Part shown: piece after piece, positions 1 through 64,000 of the stretch
How the letters are laid out: each line of letters begins with the position of its first letter
Position numbering within the stretch: position 1 is the stretch's first letter
NCBI GenBank assembly: GCA_021792635.1
Contig: JAJYUH010000002.1
Span: 62,001 to 126,000 of the forward strand
DNA: 64,000 nt
Direction of reading: 5' to 3'
From: Natronospirales bacterium
GTDB taxonomy: Bacteria > Pseudomonadota > Gammaproteobacteria > Natronospirales > REEB76
Notes under the pieces: generated by a model
What the model was told of the DNA's origin: nothing
What the model saw: only the letters and a program-made list of their open reading frames with translations
Database searches by the model: none
Translations under genes and position numbers: made by a program

Positions 1-237
1 GCGGCCGTCGGCAAGGAAATCGCCGCGACCGTCTCGGCCGACGGCGACCGGACCCGCCAGGATTTCCATCAGAAAATGGACGCGGCCGCGAAGCAAATCA
101 TCGACGCCCACGGCGCGGTGATGCGGAAATTCATCGAGGCGCTGAATCCGATTTTAATGGAACTTGTCGATTCCGCGCGCGAGGGCAAAAAGCTTCGCGC
201 GGAGCTGGTCGCGCGACAGCAGGCCGCGCGGAAATGA
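1..237 (+). CDS. C-terminal part of an unknown charged helical protein
   Basis: Frame 1 is open from the first base to a TGA at 235-237, giving 78 residues with no start in the window. The visible part is rich in Lys, Arg, Glu and Ala and looks like a long amphipathic helix, with an RTRQDFHQKMDAAAKQII stretch and a basic tail ending in QQAARK. I do not recognise the family. It lies directly upstream of a small gene and the relaxase on the same strand, so it may be a mobilisation accessory protein, but only position supports that. Confidence 0.5.
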   Translation, partial: AAVGKEIAATVSADGDRTRQDFHQKMDAAAKQIIDAHGAVMRKFIEALNPILMELVDSAREGKKLRAELVARQQAARK

Positions 238-281
238 TTTCCTTATTTTTCCATAATCCAAAACCAAGAGAGGTGAACATC

Positions 282-485
282 ATGATCGGCAAAATCGAAG
301 ACGAAATCGAGGCGATGAGACACGCGGTCCGGCGCACGGACACCGCGCACACAAACCTGTGGCGGTACCTGTGCGATCGTGTGATCGACGACGAAGCGGA
401 AGTCCGGGAACTCGCGGAGCGCGTCCGGGAACTGGAGTCCCTGATCCCCGGCAAACCCGCCGCCGAAAAAACCGGAAAGGAGTAG
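282..485 (+). CDS. Small charged protein upstream of relaxase
   Basis: This is a 67-residue protein starting MIGKIEDEIEAMRHAV. The frame is open from 234, but the ATG at 282 has a good Shine-Dalgarno (AGAGAGG at about 268-274), so I take that as the start. The product is highly charged and predicted helical, with Glu/Arg-rich heptads (EAEVRELAERVRELESLI) that could form a short coiled coil. It ends 3 bp before the GTG of the relaxase gene, so the two are probably translated together. A DNA-binding or relaxosome accessory role is possible but not shown; no family is recognised. Confidence 0.6.
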   Translation: MIGKIEDEIEAMRHAVRRTDTAHTNLWRYLCDRVIDDEAEVRELAERVRELESLIPGKPAAEKTGKE

Positions 486-488
486 CCC

Positions 489-2972
489 GTGCTGTCCATC
501 TCCGCGCGCGGAAACGCTCAGGCCGCCGCCCAATACTACGAGCATCTGCAGACCGATCCGGCGGGGCGGGAGCTGGAGGATTACTACGCCACCGAGTCCA
601 CCGGAATTTTCCTGGGCGCGGGTGCGGAAACCCTCGGGCTCGATGGGCCGGTGAGCCGGGAAAACTTCGAGGACCTGGCCCAGGGATTGACTCCCCTGGG
701 CGAGGTGATGGGCGCGGGAATGGACCACCGCGCGGGCTGGGATTTAACGTGGAGCGCGCCCAAATCTGTCTCAATTCTTTGGGCCACGGCCGATGCCGAG
801 ACCCGCGAAAAAATCGAGGCCGCGCATGACAAAGCGGTGGCCGCCGGTCTCGAATTCATGGAGGCCCACGCGGCGTTTGGCCGGCGCGGCACGGGCGGGG
901 AAATTCACGAAAAAGTCAGCCTCGTGGCCGCCGCCTACCGTCACGGCACGAGTCGGGAACAGGACCCGCAGTTGCACTCGCATTGTTTTGTGTTCAATGC
1001 CGCGCCCCGGTCCGACGGCACCGTCGGCGCAATCGAAAGCCGGTACCTCTACGAGTGGAAAATGGCGGGGGGCGCGGCCTACCGGGCCGAGCTCGCCCAG
1101 GGGCTGCGCGAACTCGGATACACCACCGAGCGGGACGGCAAATCTTTCCGCATGGCCGGCGTGTCCAAGGAACTGGAGACCGAATTTTCCAAGCGCAGAA
1201 ATCAAATCGAACAAGCCCTGAAAGAGCACTCCGCGCGAGGCGCGAAAGCCTCCGAAATCGCCGCCCTCGACACGCGCCAGGCCAAGCAGTCCGTGGATCG
1301 CGAAACCCTGCTCCGGACCTGGCAGCAGACCGCTCGCGAAATCGCGCCGGAGTGGCAGCCCTCTCAGTGCTTGCGCCTGGCGCAGCAGCAGGTCGCGCCG
1401 CCCCTGGACGTGACGGCCGCGCAAAAAGAAATGACGCGGCAGCACAGCACCGTCAGCGAGGCCCAACTCTACGCGAGCGTCGGCCAGGAGCGCCAAGTCC
1501 ACGGCAACATTTCCGACATCGAGAAATCCGTGGCCGCGGTAAAGGCGGACCCCGAGACCGTGGCGCTGGAAAGCCACCAGGGCGAACGCTACACCACGAA
1601 AGAAATGCAATCTCTGGAAGCGGACATGGCCGAGCGGGCGGAGCGCATGTCGCGGGCTCAAGGCCACGAGGTTCCTGCCGAAAAAATCCAGGCGGCGATG
1701 GACGCAAGACCGACGCTTTCCGGCGAACAAAAAGCAGCCGTGCAACACGTCACCGGCGGCGGTGACCTGGCTTGCGTCCAGGGCGACGCCGGGACGGGTA
1801 AAAGTTTCATGCTGGCGGCCGCGCGCGAGGCGTGGGAATCCGAAGGTTTCCGAGTCCGGGGCGCGAGCCTGAGCGGCAAGGCGGCGCAGGAATTAGAACA
1901 GGCTTCCGGGATTCAGAGCACCACCCTCAAGCGCCTGGAAATGGACACCCGGGGCTATGTCGATGAGGGTGGCCAGAAGCATGACCCCACGGACAAACTC
2001 GGCGCTCGCGATGTGCTGGTAATGGATGAGGCCGGCATGAGCGGCAGCCGTCAGACCGCCGCCCTCATCGCGGACGCCGAACAGGCCGGCGCAAAGGTAG
2101 TCCTGGTCGGCGACAGCAGACAACTCCAGGCGATCGATGCGGGCGCGGCATTCAGGGCCATCGAAGAGCGGACCGGCTCGGTTTCCCTCAGCGATAGCCG
2201 CCGCCAGAACCAGGAAGAGGACCGCCAGGCGGTGCGCGACTTGCGCGATGGCCACGCGGAGGAAGCGCTCTCGAATTTGTCCGCGCGCGACCGCGTCCAT
2301 GAAAGTGAATCCGGGCGCGAGGCGAAGCAGGAAACCGGCCGGGCGGTGGCGGACGATCTCAGCCAGGGCAAGCTCAGTCTCGCCCTGACCGGCACGCGTG
2401 CCGAAGCCAGGGATGTGAACGAGCACGCGCGCGAAGCCGCGAAAGAAAAAGGCCTGGTGCAGGGCGAGGACATCCCCGTTTCCACGGCTCACGGCGAGCG
2501 CCAATTTGCGGAGGGCGACCGGGTGATTTTCACCCGCAACTCAAAGGACCTGGACGTCAAGAACGGCGACCTCGGAACCGTGCGGGAAGTCCTCGGCCAG
2601 GACGGCCAAGCCAAGATGAAAATCGAGCTCGACCGCGGCGGCGAGCGCGAGATCGACACCCGCCAGTATGACCACCTGGACCACGGCTACGCGGTGACCA
2701 CCCACAAGGCGCAAGGCTCGACGGTGGACCGTGCGCATGTCTTGGCTTCAGAGAACGGCATGTCATCACGCGAATGGAGCTATGTCGCGGCCAGCCGCGC
2801 CCGCGAAGAAACCCACATCCACGGTGACCGCGCCACGCTGGCCGAAATTGCTCCGGCCTGGTCGAAGGCGCGTCAAAAAGACGTGACCCTGGATTACGAG
2901 AAGAAGCCCGAGCACGAACAGAAAAAGGAGCCGGAGCGCGATCGCGCACCGGTGCGCGAATGGAAACGCTAA
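489..2972 (+). CDS. traA: MobF-type conjugative relaxase-helicase (TraA/TrwC family)
   Basis: An 827-residue protein with a GTG start right after the upstream small gene. The N-terminal TrwC-type relaxase domain shows tandem tyrosines Y16-Y17 for nicking, a DLTWSAPKSVSILW block near residue 85, and the metal-binding motif with H152, then DPQLHSH (H163, H165). The C-terminal half is a RecD/TraI-type superfamily 1 helicase with Walker A GDAGTGKS, Walker B VLVMDEAGM and a late TTHKAQGSTVD motif. Such proteins nick one strand at an origin of transfer, stay covalently attached to the 5' end and unwind the DNA. The length is in the normal range for short MobF proteins. No coupling protein or type IV secretion gene is visible, so the element may be mobilisable rather than self-transmissible, or its transfer genes lie left of the window. 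Confidence 0.93.
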   Translation: MLSISARGNAQAAAQYYEHLQTDPAGRELEDYYATESTGIFLGAGAETLGLDGPVSRENFEDLAQGLTPLGEVMGAGMDHRAGWDLTWSAPKSVSILWATADAETREKIEAAHDKAVAAGLEFMEAHAAFGRRGTGGEIHEKVSLVAAAYRHGTSREQDPQLHSHCFVFNAAPRSDGTVGAIESRYLYEWKMAGGAAYRAELAQGLRELGYTTERDGKSFRMAGVSKELETEFSKRRNQIEQALKEHSARGAKASEIAALDTRQAKQSVDRETLLRTWQQTAREIAPEWQPSQCLRLAQQQVAPPLDVTAAQKEMTRQHSTVSEAQLYASVGQERQVHGNISDIEKSVAAVKADPETVALESHQGERYTTKEMQSLEADMAERAERMSRAQGHEVPAEKIQAAMDARPTLSGEQKAAVQHVTGGGDLACVQGDAGTGKSFMLAAAREAWESEGFRVRGASLSGKAAQELEQASGIQSTTLKRLEMDTRGYVDEGGQKHDPTDKLGARDVLVMDEAGMSGSRQTAALIADAEQAGAKVVLVGDSRQLQAIDAGAAFRAIEERTGSVSLSDSRRQNQEEDRQAVRDLRDGHAEEALSNLSARDRVHESESGREAKQETGRAVADDLSQGKLSLALTGTRAEARDVNEHAREAAKEKGLVQGEDIPVSTAHGERQFAEGDRVIFTRNSKDLDVKNGDLGTVREVLGQDGQAKMKIELDRGGEREIDTRQYDHLDHGYAVTTHKAQGSTVDRAHVLASENGMSSREWSYVAASRAREETHIHGDRATLAEIAPAWSKARQKDVTLDYEKKPEHEQKKEPERDRAPVREWKR

Positions 2973-2983
2973 GCCCGCGAGCC

Positions 2984-3090
2984 TGGCCCATTTTGGCCCC
3001 AATTGGCCAAAAGTGGCCAAAAACGGCGGCGGCGAAAAACTCAAGTGGCCCAAATTGGCCCCAAATGGCCAAAAGTGGCCAAAAACGGCC
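2984..3090. repeat. Two five-unit arrays of TGGCC at exact 10-bp spacing
   Basis: TGGCC starts at 2984, 2994, 3004 and 3014 with CGGCG at 3024, then again at 3046, 3056, 3066 and 3076 with CGGCC at 3086. The second block repeats the first almost base for base at a 62-bp offset, and A-rich spacers fill the intervals. It occupies most of the gap between traA and the next gene. Exact one-helical-turn spacing suggests sites for a protein binding one face of the DNA, as in iterons or transfer-origin accessory sites. Function is unknown. Confidence 0.85.
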
Positions 3091-3127
3091 AGACATTAAA
3101 TTTTCACAGTGCAACTAGGAGAACGAC

Positions 3128-3313
3128 ATGACTACAACTGAAATCGATGAAATCAACCTCAAAATCGAAGCGGCGATTGTCCAGGACAAAAAAGACGAGG
3201 ACCTTTTCGACCTGGAACCCGAGCCGTCCGACAGCGACGACGATGATTTCTACGTCAACCCCGGCGAGCTGCCGCCCGGCACGGACACCGACGGAGACGA
3301 AGACGAAGCATGA
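3128..3313 (+). CDS. Very acidic 61-residue protein
   Basis: The start ATG is preceded by a clear AGGAG (3116-3120). The 61 residues are dominated by Asp and Glu, especially in the second half (DSDDDDF, DTDGDEDEA), with no membrane segment or signal peptide. Acidic proteins of this size on mobile elements are sometimes DNA mimics or chaperone-like partners, but no specific family is recognised and I assign no function. Its TGA overlaps the ATG of the following gene (ATGA), so it heads a translationally coupled trio reaching 4211. Confidence 0.65.
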   Translation: MTTTEIDEINLKIEAAIVQDKKDEDLFDLEPEPSDSDDDDFYVNPGELPPGTDTDGDEDEA

Positions 3314-3975
3314 AACCGAAAATCCGCAACATCCTGCTCCTGGCGATGGTCCAGGACGTTTTGATCCTGGTCGCCACGCTGGCGCTGGCGGGTTCCGTGC
3401 CCGCCACGCATACCTGGCTCATCGTCGCAGGCCAGTCTCATCACCTTGCCCCTGAAGCCAGCCGGCGGGCCCTAAATCAAAGCCAGCACACAATCGGCAT
3501 CGAGGTCTCGCGCGGTCCGTGGATCGCGCAAATTTCCCACATGGAGGATTCGTTCGGCTGTTCGAGCAATGAACTCGCCGTTGCGCGCCGATGGCAATTT
3601 GTGCACGCGCATGGAATTACCGGCGGGTTCATGCTCGGCGCGATGGCCGCGCATCGCTGCGCGGCGTTTCCCGCGCTGGCGCGAACAGAACTGGTGGCCC
3701 TCTACCGCGCCGAGAGCATTCAGACCTCGGCGGCCGGGACATTCGTGAGCTGCAACTATGATGCGTTTCCGCCTTTGGCGGAGCCTTGCACCCTGTACTC
3801 CATCAAAACCACGCCCGCGCGCGGTGCCCGGTGGGTTTTCGGTCTCGCGCCCGGTTTTTACCTGGACTTGGGCGACCGCGTCCGCCTCGAAGCCACCCTG
3901 ATCCGTTCCCCCTGGACCGGACATCACATCGTGGCCTATGCCCAGCTCCTCCTCCGGCTGGCGACCTTCAAATGA
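3310..3975 (+). CDS. Unknown protein with N-terminal hydrophobic segment
   Basis: A 221-residue product starting MKPKIRNILLLAMVQDVLI. The hydrophobic N-terminus (about residues 7-28) could be a signal peptide or single membrane anchor, placing the rest outside the cytoplasm. The body has four cysteines (FGCSSN, HRCAAF, SCNYDAF, EPCTLY) that could form disulfides, and a His/Arg-rich central part. I do not recognise the family. It is coupled by ATGA overlaps to the acidic gene before it and the small membrane gene after it, so the three probably act together. A surface or conjugation-pair role is possible but unsupported by any motif. Confidence 0.6.
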   Translation: MKPKIRNILLLAMVQDVLILVATLALAGSVPATHTWLIVAGQSHHLAPEASRRALNQSQHTIGIEVSRGPWIAQISHMEDSFGCSSNELAVARRWQFVHAHGITGGFMLGAMAAHRCAAFPALARTELVALYRAESIQTSAAGTFVSCNYDAFPPLAEPCTLYSIKTTPARGARWVFGLAPGFYLDLGDRVRLEATLIRSPWTGHHIVAYAQLLLRLATFK

Positions 3976-4211
3976 TTTTCCCGCCGCTGCGCGCGTTGAA
4001 GTTTCTCGCCGAGCTGCTGGACTTGTCGTTTCTCGTGCGCTTCATCCTGGGCGTCTTGCTCTTGGTCGCGGTCTTTGCCCTGGTCGCCTGGCTCACCGGC
4101 ACCACGCCTTCGCGGCTTATCCACGCGGATCTCCGCGAGATCGAGCGCACTTACCACATTCTTTTCTGGCGCCTGTCCGCGATCGTGCGGGCGGGCTTTT
4201 TTAGGCAATAG
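3972..4211 (+). CDS. Small single-pass membrane protein
   Basis: A 79-residue protein that begins at an ATG overlapping the previous stop (ATGA). One strongly hydrophobic segment at about residues 17-44 (FLVRFILGVLLLVAVFALVA) is followed by a basic cytoplasmic-type tail. No family recognised. It is the last gene of the coupled trio and is followed by the left end of the IS1111-type insertion sequence. The IS probably sits just past its stop, so the gene appears intact. Confidence 0.55.
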   Translation: MIFPPLRALKFLAELLDLSFLVRFILGVLLLVAVFALVAWLTGTTPSRLIHADLREIERTYHILFWRLSAIVRAGFFRQ

Positions 4212-4287
4212 GAGAACGATAGCGTCGCGTCGCTCGTGATGGCCGGTACGGTCCCGGCGTCCCGGCCACTCGCTCCAGCGACGATGG

Positions 4288-4301
4288 TATGGACCCCGAC
4301 C
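4288..4301. repeat. Left subterminal inverted repeat of the IS
   Basis: TATGGACCCCGACC here is the exact reverse complement of 5661-5674. It lies about 60 bp before the transposase start. Confidence 0.85.
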
Positions 4302-4362
4302 TGGTGTCGGGATCGGTGACACACTGCGTGTTGCCCGATATCCATTGAGGAGGAGTCCTACC

Positions 4363-5391
4363 ATGACAATTCAAACGATCGGTCTGGATCTGGCCAAGCA
4401 CATCTTCCATGTCCACGGCGTCGATGCAACCGGCCAGGTGGTCGTCAGTCGAGCGCTCCAGCGTGTCGAAGTGAGTCGCTTCTTTGCCAACCTGTCCCCA
4501 TGCCTCGTCGGTGTGGAAGCGTGCGGCGGTGCCCATCACTGGGCGCGCACCCTCAAACGGCTCGGTCACGACGTGCGGCTCATCAGCCCCCAGTTCGTCA
4601 AGCCCTACGTGAAGTCGAACAAGAGCGACAAGAACGACGCCGAAGCCATCTGCGAAGCCGTAAGCCGGCCGTCCATGCGCTTTGTCCCGATAAAAACCGA
4701 CGAGCAGTTGGACATCTTGGCGGTCCACCGTCTGCGCAGTCGGCTCGTCGCCAACAAGATCGCCCTGGTCAATCAGATCCGAGGACTGCTCGCCGAGCGG
4801 GGGATTATCATGGCCCGTGAGGTGGCCTCCTTGCACCGGCGTCTGCCCGAAATCCTGGAGACGGTCGACAACGGTTTGAGCAACAGCTTCCGGATGCTGC
4901 TCGCCGACCTGTACCAGCAGTTGTCGGAGATTGAAACGCAGATTCATCAGTATGATCGCCAAATCCGCTGTATTTATACGCAGCATGAGGCCTGCCAGCG
5001 CCTGGGCGCCATCGAGGGCATTGGCCCGCTGACCGCGACGGCTTTGTACGCCGCCGCCGGCGATGCGCGGGTGTTCAAGAACGGCCGGCAGTTCGCCGCT
5101 TGGTTGGGGCTGGTGCCCAAGCAGCATTCGAGCGGCGGCAAGCCCCGACTCCTGGGTATCAGTAAGCGTGGCGATGCCTATCTACGCACCCTGCTCATTC
5201 ACGGAGGGCGTGCCGCGCTCGCCCACGCAAGACACAAATCCGATGCTCGCAGTCACTGGGTGTGTGCATTGCGTGCTCGCCGCCTCCACAACATTGCCGC
5301 CGTAGCCTTGGCAAACAAGAATGCCCGCATCGCCTGGGTGCTGCTGGCGCGCGGCGAGACCTATCGGCCCGCGCCACCCGTGGCCGCCTAG
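4363..5391 (+). CDS. IS110/IS1111-family DEDD transposase
   Basis: A 342-residue transposase, the family's usual length. The frame extends upstream through a TTG, but the ATG at 4363 has a strong GGAGGAG 7-8 bp before it. The N-terminal RuvC-like DEDD domain shows GLDLAKHIFHVHGVD with the first Asp, GVEACGG with the Glu, and SDKNDAEA with the paired Asp residues. The C-terminal transposase_20 domain shows IEGIGPLTATAL and GLVPKQHSSGGK, followed by GISKRGD with the conserved Ser. The HVHGVD signature is typical of the IS1111 subgroup. It forms a circular intermediate and inserts it using an RNA guide. The gene appears intact. Confidence 0.95.
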   Translation: MTIQTIGLDLAKHIFHVHGVDATGQVVVSRALQRVEVSRFFANLSPCLVGVEACGGAHHWARTLKRLGHDVRLISPQFVKPYVKSNKSDKNDAEAICEAVSRPSMRFVPIKTDEQLDILAVHRLRSRLVANKIALVNQIRGLLAERGIIMAREVASLHRRLPEILETVDNGLSNSFRMLLADLYQQLSEIETQIHQYDRQIRCIYTQHEACQRLGAIEGIGPLTATALYAAAGDARVFKNGRQFAAWLGLVPKQHSSGGKPRLLGISKRGDAYLRTLLIHGGRAALAHARHKSDARSHWVCALRARRLHNIAAVALANKNARIAWVLLARGETYRPAPPVAA

Positions 5392-5660
5392 TGATCGTTC
5401 GCCCGTCCGGCAATTGCGCAGTAACAGAGGAGTGATGGCGTATCGGTTGCACACCGACGTTTCCCAACCCTGAGGAATGGTCCGGCCTGCGCTTCGGCGT
5501 GAGGCCTCAGCGACGATGAGGGGGAAACGCGCAGCTGACCATCCTGGCTCGCGGGGGAATGACCTTTCTACCGCACTCAGAAGCCGAATATACGGTCGCA
5601 ATGCAATCTCTACGCACTTGGACTTTCTGAAGGAGCGTTCTGAACGAAAACTTGCCATCC
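5392..5660 (+). ncRNA. Candidate IS1111 guide (seeker/bridge) RNA region
   Basis: About 270 bp of non-coding sequence lies between the transposase stop and the right inverted repeat, where IS1111-group guide RNAs are encoded. It holds GC-rich segments able to fold. One 11-base string (CAGCGACGATG, 5508-5518) is identical to the sequence abutting the left inverted repeat (4276-4286), as expected if this RNA carries a segment matching the element-target boundary. Exact RNA ends are not determined. The assignment rests on position and this one match. Confidence 0.45.
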
Positions 5661-5674
5661 GGTCGGGGTCCATA
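5661..5674. repeat. Right subterminal inverted repeat of the IS
   Basis: GGTCGGGGTCCATA is the exact reverse complement of 4288-4301 and marks the right side of the insertion sequence. Confidence 0.85.
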
Positions 5675-6076
5675 TACGGCCCATTCCTTTGCTGCGGCAC
5701 GCCCGGCGTTCGGAAACCGTTACTTCGCACGGTTTCCTCCACCCTGGCTTTACGCCCCGGCGCGGCCTTCGCACCACGCGGACGCTGTGCTACGGCCGCT
5801 GGGGCTACCGCAGGCTCTTCGCCTCGGCGCTTCGCGCCTTCCCTAGCTCATCGTCAGCGGGTCCGCCACCTCGGCGGCTGGATTCCGAAACGCAACTACA
5901 GTAGATTCACTCACGGCGTACTCCTCTTGCTGAAAGGGTTCTCGACCAACTCATTGTCAGCAGGTACGCCACTTTTATCAAACCGCCCGTACACCAGATT
6001 CAGTTATAGCTCGTGTCATGGTTGGCAAACCCGATTCTCGCGGATTTACCCGGAAACCGCCGCCTCTAACCTTCAA
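5675..6076. other. Gene-free stretch right of the IS
   Basis: About 400 bp with no convincing gene. Several short frames overlap here, but they lack ribosome sites and recognisable domains. Base composition shifts from GC-rich near the IS to AT-richer towards 6076, where the AT-rich orphan genes begin. It may be decayed mobile-element sequence. Confidence 0.5.
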
Positions 6077-6541
6077 CTAGAGATGGGACATCGCCCTTTT
6101 TGCTATCGTGATTGCATAGTTACCGCTATTTCGCAAATTGTATAAAAGCAATAGTAGCAATGGAACCTGAACAAGCAGCGTGCATAGACCAATTATGTAC
6201 GAGATCCAATATACAGAACTACTTGGCAAACCATACCTCACGAGCGTGATGATAGACATGAGTAATGTGGGAAGAATTGCCATACCACTATATAGCAACC
6301 ACTGCTTTGGCTTGATCAAGCTCACTATCCAAGCAATTACCAAAGACAGCACAAGTTGGATAAGAATCGTAGATAACTCACTTATAAGGAACAAATGTAA
6401 ACTTGTGGATTTACCATTTAAGTGAAACATTGGATAAAACAGTCGGCTTGCCAACCCAATCCAATATAACTCACCATAGAGCCACGCCACGCCAGCGAAA
6501 AACGCGAGTACCGGAGACAATGCTTTCTTTTGGAAAATCAT
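6077..6541 (-). CDS. Unknown multi-pass inner-membrane protein
   Basis: About 154 residues when started at the ATG at 6541; a GTG at 6577 would add 12. Four hydrophobic segments are evident: around LAFFAGVAWLYGELYWIGLA, ILIQLVLSLVIAWIVSLI, MAILPTLLMSIITLV, and a last one with GLCTLLVQVPLLLLLLY. No conserved motif or family is recognised. The gene is strikingly AT-rich beside its neighbours, which points to recent acquisition. It lies 3' of an exported orphan gene on the same strand and may be co-transcribed with it. An immunity or partner role would fit the arrangement but has no direct support. Confidence 0.55.
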   Translation of the reverse strand: MIFQKKALSPVLAFFAGVAWLYGELYWIGLASRLFYPMFHLNGKSTSLHLFLISELSTILIQLVLSLVIAWIVSLIKPKQWLLYSGMAILPTLLMSIITLVRYGLPSSSVYWISYIIGLCTLLVQVPLLLLLLYNLRNSGNYAITIAKRAMSHL

Positions 6542-6589
6542 ACCTATATAAATCCTATAAACTAAAGTGATGAACACGCAGCGCTAGGG

Positions 6590-7426
6590 CTACAGAGTCG
6601 AGGTGCAATTTCCTTGGTTATCACAAACGGGGCCAACAATAACAGTTCCACCTCCCCTATAATAAACGGGAACATTAGGTAGAATCAGGAAACCACCATT
6701 CCAGTTTGCTGCACCCCATCCAGCAAACTGGCCAGCACCCCCTAGTGACAAGGTTGAGCCTATAAGACCAGTATCGGGTATCGGATTACCTTTCGCGTCC
6801 CTTGCAGACCCAATAACGTATGTAAAAGCCAAACCTGGATCCTGATTGTACATTGCTGGCACAGACACAAAGATCGCAGAAGTACCATCTGCAAAAATTA
6901 CTTCAACTTCAATGGGCTGTTGGGCTATGAATACGCTTTGAAATTCAGGCAGCGCACGCAGGTAACCGGATGTATCAAATTCCCAAGCGTCGTCATCTTC
7001 AAATCCTCCCACTTTTGTGGGATCTACATGAACTACTATTGGACCTTCTCCAGCATAGGTAGCATAACTGCTAAACTGACTTGCGTAATCAGACGGTGGA
7101 CTTTGCTGAGAAAGGGTGACTCTTGTAAAGTAAGTGTTGCATCCATAGTCGCATAATTTCTCATGAATATAGTGAACCTGCACTAACATAAGCACCCCAG
7201 TTGCAACATTACCCAAGAGATACTGGTAAGTCCCGGGACCACGCGAAACCGCATCACTTTTTGCATTTTGCTCCAACTGTGCTGAAGTACAAGTTGTAGC
7301 GCGGCACTCAAGATAGGCTGTAAGGTTTGGCAACTCAGTAAACGCTGAAACTGCAGCCTTGCTTGCAGGAGAACTTAAGATAAGGAACAAGCCGAAAAAT
7401 ATTAGGAGCGGTTTTGTGCGAATCAT
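6590..7426 (-). CDS. Exported protein of unknown function
   Basis: A 278-residue protein with an AAGGGAGA ribosome site before its ATG. The N-terminus MIRTKPLLIFFGLFLILSS then ASKAAV is a clear Sec signal peptide, with likely cleavage after ASKA (about residue 24). The mature part has pairs of cysteines (ECRATTC, KLCDYGC, VCDNQGNC) suggesting disulfides, and a Gly-rich C-terminal part (STLSLGGAGQFAGWG). No family recognised. It is AT-rich like the following membrane gene and lies between the IS and the integrase, so it looks like cargo of the integrated element. Confidence 0.6.
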   Translation of the reverse strand: MIRTKPLLIFFGLFLILSSPASKAAVSAFTELPNLTAYLECRATTCTSAQLEQNAKSDAVSRGPGTYQYLLGNVATGVLMLVQVHYIHEKLCDYGCNTYFTRVTLSQQSPPSDYASQFSSYATYAGEGPIVVHVDPTKVGGFEDDDAWEFDTSGYLRALPEFQSVFIAQQPIEVEVIFADGTSAIFVSVPAMYNQDPGLAFTYVIGSARDAKGNPIPDTGLIGSTLSLGGAGQFAGWGAANWNGGFLILPNVPVYYRGGGTVIVGPVCDNQGNCTSTL

Positions 7427-7638
7427 GGCTCAATCTCCCTTATTGATTATGAATTTAAGCCTTTTTGGGGTGTGCTCAGAACAAAATCCTTGAATATTGA
7501 GTGCAGGTACTATTACCATCCCAGAATCAAAATTTCAAGGGCTGGTACCCTAGAAAATAGATGGTTTGTGATAGGCGGGTGGTCTGTAGGGATGGAACGT
7601 TTTTAAAATGTGATGGGAATGTTGGGAATGTGACGAAA

Positions 7639-8667
7639 TTACTGCTGTGCCACTCTTCCCATCCCCGCCAACCGGTCCGCCAGCCTATGCGTCCGCAGGT
7701 GCGTGTACCTGGCCAGCATCTGCAGGGTCTTGTGGCCGCTGATGGCGCGGATTTCCATCACGTCCAGGTCCGTGTCCTCGAACAGCCGCGAGATGGCCTC
7801 ATGGCGGAGATCGTGGAAGTGCAGCCCCGTGATGCCGGTCTTGCGCATCACGCGCTGCCAGGCGAGTTTCATGGCGTTCGTGCTCATACCGAACACCGAG
7901 CCATCGATGCGGCGGGGGATGGACCGGAGAACCTCCAGGGCCGCCGGCGACAGCGGAACGGATCGGGCGGTGCGGGTCTTGGTCTTGACGGAGCCGAGCG
8001 TCAGCCCGCGGCGGGCGAGGTCCACTTGCTCCCAGCGCAGGTCCGCAATCTCGCCCCGGCGCATGGCGGTGGCGAGTGCAAACCGGATCACCGCCCCGAG
8101 CTCGGGGGAGGCCCCCGCCAGGAGGCGGGCTTCCTCATCGTCCACCAGTCGGCGCTCCCGGCCGCCGGGAACTTTCGGCCTGGCGGCCTTGGCGAGTGGC
8201 ACCGGGTTGACCAGGTACGGCATGCCCCAGGCGGAACGGGCGACCACGAAGAGGTGTCCCAGCACGTTCAGCTCGCCAATCAGGGTGCTCGGTCCTGCTC
8301 CCTGGCGCTCCCTGGCGCGGATGTAGTCCGCCACGTCCTGCCCCGTGAGACGGGACAGGGCCACTTTCCCCAGCCCGGCCCGCAGATGAGCCACCTTCCA
8401 TTTTTCTCGCGCGGCCGTGCTGGCCGCCTTGCGCGGCGTGATCTCCAGGCCGTACCGTTGCAACGCTTCGGCCAGGGTAGTGCGGTCCCCTTCGGAGCGG
8501 TCCCGCCAGGAGCCGGCGTCCATTTCCCCCTCGACCCGGCGCGCCCAGGCCCCGGCCTCGGCCCTGGTGTCAAAGGTCCGGTACTGCGGCTTGAACCCCA
8601 GGCGGAGGATCTGCGCCTGCCAGACGGTCTTTCCCCGGGGGCCGGGACGTTTGCGGATGGCTGCCAT
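7639..8667 (-). CDS. int: Tyrosine recombinase / phage-type integrase
   Basis: A 342-residue site-specific recombinase. The N-terminal part holds an arm-binding-like region (residues 1-60) and a SAM-like core-binding domain (about 65-165). The catalytic domain shows the first Arg in ATAMRRGEIADLRW, a Lys in VKTKTRTARSVPL, HDLRHEAISRL with His and the second Arg, and ISGHKTLQMLARYTHL with the final His and nucleophilic Tyr. A GGGAGA ribosome site precedes the ATG. The gene ends the mobile region and lies about 95 bp from the 3' end of tRNA-Val, the classic arrangement for an integrase that targets a tRNA gene. It probably integrates and excises the element carrying the relaxase. Confidence 0.95.
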   Translation of the reverse strand: MAAIRKRPGPRGKTVWQAQILRLGFKPQYRTFDTRAEAGAWARRVEGEMDAGSWRDRSEGDRTTLAEALQRYGLEITPRKAASTAAREKWKVAHLRAGLGKVALSRLTGQDVADYIRARERQGAGPSTLIGELNVLGHLFVVARSAWGMPYLVNPVPLAKAARPKVPGGRERRLVDDEEARLLAGASPELGAVIRFALATAMRRGEIADLRWEQVDLARRGLTLGSVKTKTRTARSVPLSPAALEVLRSIPRRIDGSVFGMSTNAMKLAWQRVMRKTGITGLHFHDLRHEAISRLFEDTDLDVMEIRAISGHKTLQMLARYTHLRTHRLADRLAGMGRVAQQ

Positions 8668-8762
8668 AAAGGTCTCCCGGATGAACTATGGCAACACTAT
8701 GGCAAAAGGCGGTCTCGGGGTCAATCCGGCAGCTTGGCTAATCTGTAAGCCGTTGATTTTAT

Positions 8763-8800
8763 TGGTGGGCGCTGCAGGGATTGAACCTGCGACCCCTGCC
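8763..8800. other. Candidate attachment site at tRNA-Val 3' end
   Basis: The 3' half of the tRNA-Val gene faces the adjacent integrase. Integrases of this class commonly recombine within the T-arm and 3' end of a tRNA, restoring it at one junction. No second copy of this segment was seen between 1 and 8700, so the other junction must lie outside the window. Its boundaries are a guess. Confidence 0.4.
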
Positions 8801-8837
8801 GTGTGAAGGCAGTGCTCTCCCGCTGAGCTAAGCGCCC
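8763..8837 (-). tRNA. tRNA-Val (anticodon CAC)
   Basis: The reverse strand folds as a full cloverleaf with acceptor GGGCGCT pairing with the 3' strand before ACCA. The anticodon arm CTGCC/GGCAG holds the loop TTCACAC (CAC, reads GUG), and the T-loop is TTCAATC. The CCA end is encoded. It is intact despite the neighbouring integrase, so the element's insertion has preserved the tRNA. Confidence 0.95.
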
Positions 8838-9011
8838 GTTGTTTGACTCACCCCCCTGTCGCTCAGTCACCCGCGAAGAGGCAGCACGGCTGCTGCGAGA
8901 TCCATTACGGAGCAGCCCGTCCGGGAGGCGGATTTTACGGGGCTGGTGATGGGCGGTCAAATTGTGCGGGTCGCGTGGGGGCATGGGCACATATATATAG
9001 AATAGCCCCCC

Positions 9012-11495
9012 ATGGCGTCGCTTCCCATTGACAGTCTGCTGCCGGAGATCCGTGCCACGCTGGCGGAAAAAACCGCGCTGGTGATCCAGGCGCCGCCGGG
9101 TGCGGGCAAGACCACCCGCGTGCCGCTGGCGTTGCTGGATGCGCCCTGGCTTGCAGGCCGCAAACTCATCATGCTGGAACCGCGTCGGCTGGCCGCCCGT
9201 GCCGCCGCGCAGTACATGGGGAAACTCCTGGGTGAACGGGTAGGGGAGAGCGTCGGTTACCGGGTGCGCATGGACACGCGCGTCGGACCGCGCACCCGCA
9301 TCGAGGTGGTCACGGAAGGCGTGCTCACACGGCTCTTGCAACATGATCCGGCGCTCGCTGATTACGGCCTGGTAATCTTCGACGAATTCCACGAGCGCAG
9401 CCTGCACGCGGACCTGTCGCTGGCCCTGTGCCTGGAAGCGCGTCAGGCATTGCGCCCGGACCTGCGCCTCGTGGTCATGTCAGCCACCCTGGATGCCCCG
9501 CCGGTTGCACGCTTGCTGGGGGACGCGCCGCTGCTGACTACCGCAGGCCGGAGTTTTCCGGTGACCACCCGTTATCTGCCGCCAGCCCGACTGCGCATCG
9601 AAATGCATGTGGCCAATACACTGCGACACGTGCTGGCGGAAGAACCGGGCAGTGTGCTGGCATTCCTGCCGGGCAGCGGCGAAATCCGCAAAGTGGCTGC
9701 CCTGCTTACAGGCCGGATGCCCGCCGACGTGGAGCTGATGCCGCTCTACGGGGATTTGCCGCAGGCAGCACAGGATGCGGCCATTGTTCCCGCCGAGGCG
9801 GGCCACCGCAAGCTGGTGCTGGCCACGTCCATTGCCGAAACCAGCCTCACCATTGAGGGTGTACGCGTGGTGGTGGATGCGGGACTCATGCGCGTGCCGC
9901 GCTTCGATGCGGTGAGCGGCATGACGCGTTTGCTGACGGTGCGGGTGTCGCGGGCATCGGCGGATCAGCGCCGCGGGCGTGCCGGCCGTCTCGAAGCAGG
10001 TGTGTGTTACCGCTTATGGAGTGAAGGCGAACGCCTGGAGGCCAAGAGCGTTCCTGAAATCCTGCAAGCGGATCTGGCACCGCTGGCGCTGGAGCTGGCT
10101 GCGTGGGGCACGCGGGAGGCCGGCGAACTTGCGTGGCTGGATTCGCCACCGGCTGCGGTGCTGGCGCAGGCGCACGAGCTGCTGCAGCGACTGGAAGCGC
10201 TGGATGAACAGGGGCGCATCACCACCCACGGAGCCCGTCTGCTGGAATTGCCGCTGCATCCGCGTCTGGCGCACATGGCGGTAACCGGCGCCGCCGATGG
10301 TCACGGCGGACTCGCCGCGCTCCTGGCGGCGCTGCTGAGCGAACGCGATATCCTGCCGCCCGGCGCATCGCAGGCCGATATCGCTGCAAGGTTGCAGTTT
10401 TTCGCGGCAGCAGAGCGCGCGGACAGCAGGGTGGATCCGCAGCGACTCAAGCGCGTAGTCATGGCGGCAAAGGATATCGCGCACGCGGCGGGTATGGAGT
10501 TCGAGATGCGCAATATGGACATTCACGCCGCCGGCCGTTTATTGGCGCTGGCCTATCCGGACCGTATCGCCAGGCGCCGGCCCGGGAATGCGCCGCGTTA
10601 TCTTCTGAGTGGGGGTCGCGGTGCATTCCTGCCGGAAGCGAATCCGCTGGGTGCCGCCGAATGGCTGGCGGTGGCGGAGCTGGACGGCAATCCCCGTGAA
10701 GCGCGCATTTATCTGGCGGCCGCCATGGATGAAGCCGATGTGCGTCGGCTGTTTGCGAAACAAATCAACCGACATGAAGTGGTGGAGTGGGACGAAGCGA
10801 ACGGTGCGGTGGCGGCGGTGACGGAACAGCGTCTGGGCGCGCTGGTGCTGGAGTGCCGACCTGTGGATGCGCCTGATCCCTCGCAAGTGGCAGTTTTGTT
10901 GTTGCAGGCGATCCGTCGCCGCGGCCTGGCGTGCCTGCCCTGGACGCCAGCGCTCAGGAACTGGCAGGCGCGCGTGTTATTTCTGCGGCGCGTGGCGGGG
11001 GAAAACTGGCCCGCCGTGGAGGATGCCAACTTGCTGGCGACGCTGGAAACCTGGCTGGCGCCGTTTCTGCAGGGCCTGTCACGGCTGAGCCAGTTGGCGA
11101 GCCTGCCCTTGCAGCACGCCCTCAACCGCCTGCTGGATCCTGCACAACGGCGCCGGCTGGATGAACTGGCACCGACCCATTGCGTGGTACCCACCGCTGC
11201 CCATATCCCGATTGATTACACGGCGGGAGACACGCCGGTACTGGCGGTGCGCTTGCAGGAGCTGTTCGGTCTCGCGCGTACGCCGGCTATCGTGGATGGC
11301 AGGGTAACCTTGCTGCTGCACCTGCTCTCACCCGCCCACCGGCCGGTGCAGGTGACGCGGGATCTGGCGGGCTTCTGGCGCACCAGCTATCAGGACGTAA
11401 AGAAGGACATGAAGGGACGCTACCCGAAGCATTTCTGGCCGGATGATCCCATGGCCGCCGCACCTACGCGCCGCGTGAAGCGCCGCTTGCCCTGA
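9012..11495 (+). CDS. hrpB: ATP-dependent RNA helicase HrpB
   Basis: An 827-residue DExH-box helicase, full length for HrpB. Visible motifs are APPGAGKTT (motif I), EPRRLAARA (Ia), the DEFHER box (II), MSATL (III), ATSIAETSLTIEGV (V), and QRRGRAGRLEAGVCYRLW (VI). The helicase-associated and HrpB C-terminal domains follow, ending with a typical KDMKGRYPKHFWPDDP block. It is a cytoplasmic RNA helicase whose precise bacterial role is poorly defined. The ATG has no Shine-Dalgarno. A TATATATAGAAT run at about 8991-9002 just before it could be a -10 element giving a nearly leaderless mRNA. Confidence 0.96.
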   Translation: MASLPIDSLLPEIRATLAEKTALVIQAPPGAGKTTRVPLALLDAPWLAGRKLIMLEPRRLAARAAAQYMGKLLGERVGESVGYRVRMDTRVGPRTRIEVVTEGVLTRLLQHDPALADYGLVIFDEFHERSLHADLSLALCLEARQALRPDLRLVVMSATLDAPPVARLLGDAPLLTTAGRSFPVTTRYLPPARLRIEMHVANTLRHVLAEEPGSVLAFLPGSGEIRKVAALLTGRMPADVELMPLYGDLPQAAQDAAIVPAEAGHRKLVLATSIAETSLTIEGVRVVVDAGLMRVPRFDAVSGMTRLLTVRVSRASADQRRGRAGRLEAGVCYRLWSEGERLEAKSVPEILQADLAPLALELAAWGTREAGELAWLDSPPAAVLAQAHELLQRLEALDEQGRITTHGARLLELPLHPRLAHMAVTGAADGHGGLAALLAALLSERDILPPGASQADIAARLQFFAAAERADSRVDPQRLKRVVMAAKDIAHAAGMEFEMRNMDIHAAGRLLALAYPDRIARRRPGNAPRYLLSGGRGAFLPEANPLGAAEWLAVAELDGNPREARIYLAAAMDEADVRRLFAKQINRHEVVEWDEANGAVAAVTEQRLGALVLECRPVDAPDPSQVAVLLLQAIRRRGLACLPWTPALRNWQARVLFLRRVAGENWPAVEDANLLATLETWLAPFLQGLSRLSQLASLPLQHALNRLLDPAQRRRLDELAPTHCVVPTAAHIPIDYTAGDTPVLAVRLQELFGLARTPAIVDGRVTLLLHLLSPAHRPVQVTRDLAGFWRTSYQDVKKDMKGRYPKHFWPDDPMAAAPTRRVKRRLP

Positions 11496-11516
11496 TCGGG
11501 AATCCTGAAAACAGTA

Positions 11517-11536
11517 AACCCGGCTTGCACCGGGTT
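11517..11536. terminator. Hairpin between convergent genes
   Basis: AACCCGG, loop CTTGCA, CCGGGTT form a perfect 7-bp stem 21 bp after hrpB and 32 bp before the end of the opposite-strand small gene. There is no clear T-run on either side, so termination by this stem is uncertain. Confidence 0.4.
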
Positions 11537-11567
11537 CACTGGTCCTCAACGCCGGGACATGCAATTG

Positions 11568-11774
11568 TTATTCGTAATATTCTTTCAGTTTGCGCCGCAG
11601 GCGCCTGTCATCCAGGTGATCTTCCAGCACGCGCCACGCCTGCGACGTCTGCGGTTTTGCGGGTTTTCGGTCGCGCTTCTTGGAGGGCATGGCCAGCGCC
11701 TCCATGCTGTCCGCCTCGGAGTCGTCGTTGCTGCGGATGAGTGCGTCAATACCGGATGATTTTAAAATAGCCAT
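11568..11774 (-). CDS. Small PA3496-like protein
   Basis: A 68-residue protein starting MAILKSSGIDALI. The frame is open further upstream, but the ATG at 11774 has a strong GGGGGAG just before it, so I take it as the start. The C-terminus SQAWRVLEDHLDDRRLRRKL is a short basic/acidic helix resembling the PA3496 family of small gammaproteobacterial proteins. That family is described only loosely, as regulatory or envelope-related. The protein has no membrane segment. The assignment is by pattern memory rather than a search. Confidence 0.6.
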   Translation of the reverse strand: MAILKSSGIDALIRSNDDSEADSMEALAMPSKKRDRKPAKPQTSQAWRVLEDHLDDRRLRRKLKEYYE

Positions 11775-11855
11775 ATTTCTCCCCCGCCAACCTGATGGCA
11801 ATGCGGCGCGCTTTATACCCTTTCTGATGGTATTTGTACAATGTTGCACAGGGAA

Positions 11856-14800
11856 TTATTTTCCCCCGCTGACCGGGGGGGCCGCAGCACCCCCGTGATG
11901 GGACTTGGCGAAGAAAGTGTACATGGTGGGCACCACGAACAGCGTGAAGCCGGTACCGATAGCCATGCCGCAGGCGATGACCAGGCCGATGTCGAAGCGG
12001 CTCACGGCACCGGCGCCGGTGGCGATGAGCAGCGGCACCACACCCAGCACCATGGCGGCGGTGGTCATGAGGATGGGTCGCAAGCGCACCGCAGCGGCGT
12101 GCTCGATGGCCTCGCGCCTGGAACAGCCCGTCTGTATCTGCCATTTGTTGGCGAAGTCCACCATCAGGATGCCGTGTTTGCTGATGAGACCGATGAGCGT
12201 CACCAGTCCAACCTGGGTGTAGATATTGATGGTGGCGGCACCGAGCGCAATGGGGATGAGGGCTCCGCAGATGGCCAGCGGCACGCTCAGCAGAATGACA
12301 AATGGATCACGCCAGCTTTCGAACTGTGCCGCCAGCACCAGAAAGATGATGACGATGGCAAAGAAGAAAGTGTAGAGCAGCGTATTGCCTTCCTGGATGT
12401 ACTGGCGTGATTCACCGGCGTAGTTGATGTAAAAGCCCTTGGGAAAAATCCGCTGTGCCTGGGTTTTGAGAAAATCCAGCGCCTGCCCCAGAGTCACGTT
12501 GTATTTCGGTACTGCCTGGATCGTAGCGGCGTTCAACTGCTGGAACTGATTGAGCTGGTCGGGTTGCACGCTGGAATGCAGGGTCGCCACTGTGGACAGC
12601 GGCACCATGGTGCCGTCCGCCGTCCTCACGTAATAGCCGTTGAGCTGGTTGGCATCGCGGCGGAACCGGTCGGCGACCTGCGGAATCACCTTATAGCTGC
12701 GGCCGTTAAGGTTGAAAAAATTGAGATAGCCGCCGCCGAGCATGGTGCTCAGGGAAGAGCCCAGATCCTGCATGGACAGGCCGAGCTGCTGGGCCTTATT
12801 GCGGTTGATGTCAATGCTCACCTGCGGACTGTCGAATTTTAGGTCGTCGTCCACGAAATAGAACATACCGCTTTTGCGCGCCGCCTCCATGAGGCGTTCC
12901 GCCACATCGTATACACGCGGATAAGGCTCCGTGGAGCTCACTACAAATTGTACGGGCGTGCCGAAAGCGCCGGGCAGCGAAGGGAAATTGAGCGCCAGAC
13001 TCTTCAGGCCGGCTATCCGGTTTATGCCCTGCTGGACTTCGGAGGTAATCTGCATCTGGCTGCGTCTGCGTTGATTCCAGGGCTTGAGCACCAGACCGCC
13101 GATTAAGTTGTTGACCGAACCCAGACCGTTGATGAGGAAAGATGCATCCCGCTCGGGAATGCCGTTGAATACCGTGTTTACCTGGGCGGCATATTTTTCC
13201 ATCTGGGGGTGCGTCACATCCCGTGCGCCGTTGGCGGTGATGAATACGAAGCCCTGGTCCTCCGTAGGCGCGAGTTCCTTTCCGGAAATCATGTACAGCC
13301 CAAAGCACATGAACAGCACCACCACCGCCACCACGACGGTCACCGGGCGCCAGTTGAGAGACTGGTGCAGCAGATGTGCATAGCGGGTACGGAGACGTTC
13401 GAATTGGTGATTCAGCCATTTTTCCAGGCGCCCTTCGCTGGTCACGGGTTGCAGAAACTTGGAGCACATCATGGGCGAAAGGGTGAGGGCGATTACGCCG
13501 GAGAGGATCACCGAACCCGCAAGCGTGAAGGCGAATTCCCGAAACAGACTGCCGGTGAGACCGCCGATGAAGCCGATAGGGGCATACACCGCCGCCAGCG
13601 TGATGGTCATGGCAATCACCGGCGTGGTGATTTCACGCGCACCGATGAGCGCGGCCTGGAACGGTGTCTTGCCTTCCTCGATGTGGCGGTGGGTGTTCTC
13701 CACCACCACGATGGCGTCGTCCACCACCAGGCCGATGGCCAGCACCATGGCGAGCAGCGTCAGCAGGTTGAGCGAATATCCGAGCAGCAGCATGATGAAG
13801 GTGACGCCGATCAGCGACAGCGGAATGGTGATCACCGGAATCAGGACCGGCCGGAGCGCGCCCAGGAACAGGAAAATCACCAGGATGACGATCAGTGCCG
13901 CTTCCACGATGGTCTTGATGACCTCGTAGATGGAGGCGCTGATGAACTTGGTGGCATCGTAGGCGATGGTCACCTTGAGAGCCGTGGGCAGTTGTGGCTT
14001 CATATCCGCAATGGCCGCGCGCACCAGCTTCACGGTGGTGAGCGGATTGGCATCCGGCGTGGGCGAGATCGCCATGTAAACCGAGGGTACGCCGTTGAAA
14101 GTAGCGGAGGAATCGTAGCTCTCGGAGCCGAGCTTGACGCTCGCCACATCCTTGATGCGCACCAGCGCATCGCCCTGCTGCCGGATCACGATGTTGCCGA
14201 AACCGCGCGCGCTGTGCAGATCCGTGGTGGCGGCGATATTGATGGCGACCGCGCGGCCCTTGGTGTTGCCCACGGCTGCAAGGTAGTTGTTTGCCATCAG
14301 GGCGTTGGCCACATCGCTGGCGGTGACGCCGAAGGCGGCCATTTTTTGCGGATTGAGCCAGATACGCATGGCGAAAGGCTGGCCGCCGAGGATCTGCGCC
14401 TGCGCCACGCCGTCCAGCGTTTGCAGCTTGGGCTGCACCACTCGCGTCAGGTAGTCGGTCACCTGACCGCGGCTCATTTCGTGGGAGTAGAAGCTGATAT
14501 ACATGATGGCGGTGCCGCGCACATCGGACGACTGGATCACCGGCGCCTGGGAAGCGGGTGGCAGGATGCTTTTCACCTGGTCCACCTTGGCCATGATGTC
14601 GGTGAGCGCCTTATGTACCGGATAGTTGAGCTTCAGGTACACGGTGACGGTGCTCAGGCTCTGCTGGCTGGAGGAGGTGATGTAGTCAATACCCTCGGCG
14701 CTCGCCACCGCCTGCTGGATGGGGGTAGTGATGAACCCCTGCACCAGATCCGCGCTGGCGCCCGGGTAAGCGGTGGCGATGGTGATCTGGCTGGTTTCAA

Positions 14801-14918
14801 TCTGCGGGTACTGGCGCAACTGCAGTTCGTTGATGGAGCGCAGGCCGAGCAGCAGGATCACCAGGCTGACGACAGTCGCCAGTACCGGGCGGCGGACGAA
14901 GATATCCGTGAATTTCAT
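11856..14918 (-). CDS. RND efflux pump inner-membrane permease
   Basis: A 1020-residue transporter of the hydrophobe/amphiphile efflux (AcrB/MdtC-like) class, of normal length. It starts MKFTDIFVRRPVLATVV with TM1. The proton-relay segment around GLVVDDAIVVVEN with its Asp pair is in TM4, and the repeated second half again shows FIRRP-type and LTLSPMMC features. Two large periplasmic loops follow TM1 and TM7. It exports drugs or small molecules using proton-motive force as a trimer with an adaptor and an outer-membrane channel. The adaptor gene lies 21 bp upstream in the same operon. No TolC-type gene is adjacent, so a shared channel elsewhere is likely. Confidence 0.95.
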   Translation of the reverse strand: MKFTDIFVRRPVLATVVSLVILLLGLRSINELQLRQYPQIETSQITIATAYPGASADLVQGFITTPIQQAVASAEGIDYITSSSQQSLSTVTVYLKLNYPVHKALTDIMAKVDQVKSILPPASQAPVIQSSDVRGTAIMYISFYSHEMSRGQVTDYLTRVVQPKLQTLDGVAQAQILGGQPFAMRIWLNPQKMAAFGVTASDVANALMANNYLAAVGNTKGRAVAINIAATTDLHSARGFGNIVIRQQGDALVRIKDVASVKLGSESYDSSATFNGVPSVYMAISPTPDANPLTTVKLVRAAIADMKPQLPTALKVTIAYDATKFISASIYEVIKTIVEAALIVILVIFLFLGALRPVLIPVITIPLSLIGVTFIMLLLGYSLNLLTLLAMVLAIGLVVDDAIVVVENTHRHIEEGKTPFQAALIGAREITTPVIAMTITLAAVYAPIGFIGGLTGSLFREFAFTLAGSVILSGVIALTLSPMMCSKFLQPVTSEGRLEKWLNHQFERLRTRYAHLLHQSLNWRPVTVVVAVVVLFMCFGLYMISGKELAPTEDQGFVFITANGARDVTHPQMEKYAAQVNTVFNGIPERDASFLINGLGSVNNLIGGLVLKPWNQRRRSQMQITSEVQQGINRIAGLKSLALNFPSLPGAFGTPVQFVVSSTEPYPRVYDVAERLMEAARKSGMFYFVDDDLKFDSPQVSIDINRNKAQQLGLSMQDLGSSLSTMLGGGYLNFFNLNGRSYKVIPQVADRFRRDANQLNGYYVRTADGTMVPLSTVATLHSSVQPDQLNQFQQLNAATIQAVPKYNVTLGQALDFLKTQAQRIFPKGFYINYAGESRQYIQEGNTLLYTFFFAIVIIFLVLAAQFESWRDPFVILLSVPLAICGALIPIALGAATINIYTQVGLVTLIGLISKHGILMVDFANKWQIQTGCSRREAIEHAAAVRLRPILMTTAAMVLGVVPLLIATGAGAVSRFDIGLVIACGMAIGTGFTLFVVPTMYTFFAKSHHGGAAAPPVSGGK

Positions 14919-14939
14919 GGGATGCCGCTCCGCTCGCCG

Positions 14940-16037
14940 TCAGTCCACGCTGACGCTGTTGTTGATTTTCACGCGGGTGCCGTTCTGCAGTTTCTGCTGA
15001 CCAGCGGTGACCACGATTTCGCCGGCCTTGAGCCCCTCAGTAATCGCGACGCGGTGACCACGTTGTTCACCGGCTTTCACGAAGCGCTGCTGTACTTTCA
15101 GAATCGGCTTGCCGTTGCGGGCATTACCTTCTTCCTGTACCACGAACACGGAATCGCCATACAGGGAATAGTTAATGGCTGCGGCCGGCACCGACAGCAC
15201 CTGCTGGGGCTCACCGGCAAATACCGTGACATTGGCGAACAGACCGGCACGCAACAGATGTCCCGGGTTGTGGATCAGGGCCTGCACGGTGATGTTATGG
15301 GTATTGGCGTTGACGCGTGAGTCAATGGCGGTGATTTCACCCGTGAAAACCTTCCTGGGATAGGCATTTACCCGCACCTCTACCCGCTGGCCGGCCCGCA
15401 GCAGCGCCAGATTCTGTTCCGGCAGAGCGAAGGTGGCATACAGGCTGCCAAGGGACTGCAGGGTCACGATGTCAGCGCCTGCAGCCAGATACTGGCCGAG
15501 GTCAATGTTGCGGATGCCGAGCTGGCCTGAAAACGGCGCGCGCAGGGCCTTCTTGGCGATGGCGGCCTCGGTGTTCAGTACGTTGGACTGGGCGGTTTTG
15601 AGGGCGCTCTCGGCGGTGTCCAGAGCGGATTTCGAATCCAAGTGGCGGGCCACGAGTTCCCGGGTGCGCCGCAGGGTGATTTCCGCCAGTTTCTGCTGGG
15701 CCTGGAAGCCCGGCAACTGGGCGCGTTCGCTGGAGTCGTCCAACTGTACCAGTAACTGGCCCTGCTTCACCGTCTCGCCGGAGTGGAAGTAGATGGCGGT
15801 CACGGTACCGGCGATCTGGTTGCTCACCTCCACACCCTCCACCGGCGTCAGGTTGCCGACGGACGGGAGTTCCGGCTGCCAGGTTTCGACCGTCGCAGGT
15901 GCGTCGGACACAAATGTTTCCTGCACCATGTGCGCAAATTGCCTCTTCAGGCTGATGATCTGGTAGGCCTTGATGCCCGCAATGGTTCCGATCACCAGCA
16001 GCAGGGCGATGACGGCGATGAAGATGCGTTTTGCCAT
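14940..16037 (-). CDS. RND efflux periplasmic adaptor (membrane fusion protein)
   Basis: A 365-residue adaptor starting at the ATG at 16037 (AGGA upstream); the frame extends further but overlaps the padR gene. An N-terminal membrane anchor (IFIAVIALLLVIGTIAGI) precedes a lipoyl-like half motif (GTVTAIYFHSGETVKQGQLL). A helical hairpin around LAEITLRRTRELVARHL and a second lipoyl half (APFSGQLGIRNIDLGQYL) follow, then beta-barrel and membrane-proximal domains. It links the RND permease to the outer-membrane channel. It sits between the padR-type regulator and the permease in one operon. Confidence 0.94.
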   Translation of the reverse strand: MAKRIFIAVIALLLVIGTIAGIKAYQIISLKRQFAHMVQETFVSDAPATVETWQPELPSVGNLTPVEGVEVSNQIAGTVTAIYFHSGETVKQGQLLVQLDDSSERAQLPGFQAQQKLAEITLRRTRELVARHLDSKSALDTAESALKTAQSNVLNTEAAIAKKALRAPFSGQLGIRNIDLGQYLAAGADIVTLQSLGSLYATFALPEQNLALLRAGQRVEVRVNAYPRKVFTGEITAIDSRVNANTHNITVQALIHNPGHLLRAGLFANVTVFAGEPQQVLSVPAAAINYSLYGDSVFVVQEEGNARNGKPILKVQQRFVKAGEQRGHRVAITEGLKAGEIVVTAGQQKLQNGTRVKINNSVSVD

Positions 16038-16051
16038 GGAGAAATCCTCGC

Positions 16052-16654
16052 TCAGGAATGGTGCAAGGCATGCAACCCGCCGCGGAGCGTACGCCGTGGG
16101 GAGTTGGGCGTGTGCCGCGACCTGGCGGTGGACGCCGATGCCAGCTCGCGGCGGTGAACCCGCAGGTATTCGCGGGCGGCGCTCAGCACCGCCTCGCCGA
16201 AGCCGCGTACAAACCTCTCGCCCACGGGCTCGCCGCTCCCCTGCGCGGATTGCCGCCTGCATCGTGCGTGACACGACAGTTGCCGTTCAATCTCGGCAAT
16301 ACGCTCGTCCAGGATGGTTTCGAGACGCTGCGGCGGCAGCAGGTGGGCAAAGTACAGGCTCAGCAGAAAATCGGACTTCACCGTATGCCGGGGCGCGGTT
16401 TTTTCCAGCTTTTGCAAAAATGCCTTGCGGCCCGCGGCCGTCAGTTGATACAGCTTGCGGCCGGGACGGCCCTGCTGCGGCTGTTCGTGACAGCGTACCA
16501 GGCCTTCGGTTGCGAGTTCCGCCAGGGCGGGATAGATGGAACCGTAGCCCGCGACACAGAAATGGCTGAAGGTGGTTTCAAAGAATTTCTTGAGGTCGTA
16601 ACCGCTGGCATCACCGATGGTCAGTGCGCCGAGGCACAGGTCCTTGACATTCAC
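16052..16654 (-). CDS. PadR-family transcriptional regulator
   Basis: About 200 residues from the GTG at 16654, which has AAGGA 9 bp upstream; an alternative start at 16729 would add 25 residues. The N-terminal winged helix is typical of PadR, with LGALTIGDASGYDLKKFFE, GSIYPALAELATEGLV and a wing with RPGRKLYQLTAAGRKAF. The C-terminal part is a helical effector/dimer region. It stands directly upstream of the adaptor and permease on the same strand and probably represses this efflux operon. The stop is 15 bp before the adaptor start, so the three genes are likely one transcript. Confidence 0.92.
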   Translation of the reverse strand: MNVKDLCLGALTIGDASGYDLKKFFETTFSHFCVAGYGSIYPALAELATEGLVRCHEQPQQGRPGRKLYQLTAAGRKAFLQKLEKTAPRHTVKSDFLLSLYFAHLLPPQRLETILDERIAEIERQLSCHARCRRQSAQGSGEPVGERFVRGFGEAVLSAAREYLRVHRRELASASTARSRHTPNSPRRTLRGGLHALHHS

Positions 16655-16732
16655 CGCGGGGAATCCTTGCGGTTGGGGGGAACGAGGCGCGCATGGTATA
16701 TCGGGCTGATATATGACGGCAAGTGACAAATG

Positions 16733-17021
16733 TCAGGCTTCGATGCGCACTCCGCGCCAGAAGGCGATATAGCCAGCGGATGCTGGCGACGGCGGGTTTG
16801 GGAGTCGCATCGCATCAGGCCGCATCGGTGATTTGCCGGCCGGATACTTCCACGTGATAGTAACCGGCAGTGCCTTTCCATGGGCAAACCGTCAGGCTGT
16901 CACTCGGTTTCAGGCAGGCGCGCTGCTGTACGACGTCCGGTGGGAAGTAGCAATTACCTTCCAGACACTCGCAGCGGTCACTTTCGGCGATGACCGTGCC
17001 GTTCCAGATAGCGCTTGGCAT
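16733..17021 (-). pseudogene. Decayed DUF427-domain gene
   Basis: The first 68 codons give a normal DUF427 N-terminus with AIWNGTVIAESD, EGNCYFPP and CPWKGTAGYYHVEVSG. The frame then stops at 16815-16817, where the family normally has Trp (DAAW). Downstream, the expected C-terminus YIAFWRGVRIEA reappears in another frame and ends at a TGA at 16733-16735. So the gene has both an in-frame stop and a single-base shift. DUF427 proteins are about 95 residues and of uncertain function. A truncated product could still be made, but loss of the last third makes function unlikely. Sequencing error is less likely given two separate lesions. Confidence 0.8.
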
Positions 17022-17077
17022 GGGCGCCGGTCCCGTATGGCGGTAGCCTCAGCATATCGGCAAGGGGTACATCCCCT

Positions 17078-17530
17078 TCAGGAAGTTTTATCAATGAGCC
17101 GGCGGGCAACGGCCGCATGGCGCGCCACCCGGAATGTCGCGCTGACCGCCTCCACGATGCGGCCGTCCCTGCCGATGAGGTAGCTGACTCGTTTTACACC
17201 CAGTCCCAGGGGACCGTCACAATCGTAGGCGCGGATGATGCGCTTTCTCGTATCAGCGAGCAGCGCAAAGGTCAGACGATGATGTGCGCGGAAACGCGCG
17301 TGGCTCGCGCTGTCCTGGGGACTGACGCCGATGAGGGTCGCGCCCCGGCGTTCAAGATCGGGTTGCAGATCGCGGAACACGCAGGCTTCACGGGTACAGA
17401 CCGGCGTGAAATCCGCCGGATAGAAGTACAGCAGCACCGGACCGCGGGTGAGCAGCGTTGACAACCGCACGGGATTGCCATCCTGGTCGGGCAATTCGAA
17501 ATCGGGTGCGGTATCGCCGGCTTTGAGCAT
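17078..17530 (-). CDS. bcp: Thioredoxin-dependent peroxiredoxin (Bcp family)
   Basis: A 150-residue peroxiredoxin of normal Bcp length. The motif YPADFTPVCTREACVF contains the peroxidatic Cys45 and the likely resolving Cys50, five residues later as in atypical 2-Cys Bcp proteins. The fold elements APDFELPDQDGNPV and IGVSPQDSASHARF are visible. It reduces hydrogen and organic peroxides in the cytoplasm with electrons from thioredoxin. It is transcribed away from ugd; the shared gap of 115 bp holds the ugd promoter. Confidence 0.93.
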   Translation of the reverse strand: MLKAGDTAPDFELPDQDGNPVRLSTLLTRGPVLLYFYPADFTPVCTREACVFRDLQPDLERRGATLIGVSPQDSASHARFRAHHRLTFALLADTRKRIIRAYDCDGPLGLGVKRVSYLIGRDGRIVEAVSATFRVARHAAVARRLIDKTS

Positions 17531-17598
17531 GCATCCTCCGTTGCCGCAGTATGCACCGAAACCGGCCCTGCACCCAGAGCGAAGGGCGATGGTACCGC

Positions 17599-17607
17599 TG
17601 CTATAAT
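17599..17607 (+). promoter_or_regulatory. Extended -10 promoter of ugd
   Basis: TGCTATAAT is a perfect extended -10 with no good -35 box, 38 bp before the ugd ATG. Directly after it, CCGGCC (17610-17615) and GGCCGG (17622-17627) could form a hairpin at the mRNA 5' end. Confidence 0.65.
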
Positions 17608-17645
17608 GACCGGCCTTTCCGGGCCGGAATTGTAAAGGTCAGGTC

Positions 17646-18986
17646 ATGAAAATCAGCGTACACGGCAGCGGCTACGTGGGTCTGGTGAGCGCAGCGTGTT
17701 TTGCCGGCATGGGGAACGAGGTGCTGTGCGTGGACGTGGACCCGGCGCGCATCGCGCGGCTGCAACGCGGTGAAGCCCCCATTGTGGAACCGGGCCTGGA
17801 TCATCTGCTGGAGGAGGGCATCGGAAGCGGCCGACTCAAGTTCACCGGTGTGCCTGAGGAGGGCGTGCATTTCGGCCTGCTGCAGTTCATTGCTGTGGGC
17901 ACGCCGCCGGACGAGGACGGCTCCGCGGATCTCAAATACGTGTTGCAGGTGGCGCGCACCATCGGCGAGCACATGCAGGATGAGAAGATCGTGGTGGACA
18001 AATCCACGGTACCGGTGGGTACCGCCGATAAGGTGCGCGAGGCCATCAGTGCGGAACTCAGGAAGCGCGGCGTCACGCTGCCGTTCGACGTGGTTTCCAA
18101 TCCGGAGTTTCTCAAGGAAGGCAGCGCGGTGGAGGATTTCGCCCATCCCGACCGTATCGTAGTGGGCGCCAACCGGGCGCACAGCATCGAGGTGATGCGC
18201 GCCCTGTATGCTCCATTCACCCGCAACCATGAGCGCCTCATGATCATGGCGGTGCGTGACGCGGAGTTCACCAAGTACGCAGCCAATGCCATGCTGGCGG
18301 CGCGCATCAGCATGATGAACGAATTCGCCAACATCGCCGAGCGCCTGGGAGTGGATATCGAGCAGGTGCGCAAGGGCATCGGTTCCGACCCGCGCATCGG
18401 CTACCATTTCCTGTATCCCGGCGTGGGCTACGGCGGCTCCTGTTTCCCCAAGGACGTTTCGGCGCTGACGCGCACCGCGGTCAAATCCGGCTACGAGCCG
18501 GTGTTGCTGCACGCGGTGGAAGAGTTGAACCGGCGCCAGAAAACCACCCTGTTCCGGAAAATCAGCGCCCATTTCCAGGGCGATCTCAAAGGCCGCACGT
18601 TTGCGCTCTGGGGGCTGGCTTTCAAGCCCAACACCGATGACATGCGCGAAGCGCCGAGCCGCATGCTCATGGAGGCTTTATGGAAGCAGGGCGCGAGGGT
18701 ACAGGCTTTTGATCCGGCGGCCATGCAGGAAGCCCGGCGGCTTTACGGCGATGAGCCCCTGCTCCGGCTCTGCCGCGCGCCGATGGACTGTCTGGACGGC
18801 GCCGAGGCGCTGGCGGTGGTCACGGAATGGACCCAGTTCCGCAGCCCGGATTTCGGGGAACTCAAGCGGCGTCTGAAGCAGGCGGTGATCTTCGACGGCC
18901 GCAACCTTTACAATCCGGAAGAGATGCGGGCCGCCGGTTTTATGCATTATTCCGTGGGCCGGCCCAGCGTGGGGCCAACACGCTGA
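17646..18986 (+). CDS. ugd: UDP-glucose 6-dehydrogenase
   Basis: A 446-residue enzyme of the UDP-glucose/GDP-mannose dehydrogenase family, full length. The N-terminal Rossmann domain starts [18 protein letters not shown]. The substrate-domain motifs [27 protein letters not shown] and [13 protein letters not shown] are present, with the catalytic Cys266 in [11 protein letters not shown]. The C-terminal domain carries [16 protein letters not shown]. It oxidises UDP-glucose twice with NAD to UDP-glucuronate for exopolysaccharide or lipopolysaccharide sugars. No glycosyltransferases are adjacent, so it seems to be a stand-alone supply gene. GTCAGG lies before the ATG. Confidence 0.96.
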
Positions 18987-19332
18987 ATCTCTGACGCGCC
19001 GCCGGGCTGAAATCCCGTTGGTACCTCGGAACGCGCCCTTCATAGGTAAGCATCCCTAGCCGACCACTCGCCCGTCATTCACCGTGTTCGGGAGCGCGCG
19101 CACGTTGCCCACACCCACAAGCAGTATCACCCCGCCCGGGGTGCGATACCCGCTTTTCCGTGCGAGCGCACAGCCGCAGACGATTTCTGCGTCGGCAGCG
19201 CCCGCTTTGCGCACGGTATGCATTGGTTACCGGTCATTGGCTGGCAGCTCTGGGGTAAGGCGGACACGCTGTCAAAAGCAAGCCCATTTTCTCCGCCATG
19301 ATTCACACAGCATGCTTGCGCCAGCCGGTGTT
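18987..19332. other. Gap between convergent genes
   Basis: About 345 bp between the ends of ugd and the S8-like gene. I see no gene or convincing terminator. Short frames here, on both strands, have no ribosome site and no recognisable domain. Confidence 0.5.
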
Positions 19333-21582
19333 TCAGCCGCCGGCTTTGCGGCGTGTCACGGCACCGGCGCTGAGCAGCAAGAGCGCCAGCGTGAAGAGGT
19401 CAAGAGAACCCCCGCCGCCGTGACTGCTCGAGCTGCCTGTATTGCTGGCGGGCGGTGCGGTTACGTTTACCGAGCGCGTGACCGTATTTGTCGTTCCCTG
19501 GTTGTTGGTGCATTGCAGGCTTACCGCAATGTTGCCGGCGCTGCTGAACGTGACCGCAGGGTTGGCTGCAGTCGAGGTGGCGGGACTCGCGGTGTTTCCG
19601 AAGTTCCAACTGTAAGTGACCCCGTTTGCAGAGCCATTCGCAAGGCAGCCTCCCTGGAAAGTCACCGGGGTGGCGGTAGTGACGGTACTGGGCACGGTAA
19701 AACTTACCGCCAGCGGCGGCGGCACCTTATTCAGTGTGTCCTGAATGTTCGCCAGCCCGTAACCGTAGATTCCATTGGGTGTTCCATTGCCCAAGGGGAT
19801 GGCCCCGTCCTGCAGCAATTGATAGGGATTGGGTGCTGGATAAGCCGATTCCAGCAGGGCGATGAGCCCGGCTATATGCGGCGCCGCCGCGGAAGTTCCG
19901 CAGAACGGCGTCGGAAAACCACCCACGCCCGTCACTTGGACGCAATCCACGGCGACAAAATCCGGTTTCATGCGCGAAGTGGGCGATGGGAACTGCAGTT
20001 GCACCGGACCTCGGGAACTGTAGGGCTCGATAATGTAATTACCATTAAAGGCATCGCCGGCGTTGATGGCACCCACGGTGATCTCGTAGGGATAGGGCAG
20101 CGCCGATTGCCCGTAGATGCTGCCGGTCGGTGTTTGGGGTGAGGTAGATATCTTGTTGGCGTTTTGAGAGCCCACCAGCACTTTGATGGCTGGTCCCGGA
20201 TTCCCGGCCACGTAAAAGATATCCAGGTACACGGTGACCGCGGATTTGCCCGTGTTCTGCCATTGATTGCCCTGGAGCGGCTGCGGTCCGGGGGTATTGA
20301 GGGGCTGGGTGTTTGTCTGGTTGCAGGAACCGTTGGTGGTGCTGAGATTGATGCCCTGGTTGCACGCCAGCGCAGTGCCGTTGGCACCGAATAACACCAC
20401 GTCATAGTCGTTGGGATCGTTGGGTGTGGTCTTGGTGATGGACGAGCTGTCCACCCAGGGGTCATCCCACTCCACCACCCAGCTCACCGTGTCCCCCGGC
20501 TGTACGCCGAAACTCATCTGCGGGTCCGGTGCAGCCGCGGTGCCGAAGTTTTGTGCTTGGGTATAGTGCACGCCGTTGACCGTCACATTCACCGGGGTGG
20601 GATTCCAGGTGCCGGCCCAGAACGCCGTGGCATCGTTGCCGGCGGCGGTAACCAGTTGGATACCGGGATGCGCCTGTGCGAAATTTTCCACCGCCGTGGC
20701 GAACCCGCCGTCAGTAAACAGAGCCACCCCCGGAAAACCCAAATCGTCCACGATCACGTTGACGCCTTGGTTCGCCATATCGCTGAGGCAGTTCACAAAA
20801 TCCGCGGTGGTATTGGGTCCGCAGAACAACAGCCGTTTCACACCCGGAGCCAGGTCATAGATGATTTCCATCATGGCCGTGCCCTCGGCCCCGGATCCCG
20901 GGTAGTTGGGGTCCACCCACATGTTCGACGGCAGATCCCCCGTGGATTGGTCCTGGGCAATCCCGGTAGCCCCGCTGGAGAGCACGCCGAGCGTGATGCC
21001 CTGACCGGTATAGCCCGTGGCCTGGCGAAATGTCGCGGCACCGAGAATCTGATCGCCCTCCGTATCCACCGAACCGGTACGCGGTATGGCGCCGCTGTGG
21101 GGTGCACGCTTCGCATAGGCATAACGCGGCACCGTGACGCGCGCCACTTCCGGCAGGGCGGCGGCGGCATTCAGCTGCGTCGCCGGCACCCAGGCCTGCA
21201 CCACGCCGAGAGCGGGGCTTCTCACCACACGCGTGGCGCCGAGCGCGCTCAACTCCGTCCGGCTCGGCGGCAGGCCAAACCGGTCGTAGTGCAGATACAC
21301 CTGCACCTGACCGGCCGCATTCCAGCGAGCCTGCAGCGGCGAGTTCTGCCGGGTCAACTCGCGATTCAGCGCTGCTCCCATCAGGGGGGCAAGGCGCTGC
21401 TCCGCCGCCGCGTGGGCGATGACCGCCAGCCGCGCATCCAATTTTCCGGACACAACAGGAGGTCTGGGCATGGCAGGAGCGGCAGCAGGCGCGAAGGAAG
21501 CCCCCGCTATTGCTTTCAAAGGTAATAACAGTGCCAAAGCCAGGGTGATCCGATGAGAAGTGTGGGCAGGTTTGATATTCAT
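19333..21582 (-). CDS. Secreted S8-like serine peptidase with PKD domain and GlyGly-CTERM-like tail
   Basis: A 749-residue exported protein. A signal peptide (residues 1-27, ITLALALLLPLKAIAGA) and a propeptide-like region precede a subtilisin-fold domain. The Ser motif FCGTSAAAPHIAGLIAL and the oxyanion-type AAGND are present. Where classic S8 enzymes have Asp and HGT, this protein has GVLSSG and AEGTAMMEI, resembling a known divergent branch with Glu in the His position. A PKD-like domain (about residues 625-710) is followed by a Ser/Gly linker (HGGGGS), a hydrophobic helix and a basic tail (RRKAGG). This matches GlyGly-CTERM sorting tails processed by rhombosortase. It is likely surface-displayed or released by type II secretion. 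Proteolytic activity is uncertain. Confidence 0.82.
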   Translation of the reverse strand: MNIKPAHTSHRITLALALLLPLKAIAGASFAPAAAPAMPRPPVVSGKLDARLAVIAHAAAEQRLAPLMGAALNRELTRQNSPLQARWNAAGQVQVYLHYDRFGLPPSRTELSALGATRVVRSPALGVVQAWVPATQLNAAAALPEVARVTVPRYAYAKRAPHSGAIPRTGSVDTEGDQILGAATFRQATGYTGQGITLGVLSSGATGIAQDQSTGDLPSNMWVDPNYPGSGAEGTAMMEIIYDLAPGVKRLLFCGPNTTADFVNCLSDMANQGVNVIVDDLGFPGVALFTDGGFATAVENFAQAHPGIQLVTAAGNDATAFWAGTWNPTPVNVTVNGVHYTQAQNFGTAAAPDPQMSFGVQPGDTVSWVVEWDDPWVDSSSITKTTPNDPNDYDVVLFGANGTALACNQGINLSTTNGSCNQTNTQPLNTPGPQPLQGNQWQNTGKSAVTVYLDIFYVAGNPGPAIKVLVGSQNANKISTSPQTPTGSIYGQSALPYPYEITVGAINAGDAFNGNYIIEPYSSRGPVQLQFPSPTSRMKPDFVAVDCVQVTGVGGFPTPFCGTSAAAPHIAGLIALLESAYPAPNPYQLLQDGAIPLGNGTPNGIYGYGLANIQDTLNKVPPPLAVSFTVPSTVTTATPVTFQGGCLANGSANGVTYSWNFGNTASPATSTAANPAVTFSSAGNIAVSLQCTNNQGTTNTVTRSVNVTAPPASNTGSSSSHGGGGSLDLFTLALLLLSAGAVTRRKAGG

Positions 21583-21754
21583 AATGTGAATCAGTGGATG
21601 ATTCTTTGCGTGGCTTTAATGAGGGTATTGGTTACTGGGTGTTCCCCGGACAATGGGAGTCTACCATAGGTTTAGTAGATATCTGCGGTCGCGGGAACGC
21701 ACGCGTAAACGCGATGGTTGCCGCATAGATGCGCTGGCAGGGGTGGGTGAGCGA

Positions 21755-21763
21755 TGCTAGAAT
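21755..21763 (+). promoter_or_regulatory. Extended -10 of tRNA-Ala
   Basis: TGCTAGAAT lies 11 bp before the first base of the tRNA-Ala gene. No good -35 is seen. Confidence 0.45.
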
Positions 21764-21774
21764 TTCAAACCTCA

Positions 21775-21850
<76 letters not shown>

Positions 21851-21889
21851 ATTAAGCATACTCTGCAACCGGGCTTTATCCGGGTTTCT

Positions 21890-22057
21890 TGTTTACGCCC
21901 CGGTAGCTCAGTTGGATGAGGGCGGTGATTTTACGCGAGCACGGCTCGCGTCCGTCCGAATGCCCGCACAGGATGTGCGGGCGGGCGGGCATACCATGGA
22001 TGGTGACCAGCCGCGGAGGTAATGAGAAGTGTTTACGCCCCGGTAGCTCAGTTGGAT
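21890..22057. repeat. 28-bp direct repeat of the tRNA-Arg 5' end around a hairpin-rich insert
   Basis: Bases 21890-21917 are identical to 22030-22057, which contain the first 21 nt of tRNA-Arg and 7 nt before it. The 112-bp insert between them has two perfect hairpins: CGCGAGC-ACG-GCTCGCG (21934-21950) and GCCCGCAC-AGGAT-GTGCGGGC (21962-21982). The upstream copy is only a tRNA fragment; the downstream tRNA is complete. It looks like a small non-coding palindromic element whose insertion duplicated its target, or the scar of an excised element. Confidence 0.75.
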
Positions 22058-22113
22058 AGAGCGTGCCCCTCCTAAGGGCAAGGTCGCCGGTTCAACTCCG
22101 GCCCGGGGCGCCA
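22037..22113 (+). tRNA. tRNA-Arg (anticodon CCT)
   Basis: A 77-nt cloverleaf. Acceptor GCCCCGG pairs with CCGGGGC, and the anticodon arm TGCCC/GGGCA has loop CTCCTAA (CCT, reads AGG). The T-arm is intact and GCCA ends the gene. A fragment of its 5' end is repeated 140 bp upstream. Confidence 0.95.
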
Positions 22114-22194
22114 TTGCACGATCGCTATCGGCACAAGCACGCTGTATCACGTTTGGAAATCCGCCGCCATTCTGATGTTTCTCATGATGCATGC

Positions 22195-23901
22195 TTAACC
22201 GGTAAGCCCTTGCAAGCCCTCGATCAGCGGGGACAGATGCTTTTCATAATGCCGCCAGTGTGCGATTGCGCTGTGATAAATCGGTTTGCGCACCTGCACG
22301 TTGCTTGCCGTCGCGATGGCGCGATTGACGCTATGGAAGTTGAGGCAGGCAGCTTCAAATGCCAGTCCGCAGAAGTCCAGCACCTGGTGGATTTCCTTTT
22401 CCGGGTCGGCAACCACTGACTCATACTGAACATCGAAGATACGACCCGGCAGAACCGCGTGCCAATGGCGCATCAGCCGATCGTAGGTCTTATAAAACCG
22501 TCCCAGATCCTGCAAATCGAAGCTGAAGAGATTGCCGGCAGTGAAACGTCGCTGATAGCAGCTAAAACAGGTCGCTATCGGGTCGCGCCGGCAATGGATG
22601 ATTTTTGCCTTCGGAAATAACAGATGTATCACCCCGATGTACATGAAATTTTGCGGCATCTTGTCGGTGAAACGGGGGTGGCGGCGTACCAGCTCGCCGG
22701 TCAACTCCGCGTAACGCGCCGCGCCTTTGCGCAGGTCTGCAGCCACAGTGTCATCCTCGCCCGGAGCCGCATCCCCACGCGACTGCCAAGCCTCACCCAG
22801 TCCCCGGGCGACATGTGAGATATACACCAGTTCCCCACCGGCCTTGATCTGGGAATGCGCGGCCAACATCTGTTCCACTAAGGTGGTACCGGAGCGTGGC
22901 ATGCCGAGTATGAATATCGGCGACAGTTCCGAGCCGCTCCTGTTTTCAAAGCGTGCGATGAAATCGCGCGTGAACAGCGCCATGATCCGGTCGGCAGCAT
23001 CTTCCTCGGTAAACACATCATATGGCACATCTGCACGTTTGAGTTTGTTGCCCATATCCAGGAAGAGGAATGCACGGTCATAATCCCCGATATCGTCATA
23101 GGCTTTGGCCAGGGCAAATGCCGCATCGATTTTCGCATCCGGGGCTGCAGTATCCGCGTTTAGTCTGGCTTCCATCCTGGGGAGGTCTGGGTCATCTGCC
23201 GTGAATTGCTTTAATTGTGCCAGTTGACAATAGGCCGGTGCGGCTGGATCAAGGCCCAGAGCGCGCTTGTAATGGTTTACAGCGTCGTCTGCTCGCCCCA
23301 GCATCTGACAAGCGGCACCGGCAAAGACATGGGGCTGGGACAAACCAGGATCCAGGCTGAGCGCGAGTTCGTATGCGGCCAGGGCATCCGCCTGCCGGTT
23401 CCATTGCATGAGCAGCGTGCCGATGGCCCAGTACGGGAGCGGGTTCCGGCGGTGCTTGCCCGCAATGTTGCGCAGGAGTTCAAGTGCGGGTTCGAATTTA
23501 CCCTGATCAGAAAGAGCCTGCGACAAACCGAACGCATATGGCATGATGCCCGGATCGCACAGCATGGCATGGCGATAGGCATCCTCCGCCTGAGGTAAAT
23601 CACCGGCTTGGCGCAATGCATCTCCGAGACCCCGCCAGCTCATTCCCCGGGCACGGTCGCCGGGCGCCCGCACCAGTGCCCGGCGAAAAAGTGCGACAGC
23701 CTCGGCAGCCCGATAGCGATCCAGGGCCACGGAGGCGGCAAGATGCAAGACCTCATACTGATCGGTATTTTTCTGCAACAGCTCGCGTACGAGCGTATCC
23801 GCTTCTTCAAGTTTTCTGGCATCGTAACAGGCGAGCGCCTGCTGAAATTCTTTCGTGGAGCTGATGGGATCGGCGGTATCCACCGCGATTGGCTGGTTCA
23901 T
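22195..23901 (-). CDS. TPR-sulfotransferase fusion protein (copy 1)
   Basis: A 568-residue protein. The first about 320 residues are tetratricopeptide repeats, such as AEDAYRHAMLCDPGIMPYA and ALAAYELALSLDPGLSQPH. The C-terminal domain is a Sulfotransfer_3-type P-loop. The 5'-phosphosulfate loop is GMPRSGTTLVEQML, and the 3'-phosphate site is IIHCRRDPIATCFSCYQ. The family end block QVRKPIYHSAIAHWRHYEKHL includes the last conserved residues. These features match tyrosylprotein sulfotransferase-like enzymes using PAPS. No signal peptide, so presumably cytoplasmic. Its ATG overlaps the stop of the upstream SseB-like gene (ATGA), so it is translationally coupled. It is the last gene of a four-gene run. 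Confidence 0.88.
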   Translation of the reverse strand: MNQPIAVDTADPISSTKEFQQALACYDARKLEEADTLVRELLQKNTDQYEVLHLAASVALDRYRAAEAVALFRRALVRAPGDRARGMSWRGLGDALRQAGDLPQAEDAYRHAMLCDPGIMPYAFGLSQALSDQGKFEPALELLRNIAGKHRRNPLPYWAIGTLLMQWNRQADALAAYELALSLDPGLSQPHVFAGAACQMLGRADDAVNHYKRALGLDPAAPAYCQLAQLKQFTADDPDLPRMEARLNADTAAPDAKIDAAFALAKAYDDIGDYDRAFLFLDMGNKLKRADVPYDVFTEEDAADRIMALFTRDFIARFENRSGSELSPIFILGMPRSGTTLVEQMLAAHSQIKAGGELVYISHVARGLGEAWQSRGDAAPGEDDTVAADLRKGAARYAELTGELVRRHPRFTDKMPQNFMYIGVIHLLFPKAKIIHCRRDPIATCFSCYQRRFTAGNLFSFDLQDLGRFYKTYDRLMRHWHAVLPGRIFDVQYESVVADPEKEIHQVLDFCGLAFEAACLNFHSVNRAIATASNVQVRKPIYHSAIAHWRHYEKHLSPLIEGLQGLTG

Positions 23902-24344
23902 TCCGTCCTCGGCCCCCCACCGGGGTTGATGCGCCGTTCCAGGTTTTTCTCAGCGGATTCGCGCAACATGCCTGCCACTTCGGGGCTGATACGGAAATTG
24001 GGTACAGAGTTGGGATTCAGCATGATACCCGCATCCTTGGGTACGCCGAGCAGGGCCCAGGCCGCATCCACGTCCACGGGATGCTGAAACGGCCCCGCCG
24101 CGGACATGAATTCCCGCGCCAGGGCCTGGGTGCTGAATACCGCGAGCATCGGCTGCTGCGCGTTGGGGCCATCGGAAACCAGCAGCAGATTCATGCCGGC
24201 ACTCGGCAAGGTGCGTCCGTCCCACGGCTGGTCCAGGAGCACCGTGACGCGGGATTGTACCAGGGCTTTGAGGATATCTTTCTTGCTGGTGACATCTTCA
24301 CCCGCATTGCTCAGGGCTTGTTCAAGTGGATTGGGAGTTGACAT
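23898..24344 (-). CDS. SseB-like domain protein
   Basis: A 148-residue protein from the ATG at 24344 (GGAAA upstream); a longer start at 24404 is possible. It starts MSTPNPLEQALSNAG and contains an SseB N-terminal-type domain, with features such as TVLLDQPWDGRT, LAVFSTQALAREFM and GIMLNPNS. SseB-type domains occur in enhanced-serine-sensitivity proteins and diverse accessory proteins; their biochemical role is poorly known. The stop overlaps the start of TPR-sulfotransferase copy 1, tying the two together. An accessory role for the sulfotransferases is an inference from this coupling. Confidence 0.65.
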   Translation of the reverse strand: MSTPNPLEQALSNAGEDVTSKKDILKALVQSRVTVLLDQPWDGRTLPSAGMNLLLVSDGPNAQQPMLAVFSTQALAREFMSAAGPFQHPVDVDAAWALLGVPKDAGIMLNPNSVPNFRISPEVAGMLRESAEKNLERRINPGGGPRTE

Positions 24345-24410
24345 TACGATTTTCCATGAGACGGATTCAGCCGGCGATATAACGGGCTGCAAAGTATAGC
24401 CCAATCATTG

Positions 24411-26216
24411 TCATTCCTCTCCAATGATATCAAGTGCCTTGAATAAAGGGCCGAGGTGCCGGCGATAGGATCGGGCGCGACCCACAGCGCTGTGGTACAG
24501 GGGTTGCCGCACCTGGTAGGCGCTTGCAGTCGCAACCTGACGCGGGTTGGTATGGAAATTCGCACAATCGGCATGCCACTCGAGACCGCAATGGGCCACC
24601 AGTCCGCGCGCCTCAGTTTCGAAGTCGGTTATCAATTTTTCGTAGTGGACCTCGTAAATTCTGCCGGCCGGCAGAAGCTGGTGCCAATAGGTCATGCAGC
24701 GCTGGTATTCACGGTAGTATTCACCGAGTTCGGTCAGATCATACGCATACTCCTGTCCGGGCTGGAATTGGGTAAAGAAGCAGGAAACACAGGTATCCAG
24801 CGGATCACGTCTGCAGTGGATGATGACGGCATGCGGAAACAGCACATGCAGCAGCCCCAGAAGGGCAAAATTGGCCGGACGCTTGTCGGTAACTCTTGTT
24901 GCGTGGGGATTCAGAGTATGCAGTCTGTCGAGACACTGTTGCGCGAGTTCGCGTAATTCTTCGTCGGCCAGGCGGCCGAGTGCCAGGAGCTCGTCCCGAT
25001 CCGACAAGAAAGTGCCGTACTGCTTTCGCAACCCCTCGTGTATCAATTGCAATTCGCCACCGCCGTGTACCTCCGGATGGCTGGCCAGGATCTGTTCCAC
25101 GAGGCTGGTGCCGGAGCGCGGCATGCCGACGATAAAGATCGGCAAACGGTCAGCCAATCCCGCCGCTGCATGCCGGTGCTGGAATTCCCCGCCGAAAGTA
25201 CTCTTTGCGAGGTCGAAATTCGCGCGTTGCGCCGCCGTGGAGTAGTGCACCTGCTGTCGTTGCAGGCGATTACCCTGCAGGAAGTAGCGAAAGGCAGCGT
25301 CGTAATGCTTCTGCTGCTGGTGCAGCTTGCCCAGCGCAAAATATACGGCTACACCGTCAGCCAGATTCGACCAACGTGCGTCATCCGCCATGCGCTGCAG
25401 CGCCTTCACTTCCGGGTCATCGCATTTTAGGGCGGATATTCCCGCAAGCGCGGTGTAAGCCGCATAGAGGTCGGGTTGAAGCGCGAGCGCTCTTCTCAGC
25501 CGAGCGGCCGCCTCCCGGAAACGACCGAGTGCCACGCAGGCCTGCCCCATCTGGAAATGCGCATGTGCCGATTCGGGGGTATGGCGTATGGCCGCGTCCA
25601 GCATTTGCAGGCCCCGCTCCGCAAGCCCGCGCTCGACAAGCACGCAACCTAATTGGCTGAGCACCCGCGCATCATCGGGTGCGAATTGCCGCGCCTTTTC
25701 ATAAGCATCAATGGCAGCATCCAATTGACCCAGGTTCCACAGAGTGTCACCGAGTGCCAGCCAAGCGGAGACGAGACCGGGTGCCAGTTTCACGGCCCGT
25801 TCCCAGCAGACGACCGCTTGTGCATGCAGTTGCATGCGTTCCAGGGCCAGCGCAAGGTGATGCCAGGCATCCGCATAACCGGGCTGGACGGCGATGGCTC
25901 GTTGCAGGATATCCACGGCCTTCTGCAATGCCCCCTGTTCCTGCAGTACACCACCCAGATTGTTCAGGAAGCCGGCATTATTCGGACTGATAGCCAGCGA
26001 TCGTTCCATGAGTTCGACGGCGAGAGTGGGGCGGCCAGTCTGGTGGGCGAGCAGACCCAGAAAGTGGTTCGCATCGGCATGATCGGGCGCCATTGCAAGG
26101 ACTTCCCGGTACAAGCGCTCAGCATCCTGGTAGCGCTCCTGCTGTTGCAGCCTTACGGCCTGCGCCATCTTGAGGGAAAGAGTATCCGGTTTCCCGCCGG
26201 AGCCTTGCATGGGCAC
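24411..26216 (-). CDS. TPR-sulfotransferase fusion protein (copy 2)
   Basis: A 601-residue protein with about nine TPR units in residues 15-330 (DAERLYREVLAMAPDHADA, AVDILQRAIAVQPGYADAWH, and others). A C-terminal PAPS-type sulfotransferase domain follows. The P-loop is GMPRSGTSLVEQILASHPE, followed by GGGELQ. The 3'-phosphate motif is IIHCRRDPLDTCVSCFF, and the family end block is QVRQPLYHSAVGRARSYRRHL. It is a close architectural match to copies 1 and 3 but diverged in sequence, so the three are paralogues, not recent duplicates. The C-terminal catalytic half is better conserved among the three than the TPR half, which may select different partners. Confidence 0.88.
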   Translation of the reverse strand: MPMQGSGGKPDTLSLKMAQAVRLQQQERYQDAERLYREVLAMAPDHADANHFLGLLAHQTGRPTLAVELMERSLAISPNNAGFLNNLGGVLQEQGALQKAVDILQRAIAVQPGYADAWHHLALALERMQLHAQAVVCWERAVKLAPGLVSAWLALGDTLWNLGQLDAAIDAYEKARQFAPDDARVLSQLGCVLVERGLAERGLQMLDAAIRHTPESAHAHFQMGQACVALGRFREAAARLRRALALQPDLYAAYTALAGISALKCDDPEVKALQRMADDARWSNLADGVAVYFALGKLHQQQKHYDAAFRYFLQGNRLQRQQVHYSTAAQRANFDLAKSTFGGEFQHRHAAAGLADRLPIFIVGMPRSGTSLVEQILASHPEVHGGGELQLIHEGLRKQYGTFLSDRDELLALGRLADEELRELAQQCLDRLHTLNPHATRVTDKRPANFALLGLLHVLFPHAVIIHCRRDPLDTCVSCFFTQFQPGQEYAYDLTELGEYYREYQRCMTYWHQLLPAGRIYEVHYEKLITDFETEARGLVAHCGLEWHADCANFHTNPRQVATASAYQVRQPLYHSAVGRARSYRRHLGPLFKALDIIGEE

Positions 26217-26235
26217 GCGTCTTAACTCCTGACGA

Positions 26236-27849
26236 TCACGAAGGGTTGCCCGCCGGGATACTCTCCATCAGCGCCTGGCGCAAGGGTTGCAGATACTCCG
26301 CATAGTGATGCCAGCGGCCGACCGAATCACGATAGATGGGTTGCCGTGCCTGCCACAGGCTGGCGGTGGAAATGCTGCCCGCGTGTTTATGCGGCTCAAG
26401 ACAGTCCGTATGCCATTCCAGCCCGATGTCAGCCACCAAGTCACGGGTTACCCTTTCCGGCTCCCTCACCAATTCCTCGTAGCGGATATCGTGAATGGGA
26501 ACCGGCAGCACGTTGCGCCAGTGTGTCATGAGCGCGGTGTATTGCTTATAAAAGAAAGCGATATCCTCCAGCGCATAGGCATAACTATTGCGCGGATGGG
26601 CGAAATGCTGGAAATAGATGGACAAACAGGTATCCAGGGGATCACGCACGCAGTGCAGGATGGGGGCTTCGGGAAATAATGCGGCGATCAACCCCAGGTG
26701 GAGGAAATTGAGTGGATTTTTATCTACCACGCGGGTGGCAGCCCGCGCCTCGGCGGGCCATTGGGCGCGGAATTCCACCGCCAGCGTCGCGGCCAAGCGG
26801 TTATCCAGCCTGGCCATGCAGGCCGGGTAGGGTAGGCCCGTTCGTGAGGCCAGTTGTTGCACAAGTCCGTCCACCAACTCGGTCTCACCCAGGCCGATAG
26901 CCTGAGGATGACTTGCCAGAATTCGTTCCACCAGGGTGGTACCGCTGCGCAGCATGCCTACGATAAACACCGGCACGGGAATTGTCGCCTGCGTGGCGGG
27001 ATGGTTTTGGAACAACTGCGGGGAAAACATCTCTTTGACTGAACTTACATAATCCACCAGCGCCTGCCGGTCGAAGCTGTTCCGTTGGCGATGGAGGGCG
27101 TTGGCGCGACGGAAATGCTCGAACGCCTGCGCATAGGACCCCAAGTCGTCATACATCTTGCCGAGACTGAAGTGCAGGCATTTGCGGGTTTCTTCGCTCA
27201 AGTGCTGGTTGCTCAGGGTGGCTTCGAAGCGCTGAATCAACGGGGTGTCCGGTCGGCCCAGATGGCGGGTATGCGCTACCAGCAGGTAAGCGGCAGCGAT
27301 ACCCGCGTCCTCTTCGATGGCCGCGAGGAATGCCCGCTCGGCATCCCCGAAACGCCCGAGCTTCTGATAGCTGAGCCCCAGCTTGAGGCGGAGCTGGGCG
27401 TTATGAGGTTGGTGCTGCACACAGCGCGCATAGAGCGAGGCTGCCTGTGCGTGGCAGCCCATATCGGCAAGCAGGCCGGCTACTTGCGTGTGCAGGGGCA
27501 GATCAGCGGGGCGGGCGGTGATCAGAGCCAGGAGTGCCGCCGCCGCCGCATCCCGTTTCCCCTGGCTGTGGTAGAGAAAGGCCAGGCTGATGTATGCCTC
27601 GCCGAGGGAGGCGTCGTGGGTAATGGCTGCTGTCAGTGCCTGTTCGGCCGCCGCATCTTCTCCGCTACGCCGCAGGCAGTTGCCGAGCTGGTAGTGAGCC
27701 GAAGCCAGGGAGTCGTCGTGTTCCAGAGCCCGGAGGAACGCGGCGCGGGCAGCGGGTTCATCGCCGTTATCCAGGTGGGCCATGCCTGCCTGATAGCAGC
27801 GGCCGGCAAGCTCAGGCTCGGCACAGGGAGAGTCTTGCGGGATGGCCAT
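26236..27849 (-). CDS. TPR-sulfotransferase fusion protein (copy 3)
   Basis: A 537-residue protein, first gene of the leftward run and divergent from the TonB receptor. TPR units fill residues 15-250 (AGMAHLDNGDEPAARAAFL, SLASAHYQLGNCLRRSGED, and others). The sulfotransferase domain has P-loop GMLRSGTTLVERILASHPQ, with Leu replacing the usual Pro, then ETELVDGL, and the 3'-phosphate motif ILHCVRDPLDTCLSIYFQ. The end block is QARQPIYRDSVGRWHHYAEYL. It ends 19 bp before copy 2 starts, consistent with one transcript. PAPS-dependent sulfation of tyrosine or another acceptor is the family role; the substrate is unknown. Confidence 0.87.
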   Translation of the reverse strand: MAIPQDSPCAEPELAGRCYQAGMAHLDNGDEPAARAAFLRALEHDDSLASAHYQLGNCLRRSGEDAAAEQALTAAITHDASLGEAYISLAFLYHSQGKRDAAAAALLALITARPADLPLHTQVAGLLADMGCHAQAASLYARCVQHQPHNAQLRLKLGLSYQKLGRFGDAERAFLAAIEEDAGIAAAYLLVAHTRHLGRPDTPLIQRFEATLSNQHLSEETRKCLHFSLGKMYDDLGSYAQAFEHFRRANALHRQRNSFDRQALVDYVSSVKEMFSPQLFQNHPATQATIPVPVFIVGMLRSGTTLVERILASHPQAIGLGETELVDGLVQQLASRTGLPYPACMARLDNRLAATLAVEFRAQWPAEARAATRVVDKNPLNFLHLGLIAALFPEAPILHCVRDPLDTCLSIYFQHFAHPRNSYAYALEDIAFFYKQYTALMTHWRNVLPVPIHDIRYEELVREPERVTRDLVADIGLEWHTDCLEPHKHAGSISTASLWQARQPIYRDSVGRWHHYAEYLQPLRQALMESIPAGNPS

Positions 27850-28244
27850 GTTTGCGAGTCAGGGTAACGGAGTGGGTTCGGGAGGTAGCAAGTTAGTGTA
27901 GCCGAAAGCCCGGATTCCACCGACATACCCATGGGATTTCAGATACTTGCAACATAAGCAGACTGCATGTTGCTGATAGACGACAAATTAGCAGGCCAGA
28001 CTGTAAACGCTGATACCGCAGGCAATTCTGATGACTTGCGGACAGGAAATATGTCATGATTTTACAACAAACCCCTTCCAATCTGTTTTTCCTGTGCTAA
28101 ACTTCAACAGTCTAGAAGGGGCGGGTCAGGCTTACTTCCCGCCGCCGATTAAGACTGAACCAGACATTTGGGCCTCGGCGACGTGGCACTCACGTCCATG
28201 GGGTGGGCAAGTTCCATACTCTTAAAAACATGTAGGAGTCTCGG
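27850..28244. promoter_or_regulatory. Divergent regulatory gap between sulfotransferase run and receptor
   Basis: A 395-bp gene-free gap with both flanking operons transcribed outwards, so promoters for each should lie here. An imperfect hairpin (GCGGG at 28121-28125 with CCCGC at 28138-28142) lies about 100 bp before the receptor ATG. A 13-base string at 28104-28116 recurs inverted at 38372-38384 before the Sel1-hydroxylase gene. TAGGAG at 28232-28237 is the receptor ribosome site. I cannot assign -35/-10 boxes with confidence. Confidence 0.5.
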
Positions 28245-31200
28245 ATGAACAGCAACCTAATCAGCAAAGCCGTCCGCTGTGCGCTGATGGCGGGCGCGGC
28301 CACGGCGCTGGCGGCGCCGGCGGTATTCGCGCAGGATCCCCACAGCAGCAGCAATCAGAACCAGAACAGCAACACTGCGCAACTGGGCAAGATTGAGGTG
28401 GTGGGTTCGCGCATTTTGCGGTCCAGCGTAGAGACGGCCCAGCCGGTGACCATCATCACCGCCAAGCAGTTGAAAGAGACCGGGCTCACCTCCATTGGTG
28501 ACATTCTGCAGCAGATTTCCTCGGCCGGCTCGGCGCTGAACACGATGTTCAACAACGGCGGTGACGGCGAGACTTTCATTGACCTGCGCAATCTGGGTGC
28601 AGCCCGGGTGCTGGTGCTGGTCAACGGCCGGCGCTGGATGAACGATCTGGGCGGTCCGGTGGACCTGAACACCATTCCGGTGTCGATCATTGACCACATC
28701 GAGATTCTGCAGGACGGCGCTTCGGCCATTTACGGCTCGGACGCCATTGCCGGGGTGATCAACATCATCACCATCAAGAACTTCAACGGGGCCGAGGCGC
28801 ATGCCTACTTGGGCATGTACGACGGTCACGGGGTCGGCGGCGGCTGGGACGGCAAGACCCAGGAATACGACTTCACCCTGGGCAACAGCGGCAACCGCGG
28901 CGGCGTGCTGATGAACGTGTCCTATGTGAACCAGCAGCCCATCTGGGCGGGACAACGCACCATCTCCAAGGAACCCATCATCGGCGGTGGGCAGGCCTCG
29001 GGCAGTTCCGCCACCCTCGCGGGGCGTTTCTTCATTTTCCCGGCGGCCACTCCCGGCAAGTGTCCGGGTACGGCCACGCCGACCCCGACGAGCGGCAGTT
29101 GCGACCTGTCGCTGACCAGCTACCCGACGAACACGCCGACGCTGGGCAATTTCACCAACTTCACCAATGCCGACCGCTACAACTATGCCCCGCAGAACTA
29201 TCTGGTGACGCCCAATGAACGCACCAGCCTGTATGTGCAGGGGCATTACCAACTGCTGGATAATCTGACCTTCTCCACCGACGTCCTGTACAACCGGCGC
29301 GTCTCCCAGCAGATCCTGGCGCCTTCGCCGCTGTTCATCGGCGCGTTCGGCTCGAGCTTCTCCAACTCGCTGCCGATCGGTATCGGGGCGAGCAACCCCT
29401 TCAACCCGTTCGGCGTCAATCTGGTCCCGAACTACGGGAGCGCGTGCGTGGCGGCGGGCACCTGCGATGTGCTCGGCTTTGCCGGCCGCCGGCCGGTGGA
29501 AGCCGGTGACCGCGTGTTCAACCAGAACCGCGACAGTTACCAGATCCACATGGGGCTCAAGGGCTACTTCAACACCCTGGGCAGCGAGTGGGACTGGGAC
29601 GTGGGCTATAACTACGGCACCAACTACGAGACCGACGTCACGAGCGGCCTGTTCAACACCCAGCGGATGCAGTACGCCCTCAACAACTGCACCGCCGGTG
29701 GCGGGGCGGTTTCCGGCAGCAACCCGTTATTGCCGGGCTGCACCCCCCTGAACTTCTTCGGCGGGGCGGGCAGCATCACCCCCGCGATGCTGCAATATAT
29801 CCTGTTCGAGGCGCATGACGTTTTTGTCACCAACATGCGGGACTATACCGGCAACATCACCGGCGACCTGTTCAACCTGCCGGCGGGACCGCTGGCCATG
29901 GCCGCGGGCTATGAGTATCTGGAACAGGACGGGTTCTTTCATCCGGACGCGCTGACTTCCGAGGGCAACACCTCGGGCAACGTGACCCAGCCGACGAATG
30001 GCCGCGAGGTCACCAAGGCCGAGTACGTGGAGTTCGACGTGCCGCTGGTGGCGGATGCGCCGTTCATGAAGAGCCTGAGCCTGCACCTGGCCAACCGCTG
30101 GTCGCAGTTCAACTGGATCGGCGGCAATCCGGGCACGGCGCTGTCCACGATCACGCACTTTGACCATGCCTCCACGGGCCTCGCGGCCCTGCGCTGGCAG
30201 GTCACGGACACCCTGTTGCTGCGTGCTTCCTGGTCCCAGGGCTTCCGTATCCCGTCCATCAGTTCGTTCTTCTTCGGCAACAGTGATAACTTCCCGTCCC
30301 TGCAGGATCCGTGCGTGATCAGCAAAACCAATCCCGTGCGAGCTCCGTTCTGCGGTCCCGGTCCCAACGTTCAGCCGAATGGCCAGATTCACACCACCGT
30401 GGGCGGCAATCCGAACCTGACGCCGGAGAAGTCCATCTCGCAGACGGTGGGTTTTGTGTACAGCCCCGACTGGCTGCCGGGCTTTGACTTCAGCGCGGAT
30501 TACTACAAGATCAACCTGGTCAATGCCATCAGCAGCATACCGGCCCAGACCATCCTGGACGGGTGCTATTTCGGGAATAACCCCAACTACTGCAAGCTGA
30601 TCAGCCGCGGTACAAACGGTCCCTTCGGGTCCGGAGCCATCACCAATATCTTCGACGGCAACACCAACGTGGGTGGCATCAAGACCGAGGGCGTGGACAT
30701 CTCGACCCACTACAAGTTCCCGTCCACCGCGGTCGGCGACTTCATGCTGGGCCTCAACTGGACGTTCACGAAGGAGTATGTGGTTACCGAGCCCTTTGGA
30801 TCACAGGGTCTGAATGCCAGCCTGGAAGAGGCCGGTACCACCGGTACGACGAGCGGTGCGTTCAGCGGCATTCCGAAGCAGCGTGCCCACCTTGCGCTGA
30901 ACTGGAACTATGGCAACTGGTCGGCGTTGTGGGCGGTGCAGTACATCGGCGGCATGACCGAGGACTGCCAGTCGGTGGGGTTGTACTTCACCAAGAGTAA
31001 TCCGCTGTCGAATTACTGCCCGACCAACGGAACGTTCCCGTTCGCGAGCGGCACGGTGCCGTTGAACCACATCGGCGCGACGTTCTATCATGACGTACAG
31101 GCGACCTATCACATGGATAGCTGGAACACCGACTTCACCTTCGGTATCCGCAATCTGTTTGACAAGGTGCCGCCCATCGCCATGTCGGCGTTTGCCAACA

Positions 31201-31268
31201 GCTTCCTGCCGACCTACTACCGTGCGCCGGGCCGCTTCTTCTACGTCCGCGTCGGGGTGAAGTTCTGA
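28245..31268 (+). CDS. TonB-dependent outer-membrane receptor
   Basis: A 1007-residue receptor of the Oar/CirA-like class common in proteobacteria that use many TonB receptors. A signal peptide (residues 1-29, cleavage near FAQD) is followed by a Asn/Gln-rich linker and the plug domain (about 45-170; IEVVGSRILRSSVETAQPV, GSDAIAGVINIITI). A 22-strand-type barrel ends with FFYVRVGVKF and its C-terminal Phe. Large Gly/Asn/Pro-rich extracellular loops include several Cys pairs. It imports an unknown ligand across the outer membrane using TonB. The neighbours are sulfotransferases and hydroxylases rather than siderophore or sugar genes, unlike common TonB loci. A strong terminator follows. Confidence 0.95.
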   Translation: MNSNLISKAVRCALMAGAATALAAPAVFAQDPHSSSNQNQNSNTAQLGKIEVVGSRILRSSVETAQPVTIITAKQLKETGLTSIGDILQQISSAGSALNTMFNNGGDGETFIDLRNLGAARVLVLVNGRRWMNDLGGPVDLNTIPVSIIDHIEILQDGASAIYGSDAIAGVINIITIKNFNGAEAHAYLGMYDGHGVGGGWDGKTQEYDFTLGNSGNRGGVLMNVSYVNQQPIWAGQRTISKEPIIGGGQASGSSATLAGRFFIFPAATPGKCPGTATPTPTSGSCDLSLTSYPTNTPTLGNFTNFTNADRYNYAPQNYLVTPNERTSLYVQGHYQLLDNLTFSTDVLYNRRVSQQILAPSPLFIGAFGSSFSNSLPIGIGASNPFNPFGVNLVPNYGSACVAAGTCDVLGFAGRRPVEAGDRVFNQNRDSYQIHMGLKGYFNTLGSEWDWDVGYNYGTNYETDVTSGLFNTQRMQYALNNCTAGGGAVSGSNPLLPGCTPLNFFGGAGSITPAMLQYILFEAHDVFVTNMRDYTGNITGDLFNLPAGPLAMAAGYEYLEQDGFFHPDALTSEGNTSGNVTQPTNGREVTKAEYVEFDVPLVADAPFMKSLSLHLANRWSQFNWIGGNPGTALSTITHFDHASTGLAALRWQVTDTLLLRASWSQGFRIPSISSFFFGNSDNFPSLQDPCVISKTNPVRAPFCGPGPNVQPNGQIHTTVGGNPNLTPEKSISQTVGFVYSPDWLPGFDFSADYYKINLVNAISSIPAQTILDGCYFGNNPNYCKLISRGTNGPFGSGAITNIFDGNTNVGGIKTEGVDISTHYKFPSTAVGDFMLGLNWTFTKEYVVTEPFGSQGLNASLEEAGTTGTTSGAFSGIPKQRAHLALNWNYGNWSALWAVQYIGGMTEDCQSVGLYFTKSNPLSNYCPTNGTFPFASGTVPLNHIGATFYHDVQATYHMDSWNTDFTFGIRNLFDKVPPIAMSAFANSFLPTYYRAPGRFFYVRVGVKF

Positions 31269-31305
31269 GAAAAACGCTCCCATAAGAACAACAAGGTAAA
31301 TCAGA

Positions 31306-31331
31306 CGGCCCCGGAAACGGGGCCGCCTTTT
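31306..31331 (+). terminator. Rho-independent terminator of the receptor gene
   Basis: An 8-bp stem CGGCCCCG/CGGGGCCG with a GAAA tetraloop is followed by GCC and TTTT, 37 bp after the receptor stop. The group II intron begins at the next base, as expected for class C introns, which insert behind terminators. Confidence 0.88.
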
Positions 31332-31711
31332 GTGCGCCCGGCACGGGCGCACTCTTGTGGGTGCAAGTCCCACCGCGAGCTGGTCACGGCGAGCGAAGCG
31401 AAGCGCAACTGCGGAAGGGCAACCGACCGTGGGGAGGAAGCGTGGAGCGAAATTGCGACCTGATGGACAAGAACCGGATAGAAGGCACCGCCGAGCAGGG
31501 CGAGCGGGCAGAAAACCGCAAAGCTCTCGTGATCAAGGCTCAGGCGGTGTAAATCCGGCGGGTGTGCAGTGACGGAGTGCGTTCTTACCCGGGGAGATCC
31601 CGCCTTGCGGCTGAAAGGCCGACGTGGCGACACGGAGCGGGAAGTCAGCAGAGGCCGTAGTAGCCGCAAGGGGAAGGGCCGAACGAGAAGGAGCGTTTCA
31701 TCGGCGGATTG

Positions 31712-33073
31712 ATGACGAGCGGAAGGCATCAGATGCCCGCCTCGGCGGGGCGGGGTGCGGGTCGGCAGGGTGAAGCCCGGCCGAGAGCACCCAGCGATGA
31801 ACTGAACGTCCCGCGATCCGAAGCGAAGGGCGCAGGGTCGGCATTGCTTAGGCAAATGCTGACGAGGGAGAACATGCAGCGCGCTTGGAAGCGCGTGAAG
31901 GCGAACAAGGGAGCCGCAGGGGTCGATGGGCTGGACATTGACCAGACCGCCGAGCATCTGAAGCAGGCATGGCCTGGGATCAGGGAGGGGTTGTTGAGCG
32001 GTACGTACCGGCCCGGTCCGGTATGCCGTGTGGGCATCCCGAAACCGGACGGCAGCGAGCGGGAGCTGGGTATCCCGACCGTGACCGACCGACTGATCCA
32101 GCAGGCGCTGCTACAGGTGCTACAACCCCTACTCGATCCGACGTTCAGCGAGCACAGTCACGGCTTCCGTCCCGGACGCCGTGCCCACGACGCGATACTG
32201 GAGGCACAGCGCTATGTGCAGGCCGGATTCCGTGTGGTGGTGGATGTGGACTTGGCCAAATTCTTTGACCAAGTCAACAAGGACATCCTCATCGACCGTC
32301 TTCGGAAGCGTATCGCGGACGCCGGAGTGATCCGGCTGGTCCGGGCGTATCTGAACAGCGGGATCATGGTGGATGGTGTGGTGCAGGAGCGGTATCAGGG
32401 CACGCCGCAGGGCGGGCCCCTATCGCCGCTGCTGGCCAACGTGCTACTGGACGAGGTGGATCGGGAACTGGAAAGGCGCGGCCATCGCTTTGTGCGTTAC
32501 GCCGACGACTGCAACGTGTACGTGCGCAGTCCCCGGGCGGGCGAACGGGTGATGGAGCTGCTGAGGGACCTGTACGGGAAGCTGCGCTTGCAGATCAACG
32601 AGTCGAAAAGCGCAGTGACGAGCGCGTTTGGCCGCAAGTTCCTGGGTTACGCGCTCTGGGCGGCCCCGGGAGGCGAGGTCAAGCGCGCCGTGTCCGGCAA
32701 GGCCCTGGCGAGGTTCCGGCAGAACGTGCGCTGGCGGACCCGCCGCTCTGGCGGGTGCAGCATGGCGCAGGTGATCGAACGGTTACGACCCTACGTGCTT
32801 GGTTGGAAAGCCTACTTCGGCCTGGCGCAAACCCCACGCATCTGGCGCGAGTTGGATGAGTGGATGCGCCATCGGCTGCGGGCTATACAGCTCAAGCAAT
32901 GGCGGCGTGGTCCGACGATCTTCCGGGAGCTGCGGGCGCTGGGGGCATCCGTCGAGGTGGCGGCCATGGCGGCAGCCAGTCATCGCCGCTGGTGGTACTA
33001 CAGTCGCTTGGCCCTCAACCGCGTCCTGACCATCGGCTACTTCGATCGCCTCGGCATGCCTCGCCTCACCTGA
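31712..33073 (+). CDS. ltrA: Group II intron reverse transcriptase/maturase
   Basis: A 453-residue protein (ATG at 31712; a TTG at 31709 also possible). Reverse-transcriptase blocks are visible: AAGVDGLD, GIPKPDGSERELGIPTV, FSEHSHGFRPGRRAHDA, VVDVDLAKFFDQVN, QGTPQGGPLSPLLAN, and the catalytic FVRYADDCNVYV. The group II maturase domain follows (RFRQNVRWRTRR, VLGWKAYFGLAQ). There is no HNH endonuclease domain, as in class C introns, which target single-stranded terminator DNA. It splices and mobilises its own intron. All catalytic residues are present, so the protein is likely active. Confidence 0.96.
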   Translation: MTSGRHQMPASAGRGAGRQGEARPRAPSDELNVPRSEAKGAGSALLRQMLTRENMQRAWKRVKANKGAAGVDGLDIDQTAEHLKQAWPGIREGLLSGTYRPGPVCRVGIPKPDGSERELGIPTVTDRLIQQALLQVLQPLLDPTFSEHSHGFRPGRRAHDAILEAQRYVQAGFRVVVDVDLAKFFDQVNKDILIDRLRKRIADAGVIRLVRAYLNSGIMVDGVVQERYQGTPQGGPLSPLLANVLLDEVDRELERRGHRFVRYADDCNVYVRSPRAGERVMELLRDLYGKLRLQINESKSAVTSAFGRKFLGYALWAAPGGEVKRAVSGKALARFRQNVRWRTRRSGGCSMAQVIERLRPYVLGWKAYFGLAQTPRIWRELDEWMRHRLRAIQLKQWRRGPTIFRELRALGASVEVAAMAAASHRRWWYYSRLALNRVLTIGYFDRLGMPRLT

Positions 33074-33087
33074 CCTCAACTTCTCGA

Positions 33088-33119
33088 ACCGCCCGGTGCG
33101 GACCCGCATGCCGGGTGGT
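33088..33119 (+). ncRNA. Group II intron domain V
   Basis: ACCGCCCGG pairs with CCGGGTGGT (one G-U). TGCG pairs with CGCA under a GACC loop, leaving the two-base TG bulge characteristic of domain V. Domain VI-like sequence follows to about 33161. Confidence 0.82.
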
Positions 33120-33165
33120 GTGGGAGGGGCGCGGTCTATACTGACCGCCCCCTATCCCGATTGTG

Positions 33166-33480
33166 GTGCGCCGGATATGGCGCGTAGCGTCGTGACCGGC
33201 GTTGTCCGACCCGCGATGGCGGCGGATGGGATGACTTGGAGGTGAGAACCCCCTATACACCCGGCAAGAGGAAGTGTAAGCCGAAAGCAGGGGCGTCCGT
33301 GGGGCTGGGTGAGGGCTTCGGCAGAAGCCTGGTCATCGGCCCCCTTGGCGACCCAGGGCTGAACCTGTCAGAAGCGGGAAATCGCGCTGATATCTGGCAG
33401 CAGGGTCAGGACAGAAACACACGGCTGACCGGACGCCATGGATCCGCAGAGGACGGAAGTTTTGATGGGCTGTGGCGGTA
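33166..33480 (+). mobile_element. Probable 5' remnant of a second group II intron
   Basis: GTGCGCC at 33166 again opens with a short hairpin (GCGCC/GGCGC). About 300 bp follow that resemble group II domain I of another class (ACTTGGAGGTGAGAACCCCC, and CCGGCAAGAGGAAGTGTAAG). No reverse transcriptase or domain V follows, so it would be a truncated copy in tandem with the intact intron. This is judged by sequence memory and structure, not by a search. Confidence 0.45.
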
Positions 33481-33498
33481 GCACGTCCCGTGGTAGGT

Positions 33499-33523
33499 GA
33501 GGGGGGCGCGAGGCTGCCCCCTC
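33499..33523. terminator. GC-rich hairpin before the leftward hydroxylase gene end
   Basis: GAGGGGGGC (33499-33507) and GCCCCCTC (33516-33523) form a strong stem, followed on the + strand by a CT-rich run. It separates the intron region from the opposite-strand gene that ends at 33551. Confidence 0.5.
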
Positions 33524-33550
33524 TCTCTTCTCTCCTGATTCCACAATATT

Positions 33551-34255
33551 TCACGCTTGGCGGAGTTTGAGGGAAGGCTCATCCATAACTGTGCCGGCTT
33601 CCCGCACCCAGGCATTGAAGGCCACGGTGATGCGTTCCCGGTGACCGTAATAGGGGGCGACTTCGTGCAGCAGGTAGGAGGGAAACAGTAATAACTGTCC
33701 CGGGGCAAGCTGATAGCTCAGGTCGCCGAATGCGAAGGGAGGCGCCAGATGGGCATTGCCCGGGTCCAGATACATGCTGGCGGTACCGCGGGCTTCGAGG
33801 AAGCGCAAAGCGCCGTTATTGGGGTACTGCGTTACCGGCTCACCCGGATCCACGCAATACACGCCGGACCAGGAGGCCATGGGATGGTTGTGCTGGGCGG
33901 TGTAGCCCTGATGCCGGGTCAGATGGTACCAACTGTGCTGGTATATTCGTAATCTTGCCATCTCTTCTGGATTGTAGCCGTTCAATTGCGCCATCACATA
34001 GCCGAGTGTCTGCAGACAGAATTGCGTGAGCGTTTGTATTTCCGGCTCAGGATTCAAGAACAGATCAAAACCGCTTTCGTAGACCTCTACCTTGATGACC
34101 GGGGTGGGAGCGGAACTGCGCCTGCGACTGGTATCCTGCTCCCATTGAAGGAAGAGTTGCCGCAGGCGCTGATTCAGTTCCCCGCAGTCCGGCATTACGG
34201 TACTGATGATGGGCGAAGCAAAGGCGTGGGTAATATTCAAGGCGGGAGGATTCAT
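33551..34255 (-). CDS. Putative 2OG-Fe(II) oxygenase (TIGR02466-like)
   Basis: About 234 residues from the ATG at 34255 (AGGT upstream); the frame extends to 34309. The pattern YTAQHNHPMASWSGVYCV followed by GALRFLEARG and then GQLLLFPSYLLHEVAPY, RITVAFNAWV matches the TIGR02466 family of putative Fe(II)/2-oxoglutarate oxygenases. The His cluster and a distal His plus Arg presumably bind iron and co-substrate. The metal motif here reads HNH rather than the usual HxD, as is normal for this family. It is probably cytoplasmic. Its target is unknown; proximity to three other hydroxylases suggests a shared modification programme. It is divergent from the next oxygenase gene. Confidence 0.8.
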   Translation of the reverse strand: MNPPALNITHAFASPIISTVMPDCGELNQRLRQLFLQWEQDTSRRRSSAPTPVIKVEVYESGFDLFLNPEPEIQTLTQFCLQTLGYVMAQLNGYNPEEMARLRIYQHSWYHLTRHQGYTAQHNHPMASWSGVYCVDPGEPVTQYPNNGALRFLEARGTASMYLDPGNAHLAPPFAFGDLSYQLAPGQLLLFPSYLLHEVAPYYGHRERITVAFNAWVREAGTVMDEPSLKLRQA

Positions 34256-34359
34256 GGTTGACCTATTCTGCTTGCCAGGCCGGCCGATTCGGCCCATATT
34301 AAAAGGCAATCACGCTGCTGACAATTGTCAGGGCAAAGGGCGAGTGTGGAAAAGTAAAC

Positions 34360-34917
34360 ATGCAAGCAGTGCGGTGCTTCTCCATCGAAGGACGGGAAAT
34401 CCGTGTTTATGATGCCCTGTTGCAGGCGCAGGAAATCCGCAGCCTGACCACGGCTTTTGAGGGGGGTGCCTTTACGCGCAGCGAATATGCCCGTCCCGAA
34501 ACCGCCGTCTTCCGCCATTGGGCGCTGAATATCCCGCTGGAAACCGCCGCACAACTTCCGGTTTATCAGCCGACCCTGGCGGCGGCCGGGGAGTTCGCCG
34601 GACATTCCAATTACAAGATTTACCGCTGCTACTGCAATCATGCCGCCTACGGCGATATGCTGTTTACGCATACGGATTGCCTGCCTGGTAAACGGGAATT
34701 GACCGCCTTGTGGTTTATTGCCCCGGAATGGAACGTGGAATGGGGCGGCGAGACGCTGTTTTTCAATTCCGCCATGGATGCCGAGATGGCCGTCAGCCCC
34801 CGGCCGGGGCGGCTGGTGGTATTCGACGGCACCCTCACCCATGTGGGACGCCCGCCGAACCGCATTTGCTATGCACCCCGTTATACGCTGGCCTTCAAGC
34901 TGGAGCCCAAACCGTAA
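34360..34917 (+). CDS. Small 2OG-Fe(II) oxygenase
   Basis: A 185-residue protein, short for the prolyl-hydroxylase superfamily but with the double-stranded beta-helix core intact. HTDC supplies the HxD metal pair, WGGETLFFN is the typical core strand, and FDGTLTHVGRPP supplies the distal His. The final RYTLAFKLEP has the Arg that would bind 2-oxoglutarate. No signal peptide. The enzymes couple decarboxylation of 2-oxoglutarate to hydroxylation of a protein or small molecule. It is divergent from the TIGR02466-like gene and convergent with the TPR-hydroxylase gene. Confidence 0.85.
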   Translation: MQAVRCFSIEGREIRVYDALLQAQEIRSLTTAFEGGAFTRSEYARPETAVFRHWALNIPLETAAQLPVYQPTLAAAGEFAGHSNYKIYRCYCNHAAYGDMLFTHTDCLPGKRELTALWFIAPEWNVEWGGETLFFNSAMDAEMAVSPRPGRLVVFDGTLTHVGRPPNRICYAPRYTLAFKLEPKP

Positions 34918-34948
34918 TTTTTCCGGCCGCCCGTGCCCCGGTCTCGGG

Positions 34949-36292
34949 TCAGGTACTGCCGGGCAGGAAGTCAGGGCCGTATTCCTGATCAAAGTCACGT
35001 ATGACGCCGAGTACCGCCGCCACCGCTTGCCGCTCCGCAGCGGAAAGCCGGGGATTCCATGCGTCCATGATCAGCACCGCCCGCATCTCGCCGCTGTTGT
35101 TCCAAGCCTCGTGCCGGAAGCTATCGTCGAAAATAAGGCACTGGCCCTCGGTCCAGGTACGGGTTTCGTTGCCCGCACGGATAGCACATTTCTCCGGTAC
35201 GATCAGAGGCAGATGAACCGCAAGCTTGTAATTTGCAAGCCCGAAATGCGGTGGAATCTTCGTACCGGGCTTCAGTATGGAAAAAAACACTTCAGGCGAC
35301 TGGGCCGGGGTGCGTGCGAGCGGCAATTTTTCAACTATGGAAGCTGTGATTGGACATTGTTCACAATGGGGTTCGATGCGGGTACCTGCCTTGTATAAGT
35401 GGAATGAACTCCAATGCAGAGAGTAATTCAGCTCCTTCCACTGGGCTGTATCCGGAGCGTTAATCTGCACATAGGGCTGCAGTTCCTCAGGCTGCCGCAG
35501 AACCGCCAGTAACTCCGTGCGGATCTGCGGGGTAGCGGCCTCCAGTTCCTCAATCCAGTCGAAATCCGTGCGTTCAAAGAATGCCTGCGGTTGCAGGTCC
35601 GGAAAGTGCAGAAAGGCGGGGCGCTGCATGGCGTGCTCATAACGAGGTGGCATTGTGCCAAGATAGGCGCAAACGAAGTGCTCCACCCGATCGAGTTCCG
35701 TCGCATCATGCTGAGTGCGCAATGTGGAAAGCGCCCGATTGAGCATCGCAATTTTTGCCCGGATGATAACATCCGCGGAATGTGAGATAAGGTCACGGAT
35801 GTGCGGCAGTGTCTGTTGCGAATGTCGGAGTTCCTGAAAATCAGTCGCTTGCGTCCAGGCACGCAGATAAGCATGAATCGCCTCGCGATGTCGGCCAAGC
35901 AGCTCAAGAACGGACCCTTTGTGCAGCAGGGCCATGGGATAGAGCGGCTTGATCGCCAGGGCGCGGTCCAGGGCAGACAGCGCGAGATCATATTCACCGA
36001 TTGTCTTGTACACTAAACCGATATTCTGGTAAGGCATGGCACGTTCCGGATTGGCATGAACCGATCGTTCCAGGAGCTCCAGACTGCGATGAGCGTCTCC
36101 TTGTTCCATGGCGCGCTTTGCCAGGAAATTGAGCGCTGCCACATGGTGGGGCGCGACCTCCAATATTTTTTGATAGAGCTTGGCAGCTTCTTCGCTTTGG
36201 CCGCGCAGTGCCATCGCCTTGGCGCTTTCGCTTAATGTTCTTATTTGCCACGCGATATCAGGGGGATTATTTGGCGGAGTTTGTGTTGACAC
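34949..36292 (-). CDS. TPR - aspartyl/asparaginyl beta-hydroxylase fusion
   Basis: About 447 residues from a GTG at 36292, chosen because the frame upstream is not protein-like; the start is uncertain. TPR units fill residues 5-140 (AAKLYQKILEVAPHHVAA, RSLELLERSVHANPERA, YDLALSALDRALAIKP). The C-terminal domain resembles the aspartyl/asparaginyl beta-hydroxylase family, with TRIEPHCEQCP, ILKPGTKIPPHFGLANYKLAVHLPL, EGQCLIFDDSFRHEAWN and RAVLIMDAW. The conserved His residues and Arg that coordinate iron and 2-oxoglutarate are visible. The TPR-hydroxylase architecture mirrors the TPR-sulfotransferases of the same locus. Known relatives hydroxylate Asp/Asn side chains of proteins. Confidence 0.85.
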   Translation of the reverse strand: MSTQTPPNNPPDIAWQIRTLSESAKAMALRGQSEEAAKLYQKILEVAPHHVAALNFLAKRAMEQGDAHRSLELLERSVHANPERAMPYQNIGLVYKTIGEYDLALSALDRALAIKPLYPMALLHKGSVLELLGRHREAIHAYLRAWTQATDFQELRHSQQTLPHIRDLISHSADVIIRAKIAMLNRALSTLRTQHDATELDRVEHFVCAYLGTMPPRYEHAMQRPAFLHFPDLQPQAFFERTDFDWIEELEAATPQIRTELLAVLRQPEELQPYVQINAPDTAQWKELNYSLHWSSFHLYKAGTRIEPHCEQCPITASIVEKLPLARTPAQSPEVFFSILKPGTKIPPHFGLANYKLAVHLPLIVPEKCAIRAGNETRTWTEGQCLIFDDSFRHEAWNNSGEMRAVLIMDAWNPRLSAAERQAVAAVLGVIRDFDQEYGPDFLPGST

Positions 36293-36521
36293 GGTATCTA
36301 TATCCAACAGAATGTGCGAACTATAACACTTACATCTTACTTCCAGGCAGGCGGCTATGCTACATTGCCCTTGGAGTCCATCGTTGCATGGAAACATTTT
36401 CCAAAACAAGACCGAAGGCATGTTGACCCTCAATCGGGATGGTCTTAATGAGCAACGGCAGTACCGCCTGTTTCACTATGGTGCGATGCGGGTAAGCGGG
36501 GTCTTGCGGTGAGTGAGTGAA

Positions 36522-37571
36522 ATGCCAAATCCAGAAGAATTGGCGGCGCATCCGGATTACTGCCTGAACGAGGTGGACCTGGATCGTCTGGAGTATGGAT
36601 TCCTAAAACTTGATAGCGGCGCATATCGGCGTTCGGCTTTTATGGATCAGCGGATTCATTCTGAAAAGCGGGAATCCGTGCGTGTTCCTCTGGGTGTGAT
36701 GGATAAATTGGTTGCCGACATCCAGGCTACCGGCAAGCCGATACCGATAAATTATATTTTTCATACGGCATTTTGCTGTTCAACCCTCATTTCCCGCTGC
36801 CTGGATATTGAAGGGGTCTGCTGTGCGTTGCGTGAACCGTCCGTGTTGATGCAGATGGCAAATTACAAACGCAGTGGAAATCATCACATGCCTGATGGCA
36901 ATCGCTGGCGTGTTACGCTGAATACCGTGCTGTTCTTGCTGGCGAAGACTGCAATCGGTAATGAAGCAGTGCTTATCAAGCCGACCAATGCCGCCAACAA
37001 TCTCTCGGGAGAAATCATACGCGATCCGCGAACCCATGGCGTGCTGCTGCTGTATTCGAGCCTGGAACAATTCCTGATTTCCATCATAAAGAAAGGTGAG
37101 GAAGGCCGTGCTTTTGTGCGCAAGTTATTCAATGTCATCATGACAGATTCGCAGCGTACCCAGGCATTGTCTCCGCGATCTTTGGCGCAATTAACCGATT
37201 TGCAGGTGGCGGCATTTGTTTGGTATTTGCAGATGGATAATTATCTTGAGTTGATTGGCGGTTTTCCGGGCGCCCGTGTCAGGACACTGGATTGCGATGC
37301 GTTCCTCAAAGAGCCTGCCGGCATGCTGGAAAAACTTTGTGCATTATTCGGTATCACCGTGAAGGCGGGCATACTGGAAGAAATTGTCGCGGGACCGGTC
37401 TTCAGGAAATATTCAAAAAATAATGCCCATGACTATGATTCCGCGGTCCGGGAGGCGGAATACGGGAAGATAGCCCGTGAATACAAAGTGACTCTCTCGG
37501 GCATTCTGGCGTGGAGTGAGCATATTCGTCCGCAAGGCCCGGTGCGCCTGCCATTATCCCAGGCTTTGTGA
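36522..37571 (+). CDS. P-loop sulfotransferase-like protein
   Basis: About 349 residues from the ATG at 36522; a GTG at 36513 is also possible. The segment IFHTAFCCSTLISRCLD resembles the 5'-phosphosulfate loop of divergent sulfotransferase-like P-loop proteins, and VLLLYSSLEQFLISIIKKGEE lies where the 3'-phosphate site is expected. No TPRs. It could act on the same substrate as the TPR-sulfotransferases or be an inactive relative. The gene and its neighbours (36.2-38.3 kb) are less GC-rich than the core genome, hinting at transfer. Its end overlaps the opposite-strand hydroxylase gene by 18 bp. Confidence 0.65.
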   Translation: MPNPEELAAHPDYCLNEVDLDRLEYGFLKLDSGAYRRSAFMDQRIHSEKRESVRVPLGVMDKLVADIQATGKPIPINYIFHTAFCCSTLISRCLDIEGVCCALREPSVLMQMANYKRSGNHHMPDGNRWRVTLNTVLFLLAKTAIGNEAVLIKPTNAANNLSGEIIRDPRTHGVLLLYSSLEQFLISIIKKGEEGRAFVRKLFNVIMTDSQRTQALSPRSLAQLTDLQVAAFVWYLQMDNYLELIGGFPGARVRTLDCDAFLKEPAGMLEKLCALFGITVKAGILEEIVAGPVFRKYSKNNAHDYDSAVREAEYGKIAREYKVTLSGILAWSEHIRPQGPVRLPLSQAL

Positions 37572-38294
37572 AATCGGATTAGTCTGCGGAGGCCGGCTCA
37601 TACCCCAACCCGTTATCGCGTAACGGGCGCGGGTTGCGAACGGCGACACATAGCTGACGTGGTGCCACATGGGCACCTGGAAGAGTGACAATGAATTAAA
37701 TGCGGGAAAAAAAGTATCGGTGACCCTGCCATCATCGTCCATAAACTGCAGCAGCCCTCCCCAGTCTGCCTGCCATCCCTTGGTCAGATTGATGACGTAA
37801 GCGATCTCCCGGTATTGATCAGCCACATGGTCATTGTGCCTTTTCAGAAAATGGCCCGGGATGTAGCATGTGGCTTGTGCATCTGCCTTGATAATGTTGG
37901 GAATACCCGTGACATTTCGCATGAGTTCCAGGAATGGTGATGCATTGATGAATTCCAGCATTTCATGCAATACCAGTCCCGGATCGCGTTTTTCTTTGTA
38001 GGCCGTTACCATCATGTAGCTGTTGTATATGAACTGGAACTTTTCCAGTGCCCTGGCTTGCACTCTCTCATTCAGGTTCAACCAGTCAGCCGGAGTGAAC
38101 GCGGCGACTTTATCGGCTGTCAGGATGACGGATTGTTCACCATCTATATAGGCCACACCCCATGGAACTTCGTGCTGCAGACATTGGTATAGCCTTTCAG
38201 CGGCTTCCGGGAGCAGGACATCATGGATCTGTATACGCCGTCTATGCCTGAATTCTTGCGACAGCCTGGTAACATCAAGAGCCGGATTTAACAT
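37554..38294 (-). CDS. Prolyl-hydroxylase-like 2OG-Fe(II) oxygenase
   Basis: A 246-residue protein starting MLNPALDVTRLSQEF. The core resembles the 2OG-FeII_Oxy_4/Tpa1-type prolyl hydroxylases. FLKRHNDHVADQYREIAYVI carries the HxD-type motif (H-N-D), WGGLLQFMDDDG is the typical core turn, and LFQVPMWHHVSYV provides the distal His. RYAITGWG includes the Arg for 2-oxoglutarate. Tpa1-type enzymes hydroxylate prolyl residues of proteins. It is the third hydroxylase of the locus and converges with the sulfotransferase-like gene, overlapping its last 18 bp. Confidence 0.82.
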   Translation of the reverse strand: MLNPALDVTRLSQEFRHRRRIQIHDVLLPEAAERLYQCLQHEVPWGVAYIDGEQSVILTADKVAAFTPADWLNLNERVQARALEKFQFIYNSYMMVTAYKEKRDPGLVLHEMLEFINASPFLELMRNVTGIPNIIKADAQATCYIPGHFLKRHNDHVADQYREIAYVINLTKGWQADWGGLLQFMDDDGRVTDTFFPAFNSLSLFQVPMWHHVSYVSPFATRARYAITGWGMSRPPQTNPISQSLG

Positions 38295-38566
38295 GCGCTA
38301 TCAATGACCAATGGTATGTGCCGTAGCGGATGACAAGAGTATATATCCTCATTGCCATCGGTTGCAGTTAGTCTAGACTGTTGACGTTCATCTGGCTCTG
38401 AACGCCCATCCGGGCGTATGTGGACCCCGACCGGACGGGCATTCGATTTATGGACGGAAACCCCGGAGTGCCATTGGGATGGTAATCAACAGTTTTCCAT
38501 CGTTTGTGTAGTGTCGTAAGCCGATAATTGGTGCCAGACGGGTTCGCATGAGAGGATAATTTGGAT

Positions 38567-39898
38567 ATGGCCAGTACGCTGGACATGAATGCCTTGTCGG
38601 TAGCGGCTCGGACCGGGCAGCCGCAGGCTCAATACCGTCTCGGCGCACTGCATTTTTCCAGAGGCGAGATCAAGCCTGCCATGGATTGGTTGGAGCGGGC
38701 GGCGGAGCAGGGTGCTGAGGAAGCCCAGAATCTGTTGGGCATCATCTATCTGAATGGTATCGGGATACCGTGTCAGCCGCAGAAAGCCCTTGAACTGTTT
38801 GGCGCGGCGGCGCAGCGGGATCTCAAGGAAGCTCATTTTAATCTGGCGGGCCTGCTTTTCAGCGGTGTCGTTATCCGGGACAGTGATGCGGAAGCAATCA
38901 AGCATCTGCTGCGGGCCGCGGAACTGCGGCATCGCCCTGCGTTGCGGGTATTGGGGTATCTTTACAGTCTTGCAAGGGACACCGCCTTGCAGGAGCTTGC
39001 CACCCTGTGTTTCACCCATGCCGCTCTTTTGGGTGACGCGCATGGCGAGTACATGCTGGGAATGCGCTATATAAATGGTGTGGGCATCGACGCCAATCCC
39101 GATGCAGGGGCGTACTGGCTGTTCCGCGCCGCCGACAGGCAACTGTACTGCGCGGGACGGCATCTTGCAGCATTGAGAATGGATATGGGGGAAGCGCGCC
39201 TGCAACAGATGGCACAACTTCATGTACCGGATGTAAACAACTTGGCCGCCCGTACAATTGAATTGCGGGATCCGGGCGTAATCGCCGCGCCGCCACCGCA
39301 GTCGAAACAATACCCCGGCTTGGTTTGCGAATACCCGGGCATTCTTGAAGAGCATCTCTGCGATTATCTGGTGAATCTCGCCGCGCCCAATCTGCGGCTC
39401 TCCGGAGTGATAGACCCGGCTACGGGGAAGCCTCTGAAGACAGCGCTGCGAACCAGCAGTTCGATGAACTTTCAGTTATCCATGTATGACATGGCGGTGA
39501 GTATCATCTGTCGCCGCATGGCCGGGCTGTCCGGTACGGCGGCAAATCATGCGGAACCCATTTCGGTGCTGCGCTATCTGCCGGGCGAGGAATACCAACC
39601 GCATTATGATCATTTTGCCGTTGATGCATGCGGTGCGCCCATGGTGCAGGACGACAATGGCCAGCGGACCGTGACGGTGTTTGTATATTTGAACACCGTG
39701 GATGCCGGCGGTGAAACCGACTTTCCGCGCCTCGCTCTCCGGGTGCAGCCACAGAAGGGTAAGGCGGTGGCCTTCCTGAATTGCGATACGACCGGAAAAC
39801 CCAATCCCGATACCCTGCATGCCGGCTTGCCGGTTATGCGCGGGGAGAAGTGGCTTGTAACCCTGTGGTTTCGTGAGCGACCCTTTCACTGGGTGTAG
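38567..39898 (+). CDS. Sel1-repeat / prolyl 4-hydroxylase fusion
   Basis: A 443-residue protein; the ATG at 38567 lies 10 bp after AGAGGA (a TTG at 38561 is also possible). Sel1-type helical repeats fill residues 8-200 (AQYRLGALHFSRGEIKPAMD, AQNLLGIIYLNGIGIP, GEYMLGMRYINGVGID). The C-terminal P4Hc domain has EEYQPHYDHF (HxD), VFVYLNTVDAGGETDFPRL, KGKAVAFLNC and DTLHAGLPVMRGEKW with the distal His and Lys. All active-site residues are present. The Sel1 part could recruit a protein substrate, as TPRs may in the neighbouring fusions. It is followed by the sucA operon and is the right edge of the modification locus. Confidence 0.88.
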   Translation: MASTLDMNALSVAARTGQPQAQYRLGALHFSRGEIKPAMDWLERAAEQGAEEAQNLLGIIYLNGIGIPCQPQKALELFGAAAQRDLKEAHFNLAGLLFSGVVIRDSDAEAIKHLLRAAELRHRPALRVLGYLYSLARDTALQELATLCFTHAALLGDAHGEYMLGMRYINGVGIDANPDAGAYWLFRAADRQLYCAGRHLAALRMDMGEARLQQMAQLHVPDVNNLAARTIELRDPGVIAAPPPQSKQYPGLVCEYPGILEEHLCDYLVNLAAPNLRLSGVIDPATGKPLKTALRTSSSMNFQLSMYDMAVSIICRRMAGLSGTAANHAEPISVLRYLPGEEYQPHYDHFAVDACGAPMVQDDNGQRTVTVFVYLNTVDAGGETDFPRLALRVQPQKGKAVAFLNCDTTGKPNPDTLHAGLPVMRGEKWLVTLWFRERPFHWV

Positions 39899-40103
39899 GA
39901 CGCGCCGGCTGCTCTCGGCCGGTCTGTGGCAAGAGTCCGGTATGGTATTTTCCTCGACCGAGTTCTTGGGCTACACTATGACGCTGCGGCCTGAGCCGGC
40001 GTTCCTTGCAGAAGAACACCGTAAGTCTCTTGAATCCATCGCTATTTTGCCAGTTCTTCCGGGCCGACCTTCCGCGGGGCGCCCGCTCTGACTGTCGGCG
40101 AAA

Positions 40104-42986
40104 ATGAGTGAATCCTATCAGCAACGTTACCAGACGACCCCGCTCTCCGGCGGTAACGCGACCTACGTCGAAACCCTCTACGAAAAATTTCTTGAAAATC
40201 CCGCGGCTGTGCCTGCGGCATGGACGGAGTATTTTCGCGGTTTTCAGGCGGCACCGATCGGTTCCCGCGATACGCCCCGCGGTCCGGTGGAACAGGAGAT
40301 GCTCGCCCGTGCCCGCACGCAGCGGGTGACGGCAGGCAACGGCAATCTGCATCCCGAGGCGGCGCAGAAGCAGGCCGCGGTCATCAAACTGATTGAATCC
40401 TACCGCGACCGTGGCCATCTGCGCGCCAAACTGGACCCCCTCGGCCGGCATGTGCCGCCGGATGTACCGGACCTGGATCTGTCATTCCATGATTTGACCG
40501 AGGCGGACATGCGCACGGTGTTCAGTACCGTGTCGCTTACCGGTCCCGACCGCATGCCCCTGGGTGATATCTGGTCCATGCTGCAGGATATCTACTGCGG
40601 TACGGTGGGTTTTGAATACATGCACGTCAGTAATGGCGCAGAACGCCTGTGGCTCAAGGAGCGGATCGAAACCAGCCGCGCGCACGTCAGTCTCGGCAGC
40701 GGAGAAAAACTCGATATCCTGGCATCGCTCACCGCTGCGGAAGGCATGGAGAAGTATCTGCATACGAAATACGTGGGACAGAAGCGCTTTTCCCTCGAGG
40801 GTGGGGAATCCCTGATCGTCATGCTGCATGACTTGGTGAAGCGGGGCGGCGGCATGGGCGTGCAGGAAGTGGTTATCGGCATGGCGCACCGCGGCCGCCT
40901 CAATGTGCTCATCAATGTACTGGGCAAGTCGCCAAAAGAGATTTTTTCGGAATTTGAGGGCGTGTACGACCCGAAGACGGCGGAAGGTTCCGGTGATGTG
41001 AAGTATCACCTGGGGTTCTCCTCCGACATCCGGACGTCCCATGGCACAGTGCACGTGGCCCTGGCGTTCAATCCCTCCCACCTGGAGATCGTGAACCCGG
41101 TGGTGGAGGGCTCGGTGCGCGCGCGTCAGGACCGCCGCGGCGATGTCAGGGGTGCGAGTGTGTTGCCGGTGTTGATCCACGGTGATGCGGCGTTCGCCGG
41201 TCAGGGTATCGGCATGGAAACCCTGCAGCTTTCCCAGGCGCGCGGGTTTTATACCGGCGGCACCGTGCATGTCGCCCTGAATAACCAGATCGGTTTCACC
41301 ATCAGCAATCCGCTCGATGCACGCTCCACGCCGTATTGCACGGATATGGCCAAGATGCTGGAAGCGCCGGTATTCCATGTGAACGGCGATGACCCCGAGG
41401 CAGTGGTGTTCGTGACGCGGCTGGCGCTGGAATATCGTCAGAAATTCCACAAGGACATGTTCGTTGACCTGGTGTGCTACCGCCGTCACGGTCACAACGA
41501 GGCGGATGAACCTGCGGCTACGCAACCCATCATGTATCAGACCATCAGGAAGCATGCCACCACGCGCAGCTTGTATGCGGATGTGCTGCAGCAGCAGGGT
41601 CTGGTCACGAATGAGGCCCTGAACGCCATGGCCGGGGAATACCGTGACCGGCTGGATGCCGGCAAGCCGGTGGCACCCGGCGTGACCGCGCACGTGCCCA
41701 ATCAGTTTACCGTGGACTGGACTCGCTACCAGCAGCATCGCTGGAATGAGAGCGTAAATACCGGACTGACGGCGGATCGCCTCGGGTTTCTCAGCGACGC
41801 GATTAACCGCGTACCGACGGGAGTAGTGTTGCACCCGCGCGTGGCACGCATTTACGACGAGCGCCGCAGGATGGCGGCAGGCACGATTCCCGTGGACTGG
41901 GGTTTTGCCGAGATCCTGGCCTATGCCAGCCTCGTCACTGAGGGGTATCCCGTGCGCCTCACGGGCCAGGATACCGGCCGGGGCACCTTCTTCCACCGGC
42001 ATGCCGTGCTGCATAACCAGAAGGATGGCAGCACCTGCATTCCGCTGGAACATGTCTCCGGGGATCAGAAGCCGTTCACCGTGGTGGATTCCCTGCTGTC
42101 TGAGGAAGCCGTCATGGGCTTCGAGTACGGCTATAGCACCGCCGAACCCGATGCCTTGGTGATCTGGGAAGCCCAGTTCGGTGATTTCGCCAATGGCGCC
42201 CAGGTGGTCATTGACCAGTTCATCAGCGCAGGTGAGGCGAAATGGGGACGCCTGTGCGGGCTGGTGCTGTTCCTGCCCCACGGTTACGAAGGGCAGGGAC
42301 CGGAACATTCCTCGGCGCGCTTGGAACGCTATTTGCAGTTGTGCGCCGAGCACAACATGCAGGTGTGCGTGCCATCCACGCCGGCGCAGATGTTTCACAT
42401 GCTGCGCCGCCAGGTTATGCGGCCGTACCGCAAGCCGCTGGTGATCATGACGCCCAAGAGCCTGCTGCGGCACAAGCTGTCGGTATCCGCGCTCACCGAT
42501 TTCACCCACGGACACTTTCACGTTGTCATTCCGGAAATTGACCCGCTGCGTCCACCCAAGATCAACCGCGCAGTGTTCTGTTCCGGCAAGGTGTATTTCG
42601 ATCTGCTGGAAGCGCGCCGCGCCGGAAAAATTGACGATGTTGCCGTGGTGCGCATTGAACAGTTGTACCCCTTTCCGCACGACGAATATGCGGAGATCAT
42701 CAATCTCTACACCAATGCGCGCGATATCGTATGGTGCCAGGAAGAGCCGCAGAATCAGGGCGCCTGGTACGAGATTCGGCACCGTCTGCAGGATCCGCTC
42801 AAGGCTCGGCATACACTGATCTATGCGGGACGCGCCGCTTCCGCCTCGCCGGCAGCGGGCTACGCGCAACTGCACCAGCAGCAGCAGCATGCACTGGTTC
42901 AGGATGCCTTGGGGAAAAATACCGCGCCGGTACAAGCCGTTGCCGGAGAAAACATTCCGACTAAAGCCGTTTCGGAGCAGGCATGA
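40104..42986 (+). CDS. sucA: 2-oxoglutarate dehydrogenase E1 component
   Basis: A 960-residue thiamine-diphosphate enzyme of normal length. The N-terminal motif is [20 protein letters not shown]. The substrate-region [12 protein letters not shown], the ThDP-binding [32 protein letters not shown] and [17 protein letters not shown] motifs are all clear. It decarboxylates 2-oxoglutarate in the TCA cycle and passes the succinyl group to the lipoyl arm of SucB. Its stop overlaps the sucB start (ATGA), so the two are coupled. The gene is ordinary chromosome, contrasting with the island-like locus just upstream. Confidence 0.97.
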
Positions 42987-44239
42987 GCATCGAAATCAAG
43001 GTCCCGCAGTTGCCGGAATCCATCCAGGACGCCACCCTCGTCGGTTGGCACAAGAAGCCGGGTGATACGGTCAAGCGCGATGAGAATCTGGTGGATATCG
43101 AGACCGATAAAGTGGTGCTGGAATGCCCGGCCCCCACGGATGGCGTACTCAAGGAAATCAGAATTCAGGACGGCACCACCGTCACCGCCGGCCAGGTGAT
43201 CGCCGTTCTGGAGCCGGGTGCGGTGGCGGCCGCCAAGCCCGCCGCAGCACCTGCCGCAGCCACAAAATCCGCGATAGCCGTGGCAATGGCGGCGCCCGCC
43301 CGGCCAGCCGCACCCGCTCGGGCCGGAGAGGAAGCCGGCGCAGGCGACCTGCCGCTCAGCCCGTCCGTGCGCCGGCTGCTGGAGGAGAACCAGCTCGATC
43401 CCGCGGGCATCCGGGGCACGGGGCGGGATGGCCGTCTCACCAAGGCTGACGTGCTCGATTACCTGGACAAGGGTGGCCGGCAGGCGCCGGCTCCGGAGCC
43501 GGCGGCGCCCATGTCCGTCCCCCACCCGGCGGCGGCTGGCCGCCAGGACCGGCGCGTACCCATGACACGCATGCGTGCGCGCATCGCCGAGCGGCTGACA
43601 GAATCCCAGACCAATACCGTGATGCTCACCTCCTTCAACGAGGTGGATCTGTCCGCGGTCATGACACTGCGCAGCAAATACAAGGATAAATTCGAGAAGG
43701 AACGGGGCGTGAAGCTCGGTTTCATGTCATTCTTCGTCAAGGCGGTGGTGGAAGCACTGAAGAAATACCCGGTGGTGAATGCGTCGGTGGAAGGCAGCGA
43801 CATCATTTATCACGACTACTGGGACATCAGCGTGGCGGTGTCCACGCCGCGCGGGCTTGTGACTCCGGTACTGCGTGGCGCCGATCAGATGGATTTCGCC
43901 GCAATCGAACAGACCCTGGCGGATCTCGCGGTACGTGCCCGCGACGGCAAGATCAGCATCGAGGAACTTACCGGCGGCACCTTCACCATCACCAACGGCG
44001 GGGTGTTCGGCTCGCTGTTCTCCACGCCCATCATTAATCCGCCGCAGAGCGCCATCCTCGGCATGCACGCCATCAAGGAGCGCGCGGTGGTGGTGGACGG
44101 CCAGGTAACGGCGCGGCCGATGATGTACGTCGCCATCACCTATGACCACCGTATTGTGGATGGCCGCGAAGCGGTGCTGTTCCTGGTATCCGTCAAGGAG
44201 CAACTGGAAGATCCCGTGCGCTTGCTGTTACAGATCTGA
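42983..44239 (+). CDS. sucB: Dihydrolipoyl succinyltransferase (E2 of 2-oxoglutarate dehydrogenase)
   Basis: A 418-residue E2. An N-terminal lipoyl domain has the lipoylated Lys in [13 protein letters not shown]. Ala/Pro-rich linkers follow, then a peripheral subunit-binding domain ([20 protein letters not shown]). The catalytic acyltransferase domain has [33 protein letters not shown] and the active-site [15 protein letters not shown] (His and Asp). It transfers succinyl from E1 to CoA in the TCA complex. One lipoyl domain is typical. It overlaps sucA by 4 bp. Confidence 0.97.
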
Positions 44240-44252
44240 TTCTTATCGCTTC

Positions 44253-44269
44253 TCCCCCGCGCAGGGGGA
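44253..44269 (+). promoter_or_regulatory. Intergenic hairpin between sucB and lpd
   Basis: TCCCCC, loop GCGCA, GGGGGA form a compact stem in the 68-bp gap. There is no T-run, so it is more likely an mRNA stability or processing element than a terminator. Confidence 0.4.
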
Positions 44270-44307
44270 AGCAGGGTGAGGGGACATTTCTCAGTAAGGA
44301 AAACCAG

Positions 44308-45741
44308 ATGAGTCAAACCTTCGATGTTGTGGTGATCGGCGCCGGTCCGGCCGGTTACGTGGCCGCCATCCGCGCCGCGCAAAACGGCCTCAAGACCGCC
44401 TGCGTGGACAACTGGAAGAACTCCGACGGCAAACATGCCTTCGGCGGCACCTGCCTGAACGCCGGCTGCATTCCCTCCAAGGCACTGCTGGAATCCTCGG
44501 AAATGTTCCACAAGGCGCAGCACGAGTTCGCCGCCCATGGCATCCAGGTGGGGAATGCAACGCTGGATGTCACCGCCATGCAGGCGCGCAAGTCCGGGAT
44601 CGTACACGGCCTCACCGGTGGCATCGCCGCCCTGTTCAAATCCAGCAATGTCACGGGTATCCGCGGTACGGCGAAACTGCTCAGGGACGGCACAGTGGAA
44701 GTGAGCGACTTCGACGCTCCCGACAAGACAGACGCGCTCATAGCCAAACATGTGATCCTGGCCGCCGGTTCGGAGCCGGTGGAATTGCAGGCGCTACCGT
44801 TTGACCGCAGGGATATCGTGGACTCCCGGGGCGCACTGGAGTTCTCCACCGTGCCCAAACGCCTCGGCGTCATCGGCGGCGGGGTGATTGGGCTGGAACT
44901 GGGCAGCGTGTGGCAGCGTCTGGGTTCCCGGGTGACGATCCTCGAAGCCATGGACAATTTCCTGTTCATGACGGATCAGCAGATCGCCCAGACGGCGGTG
45001 CGCGAGTTCAGGAAACAGGGGCTGGATATCCGCCTGGGCGCAAAAGTCACAGGCGCCGACAAGGGCAAGAGCGGCATCAGCGTGCATTACGGGGACAGGG
45101 ATGGCAAGCACGACCTGGAAGTGGACAAGCTCATCGTCGCCGTGGGCCGGCGGCCCGCCACCCGCAACCTGCTGCAGGAAGGCACGGGTGTGAAACTCGA
45201 CCCGCACGGATTCATTCAGGTGGATGCGGAATGCCGCAGCGGCATGAAAAATGTCTGGGCCGTCGGCGATTGCGTGCGCGGCCCGATGCTGGCCCACAAG
45301 GGTTCGGAAGAGGGTGTCATGGTGGCGGACCTGATCGCCGGCAAGGTTGCCGAGATGAATTACGCTGTGATCCCCTCGATCATCTACACCTGGCCTGAAA
45401 TTGCCTGGGTGGGTAGGACCGAAGAGGAACTCAAGAAACAGGGCATCAAGTACAAGACCGGCACGTTTCCGTTCGCCGCCAACGGCCGTGCCAGGGCCAT
45501 GGAGGCACCCGTGGGTTTGGTGAAGATGCTGGCGGATGCCCGCAGCGACGAGATTCTCGGCGTACACATCGTCGGACCCATGGCATCGGAGATGATCGCC
45601 GAGGCGGTCACCGCCATGGAGTTTCGCGCCAGCGCCGAGGACCTGCAGCGCACCATCCATGCGCATCCGACACTCTCCGAGGCCATGCACGAGGCAGCGC
45701 TGGCGGTGGACAAACATGCTATCCATGCCATCAACAAATAA
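44308..45741 (+). CDS. lpdA: Dihydrolipoyl dehydrogenase (E3)
   Basis: A 477-residue flavoprotein. The FAD motif is VVVIGAGPAGYVAAIRAAQNG, and the redox disulfide lies in GGTCLNAGCIPSKALL. The NAD-binding motif is GVIGGGVIGLELGSVW, and VGRRPATRN and VWAVGDCVRGPMLAHKGSEEG are further FAD contacts. The C-terminal active-site base lies in HAHPTLSEAMHEA. It reoxidises the lipoyl arm of SucB and passes electrons to NAD. AAGGAAAACC precedes the ATG. The sucA-sucB-lpd order is standard. Confidence 0.97.
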   Translation: MSQTFDVVVIGAGPAGYVAAIRAAQNGLKTACVDNWKNSDGKHAFGGTCLNAGCIPSKALLESSEMFHKAQHEFAAHGIQVGNATLDVTAMQARKSGIVHGLTGGIAALFKSSNVTGIRGTAKLLRDGTVEVSDFDAPDKTDALIAKHVILAAGSEPVELQALPFDRRDIVDSRGALEFSTVPKRLGVIGGGVIGLELGSVWQRLGSRVTILEAMDNFLFMTDQQIAQTAVREFRKQGLDIRLGAKVTGADKGKSGISVHYGDRDGKHDLEVDKLIVAVGRRPATRNLLQEGTGVKLDPHGFIQVDAECRSGMKNVWAVGDCVRGPMLAHKGSEEGVMVADLIAGKVAEMNYAVIPSIIYTWPEIAWVGRTEEELKKQGIKYKTGTFPFAANGRARAMEAPVGLVKMLADARSDEILGVHIVGPMASEMIAEAVTAMEFRASAEDLQRTIHAHPTLSEAMHEAALAVDKHAIHAINK

Positions 45742-45811
45742 CGGATTATTTTCCATAAACCGGCACCGACCCCGGCAGGCGCCCGCCGTTTTCCTGGTAC
45801 GCGGTGGGAAT

Positions 45812-46882
45812 ATGGCAATCCGCATGAGCAAGAAACTTATCGCGGTTTTGTGCCTGCTGCTGCTGTCACCGGCCCTCGGCTGGTGCGCGGTGCCATCCCA
45901 TGCGGTGGTGTTTATGTACCACCGCTTCGGTGACAGCCGTTACCCCTCCACCAACGTCCGCCTCAGCCGCTTCGATGCCCAGCTTGACTGGTTGGCGCAG
46001 AACCATTACCAGGTGTGGCCGCTGCCGAAGATCGTGGATTATCTCAAGGAAAATAAACCCATCCCGGATCATGTGGTGGCGATTACCATTGATGATGCCT
46101 ATCAAACCGTGTATGAGTACGCCTACCCGCGTCTGAAGGCGCGCGGCTGGCCGTTCACTGTGTTCGTGGAAACCAACTCGGTGGACCGGCATTTCCCGGA
46201 TTTCATGACCTGGCAGGAATTACGCGAGATGGGCCGGCATGGCGCCAACTTCGGCGATCATACCCTGAGTCATCCGCACTTGGTCTTCCGCCTGCCGGGC
46301 GAAAGCGATATGGCGTGGGCGGAACGCATGCACCGTGAGATTCTCGGTGCCCAGGCACGCTTGCAGGCGGAACTGGGGCCGGACATCAACGAATCGCCGA
46401 AACTCTTTGCCTACCCTTATGGCGAGTACGACAGGGACCTGGCTGAACTGGTAAACGGCCTCGGATTCGTGGCGTTTGGCCAGCAGGCGGGGGCCCTGGG
46501 CGAACCGTTCGATCCACGCGCGCTGCCGCGCTTCCCCATCGAGGAAGGCTACAGCAGCCTTGCCAGCTTCGCCCTCAAGGCTGCGAGCCTGCCGCTGCCG
46601 ATTCAGTCGCTGAGTCCCTGGAACCCGCTGGTCACCGCCGCCAACAACCCGCCGCGCCTGGAAGTGAGCCTCGAACCCGGCCGCGTGCCGCCCGCGGCAC
46701 TGCACTGCTATCTCAACGGCCCACCCATGCCCATCACCTGGCTGAATGCCGCGCGTACCCGCTTCAGCATCCGGGCGCCGCAGCCGGTGGGGGTGGGACG
46801 CACCCGCTACAATTGCACCGCACGGGTCAACGGCCGCTATTACTGGTACAGCCAGATTTGGCTGCTGCCGCCGGCATCCTGA
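45812..46882 (+). CDS. Exported polysaccharide deacetylase-family protein
   Basis: About 356 residues from the ATG at 45812 (GGTGGGA upstream); an ATG at 45824 is also possible. A signal peptide (KLIAVLCLLLLSPALGWC) precedes a NodB-type domain. MYHRFGD, TIDDAYQTVYEYAYPRL with the metal Asp, and GDHTLSHPHLV with the His pair are present, as is YPYGEYD. The C-terminal about 90 residues form a small beta-rich region ending RYYWYSQIWLLPPAS. It probably removes N-acetyl or O-acetyl groups from an envelope polysaccharide; the substrate is not predictable. The gene stands alone after lpd. Confidence 0.85.
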   Translation: MAIRMSKKLIAVLCLLLLSPALGWCAVPSHAVVFMYHRFGDSRYPSTNVRLSRFDAQLDWLAQNHYQVWPLPKIVDYLKENKPIPDHVVAITIDDAYQTVYEYAYPRLKARGWPFTVFVETNSVDRHFPDFMTWQELREMGRHGANFGDHTLSHPHLVFRLPGESDMAWAERMHREILGAQARLQAELGPDINESPKLFAYPYGEYDRDLAELVNGLGFVAFGQQAGALGEPFDPRALPRFPIEEGYSSLASFALKAASLPLPIQSLSPWNPLVTAANNPPRLEVSLEPGRVPPAALHCYLNGPPMPITWLNAARTRFSIRAPQPVGVGRTRYNCTARVNGRYYWYSQIWLLPPAS

Positions 46883-47000
46883 GCCGGTTGAATGCTTGCG
46901 GATGCAAACCGGAAGCAGGCGTGCGGCATATCCCGCCCTGCATCCAGGATCGTCATGCGCGGAGAATCAGCAGGTTATTTTTCAACAAACTGCCGGAGAT

Positions 47001-47870
47001 TTATTCACCCAGATTGGTGAGTGAAAGATTGGTGAGCCTGGAGAGATCATTGCCGCGGATCATGGTGCGGATGCTGGCGATGTACACATCTCCGGTGATG
47101 GAATAGCGGTTCAGTGCTCCCGCCAGTTGGAAAGCATCCAGCGGCTTGCCTGCTGCGCGCATTTGTGCGCGCAGGTTGCGGAAATCCACATAGGCAAAAC
47201 CGATGTTGATGTTGTGCAGGTAAGCGCGCACCGAGGTCTGGATGTTGGGATAAACGCGCACCAGATGGTTGGCGTCGCCGGGGCGATCAACGGGCACGCT
47301 CCCCTGGTTCTGATCCCAGGTCCAGATGCCGAACAGATTGTTGCCCTCGAGGGCGAAGCGCGAAGTGCCCCAGCCGCTTTCCTGGGCCGCCTGGGCCAGC
47401 ACCAGCGCCACGGGCACGATGTCCACCCGGTTGAGCAACGTCTCCCGCACCGTGGGGTCGTTCAGATCGCCCGTGACGCGGTATTGGTTTGCGATGGCAA
47501 CCACTTCCTGGCCGGCATCGGATTGCGGATCCAAGGCTCCCTGGCCGAACTGCTGCAGCAGGAACACCCGCTGGTTCCAGATGCGCAGGTTCTCCGCCAG
47601 CACAATCGGCAGGAGCGCGCGGAAGAACACCGTCTTTTTTTCCTCCTTGTCGAGGGTGGCGAGGCCATATGGCAGGTTTTCGATGGCGTAGGGCGGTACC
47701 GTATCCTGGGGCGGCCAAGAATAATCCTCGCTGGAAAAGATGTTTTCCAGCGCCTCGGCCGACGGCGGCTTGATGGGGATGAGCTGTACGCCGGCGATCG
47801 CCGGAGCGGGTTTGACAGGCACGTGGTAGTGGCGCCAGACGATGAGTCCCGCCACCAGGAAGGGGACCAC
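47001..47870 (-). CDS. Bax-like glucosaminidase-domain protein
   Basis: 289 residues from the GTG at 47870, but this start cuts into a hydrophobic anchor (FLGYTLLSVV continues upstream in frame). The open frame upstream has no ATG, GTG or TTG that fits. An ATT with AGGA seven bases before it would restore the full anchor, so the start may be unusual. The C-terminal domain matches the Bax/glucosaminidase family, with FFRALLPIVLAENLRIWNQR, LVLAQAAQESGWGTSRFA, GNNLFGIWTW and an FRNLRAQMRAAGKPLDAF motif. Glu in QESGWG is the likely catalytic residue. It is anchored in the inner membrane and would cut peptidoglycan in the periplasm. Confidence 0.82.
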   Translation of the reverse strand: MVPFLVAGLIVWRHYHVPVKPAPAIAGVQLIPIKPPSAEALENIFSSEDYSWPPQDTVPPYAIENLPYGLATLDKEEKKTVFFRALLPIVLAENLRIWNQRVFLLQQFGQGALDPQSDAGQEVVAIANQYRVTGDLNDPTVRETLLNRVDIVPVALVLAQAAQESGWGTSRFALEGNNLFGIWTWDQNQGSVPVDRPGDANHLVRVYPNIQTSVRAYLHNINIGFAYVDFRNLRAQMRAAGKPLDAFQLAGALNRYSITGDVYIASIRTMIRGNDLSRLTNLSLTNLGE

Positions 47871-48017
47871 GGAAAGCAGTGTGTAGCCCAGAAACCGGCC
47901 GATCCGGACAACCAGGGTTCTGCGGGGCTGACTGCTTCCTTGGCCGCTAATGACCGGTTCCTCACCGTGAAGACCAGCGGAATTTAGTACATGTGCGATG
48001 CGAAAGGAACCCCCCGG

Positions 48018-50135
48018 CTAAGCCCGTATGTGCCGGCTGGCCTGCAGCACACCCTCTACCCGGGCAACGCGCGCCAGCAGGTGCGTGAGATCCTCCAGAT
48101 CGGTGACCGTGAGCGTCAGGCGGATCAGCACCAGACCGCCGTCTGTCGCAAGCCGGCTTTGTGTAGCCAGTATCCGGTTTTTTTCATGGGCAATGGCCGC
48201 CTTAAGTTCGGCAAGCAGGCCACGGCGCTCCCGGGCTGCAATCGCCACTTCCACCGGATAACCCTGTTCACTGCTTTGCCAGGCCACCGCTATCTCCCGA
48301 TCCGGTGAGCGGGCCAGCAGACGCTTCAGGCCGGCGCAGTCCATCCGGTGCACGCTGATGCCGCGGCCGCGGGTGACGTAGCCCCGGATCGAATCGCCCG
48401 GCAGCGGATGGCAGCAGCGGGCGAGGCTGGTAAGCAGGTTGCTGACATCCGCCACGGCGATTGCGGGAGCAGGTGATTGATGCGGTCGTCGCTGCTTTGC
48501 CGGTGACGCGAGCGAGGCAACAACGGGGGTTTCCGCAGCCAGTTCCCGCTGCAGCGCACCGGCAATCTGCGCAGTGCCGATATCGCCCGCTCCCATGGCG
48601 GCAAACAGCTCATCCAGCGTCGGGAAGGACAATTGGTGCAGCAGCCGCTCAGGGCGGAATTCCCGTAAACCCAGCCGCTCCAGTTCCCGTTCCAGCGCCT
48701 CGCGGCCGCGGTGGATGTTCTGTTGCCGGTCCTGGGCGCGGAAAAAGGCGCGCACTTTGTCGCGTGCGCGGCTGGTGGCAAGCAGGCCCGTCAGCGGGTT
48801 GAGCCAGTCGCGGCTGGGTTCCCGCACCCGGCCGACGAGGATGTCCACCTGGTCACCGCTTTCCAGTATGCGGGTAAGCGGTACCAGGCGGCCGTTCACA
48901 CGTGCGCCGCGGCAGCGGTGGCCCAGATCAGTGTGGATGTAATAGGCGAAATCCAGCGGCGTGGCGCCGCACGGCAAGTCCACCACCTCGCCCCTGGGGG
49001 TGAGTACATACACGCGCTCGTCCACCAGTTCCGAACGGAAGCGGTCTATGAAATCCGCATCGCCGTCGTCGGGCGAGAGCAGTTGGCGCAGCCAGCCGAG
49101 ACGCGTTTCGAGTCCGGCGTCAAAACGTCCGCCTTCCTTGTAGCACCAGTGAGCGGCCACACCCAACTCCGCATGCCGGTGCATCTCGTGAGTGCGGATC
49201 TGGATTTCCATGGGGCGGCCGTCCGGGCCGATGACCGCCGTATGCAGCGAGCGATAGAAGTTGTCCTTGGGCGCGCTGATGTAGTCGTCAAACTCCTTGG
49301 GAATTGGATACCAGAGGTTGTGCACTAAGCCGAGCGCGGCGTAGCACTCAGCCGGCGTGTTCACCAGTATGCGGACCGCGCGGATATCATATAGCTCGCT
49401 GAATTGCAGTTGTTTGCGCTGCAGTTTGCGCCAGATGCTATAGAGGTGTTTTGGCCGTCCCGCCACGGATGCGGACACGTTTGCTTCCTGGAGTTTGCGT
49501 TCCAACGTCGCACTCACCCGGGTAACAAAGGATTCGCGGTCGGCACGCCGCTCACGCAACCAGCCGGCCACCTGCCGGTAGTGTTCCGGCTGCAGATAGC
49601 GGAACGCCAGGTCCTCCAGTTCCCACTTAAGCTGCCACATGCCGAGACGGCTGGCGAGCGGTGCATAGATTTCCCGTACCGCACGAGCAAGGGCCCGTTG
49701 ATCGGCAGGCGGCGCCTTTTTTGCTGCACGCAGGTCGTAGAGACGTTCCGCCAGGCGGATTACCAGCACACGCGCATCGCGGATGACCGCCAGCAGCAGT
49801 TTGCGCAGATTTTCCGTCTGCTCCGGTGAAGGCGGCAAATCCGCCTGCTCGCTGATGCTCTCCACCACCGGCAGAGCCAGCACCTCCTGCGCCAGCCGGG
49901 CGGCCTCGGCGCCGACTCGAAGCGCCATGGTTTCCGCCGTCCACGCACCTGCCGCTGCCAACGGCACCGCATAGCCCGCGCGGGCAAGCGGCGTATCCAG
50001 TTGCAATCCGGCGAGGATTGCTGCCATGCCCTCGGCGCGCTCGCGTACTGCGTCGGGCAGTGTCGCCGGGGCGAGATGCGCGAATTCCTCCGCCGCCGGT
50101 GCGGGGAACGTGGCTGGGGCAAGCGGTGTGGTCAT
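48018..50135 (-). CDS. relA: (p)ppGpp synthetase RelA
   Basis: A 705-residue RelA/SpoT-family enzyme. The hydrolase region lacks the HD metal residues (the position reads SLRVGAEAAR-type sequence, with no HD), so no hydrolase activity is expected. The synthetase domain has YDIRAVRILV and IPKEFDDYISAPKDNFYRSLHT. The EFDD motif is the monofunctional RelA signature, where SpoT has RFKD. The TGS domain (VLTPRGEVVDLPCGATPLDF), helical and zinc-finger/RIS regions (ARCCHPLPGDSIRGYVT), and a C-terminal ACT domain follow. It binds ribosomes and makes (p)ppGpp when tRNAs are uncharged. Length is normal. Confidence 0.95.
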   Translation of the reverse strand: MTTPLAPATFPAPAAEEFAHLAPATLPDAVRERAEGMAAILAGLQLDTPLARAGYAVPLAAAGAWTAETMALRVGAEAARLAQEVLALPVVESISEQADLPPSPEQTENLRKLLLAVIRDARVLVIRLAERLYDLRAAKKAPPADQRALARAVREIYAPLASRLGMWQLKWELEDLAFRYLQPEHYRQVAGWLRERRADRESFVTRVSATLERKLQEANVSASVAGRPKHLYSIWRKLQRKQLQFSELYDIRAVRILVNTPAECYAALGLVHNLWYPIPKEFDDYISAPKDNFYRSLHTAVIGPDGRPMEIQIRTHEMHRHAELGVAAHWCYKEGGRFDAGLETRLGWLRQLLSPDDGDADFIDRFRSELVDERVYVLTPRGEVVDLPCGATPLDFAYYIHTDLGHRCRGARVNGRLVPLTRILESGDQVDILVGRVREPSRDWLNPLTGLLATSRARDKVRAFFRAQDRQQNIHRGREALERELERLGLREFRPERLLHQLSFPTLDELFAAMGAGDIGTAQIAGALQRELAAETPVVASLASPAKQRRPHQSPAPAIAVADVSNLLTSLARCCHPLPGDSIRGYVTRGRGISVHRMDCAGLKRLLARSPDREIAVAWQSSEQGYPVEVAIAARERRGLLAELKAAIAHEKNRILATQSRLATDGGLVLIRLTLTVTDLEDLTHLLARVARVEGVLQASRHIRA

Positions 50136-50227
50136 GGAAGTCAGCGGGAAAAGCTGCCGGATTCACGGGTTTACCGTTATCATACCCACTTTATAAACCC
50201 CGTTATTCATGCTTGAGGAGACCATCC

Positions 50228-50791
50228 ATGCTATTGCGCAGTACCGGCCTTTTTGTGGCACTTGCCGCCGCGGCATTTGCCGTCCATGCGGATAACCTGG
50301 ATATCAATCTGGGCAGTAATGCGGCCTCCGTCAACTATGCCGCCAATCTGACCGGTACCGGACTGGAGGGCGATGTCGGCTACCTGCACCACACCGGTTC
50401 CGTGGATATCGGCGATGTGGGGCTGCAGGTGGTGGGTAACGCCAACCCGGTGGGTTCCCCCCTCATTTTCGCCATAGGCGGCAAGGTGTTTTTTATCAGC
50501 CCCAGGCAATATGCCGGCAACGGCACCGTGCTGGGCCTCGGCGGACGTTTCAATTACACCTGGCCCACCTACAACCGCTTTACCCTCGGCGGCGAACTGT
50601 ACTATGCACCCAAGATCGTGTCGTTTAACAACGCCGACCGCTATCTGCAATACGGCGTGCGTGCCGGTTACGAAATCCTGCGCAATGCAGAGCTGTATGT
50701 GGGGTACCGGCATATTTCCGGAGCGTTTACCGGCACCGGCACGCTTACGCTGGACAGCGGTTTCGTGGCCGGTTTGAGTCTGACGTTCTGA
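50228..50791 (+). CDS. yfaZ: YfaZ-family outer-membrane protein
   Basis: A 187-residue exported beta-barrel protein. It has a GAGGAG ribosome site at 50215-50220, a signal peptide (residues 1-22, cleavage after VHA), then alternating short amphipathic strands. GDVGYLHHTG, LGGRFNYTWPTYNRFTLGGE, GYEILRNAELYVGYRHISG are typical of YfaZ. The last residue is Phe (AGLSLTF), as in most outer-membrane barrels. Function is unknown for the family. It lies between divergent relA and yebC and is probably its own unit. Confidence 0.85.
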   Translation: MLLRSTGLFVALAAAAFAVHADNLDINLGSNAASVNYAANLTGTGLEGDVGYLHHTGSVDIGDVGLQVVGNANPVGSPLIFAIGGKVFFISPRQYAGNGTVLGLGGRFNYTWPTYNRFTLGGELYYAPKIVSFNNADRYLQYGVRAGYEILRNAELYVGYRHISGAFTGTGTLTLDSGFVAGLSLTF

Positions 50792-50815
50792 AGACGCGAT
50801 CACGCGGGTACAGTC

Positions 50816-51556
50816 ATGGCGGGCCATAGCAAGTGGGCGAACATTCAGCATCGCAAGAACGCCCAGGACGCCAAGCGCGGCAAGCGGTTTACACGCCTCA
50901 TCCGTGAGATCACCACGGCTGCGCGTCATGGTGATCCAAGCCCGGATTCCAATCCGCGTCTGCGCCTGGCGGTGGACAAAGCGCTCGACGCCAACATGAC
51001 CAAAGACACCGTCGAGCGCGCCATCAAACGCGGCGCCGGCGAGATCGGAGGTGCGGCCTACGAAGAAATGCGTTACGAAGGCTACGCGCCGGGTGGCGTC
51101 GCCATCATCGTTGAGTGTCTGTCCGACAACCGTACGCGCACCGTGGGTGAGGTGCGTCATGTATTCTCGAAGCATGGCGGCAATCTCGGCGCCGATGGCT
51201 CCGTGAGTTACCTCTTCAACAAGTGTGGAGTCATGACCTTCCCACTCGAACTGGGCGAGGACCAGGTTCTGGAAGCGGCGCTGGAGGCGGGTGCGGAAGA
51301 CGTGATTACTCATGAGGACGGTATCGAGGTTTTAACGGATCCAGCCGCTTTCCATGCGGTGAGATCTGCCATGGAAACAGCCGGTCTCAAGGCGCAGTCC
51401 GCGGAAGTCATCCTGCGCGCATCCGTGTCCGTACCGCTTGACATGGCGCACGCGGAATCGGTGCTGGAGTTGCTGGAAGCACTGGAAAATCTGGAGGACG
51501 TACAGACCGTGTATTCTAACGCGGAATTCCCCGATGAAGTATTGCGGGTTTTATGA
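50816..51556 (+). CDS. yebC: YebC/PmpR-family protein
   Basis: A 246-residue protein, normal family length. It starts with the invariant block [14 protein letters not shown], followed by [40 protein letters not shown] and [14 protein letters not shown]-like sequence (here [12 protein letters not shown]). YebC proteins have been described as transcription regulators and more recently as ribosome-associated factors easing translation of proline-rich stretches. It is directly followed by ruvC, the common gammaproteobacterial order yebC-ruvC-ruvA-ruvB. Confidence 0.96.
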
Positions 51557-51575
51557 CCATGCATGAGAAATACAT

Positions 51576-52091
51576 GTGATTTGCATCCTCGGCATTGACC
51601 CGGGATCGCTGTTTACCGGGTACGGCGTGGTGGAAAATGAGGGACAGAACCTGAGGCACGTGGCCAGCGGCTGTATCCGTACCGAAGGCAGGGAATTTAC
51701 TGAACGGCTGCGGGAAATATTTTTTGGCATCGGCGCTGTTGTGCGGGAGTTTACGCCCCACGAGCTGGCGGTTGAAAAGGCCTTTGTGCACAAGAATGCC
51801 GACAGCGCGCTCAAGCTCGGTCAGGCGCGCGCGGCCGCCATCTGCGGCACCCTGGCCTATGCGCTGCCCCTGCATGAATACACACCACGGGAAGTCAAGC
51901 TCGCGCTTACCGGCAAGGGCGGTGCCGGCAAGGAGCAGGTGCAGCACATGGTAAAGATACTTTTGGGCCTGCAGGGCAGATTGCAGGCGGACAGCGCGGA
52001 TGCGCTGGCGGTGGCCATCTGCCACGCCCACAGCCGTGCGCTCAGGGTCCGGCTTGGCGGAAGCGCCGCGCGGCGCAGAGGTGGGCGGTGA
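51576..52091 (+). CDS. ruvC: Holliday junction resolvase RuvC
   Basis: A 171-residue endonuclease, starting at a GTG inside the sequence ATGTG with no strong ribosome site. The catalytic acids are visible: Asp in GIDPGS, Glu in AVEKAFVHKNADSALKLG, and the paired Asp in SADALAVAICHAH. RuvC is a dimer that cuts four-way junctions symmetrically together with RuvAB. Its TGA overlaps the ruvA GTG (GTGA), so translation is coupled. Same operon as ruvA and ruvB. Confidence 0.96.
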   Translation: MICILGIDPGSLFTGYGVVENEGQNLRHVASGCIRTEGREFTERLREIFFGIGAVVREFTPHELAVEKAFVHKNADSALKLGQARAAAICGTLAYALPLHEYTPREVKLALTGKGGAGKEQVQHMVKILLGLQGRLQADSADALAVAICHAHSRALRVRLGGSAARRRGGR

Positions 52092-52678
52092 TCGGTTTTC
52101 TGCGTGGACTGATTTTGCGCAAGCAGCCGCCGCACCTGTTAATAGACGTGCAGGGAGTAGGCTACGAAGTGGAAGCGCCCATGTCCACCTTCTATAACCT
52201 GCCGGAAGCGGGGGCCGAGGTCATGCTCTATACCCACTTGGTGGTGCGCGAGGACGCGCATAACCTGTTCGGTTTTGGCACGGAGACGGAACGCCATCTG
52301 TTCCGCGCCCTGATTCGCGTGAACGGCGTCGGCCCGCGCCTGGCCCTTACCATCCTCTCAGGCATCAGCGTGGCCAATTTCGTGCGCTGCGTGCGCGATA
52401 ATGACACGGCGGCGCTCACGCGTTTGCCGGGTATTGGCAAGAAGACCGCGGAACGTCTGGTGGTGGAAATGCGTGACCGCCTGGAAGACGCTGCCACCGG
52501 CAGTTCCGCCGTCACCACGGGCGGTATGCCTCCGCGGGAGGAAGCCCTGTCGGCGCTGGTAAGCCTGGGTTATAAGCCGCAGGAAGCCAGTCACATGCTG
52601 CAGGGTATAAAGGAATCCGATCTGTCCAGCGAAGAATTCATCCGCCGCGCGCTGCAGAATGCGGTGCGCCAGGGTTAG
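52088..52678 (+). CDS. ruvA: Holliday junction DNA helicase RuvA subunit
   Basis: A 196-residue protein starting [17 protein letters not shown] at a GTG overlapping the ruvC stop. The OB-fold domain I, the helix-hairpin-helix motifs in domain II ([16 protein letters not shown] and [17 protein letters not shown]), and the flexible linker to the C-terminal RuvB-binding domain III ([17 protein letters not shown]) are all visible. It binds the Holliday junction as a tetramer and loads RuvB rings. Confidence 0.97.
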
Positions 52679-52688
52679 GTACACAAGC

Positions 52689-53732
52689 ATGCCGAGTGAA
52701 CGCCTGATTACCGCGAAAAGCACCACCGAGGATGATGAAGCGCTGGACCGTGCCATCCGGCCACGCACCCTGGCGGACTACATCGGCCAGCCGGCGGTGC
52801 GGGAACAGATGGAGATCTTCATCCGTGCGGCCCGGAACCGGGGTGAAGCACTCGATCACGTGCTCATCTTCGGTCCGCCGGGTCTTGGCAAGACCACCCT
52901 CGCGCACATCATCGCCCACGAGCTGGGCGTGAATCTGCGCCAGACCTCCGGACCGGTGCTGGAACGCCCCGGCGATCTGGCGGCGCTGCTTACCAATCTG
53001 GAGCCACGCGATGTGCTGTTCGTGGACGAGATTCACCGCCTCAGCGCAGTGGTGGAGGAAGTGCTGTATCCCGCGCTGGAGGATTACAAGCTCGATATCA
53101 TGATCGGCGAGGGCCCGGCGGCCCGCTCCATCAAACTGGATATCCCGCCTTTCACGCTGGTGGGCGCCACCACGCGTGCGGGGCTGCTGACCTCACCGCT
53201 GCGCGACCGTTTCGGCATCGTGCAGCGCCTGGAATTTTACAGTCACGAGGAATTGACCCGCATCATTACGCGTTCGGCCCGCATTCTCGCCCTGAGCGTG
53301 GATGCCGAGGGTGCGCGCGAGATTGCGGCGCGCTCCCGCGGCACGCCGCGCATCGCCAATCGTCTGCTCAGGCGCGTGCGCGATTTCGCCGAAGTGAAGG
53401 CGGACGGCAGGGTCACTGCCGGTATCGCCCACCAGGCCATGGATCTGCTGGACGTGGACGTACACGGCTTCGATATGCTGGACCGCAAGCTGCTCATGGC
53501 CGTCATCGAAAAATTCGACGGTGGCCCGGTGGGCGTGGACAGCCTTGCCGCCGCTATCGGTGAGGAGCGCGGCACCATCGAGGATGTGCTGGAGCCGTTC
53601 CTGATCCAGCAGGGGTTTCTGATGCGCACCGCCCGCGGGCGGGTGGCGACCAAGACCGCTTACCAGCATTTCGGCCTGGCACCGCCGCAGCGTGATCCTG
53701 CCGCGGACCTGTTCGACGCAGGGCGGGAGTAA
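52689..53732 (+). CDS. ruvB: Holliday junction DNA helicase RuvB ATPase
   Basis: A 347-residue AAA+ motor starting at the ATG at 52689 (the frame is open 10 codons further, but this start matches the family). Walker [12 protein letters not shown], Walker [11 protein letters not shown], sensor 1 [14 protein letters not shown], and the arginine-finger region [13 protein letters not shown] are present. The winged-helix domain follows ([33 protein letters not shown]). It drives branch migration. The gene ends 3 bp before the ybgC start, joining the ruv and tol-pal clusters. Confidence 0.97.
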
Positions 53733-53735
53733 AGC

Positions 53736-54205
53736 ATGGTCAGAGCGGGAACCGAAAGCGGTACGCGCGGTCCCATGACGGAGAAACCGGACAAGGCGCC
53801 GCGCGCGGTTTTTACCTGGCCGGTACGCGTATATTACGAGGATACCGATCTGGGCGGGTGGTGTATCACGCCAATTATCTTAAATTCCTGGAGCGGGCGC
53901 GCAGCGAATGGTTGCGCTGTCTTGGTTTCGAACAGGATGAACTGCGGGAACGTCTTGGTATCCAGTTTGTGATCGCGGGTATCAAACTCGACTACCATCG
54001 GGCGGCACGCTTTAATGACCAGCTTGCGGTGAGTGTGACGCTGGCCGGCATGCAGCGTGCCAGTCTGGTTTTCACGCAGGTTATTCGTGTCATATCGGCG
54101 GATACCGCCCTGGTGCGTTCCGCCGATGTGCGCGTTGCCTGCGTGGATAGCCTGAATTTCAAACCAAAACCCTTACCACGGGAAATCGTGGCGGAGCTTG
54201 CATAA
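53736..54205 (+). pseudogene. ybgC: ybgC acyl-CoA thioesterase, frameshifted
   Basis: The N-terminal part (FTWPVRVYYEDTDLGG) and the rest (VYHANYLKFLERARSEWLR to the stop at 54205) are normal YbgC hot-dog thioesterase sequence. They lie in different frames. At about 53852-53858 one base is missing in what should read GGxVVYHANY. The two halves together give the usual about 140-150 residues, including the DTD..G active-site segment. Either the gene is truly broken, the base was lost in sequencing, or the ribosome shifts frame. YbgC heads most tol-pal operons and acts on acyl thioesters. Confidence 0.82.
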
Positions 54206-54892
54206 ATGAATGGTCAAGAATCCTTCTTTGAGATTGCCCTGCACGCCAGCCTGGTGGTGAAGTGCGTGTTGCTGATCCTGGTGGCCGCCTCACTGGCGTC
54301 CTGGGCGGTGATTTTCCGCAAACACCGTATGCTCAGAGAAGCGCGTGCCGCCACGGATACCTTCGAGAAGCGCTTCTGGTCGGGGGGCGAGATTGCTTCC
54401 ATCTATAAGGAAATCAGTGGTTCGGGCGCCGAGAGCGGCATGGAAAGCATCTTCGAGGCGGGTTTCAGCGAATTTGCGCGGCTGCGCAAGCAGAGCGATG
54501 AACAGGCGCAGATTATCGAGGGCTCGCGTCGTGCCATGCGCGTGGCACAGATTCGTGAAGTGGATCGTCTGGAAGAAAATCTCGCCTTTCTGGCCACCGT
54601 GGGGTCCACCAGCCCGTATATCGGTCTGTTCGGTACCGTGTGGGGCATAATGAATGCGTTTCACGGCCTCGGCAACGTGCAGCAGGCCACCATTGCCATG
54701 GTGGCTCCCGGCATTTCCGAAGCGCTCATCGCTACCGCCATGGGTCTGTTTGCGGCCATTCCCGCGGTGATTGCCTACAACCGCTTCGCCAATCATGTGG
54801 AGCGTCTGGAAACCCGGTTTGATAGTTTTCTCGATGAGTTTTCCACCATTTTGCAGCGGCACGTGGGCACGCGTACCGCCGCCCACGGGTAA
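54206..54892 (+). CDS. tolQ: Tol-Pal system proton channel TolQ
   Basis: A 228-residue inner-membrane protein of the MotA/TolQ/ExbB family. Three membrane segments are visible: VVKCVLLILVAASLASWAVIF, FLATVGSTSPYIGLFGTVWGIM and ISEALIATAMGLFAAIPAVIAYN. A cytoplasmic loop lies between the first two. Conserved Gly/Pro/Thr residues of segments 2 and 3 line the proton path with TolR. It powers TolA and helps outer-membrane constriction at division. It starts directly after ybgC. Confidence 0.96.
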   Translation: MNGQESFFEIALHASLVVKCVLLILVAASLASWAVIFRKHRMLREARAATDTFEKRFWSGGEIASIYKEISGSGAESGMESIFEAGFSEFARLRKQSDEQAQIIEGSRRAMRVAQIREVDRLEENLAFLATVGSTSPYIGLFGTVWGIMNAFHGLGNVQQATIAMVAPGISEALIATAMGLFAAIPAVIAYNRFANHVERLETRFDSFLDEFSTILQRHVGTRTAAHG

Positions 54893-54897
54893 CCATC

Positions 54898-55359
54898 ATG
54901 GCCGGACGGCACAGCAAGCGGCGTTTGATGAGCGAGATCAATGTCGTACCGTATATTGATGTGATGCTGGTATTGCTGATCATTTTCATGGTGACCGCGC
55001 CGCTGCTGTCACAGGGTGTGAAGGTCAGCCTGCCGAGGGCCAGGGCCAGTGCCAAGCCGCTCGACCTTAAAGCCGATGAGACACCGGTGATCCTGACGGT
55101 GAATGCTTCCGGCCAGTATTTTCTCAATATTGGCGCGCACCCCGATCAGCCGCTCGACGTGGGTCACGTTTTTGCGCTGGTCAAGGCCGTACTTACGCTC
55201 AAGCCGGGAACACACGTGCTGGTGCGCGGCGACAAGGACGCCCGCTACGATGCGGTGTTGCGCGGCATGACGCTGCTGCAGGCTGCCGGAGCACCGAGCG
55301 TGGGCCTGGAAACCAACCCCAACAATCCACCGCAGGTGGAAGTCACCGGCAGGCACTGA
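54898..55359 (+). CDS. tolR: Tol-Pal system protein TolR
   Basis: A 153-residue protein with a single N-terminal membrane segment, MSEINVVPYIDVMLVLLIIFMV, carrying the essential Asp for proton transfer. The periplasmic domain follows, with VILTVNASGQYFLN and LVRGDKDARYDAVLRGMTLL. It works with TolQ as the energising complex for TolA. The stop overlaps the tolA start by one base. Confidence 0.96.
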   Translation: MAGRHSKRRLMSEINVVPYIDVMLVLLIIFMVTAPLLSQGVKVSLPRARASAKPLDLKADETPVILTVNASGQYFLNIGAHPDQPLDVGHVFALVKAVLTLKPGTHVLVRGDKDARYDAVLRGMTLLQAAGAPSVGLETNPNNPPQVEVTGRH

Positions 55360-56207
55360 TGGAAACCATTGTGGAAAGCGGCAGACAACGCCTGATGCCC
55401 TGGGTTTACTCCGTATTGCTGCACGCGGCTTTTTTGACACTGCTGGTACTGAGTTTTCACTGGACCAATTCCACCCTGCCGTCACTGGGAGGCAAGAGTC
55501 GCACCGCCAAGCCGGTGCAGGCCACGGTGGTGGACCAATCCCTGATCCGGCAGCAGATGGCGATCTTGCGGGCCCAGGAGCGGCAGAAGCGGGATGCACA
55601 GCGGAAACTGCTGCAACAGGCGGCCGCCGCCAGGACGGAACGGAAACAGGAGGAACAGAAAGTCGTCCAGCTCAAGCAGCAGCAGCAGGCCGCCCAGCAG
55701 GCCCTGAACCGGAAGCTGGCGGACCTGCAGCAGCAAGCCCGGGCGGAGCAGGATCGGCTCACCAAGCTCAAAGCCGCAGCAGCGGTTGAGGCAAAGAAAC
55801 GCCGGAGCGCGGAGTCCGCACGCCGCCGGGCAGAATTGGAGCGGGAAATGCGTGTCGAAGAGCGGGCTCTGGCAGAGCGTAAAGCGGCGATGGTACAGGC
55901 AAAACAGGCGCGCATGGCCTCGCTTCGGCAACAATGGGCGGCGCTCATTAAACAGAAAGTGGAGAGCAACTGGAATCAGCCGGCGACGACCCCCGATAAT
56001 CTCAGTTGTATAGTTCAAGTGGAGCAGGTGCCAGGTGGTACGGTCGCGAACGTCCAGGTATTGTCATGCAATGGCGATGAAGCGGTACGGCAATCCATCG
56101 TGACGGCGGTGTATCGTTCCTCCCCGTTACCACCACCGTCGGACCCGTCGATATTTGATCGTACCGTGAAGTTCACCTTCCAGCCGAATAGCAAATCGGG
56201 TAACTGA
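55359..56207 (+). CDS. tolA: Tol-Pal envelope protein TolA
   Basis: A 282-residue protein with an N-terminal membrane anchor (about residues 12-33, YSVLLHAAFLTLLVLSFHW). A long Gln/Ala/Arg/Lys-rich coiled helix spans about residues 60-190 (QQAAQQALNRKLADLQQQAR and similar). The C-terminal globular domain (QWAALIKQKVESNWNQP, IVQVEQVPGGTVANVQVLSCN) is the part that contacts TolB and Pal. It links inner and outer membranes. The helical domain is shorter than in E. coli TolA. Confidence 0.93.
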   Translation: METIVESGRQRLMPWVYSVLLHAAFLTLLVLSFHWTNSTLPSLGGKSRTAKPVQATVVDQSLIRQQMAILRAQERQKRDAQRKLLQQAAAARTERKQEEQKVVQLKQQQQAAQQALNRKLADLQQQARAEQDRLTKLKAAAAVEAKKRRSAESARRRAELEREMRVEERALAERKAAMVQAKQARMASLRQQWAALIKQKVESNWNQPATTPDNLSCIVQVEQVPGGTVANVQVLSCNGDEAVRQSIVTAVYRSSPLPPPSDPSIFDRTVKFTFQPNSKSGN

Positions 56208-56209
56208 AT

Positions 56210-57520
56210 ATGTGGCGTAAGCTTTTGCTCGTTGTCGGGTTCGCATTGTTGCCGTTGGCAGCCGCGCGTGCGACGCTGGAAATCACCATCACTCATGGCG
56301 TAAGCACCGCGGCACCGGTGGCCATTGTGCCATTTGCCTGGGAAGTGCAGGGACCGCCACCGGCCACGGATGTGGCGGCGGTGGTAAGCGCAGACTTGAC
56401 GCGCAGCGGCCGTTTCAAGGCAATTCCCGTCAAATCCATGCTGGAGAAACCTACCGAGGCGAGCGCCATCAACTTCACCAACTGGCGCGTGCTCGGGGTG
56501 GATGACTTGGTTATCGGCCGTATCAAGCCCGCCGGCTCAGGCAACCTGCAGGCGGAATTTCAGCTCTTTAACGTGTACACCGGCCGTCAGCTTATGGGGT
56601 TGAGCGTGCTCACGCCGCCGCAGAACCTGCGCTGGACCGCCCACAAGATCAGCGACCTGATTTATCAGAAGCTTACCGGTCAGCGCGGTGCCTTTGCCAC
56701 GCGCATTGCCTACGTGGAGGTCTTGAGAAAGTCCGGCAAGGAAAGCCACTATGCGCTGGTGGTGGCGGATTCTGACGGATTTAATCCGCAGACGGTGTTC
56801 AGTTCCGATGAACCCATCATGTCGCCGGACTGGTCGCCGGACGGCAAATATCTTGCTTATGTTTCGTTCGAGGATCAACGTCAGGCCATTTATATCCAGG
56901 ATATTTATACGGGCCGGCGCCAACTTATTTCCGAACGACGGGGCATCAACAGCGCGCCGGTGTTTTCACCGGATGGCAAGTCGCTGGCTATGGTGTTGTC
57001 GTCGTCACCCGACAATCCGGATATTTATGTCATGAATCTGGCGACCCATGCGCTGCGGCGCATTACCCATTCGGACGCCATTGATACTGAACCAGCCTGG
57101 TCACCTGACGGTCAAAGTCTGTACTTCACTTCCGACCGGGGGGGCAGCCCGCAGATCTACAAGGTGAATCTCAATGGCGGCAGGCCGCAACGCATCACCT
57201 TTGACGGCAATTACAATGCGCGGGCGCGTATCTCGCCGGATGGCCATGCATTGGCCATGGTGCATCGCGAGAACGGCCACCTGCGCATTGCAGTCATGAA
57301 TCTCAGTACCGGAGCCTTGCTGACCTTGACGGATGGTGATTTGGATAAATCACCCAGCTTTGCACCCAACGGCAGCATGATTATCTATGAGGCAACCTAT
57401 CGCGGTCAGGGTGTACTCAAGGAGGTTTCGGTGGATGGCCAGGTGCGCGAACGCTTGTCGGAAACCCAACCCGATGTGAGCGTACACATGCCCGTTTGGG
57501 GTCCATTTCTGTCACAATAG
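56210..57520 (+). CDS. tolB: Tol-Pal translocation protein TolB
   Basis: A 436-residue periplasmic protein with a signal peptide (residues 1-20). An N-terminal domain is followed by a six-bladed beta-propeller of PD40-type repeats (SPDWSPDGKYLAYVSFED, PVFSPDGKSLAMVLSSS, EPAWSPDGQSLYFTSDRGG). It binds Pal and is released by TolA. A short 5' region and normal length. It is followed by a hairpin and then pal. Confidence 0.96.
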   Translation: MWRKLLLVVGFALLPLAAARATLEITITHGVSTAAPVAIVPFAWEVQGPPPATDVAAVVSADLTRSGRFKAIPVKSMLEKPTEASAINFTNWRVLGVDDLVIGRIKPAGSGNLQAEFQLFNVYTGRQLMGLSVLTPPQNLRWTAHKISDLIYQKLTGQRGAFATRIAYVEVLRKSGKESHYALVVADSDGFNPQTVFSSDEPIMSPDWSPDGKYLAYVSFEDQRQAIYIQDIYTGRRQLISERRGINSAPVFSPDGKSLAMVLSSSPDNPDIYVMNLATHALRRITHSDAIDTEPAWSPDGQSLYFTSDRGGSPQIYKVNLNGGRPQRITFDGNYNARARISPDGHALAMVHRENGHLRIAVMNLSTGALLTLTDGDLDKSPSFAPNGSMIIYEATYRGQGVLKEVSVDGQVRERLSETQPDVSVHMPVWGPFLSQ

Positions 57521-57537
57521 CCGGAAGAATTCCGGCT
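57519..57537 (+). promoter_or_regulatory. Hairpin between tolB and pal
   Basis: AGCCGGAA, loop GAA, TTCCGGCT form a perfect 8-bp stem starting inside the tolB stop codon. No T-run follows. It may partly terminate or protect mRNA, allowing higher pal expression than tolB. Confidence 0.55.
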
Positions 57538-57571
57538 CAAAACGATCAATTGCATCGAGAGGAGACAAGTC

Positions 57572-58102
57572 ATGAAAGCTCTGCGTTACGGTCTCATGCT
57601 GCTGGCGGTGGCAGTGTTTCTCGCGGGCTGCGCAAAGACAGTGCAACCGGTTACGGCCCCGCCCGCCGCTACTGCCGCGCCTGCCGCGACCACGGCGTCA
57701 ACCACATCCGCGGCGGCGGCACCGGTCCAGGCGCAAATCAGCCCCCTGGATGACCCCAACAACATCCTTTACAAGAAAGTTGTATATTTTGATTTCGACA
57801 AGAGCAACATCAAGCCGGAATTTCTGGACATGCTCACGGCCCATGCCAAATACCTGATCGCCCATCCGAACCAGAAAATCCGCATCGAAGGCTATACCGA
57901 CGAACGCGGCACCTGGGAATACAATATCGCTCTGGGCGACCGCCGCGCCCAATCCGTGCGCCGCTTCCTGTTGTTCCAGGGCGTAAACCCCGATCAGATC
58001 AGCACCATCAGCTATGGCGAAGCCCATGCGGTCTGCCATGAGCATACGCGGCCCTGCTGGGCGAAGAATCGTCGTGCGGTTCTCGTATACCTGAACCAAT
58101 GA
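57572..58102 (+). CDS. pal: Peptidoglycan-associated lipoprotein Pal
   Basis: A 176-residue lipoprotein; GAGAGGAG lies before the ATG. The signal peptide ends in the lipobox LAGC with acylated Cys. An Ala/Pro/Thr linker is followed by an OmpA-type domain, with VYFDFDKSNIKPEFL, IEGYTDERGTWEYNIALGDRR and the peptidoglycan-binding SISYGE and NRRAVLVY segments. It anchors the outer membrane to peptidoglycan. An unusual pair of Cys in AHAVCHEHTRPCW is also visible, near the C-terminus. The stop overlaps the cpoB start. Confidence 0.96.
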   Translation: MKALRYGLMLLAVAVFLAGCAKTVQPVTAPPAATAAPAATTASTTSAAAAPVQAQISPLDDPNNILYKKVVYFDFDKSNIKPEFLDMLTAHAKYLIAHPNQKIRIEGYTDERGTWEYNIALGDRRAQSVRRFLLFQGVNPDQISTISYGEAHAVCHEHTRPCWAKNRRAVLVYLNQ

Positions 58103-58902
58103 ATATGCGCTTCCAAACAGGTATAGCGGCGGGACTGGCCGCCCTGCTGGCCGGGTGCAGCACCATGGTGCGTCCCGACGATCCGGTATATATCCGCCAG
58201 CAGCAGTTGGAGGCGCGTGTTGCACGGCTGGATCAGGTACTCAGCAATCACAGCCTGGTGAACCTGTCGCAACGTCTGGACAGCCTGCAGGGGCAGGTGA
58301 ATCAGTTGCGCGGTGACGTGCAGGTACTGCAGCACGATCAGCAACTTACCGATAAGCAGCAACGGGATCTGTATTCCGATCTGAACAAACGCCTGCAAAA
58401 ACTGGAGTTGGGCTTGAACACCGCTGCAGCGGCGACGCAGGTTCCGGCTGCTGGCACTGGCGTCGCTGCTGCCACGACAGCGGCGACGGCTAGCGGCAGT
58501 GGTGCAACTGTGGCTGGCGGGGATCAGGCGGCCTACCAGCGGACGTTCAATTTACTGAAACAGGGCCGTTATGGAGATGCCATCAACGACTTCACCGATT
58601 TCATCCAGCAGTATCCGCAGAGTCCGCTGGTACCGAACGCGGAATTCTGGATGGGTGAGGCCCATTATCAAATGAGCGATTTCCATGGTGCGCTGGTCAA
58701 TTACCGGGCGGTGACGCAGGGCTATCCGAATTCCAACAAGGCGCCGGACGCGATGCTCAAGATTGGTTATGCCCAGTACGAGCTGCAGCAGTACCAAGCG
58801 GCGCGCAAGACCCTGGATAGCGTGATCCGGAAATATCCCGGCAGCAATGTGGCGCGGCTTGCCAGGCAACGTCTGGCGCGTATGCGTAAAGAGGGCCACT
58901 GA
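58099..58902 (+). CDS. cpoB: Cell division coordinator CpoB/YbgF-like protein
   Basis: A 267-residue protein. The N-terminal signal has a lipobox-like LLAGCS, so it may be a lipoprotein, unlike E. coli CpoB. A coiled coil follows (QQQLEARVARLDQVLSNHS to DLNKRLQKLEL), then an Ala/Thr-rich linker. TPR repeats fill the C-terminus (QRTFNLLKQGRYGDAINDF, PNAEFWMGEAHYQMSDF, APDAMLKIGYAQYELQQY). It coordinates outer-membrane constriction and peptidoglycan synthesis with Tol-Pal. Its ATG overlaps the pal stop (ATGA). Confidence 0.92.
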   Translation: MNMRFQTGIAAGLAALLAGCSTMVRPDDPVYIRQQQLEARVARLDQVLSNHSLVNLSQRLDSLQGQVNQLRGDVQVLQHDQQLTDKQQRDLYSDLNKRLQKLELGLNTAAAATQVPAAGTGVAAATTAATASGSGATVAGGDQAAYQRTFNLLKQGRYGDAINDFTDFIQQYPQSPLVPNAEFWMGEAHYQMSDFHGALVNYRAVTQGYPNSNKAPDAMLKIGYAQYELQQYQAARKTLDSVIRKYPGSNVARLARQRLARMRKEGH

Positions 58903-58921
58903 GCGCTTGAGTTCTTCCTCC

Positions 58922-59602
58922 ATGCCGCAGGTGAAGCCACCTCGTGATGCGGTGCCCGCGGACCGGCGTCTGCGGATCACCGAGATTTTCTATTCAATCC
59001 AGGGTGAGGCGGACAGCGTCGGCTGGCCGACGGTGTTTGTGCGCCTTACCGGCTGCCCATTGCGCTGTCAGTACTGCGATACCACCTATGCATTTCACGG
59101 CGGGGAATGGCTGAGCTTCGATGATATCGCGCGCGAAGTGGCACACTATACGCCGCAGCATGTGACTGTAACCGGCGGAGAACCGTTGGCGCAAAAGAAT
59201 TGTGCGGCATTGCTAATGCGCCTGTGTGATACCGGTTACCGGGTCTCCATCGAGACCGGCGGTGCGTTGCCGATCAGGGATATTGATCCTCGTGTAGTTC
59301 GCGTCCTGGATCTGAAAACCCCGGGTTCCGGTGAATGTGACCGGAATCTGTATGCGAACATTCCCGAGTTGCGGACGCAGGACCAGGTGAAATTCGTTAT
59401 CTGCGACCGCGCCGATTATGCATGGTCACGACAGGTGCTGGAACAGTACAAGCTGTCGGATTGCTGCCAAGTGCTGTTCTCACCGAGCCACGAACAACTT
59501 AAACCGATGGAGCTGGCGGACTGGATTCTTGCCGACCGGCTGCCGGTACGTCTGCAGGTGCAGTTACACAAATATCTCTGGGGCAATGTGCCCGGTCGTT
59601 AG
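58922..59602 (+). CDS. queE: 7-carboxy-7-deazaguanine synthase QueE
   Basis: A 226-residue radical-SAM enzyme; the start may be the ATG at 58922 or a TTG at 58907. The iron-sulfur motif is TGCPLRCQYCDTTYAF (Cx3Cx2C). SIQGEADSVGWPTVFVRL is the N-terminal substrate region, and VTGGEPLAQ the SAM-binding segment. It converts 6-carboxy-tetrahydropterin to 7-carboxy-7-deazaguanine in queuosine synthesis. It is 3 bp upstream of queC, the next step, which supports the pair as an operon after tol-pal. Confidence 0.94.
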   Translation: MPQVKPPRDAVPADRRLRITEIFYSIQGEADSVGWPTVFVRLTGCPLRCQYCDTTYAFHGGEWLSFDDIAREVAHYTPQHVTVTGGEPLAQKNCAALLMRLCDTGYRVSIETGGALPIRDIDPRVVRVLDLKTPGSGECDRNLYANIPELRTQDQVKFVICDRADYAWSRQVLEQYKLSDCCQVLFSPSHEQLKPMELADWILADRLPVRLQVQLHKYLWGNVPGR

Positions 59603-59605
59603 ACC

Positions 59606-60289
59606 ATGCACGCCGGTTCTATGCAGAAAGCAGTCGTGCTGGTATCTGGCGGGCTCGACTCCGCTACCACACTCGCAATAGCCAAAAGTGCGGGTTATGC
59701 GTGCTATGCACTGAGCTTCGCCTACGGCCAGCGTCACAGTGCCGAACTCACCGCTGCTGCGCGGGTAGCGGAGGTGCTTGGTGCTGTCGAGCACAAGATC
59801 ATTGCGCTGGATCTCTCCAGTATCGGTGGATCAGCACTTACGGATATGCATATAGCGGTACCGGATCATCCTTCTGCCGGCATACCGGTAACCTACGTCC
59901 CGGCGCGCAACAGCATATTTTTGGCGGTGTCGCTGGGATGGGCGGAGGTGCTGGGTGCGCAGGATATCTTCATCGGTGTGAATGCGGTGGATTACTCCGG
60001 CTATCCGGACTGCCGGCCGGAATTCATTGCCGCATTTGAGCGACTGGCCTCGCTGGGTACCGGAGCGGGAGCGGCGGGCAAACCCTTTCATATCCATGCG
60101 CCGCTGATGCGGTTTTCCAAGGTGGATATCATCCGCCGAGGCATGGCCCTGGGAGTGGATTATTCCCTTACCATATCGTGTTATGCGGCAGACAGGCAGG
60201 GTCACGCCTGCGGGGTGTGTGACAGTTGCCGGCTGCGTCGTCGGGGCTTTGTGGAGGCGGGCATCCCGGATCCCACTGCTTATCGTTAA
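59606..60289 (+). CDS. queC: 7-cyano-7-deazaguanine synthase QueC
   Basis: A 227-residue PP-loop enzyme; an ATG at 59621 would give a product five residues shorter. The ATP-binding loop [49 protein letters not shown] and the zinc site [14 protein letters not shown] are all clear. It uses ATP and ammonia to turn the carboxylate made by QueE into the nitrile preQ0, for tRNA queuosine. It is followed by tRNA-Lys. Confidence 0.96.
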
Positions 60290-60293
60290 AAAG

Positions 60294-60321
60294 TTGTAAT
60301 TCGACACGGTTTCGCTATCAT
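60294..60321 (+). promoter_or_regulatory. Promoter of tRNA-Lys
   Basis: TTGTAA and TATCAT are separated by 16 bp, 32 bp before the tRNA. A plausible sigma-70 type promoter. Confidence 0.5.
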
Positions 60322-60353
60322 GCGCCACCCCTGCGCAACATCATTTCCGTATC

Positions 60354-60429
60354 GGGCCGTTAGCTCAGTTGGTAGAGCAGCTGGCTTTTAACCAGTTGGT
60401 CGGGCGTTCGAGTCGCCCACGGCCCACCA
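60354..60429 (+). tRNA. tRNA-Lys (anticodon TTT)
   Basis: A 76-nt cloverleaf with acceptor GGGCCGT/ACGGCCC. The anticodon arm GCTGG/CCAGT has loop CTTTTAA (TTT), the T-loop is TTCGAGT, and CCA is encoded. Confidence 0.96.
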
Positions 60430-61189
60430 ATTTCCTCCGTCAGATTCAGACTTTAGGTCACGCCCCTGCTGCGCCTCCGTGTTGCAGGTACTGTTGCCAG
60501 TGCCTTGCCGGCGGGTATCCCACGCTGTGGTGCATGGGTATTCGCAGTGTCCGCCGTCCGCTGCGTGTGCAAACCGATAACTTCTGCAAGTATCGCATGT
60601 AAGGGTGTGGGCACAGTACAGCCACGGGCATATTACCACCATGATCCTGCGTCGCTGCCAGGAAAGAGGAGCAGGCAGGATGGGTTGGGGCAGCCGGGGA
60701 ACTTTCTTGCGATTGGCCATACTAACAGCTTCATGGCAAGGCCATGCATGAACGTACGGCAACTCGAAAACAGCAAAGCCTGATTCTTGTTTTTGCATGT
60801 TTCAATCAATTGTCCTGATTGAGAAATGCATGAACCCGCTGGCCACATCTGCCCTACTGCACCGGTAGGACCGAAGCCACCATTACGATGTCGAGTCGCC
60901 TGGCATCCATAATATAACCGTACTTGCGAAATGCAAATTTTAACGGCGTATCCGGCGATATTCGCATAGATAGCCAAATTGGTGAATGCAGAAAGTGGCC
61001 GGTGCGGCTGTATTCGCAGGTGATGAGCGCGGACCGTGTTGCCGATTGACAACGGTGCCAGGGTAGCGCCTGAAGCAGCGGACAAAACGATTCGCTGACT
61101 CCGCACGCGTTGCGCCTGTGGCTGAAAATGAGGGTAGAGGCAGTAATGTCTTTTGGATCAACCTTGACTGAGTACTGAGGAGAGATGAA
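60430..61189. other. Gene-free gap after tRNA-Lys
   Basis: About 760 bp without a convincing gene on either strand; the open frames are short, lack ribosome sites and have no recognisable domains. A long imperfect hairpin lies at 60795-60829. The promoter of the small exported gene at 61190 should lie near the right end. Confidence 0.5.
60795..60829. repeat. 14-bp imperfect inverted repeat
   Basis: Arms 60795-60808 and 60816-60829 pair at 12 of 14 positions around a 7-nt loop. On the + strand a T-run precedes it but none follows, so it is not a normal terminator. It might be part of an unannotated small RNA. Confidence 0.45.
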
Positions 61190-61600
61190 ATGAGAGTCAC
61201 GTTCCCCAAGACGGCTATTGCGTTAGCTCTGGCTTTTGGCGTTATCGCCATGACATTTATTTTTTTGCAATCGCATGCCCCGGCTTCCCGACACGGCGTC
61301 GTATCGTCACGGGTGACGTGCACTTCCGTGGGGCCGGGTATGGGCTGTGCTGATAGTGGATCGGTGATTCAACTCGGCACCGTGGTTGTAACGCCGACGC
61401 CGGCCCAGCAACGCTATCTTGTGTCTCACGGCATGATCCGCATGAGCCCAACGGCAAACCTGGGCAGAAGTACGGCGACGCCATTGGCGGATATGGCAGC
61501 CTCGCGGTTTGCCAGCAACGCGATGCCGATACCGCCAGAGGGCCGGCGTACTGGCCCCTTGTCGGCAGGGCGATTAGCACATGTCCCGGCAGCCGCCTGA
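61190..61600 (+). CDS. Small exported or membrane-anchored protein
   Basis: A 136-residue protein with a strong GAGGAGAG ribosome site. The N-terminus KTAIALALAFGVIAMTFIFL is a signal peptide or membrane anchor. The rest is Ser/Thr/Pro/Gly/Ala-rich with two Cys (VTCTSVGPGMGC) and no recognisable domain; low complexity suggests an extended periplasmic or surface peptide. No family recognised. It stands alone between tRNA-Lys and the aldolase gene. Confidence 0.6.
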   Translation: MRVTFPKTAIALALAFGVIAMTFIFLQSHAPASRHGVVSSRVTCTSVGPGMGCADSGSVIQLGTVVVTPTPAQQRYLVSHGMIRMSPTANLGRSTATPLADMAASRFASNAMPIPPEGRRTGPLSAGRLAHVPAAA

Positions 61601-61751
61601 TGAAGGCGGTGTTCCCGGAAACGGTATCCCAGGCTTGCCACCTTCCCAACGGATATGCCCGGCAAGGAGTCGAATTTCAGGACCGGATTCCGGATATCCT
61701 GATAAAATCAGTATCCATGTCTTGTCCGGCGCCACCTTCCGGCTCGGGGGG

Positions 61752-61770
61752 CAGGCCGGCCTGTTTATTT
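61752..61770 (+). terminator. Candidate terminator before the aldolase gene
   Basis: The palindrome CAGGCCGGCCTG is followed by TTTATTT. The stem would have almost no loop, so termination is only possible, not firm. It would end the upstream small gene's transcript. Confidence 0.3.
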
Positions 61771-61803
61771 CAAGGTTGATCTTGTACAAGAGGTTGCATA
61801 CCT

Positions 61804-62823
61804 ATGAGTTTGCGGGAACTGGAAGGCATTGCCCAGCAATTGGTTGCGGATAACCGGGGTATCCTCGCCGCCGACGAAAGCACTGGCACCATCGAGAAGC
61901 GCTTCAAGGCCATCGGCGTTGTGGCCACGGAAGAGACCCGTCGCGCTTACCGTGAGATGCTGTTCACCACACCGGGGATGGAGAAATTCATCAGCGGCGT
62001 AATCATGTACGACGAAACCATCCGTCAGAAGACCCATACGGGTATGCCGTTTGCGGAATGGCAGACCCGGCTCGGGATCGTGCCGGGCATCAAGGTGGAC
62101 AAGGGTACAAAACCGCTGGCAGGTAGTTCCACCGAGAAAATAACCGAAGGCCTCGATGGTTTGCGGGAGCGTTTGCAGGAATATCACGGCCTCGGTGCCC
62201 GTTTCGCCAAATGGCGTGCGGTAATCACTATCGGTGGAGACCTTCCTACACAATACTGTCTGCACGCCAATGCCCAGGCATTGGCCCGCTATGCAGCGCT
62301 CTGCCAGGAAGCGGGACTGGTGCCCATTGTGGAGCCGGAAGTGCTTATGGATGGATCACATACGGTTGAACGCTGCGCCGAGGTCACCGCTGAAACCCTG
62401 AAGCGGGTGTTTGACGAATTGGCTATTCATCGGGTAACCCTGGAAGGTATGTTGCTCAAGCCCAATATGGTGATCGCCGGTATGCAGTGCGCCAGACAGG
62501 CGGACGTGGAGGAGGTGGCACGGGGAACCATCCGGATACTGCGCAGGCAGGTACCGGCCGCGGTACCGGGCATCGTATTCCTCTCGGGTGGTCAGAGCGC
62601 CGAGGTGGCGACGGCCCATCTGAATGCTATGAATGCCCTGGGATCGCAGCCCTGGAAGCTCAGTTTCTCTTATGGCCGGGCCCTGCAGGCACCCGCCCTG
62701 GAAATCTGGAAAGGTCAGGAAACCAACAAGGAGGCGGCGCAGAAAACGTTTTTCCAACGCTCCAAGTGCAATAGCGCTGCCTGTGCGGGGTTATATACAG
62801 CCCGGATGGAGAAAGCCGCCTGA
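61804..62823 (+). CDS. Class I fructose-bisphosphate aldolase
   Basis: A 339-residue enzyme of the eukaryote-like class I (Schiff base) family. GILAADESTGTIEKRF, ISGVIMYDETIRQ, PGIKVDKGTKPL, ANAQALARYAALCQEAGLVPIVEPE-type sequence and EGMLLKPNMVIAG, which holds the Schiff-base Lys, are visible. FLSGGQSAEVATAHLNAMN is the phosphate-binding block. It splits fructose 1,6-bisphosphate in glycolysis or gluconeogenesis without a metal. This class is less common in bacteria than class II but known in some gammaproteobacteria. Stand-alone gene. Confidence 0.95.
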   Translation: MSLRELEGIAQQLVADNRGILAADESTGTIEKRFKAIGVVATEETRRAYREMLFTTPGMEKFISGVIMYDETIRQKTHTGMPFAEWQTRLGIVPGIKVDKGTKPLAGSSTEKITEGLDGLRERLQEYHGLGARFAKWRAVITIGGDLPTQYCLHANAQALARYAALCQEAGLVPIVEPEVLMDGSHTVERCAEVTAETLKRVFDELAIHRVTLEGMLLKPNMVIAGMQCARQADVEEVARGTIRILRRQVPAAVPGIVFLSGGQSAEVATAHLNAMNALGSQPWKLSFSYGRALQAPALEIWKGQETNKEAAQKTFFQRSKCNSAACAGLYTARMEKAA

Positions 62824-63016
62824 AAACTCACAGGCGGGGTTAACGCTGTATTGACGCGGATTGGCTGCGGTGTGTAGCGTAGCGGGCGGGCAGTACCGGC
62901 AGGAGAGCACTTTCGGAGCGCGTTTTGGCACGTGTTGCCTTGAGAGGGGTTAATACCACGTGGGACAGACGGACAATTTACCGCTCAGTTGACGGAGCGG
63001 AAATGTGTATCTAGAC

Positions 63017-63032
63017 TAGACCGTCCAGTCTA
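63017..63032. promoter_or_regulatory. Palindromic operator-like site upstream of mlaF
   Basis: The 16-bp sequence TAGACCGTCCAGTCTA is an interrupted palindrome (TAGAC and GTCTA arms), the form of many TetR-family operators. It lies about 57 bp before the mlaF start. No regulator gene is adjacent. Confidence 0.5.
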
Positions 63033-63088
63033 AATTTGTAGATTCCCGTGTATAGATTCAGGGGTTTACGGACAAAATCGATAAGGCC

Positions 63089-63916
63089 ATGGCGATACAC
63101 GACCTGAAGCCCAATGATAACGTGGTGGAAATCACCGGTCTCAAATATCGGGTCGGTAACAAAGCCATCTTTGACCGTCTGAACATCAGTATTCCCCGCG
63201 GTAAGATCACTGCCATCATGGGGCCGAGCGGTACCGGCAAGACCACGCTGCTGCGCGTCATGACCGGACAGGTGTTGGCGGACCGCGGACGGGTATTGGT
63301 GGAAGGCAAGAATATCGCGCGGCTGTCCACTGACGAGCTTTACGGCCTGCGCAAGCAGATGGGCTTCCTGTTTCAGAATGGCGCATTGTTCACCGACTAC
63401 ACGGTGTATGAAAACGTGGCCTTTCCGCTGCGCGAGCACACCAAGTTGCCGGAAAATCTGATCCGCCACGTGGTGTTGATGAAACTGCAGGCGGTGGGGC
63501 TGCGCGGCGCTGCGAATCTGATGCCCGCTGAACTTTCCGGTGGCATGGCTCGGCGTGTAGCACTGGCACGAGCCATTGCTCTGGATCCCAAGATCATTTT
63601 TTACGATGAACCGTTCACCGGGCTTGATCCCATTTCCATGGGTGTTATCGTGCGTCTTATCCGTGTGCTCAACGACAGCCTTGGACTGACCAGCATCATC
63701 GTGTCACATGATGTGGAGGAAGTGTCTTCGGTGTCGGATCACAGCTATCTCATCTCCGATGGCAAAGTGGTGGCCTACGGTACACCGGAAGAGCTGGAGC
63801 ACAATAAATCCGCGTGGGTACGGCAATTCATGAAGGGTCTGGCGGATGGGCCGGTACCATTTCACTATCCGGCGCCGGATTACGCCGGTCAGCTGCTGGG
63901 TGAGGAACAAATCTGA
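63089..63916 (+). CDS. mlaF: Phospholipid ABC transporter ATP-binding protein MlaF
   Basis: A 275-residue ABC ATPase. Walker A GPSGTGKTTLLRVM, Q-loop GFLFQNGALFTDYTVYENVAFPL, signature LSGGMARRVALARA, Walker B IIFYDEPFTGLDP and switch His in SHDVEEV are present. The Q-loop wording and following genes mark it as MlaF rather than a generic exporter. It drives phospholipid movement between the inner and outer membranes with MlaE, MlaD and MlaB to keep outer-membrane asymmetry. It overlaps the next gene by one base. Confidence 0.95.
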   Translation: MAIHDLKPNDNVVEITGLKYRVGNKAIFDRLNISIPRGKITAIMGPSGTGKTTLLRVMTGQVLADRGRVLVEGKNIARLSTDELYGLRKQMGFLFQNGALFTDYTVYENVAFPLREHTKLPENLIRHVVLMKLQAVGLRGAANLMPAELSGGMARRVALARAIALDPKIIFYDEPFTGLDPISMGVIVRLIRVLNDSLGLTSIIVSHDVEEVSSVSDHSYLISDGKVVAYGTPEELEHNKSAWVRQFMKGLADGPVPFHYPAPDYAGQLLGEEQI

Positions 63917-64000
63917 TGCGCTTTTTGCTGCGCGAAATTTATTATATCGTCCTCGATTTCCTGCAGGGCATGGGCGCCAGTTGCCTGTTTCTGTTCCGTT
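63916..64000 (+). CDS. mlaE: MlaE permease, N-terminal part (cut by window end)
   Basis: The ATG at 63916 overlaps the mlaF stop (TGATG). The visible 28 codons give MRFLLREIYYIVLDFLQGMG and a following hydrophobic stretch, an N-terminus consistent with the MlaE inner-membrane permease. The assignment rests on position after mlaF and this start. Confidence 0.75.
   Translation, partial: MRFLLREIYYIVLDFLQGMGASCLFLFR

Follow-up and report, generated by a model that had tools for sequence, protein, structure and literature searches.

A TonB receptor locus with TPR-fused sulfotransferases and 2-oxoglutarate oxygenases as a candidate module for modifying exported outer-membrane proteins

Sulfation and hydroxylation of proteins are, to our knowledge, hardly known in bacteria. 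Animal TPSTs are Golgi membrane enzymes that act on acidic tyrosine sites, and substrates of AspH are EGF-like domains in the secretory pathway. FlmG, a TPR-glycosyltransferase of Caulobacter, places pseudaminic acid on flagellins, and its TPR domain is sufficient to bind these proteins in the cytoplasm (PMC7591256). RaxST of Xanthomonas is reported to sulfate the small precursor peptide RaxX from the same 5-kb cluster, a case of a bacterial sulfotransferase clustered with an exported product as in the locus described here (PMC6637879). That locus occupies positions 22195-39898 of a 64,000-nucleotide stretch of DNA from a Natronospirales bacterium, henceforth referred to as the window. Besides a TonB-dependent receptor (TBDR) and an SseB-domain gene, it encodes three TPR-sulfotransferases, a fourth protein with a sulfotransferase fold and five 2-oxoglutarate (2OG) oxygenases. 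An earlier note on this DNA had listed the same sulfotransferases, SseB-like gene and 1007-residue receptor, all of which are present. The oxygenases it named are present as well, but they number five (oxA-oxE) rather than four, and a group II intron between the receptor and the oxygenases had been overlooked.

The three TPR-sulfotransferases are encoded on the minus strand and were identified by PF13469 matches combined with TPR repeats: ST1 (22195..23901, 9e-51), ST2 (24411..26216, 5e-45, with many TPRs) and ST3 (26236..27849, 2e-43). The nearest PDB structure to the sulfotransferase domain of ST1 is human TPST2 (1e-14). Alignment to TPST2 demonstrated that the TPST catalytic Arg/Glu/Lys set (R336, E357, K414) is present in these enzymes; Arg336 of the 5'-PSB, Glu357 at the TPST2 Glu99 position and Lys414 of ST1 are invariant across 11 TPR-sulfotransferases. 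TPST1/2 are the nearest solved structures to the catalytic domain and share its key residues, but the enzymes described here are TPR-fused bacterial proteins, and the neighboring receptor is without an acidic-tyrosine pattern. The TPR domain lies N-terminal to the catalytic transferase domain, as in FlmG-type enzymes. FlmG has the same arrangement and acts in the cytoplasm on proteins exported later; it is, however, a glycosyltransferase acting on flagellins, whereas here sulfotransferase, AspH and P4H-type domains with putative client binding are found beside a TonB receptor.

The fourth protein, STlike (36513..37571, plus strand), contains an FHxxFCCSTL P-loop-like motif and has no Pfam match. 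Its AlphaFold model (pLDDT 86) was matched by Foldseek to the CurM sulfotransferase and human TPST2 with probability 1.0 and E ~1e-4, and the gene is kept in congeners. The SseB-domain gene (23898..24404, minus strand; PF07179, E=8e-6) sits between ST1 and ST2, likewise in congeners G002, G005, G007 and G008. An S8-peptidase-like protein with a GlyGly-CTERM-like tail adjoins ST1 in the window and in G005, G007 and G008. A PAPS synthase and the families for APS kinase, ATP sulfurylase and PAPS reductase were not detected in the source genome, at least 26 kb of whose polysaccharide locus reads as N. A bifunctional PAPS synthase is present in congeners G002, G004, G007 and G010, and in G002, G007 and G010 it is kept in the matching polysaccharide locus.

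Two of the oxygenases carry the TPR or Sel1 fusions described in the earlier note. The first, oxC (34949..36433, minus strand), combines TPRs at residues 71-201 with an aspartyl/asparaginyl beta-hydroxylase-type domain (PF05118, 2e-49; 167.6 bits against a curated cut-off of 22.6) and is the sole PF05118 gene in the source genome. It matched human AspH in the PDB at 4e-37. The residues H396-F-G, H407, H441 and R451 correspond to a two-His iron site without an acid plus 2OG-binding His/Arg, following the residue numbering and spacing of AspH, and these His/Arg residues (H396-x-G, H407, H441, R451) are invariant in 11 homologs. The likeness to AspH includes the TPR-oxygenase architecture, the structural match and the two-His pattern; the difference is that no EGF domain was identified by Pfam in any gene of the locus, the receptor included. 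The second, oxE (38561..39898, plus strand), joins Sel1 repeats (2e-20) to a prolyl-4-hydroxylase-like domain (PF13640, 1e-15) whose HYD...H...K site (HxD...H...K; H348, D350, H420, K430) is invariant at all four positions.

The remaining three oxygenases are oxA, oxB and oxD. PF13759/TIGR02466-like oxA (33551..34309, minus strand; PF13759, 8e-19) is kept in congeners at 70-79% identity, with alignments beginning at residue 18-19; its true start is probably near 34255. An HTD...H motif is found in oxB (34360..34917, plus strand; PF13640, 4e-10), which matched the NF052475 FlmC-family model at 1e-34 and 120 bits, under the cut-off of 240. The prolyl-hydroxylase-like oxD (37554..38294, minus strand; PF13661, 2e-20, also PF13640; Ofd1) contains HND...H...R and gave weak PDB matches only (OGFOD1, 1e-5; 4iw3, 2e-5). 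Across the oxygenases and TPR-sulfotransferases, residues likely to bind metal or take part in catalysis are conserved.

The receptor, TBDR-A (28245..31268, plus strand), is a 1007-aa protein with plug (PF07715, 5e-23) and barrel (PF00593, 1e-29) domains. The divergent intergenic/promoter region between ST3 and the receptor (27850..28244) is conserved in congeners, and blastn/tblastn against the congener loci revealed no conserved small ORF within it. Only tRNA and promoter-level conservation was observed across the locus gaps, and a precursor peptide encoded there was rejected; in this respect the locus differs from RaxST/RaxX. Only 1 of 40 tyrosine contexts in the receptor, the one protein examined for this feature, is net-acidic, so a TPST-like acidic-Tyr pattern is absent. 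Comparison of sulfotransferase-linked with unlinked TBDRs gave no clear receptor site specific to the former, and the residues that separate the two groups follow phylogeny. The locus is adjoined by tRNA-Ala/Arg, and mobile genes occur elsewhere in the window.

Between the tRNAs and sucA, congeners largely keep the gene order, with most identities at 40-80%, although gene content varies. Of the 64 TPR-sulfotransferases in 12 genus and family genomes, 48 have a TBDR homolog no more than 10 kb away; simple arithmetic gives about 2 expected by chance, since the TBDR footprint is ~3.7% of the sequence. Given this count and the conserved gene order, the linkage is not due to chance. All six strong PF13469 genes of the source genome (G000) fall within two TBDR loci. 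The second of these, C10, holds TBDR-B (51% identical to TBDR-A) and three TPR-sulfotransferases without oxygenases. Duplicated TBDR-A copies have sulfotransferase neighbors of their own, an STlike gene at C29 of the source genome, where the copy is 94% identical, and an ST2-like gene at C46 of G008. The TBDR is the only exported product that all linked loci in the genus share. The linkage occurs throughout the genus and also in Rhodanobacter, Peristeroidobacter, Nevskia, Arenicella and Caulobacter relatives, the TBDRs in these named loci having been detected with a family-biased HMM. The condition that would have refuted the earlier note, absence of co-occurrence beyond chance, did not hold for TBDRs and TPR-sulfotransferases, but their linkage is not universal: outside the family a TBDR is adjacent in 6 of 20 sampled TPR-sulfotransferase loci, five of the six in one genome, against 2 of 20 random 20-kb control stretches.

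Congener loci also encode a single polypeptide in which a sulfotransferase domain is joined to an AspH-type oxygenase domain, as determined by Pfam and alignment; it is missing from the window and from G007. This fusion is widespread in other bacteria, often beside TBDR/TPR-sulfotransferase genes or exported beta-helix proteins. Peristeroidobacter agariperforans and Rhodanobacter sp. C05/C01 carry the fusion together with a TBDR, TPR-sulfotransferases and a TPR-AspH protein. At 75 fusion loci outside the genus, a TPR-sulfotransferase was found in 24, a TBDR in 23 and both in 15 (odds ratio 9, p=9e-5). For fusions longer than 900 aa, the neighboring gene encodes a secreted-looking beta-helix/cadherin-type protein in 8 of 12 loci, some with an IPTL-CTERM motif. 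The nearest PDB structures are L-proline cis-4-hydroxylase for the N-domain (1e-9) and CurM for the sulfotransferase domain, and the structure model of the fusion (pLDDT 70, pTM 0.50) is too uncertain for active-site geometry. No description of a TBDR-TPR-sulfotransferase or AspH-sulfotransferase system was found in the open literature, and the fusion is apparently uncharacterised so far.

We tentatively favor, as plausible though short of probable, a receptor-linked module that hydroxylates and O-sulfates an exported outer-membrane protein, most likely the co-encoded TBDR, before Sec export. ST1-3, STlike and oxA-oxE would act in the cytoplasm, presumably with PAPS as donor, and the TPR or Sel1 repeats on several of them would dock the client, which would then be exported by Sec. 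Plain inspection of the enzyme sequences showed no apparent export signals. The PDB neighbors of the locus enzymes (TPST1/2, human AspH, OGFOD1) are protein modifiers, and helical repeats on enzymes of the sulfotransferase, AspH and P4H classes, together with the precedent of FlmG (PMC7591256), support the selection of protein clients proposed in the earlier note. That note's broader proposal, modification of the receptor, an exported peptide or an imported ligand, gains partial support from the linkage and from the hydroxylase-sulfotransferase fusions in relatives, but not from the gaps, where no precursor-peptide ORF is conserved. Because AspH-type and sulfotransferase domains share one polypeptide beside the same receptor in congeners, at least one branch may be two-step on one substrate, a hydroxyl being installed and then sulfated, or two nearby side chains may be modified. 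The specific version, in which a 2OG oxygenase hydroxylates a side chain (e.g. Asp/Asn or Pro) of outer-membrane receptors or surface proteins and the sulfotransferase, fused in relatives, sulfates the new hydroxyl to a sulfo-oxy residue, is improbable; we know of no instance of such a residue in proteins. Counting against the module are the lack of oxygenases at C10, the lack of the fusion in the window and G007, the absent acidic-Tyr pattern, the dependence of TBDR residue differences on phylogeny, the patchy linkage outside the family and the non-detection of PAPS-synthesis families in the source genome outside the at least 26 kb that read as N. If true, receptor modification could alter which ligands are bound, how phages and bacteriocins recognize the receptor, and how it is turned over. 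With a conserved TonB receptor locus encoding TPR-docked sulfotransferases and hydroxylases, and with a widespread fusion, outer-membrane protein modification would become open to direct test. The recurrence of the pairing in many bacteria, in some of them with a hydroxylase and a sulfotransferase in one protein, suggests a so far undescribed decoration of exported proteins.

It is possible, if doubtful, that another surface component is modified, such as a different exported protein (e.g. the S8-like one), a lipid or a glycan, with the receptor linked for co-regulation only. The S8-like protein does adjoin ST1 in four genomes, and in other bacteria the fusion adjoins beta-helix surface proteins rather than TBDRs; however, no S8 gene was detected next to ST1 in G002, C10 has none, and none accompanies the duplicated TBDRs that keep their sulfotransferase neighbors. 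A lipid substrate is suggested by the membership of oxC in the OlsC/LpxO superfamily, but a lipid hydroxylase assignment was rejected, as the scores are far under the NCBIfam cut-offs (OlsC, 112 vs 450 bits; LpxO, 48 vs 500 bits) and oxC shares its residue pattern with AspH and carries TPRs.

Synthesis or tailoring of a small molecule or short peptide, for instance a nutrient or siderophore-like ligand that either is secreted and returns through the receptor or is taken up through it and then processed, appears unlikely. TBDRs do import ligands, small molecules are substrates of PF13469 and PF05118 relatives, and the fusion domains lie near L-proline cis-4-hydroxylase and CurM, which acts in polyketide synthesis. 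Against this, the locus ORFs include no NRPS/PKS, exporter or precursor-peptide gene, the gaps hold no conserved ORF, C10 has sulfotransferases only, and the TPR/Sel1 repeats found on three classes of enzyme are more in keeping with protein clients. That the genes have no joint function and merely gathered as common TPR and oxygenase genes in an accessory region by the tRNAs, as the adjoining tRNA genes, internal intron, mobile genes and variable content (fusion, ST4 and small AspH are missing here) might suggest, is very unlikely and largely refuted by the conserved tRNA-sucA synteny and the re-creation of the TBDR-sulfotransferase pairing at independent loci and taxa.

An anti-phage defence reading was also rejected, as PADLOC gave only generic 2OG/PrimPol cross-matches. 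The group II intron with reverse transcriptase (31413..33073, plus strand; Rfam RF02001/RF01998; RVT_1 and GIIM) consists of RNA domains at 31413-31679 and an RT/maturase ORF at 31709-33073. It is absent at the corresponding point of congener loci and is an insertion that does not belong to the module.

The window (C19:62001-126000) belongs to a genome of 2.71 Mb in 30 contigs, and the locus is bounded within it by tRNA-Arg (22037-22113) and sucA (40104). Between tRNA-Arg and the 1007-aa TonB-dependent receptor TBDR-A, the three TPR-sulfotransferase genes and the SseB-domain gene lie on the minus strand in the order ST3-ST2-SseB-ST1. TBDR-A runs divergently from these genes and is followed by a group II intron with RT/maturase (31413-33073), the oxygenase genes oxA, oxB and oxC, the sulfotransferase-like gene STlike, oxD and oxE. 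The gene list of the earlier note was otherwise correct, except that it counted four oxygenases instead of five and did not mention the intron and its RT, which are not present in congener loci. The gene beside ST1 (19333-21582), kept in several congeners, encodes a PKD protein that resembles S8 peptidases and ends in a GlyGly-CTERM-like tail. The locus holds 3/4 of the PF13640 (2OG oxygenase) genes in the genome and its sole PF05118 (AspH) gene; Plug genes number nine genome-wide. The window's left end carries a TrwC/MobF relaxase-helicase (489-2972) and an IS110-family transposase (4345-5391), likely a mobile-element remnant.

Arg336 (5'-PSB), Glu357 and Lys414 are common to 11 aligned TPR-sulfotransferases, and alignment with human TPST2 matches the Glu to the catalytic Glu99. 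STlike has no Pfam match; its structure model (pLDDT 86) matches the sulfotransferases CurM and TPST2 with a Foldseek probability of 1.0. The TPR-AspH protein oxC retains the two-His AspH arrangement (H396-x-G, H407, H441, R451). HxD sites are found in oxB (HTD/H161), oxD (H153-x-D/H211/R224) and oxE (H348-x-D/H420/K430), and oxA carries an HxH motif of PF13759 type.

The order S8-like protein-ST1-SseB-ST2-ST3, then TBDR-A-oxA-oxB-[TPR-ST4-AspH:ST fusion-small AspH]-oxC-STlike-oxD-oxE-sucA, recurs within the genus and family with some loss or rearrangement; the bracketed trio is missing from the window and from G007. The genome has a further locus of this kind (C10:31127-39459), also found in congeners, with the receptor TBDR-B and three TPR-sulfotransferases but no oxygenases. 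In genus and family genomes, 48/64 TPR-sulfotransferases have a receptor homolog within 10 kb, and several of the remainder lie at contig ends, most clearly so at G007:C11. In other families a receptor is directly adjacent in 6/20 sampled loci, five of the six in one genome, compared with any receptor in 2/20 random 20-kb stretches. The association is therefore strong within the family, and in other families it recurs patchily. The receptor HMM applied to named loci is biased toward the subfamily of TBDR-A. Elsewhere in the genome, a receptor 94% identical to TBDR-A is followed by an STlike paralog (C29:59010-62018, L031), a recent duplication of a receptor beside a sulfotransferase-fold gene.

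PF05118 and PF13469 (sulfotransferase) matches occur within one frame in 7 genomes. Such single-protein fusions are encoded at L015:5785-7869, L016:4265-6121, L017:2898-4757, L020:3223-5067, L021:3905-5962 and L022:7361-9292. Alignment of six fusions gave a 610-aa protein keeping HxD...H...R and PRSGSTLL motifs, and Pfam verified both domains in 3/3 tested. The fusion, apparently uncharacterised in the open-access literature, is widespread in Proteobacteria, with matches also in cyanobacterial, acidobacterial and other MAGs; a GTDB scan returned at least 476 encoding stretches, some of which may be single-domain relatives, and the 80 loci retained from these (L034-L113) are mostly full-length. 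At the 75 retained loci outside the genus, TPR-sulfotransferases were present in 24, receptors in 23 and both in 15 (odds ratio 9, p=9e-5, with related genomes not independent). Receptor, TPR-sulfotransferase, TPR-AspH and fusion occur together in Peristeroidobacter (L075), Rhodanobacter (L100, L102, L110) and two MAGs, one from Chromatiales (L063) and one gammaproteobacterial (L082); some of these loci have an additional small AspH. Many other fusions have housekeeping-gene surroundings.

The fusion architecture suggests that one substrate may undergo both hydroxylation and sulfation; as the fusion is missing from the window, this two-step reading applies directly to relatives only. The favoured interpretation is that the receptor would be hydroxylated and sulfated before export by TPR-docked cytoplasmic enzymes, because the closest solved relatives of the locus enzymes (TPST, AspH, OGFOD1) act on proteins, the recurrent neighbour is exported, and FlmG provides a precedent. 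FlmG is a cytoplasmic TPR-docked enzyme that modifies protein before export, and its TPR domain alone binds flagellins (PMC7591256). We infer each of step order, modified residue and client, and no candidate modified site emerged from the receptor sequences examined.

No PAPS synthesis genes were found in the readable sequence of this genome, whose polysaccharide locus reads as N over at least 26 kb. A bifunctional ATP sulfurylase/APS kinase is encoded in the corresponding surface-polysaccharide locus of G002, G007 and G010 (L196, L197, L198). Neither G002 nor G004 yielded a PF01507 (PAPS reductase family) protein, which suggests that PAPS there serves sulfation, not assimilation.

Fusions longer than 900 aa define a second genomic context. 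A beta-helix, Chlam_PMP, cadherin or Calx-beta neighbour is present at 8/12 such loci (L053, L045, L052, L057, L068, L070, L077, L092), two of the eight being close relatives, and several of these surface proteins carry an IPTL-CTERM motif. One tested long fusion (L053:10001-13030) has a C-terminal TIGR03032 domain, with similar C-termini in others, and some proteins in these loci start with an RQQRRA-type basic motif.
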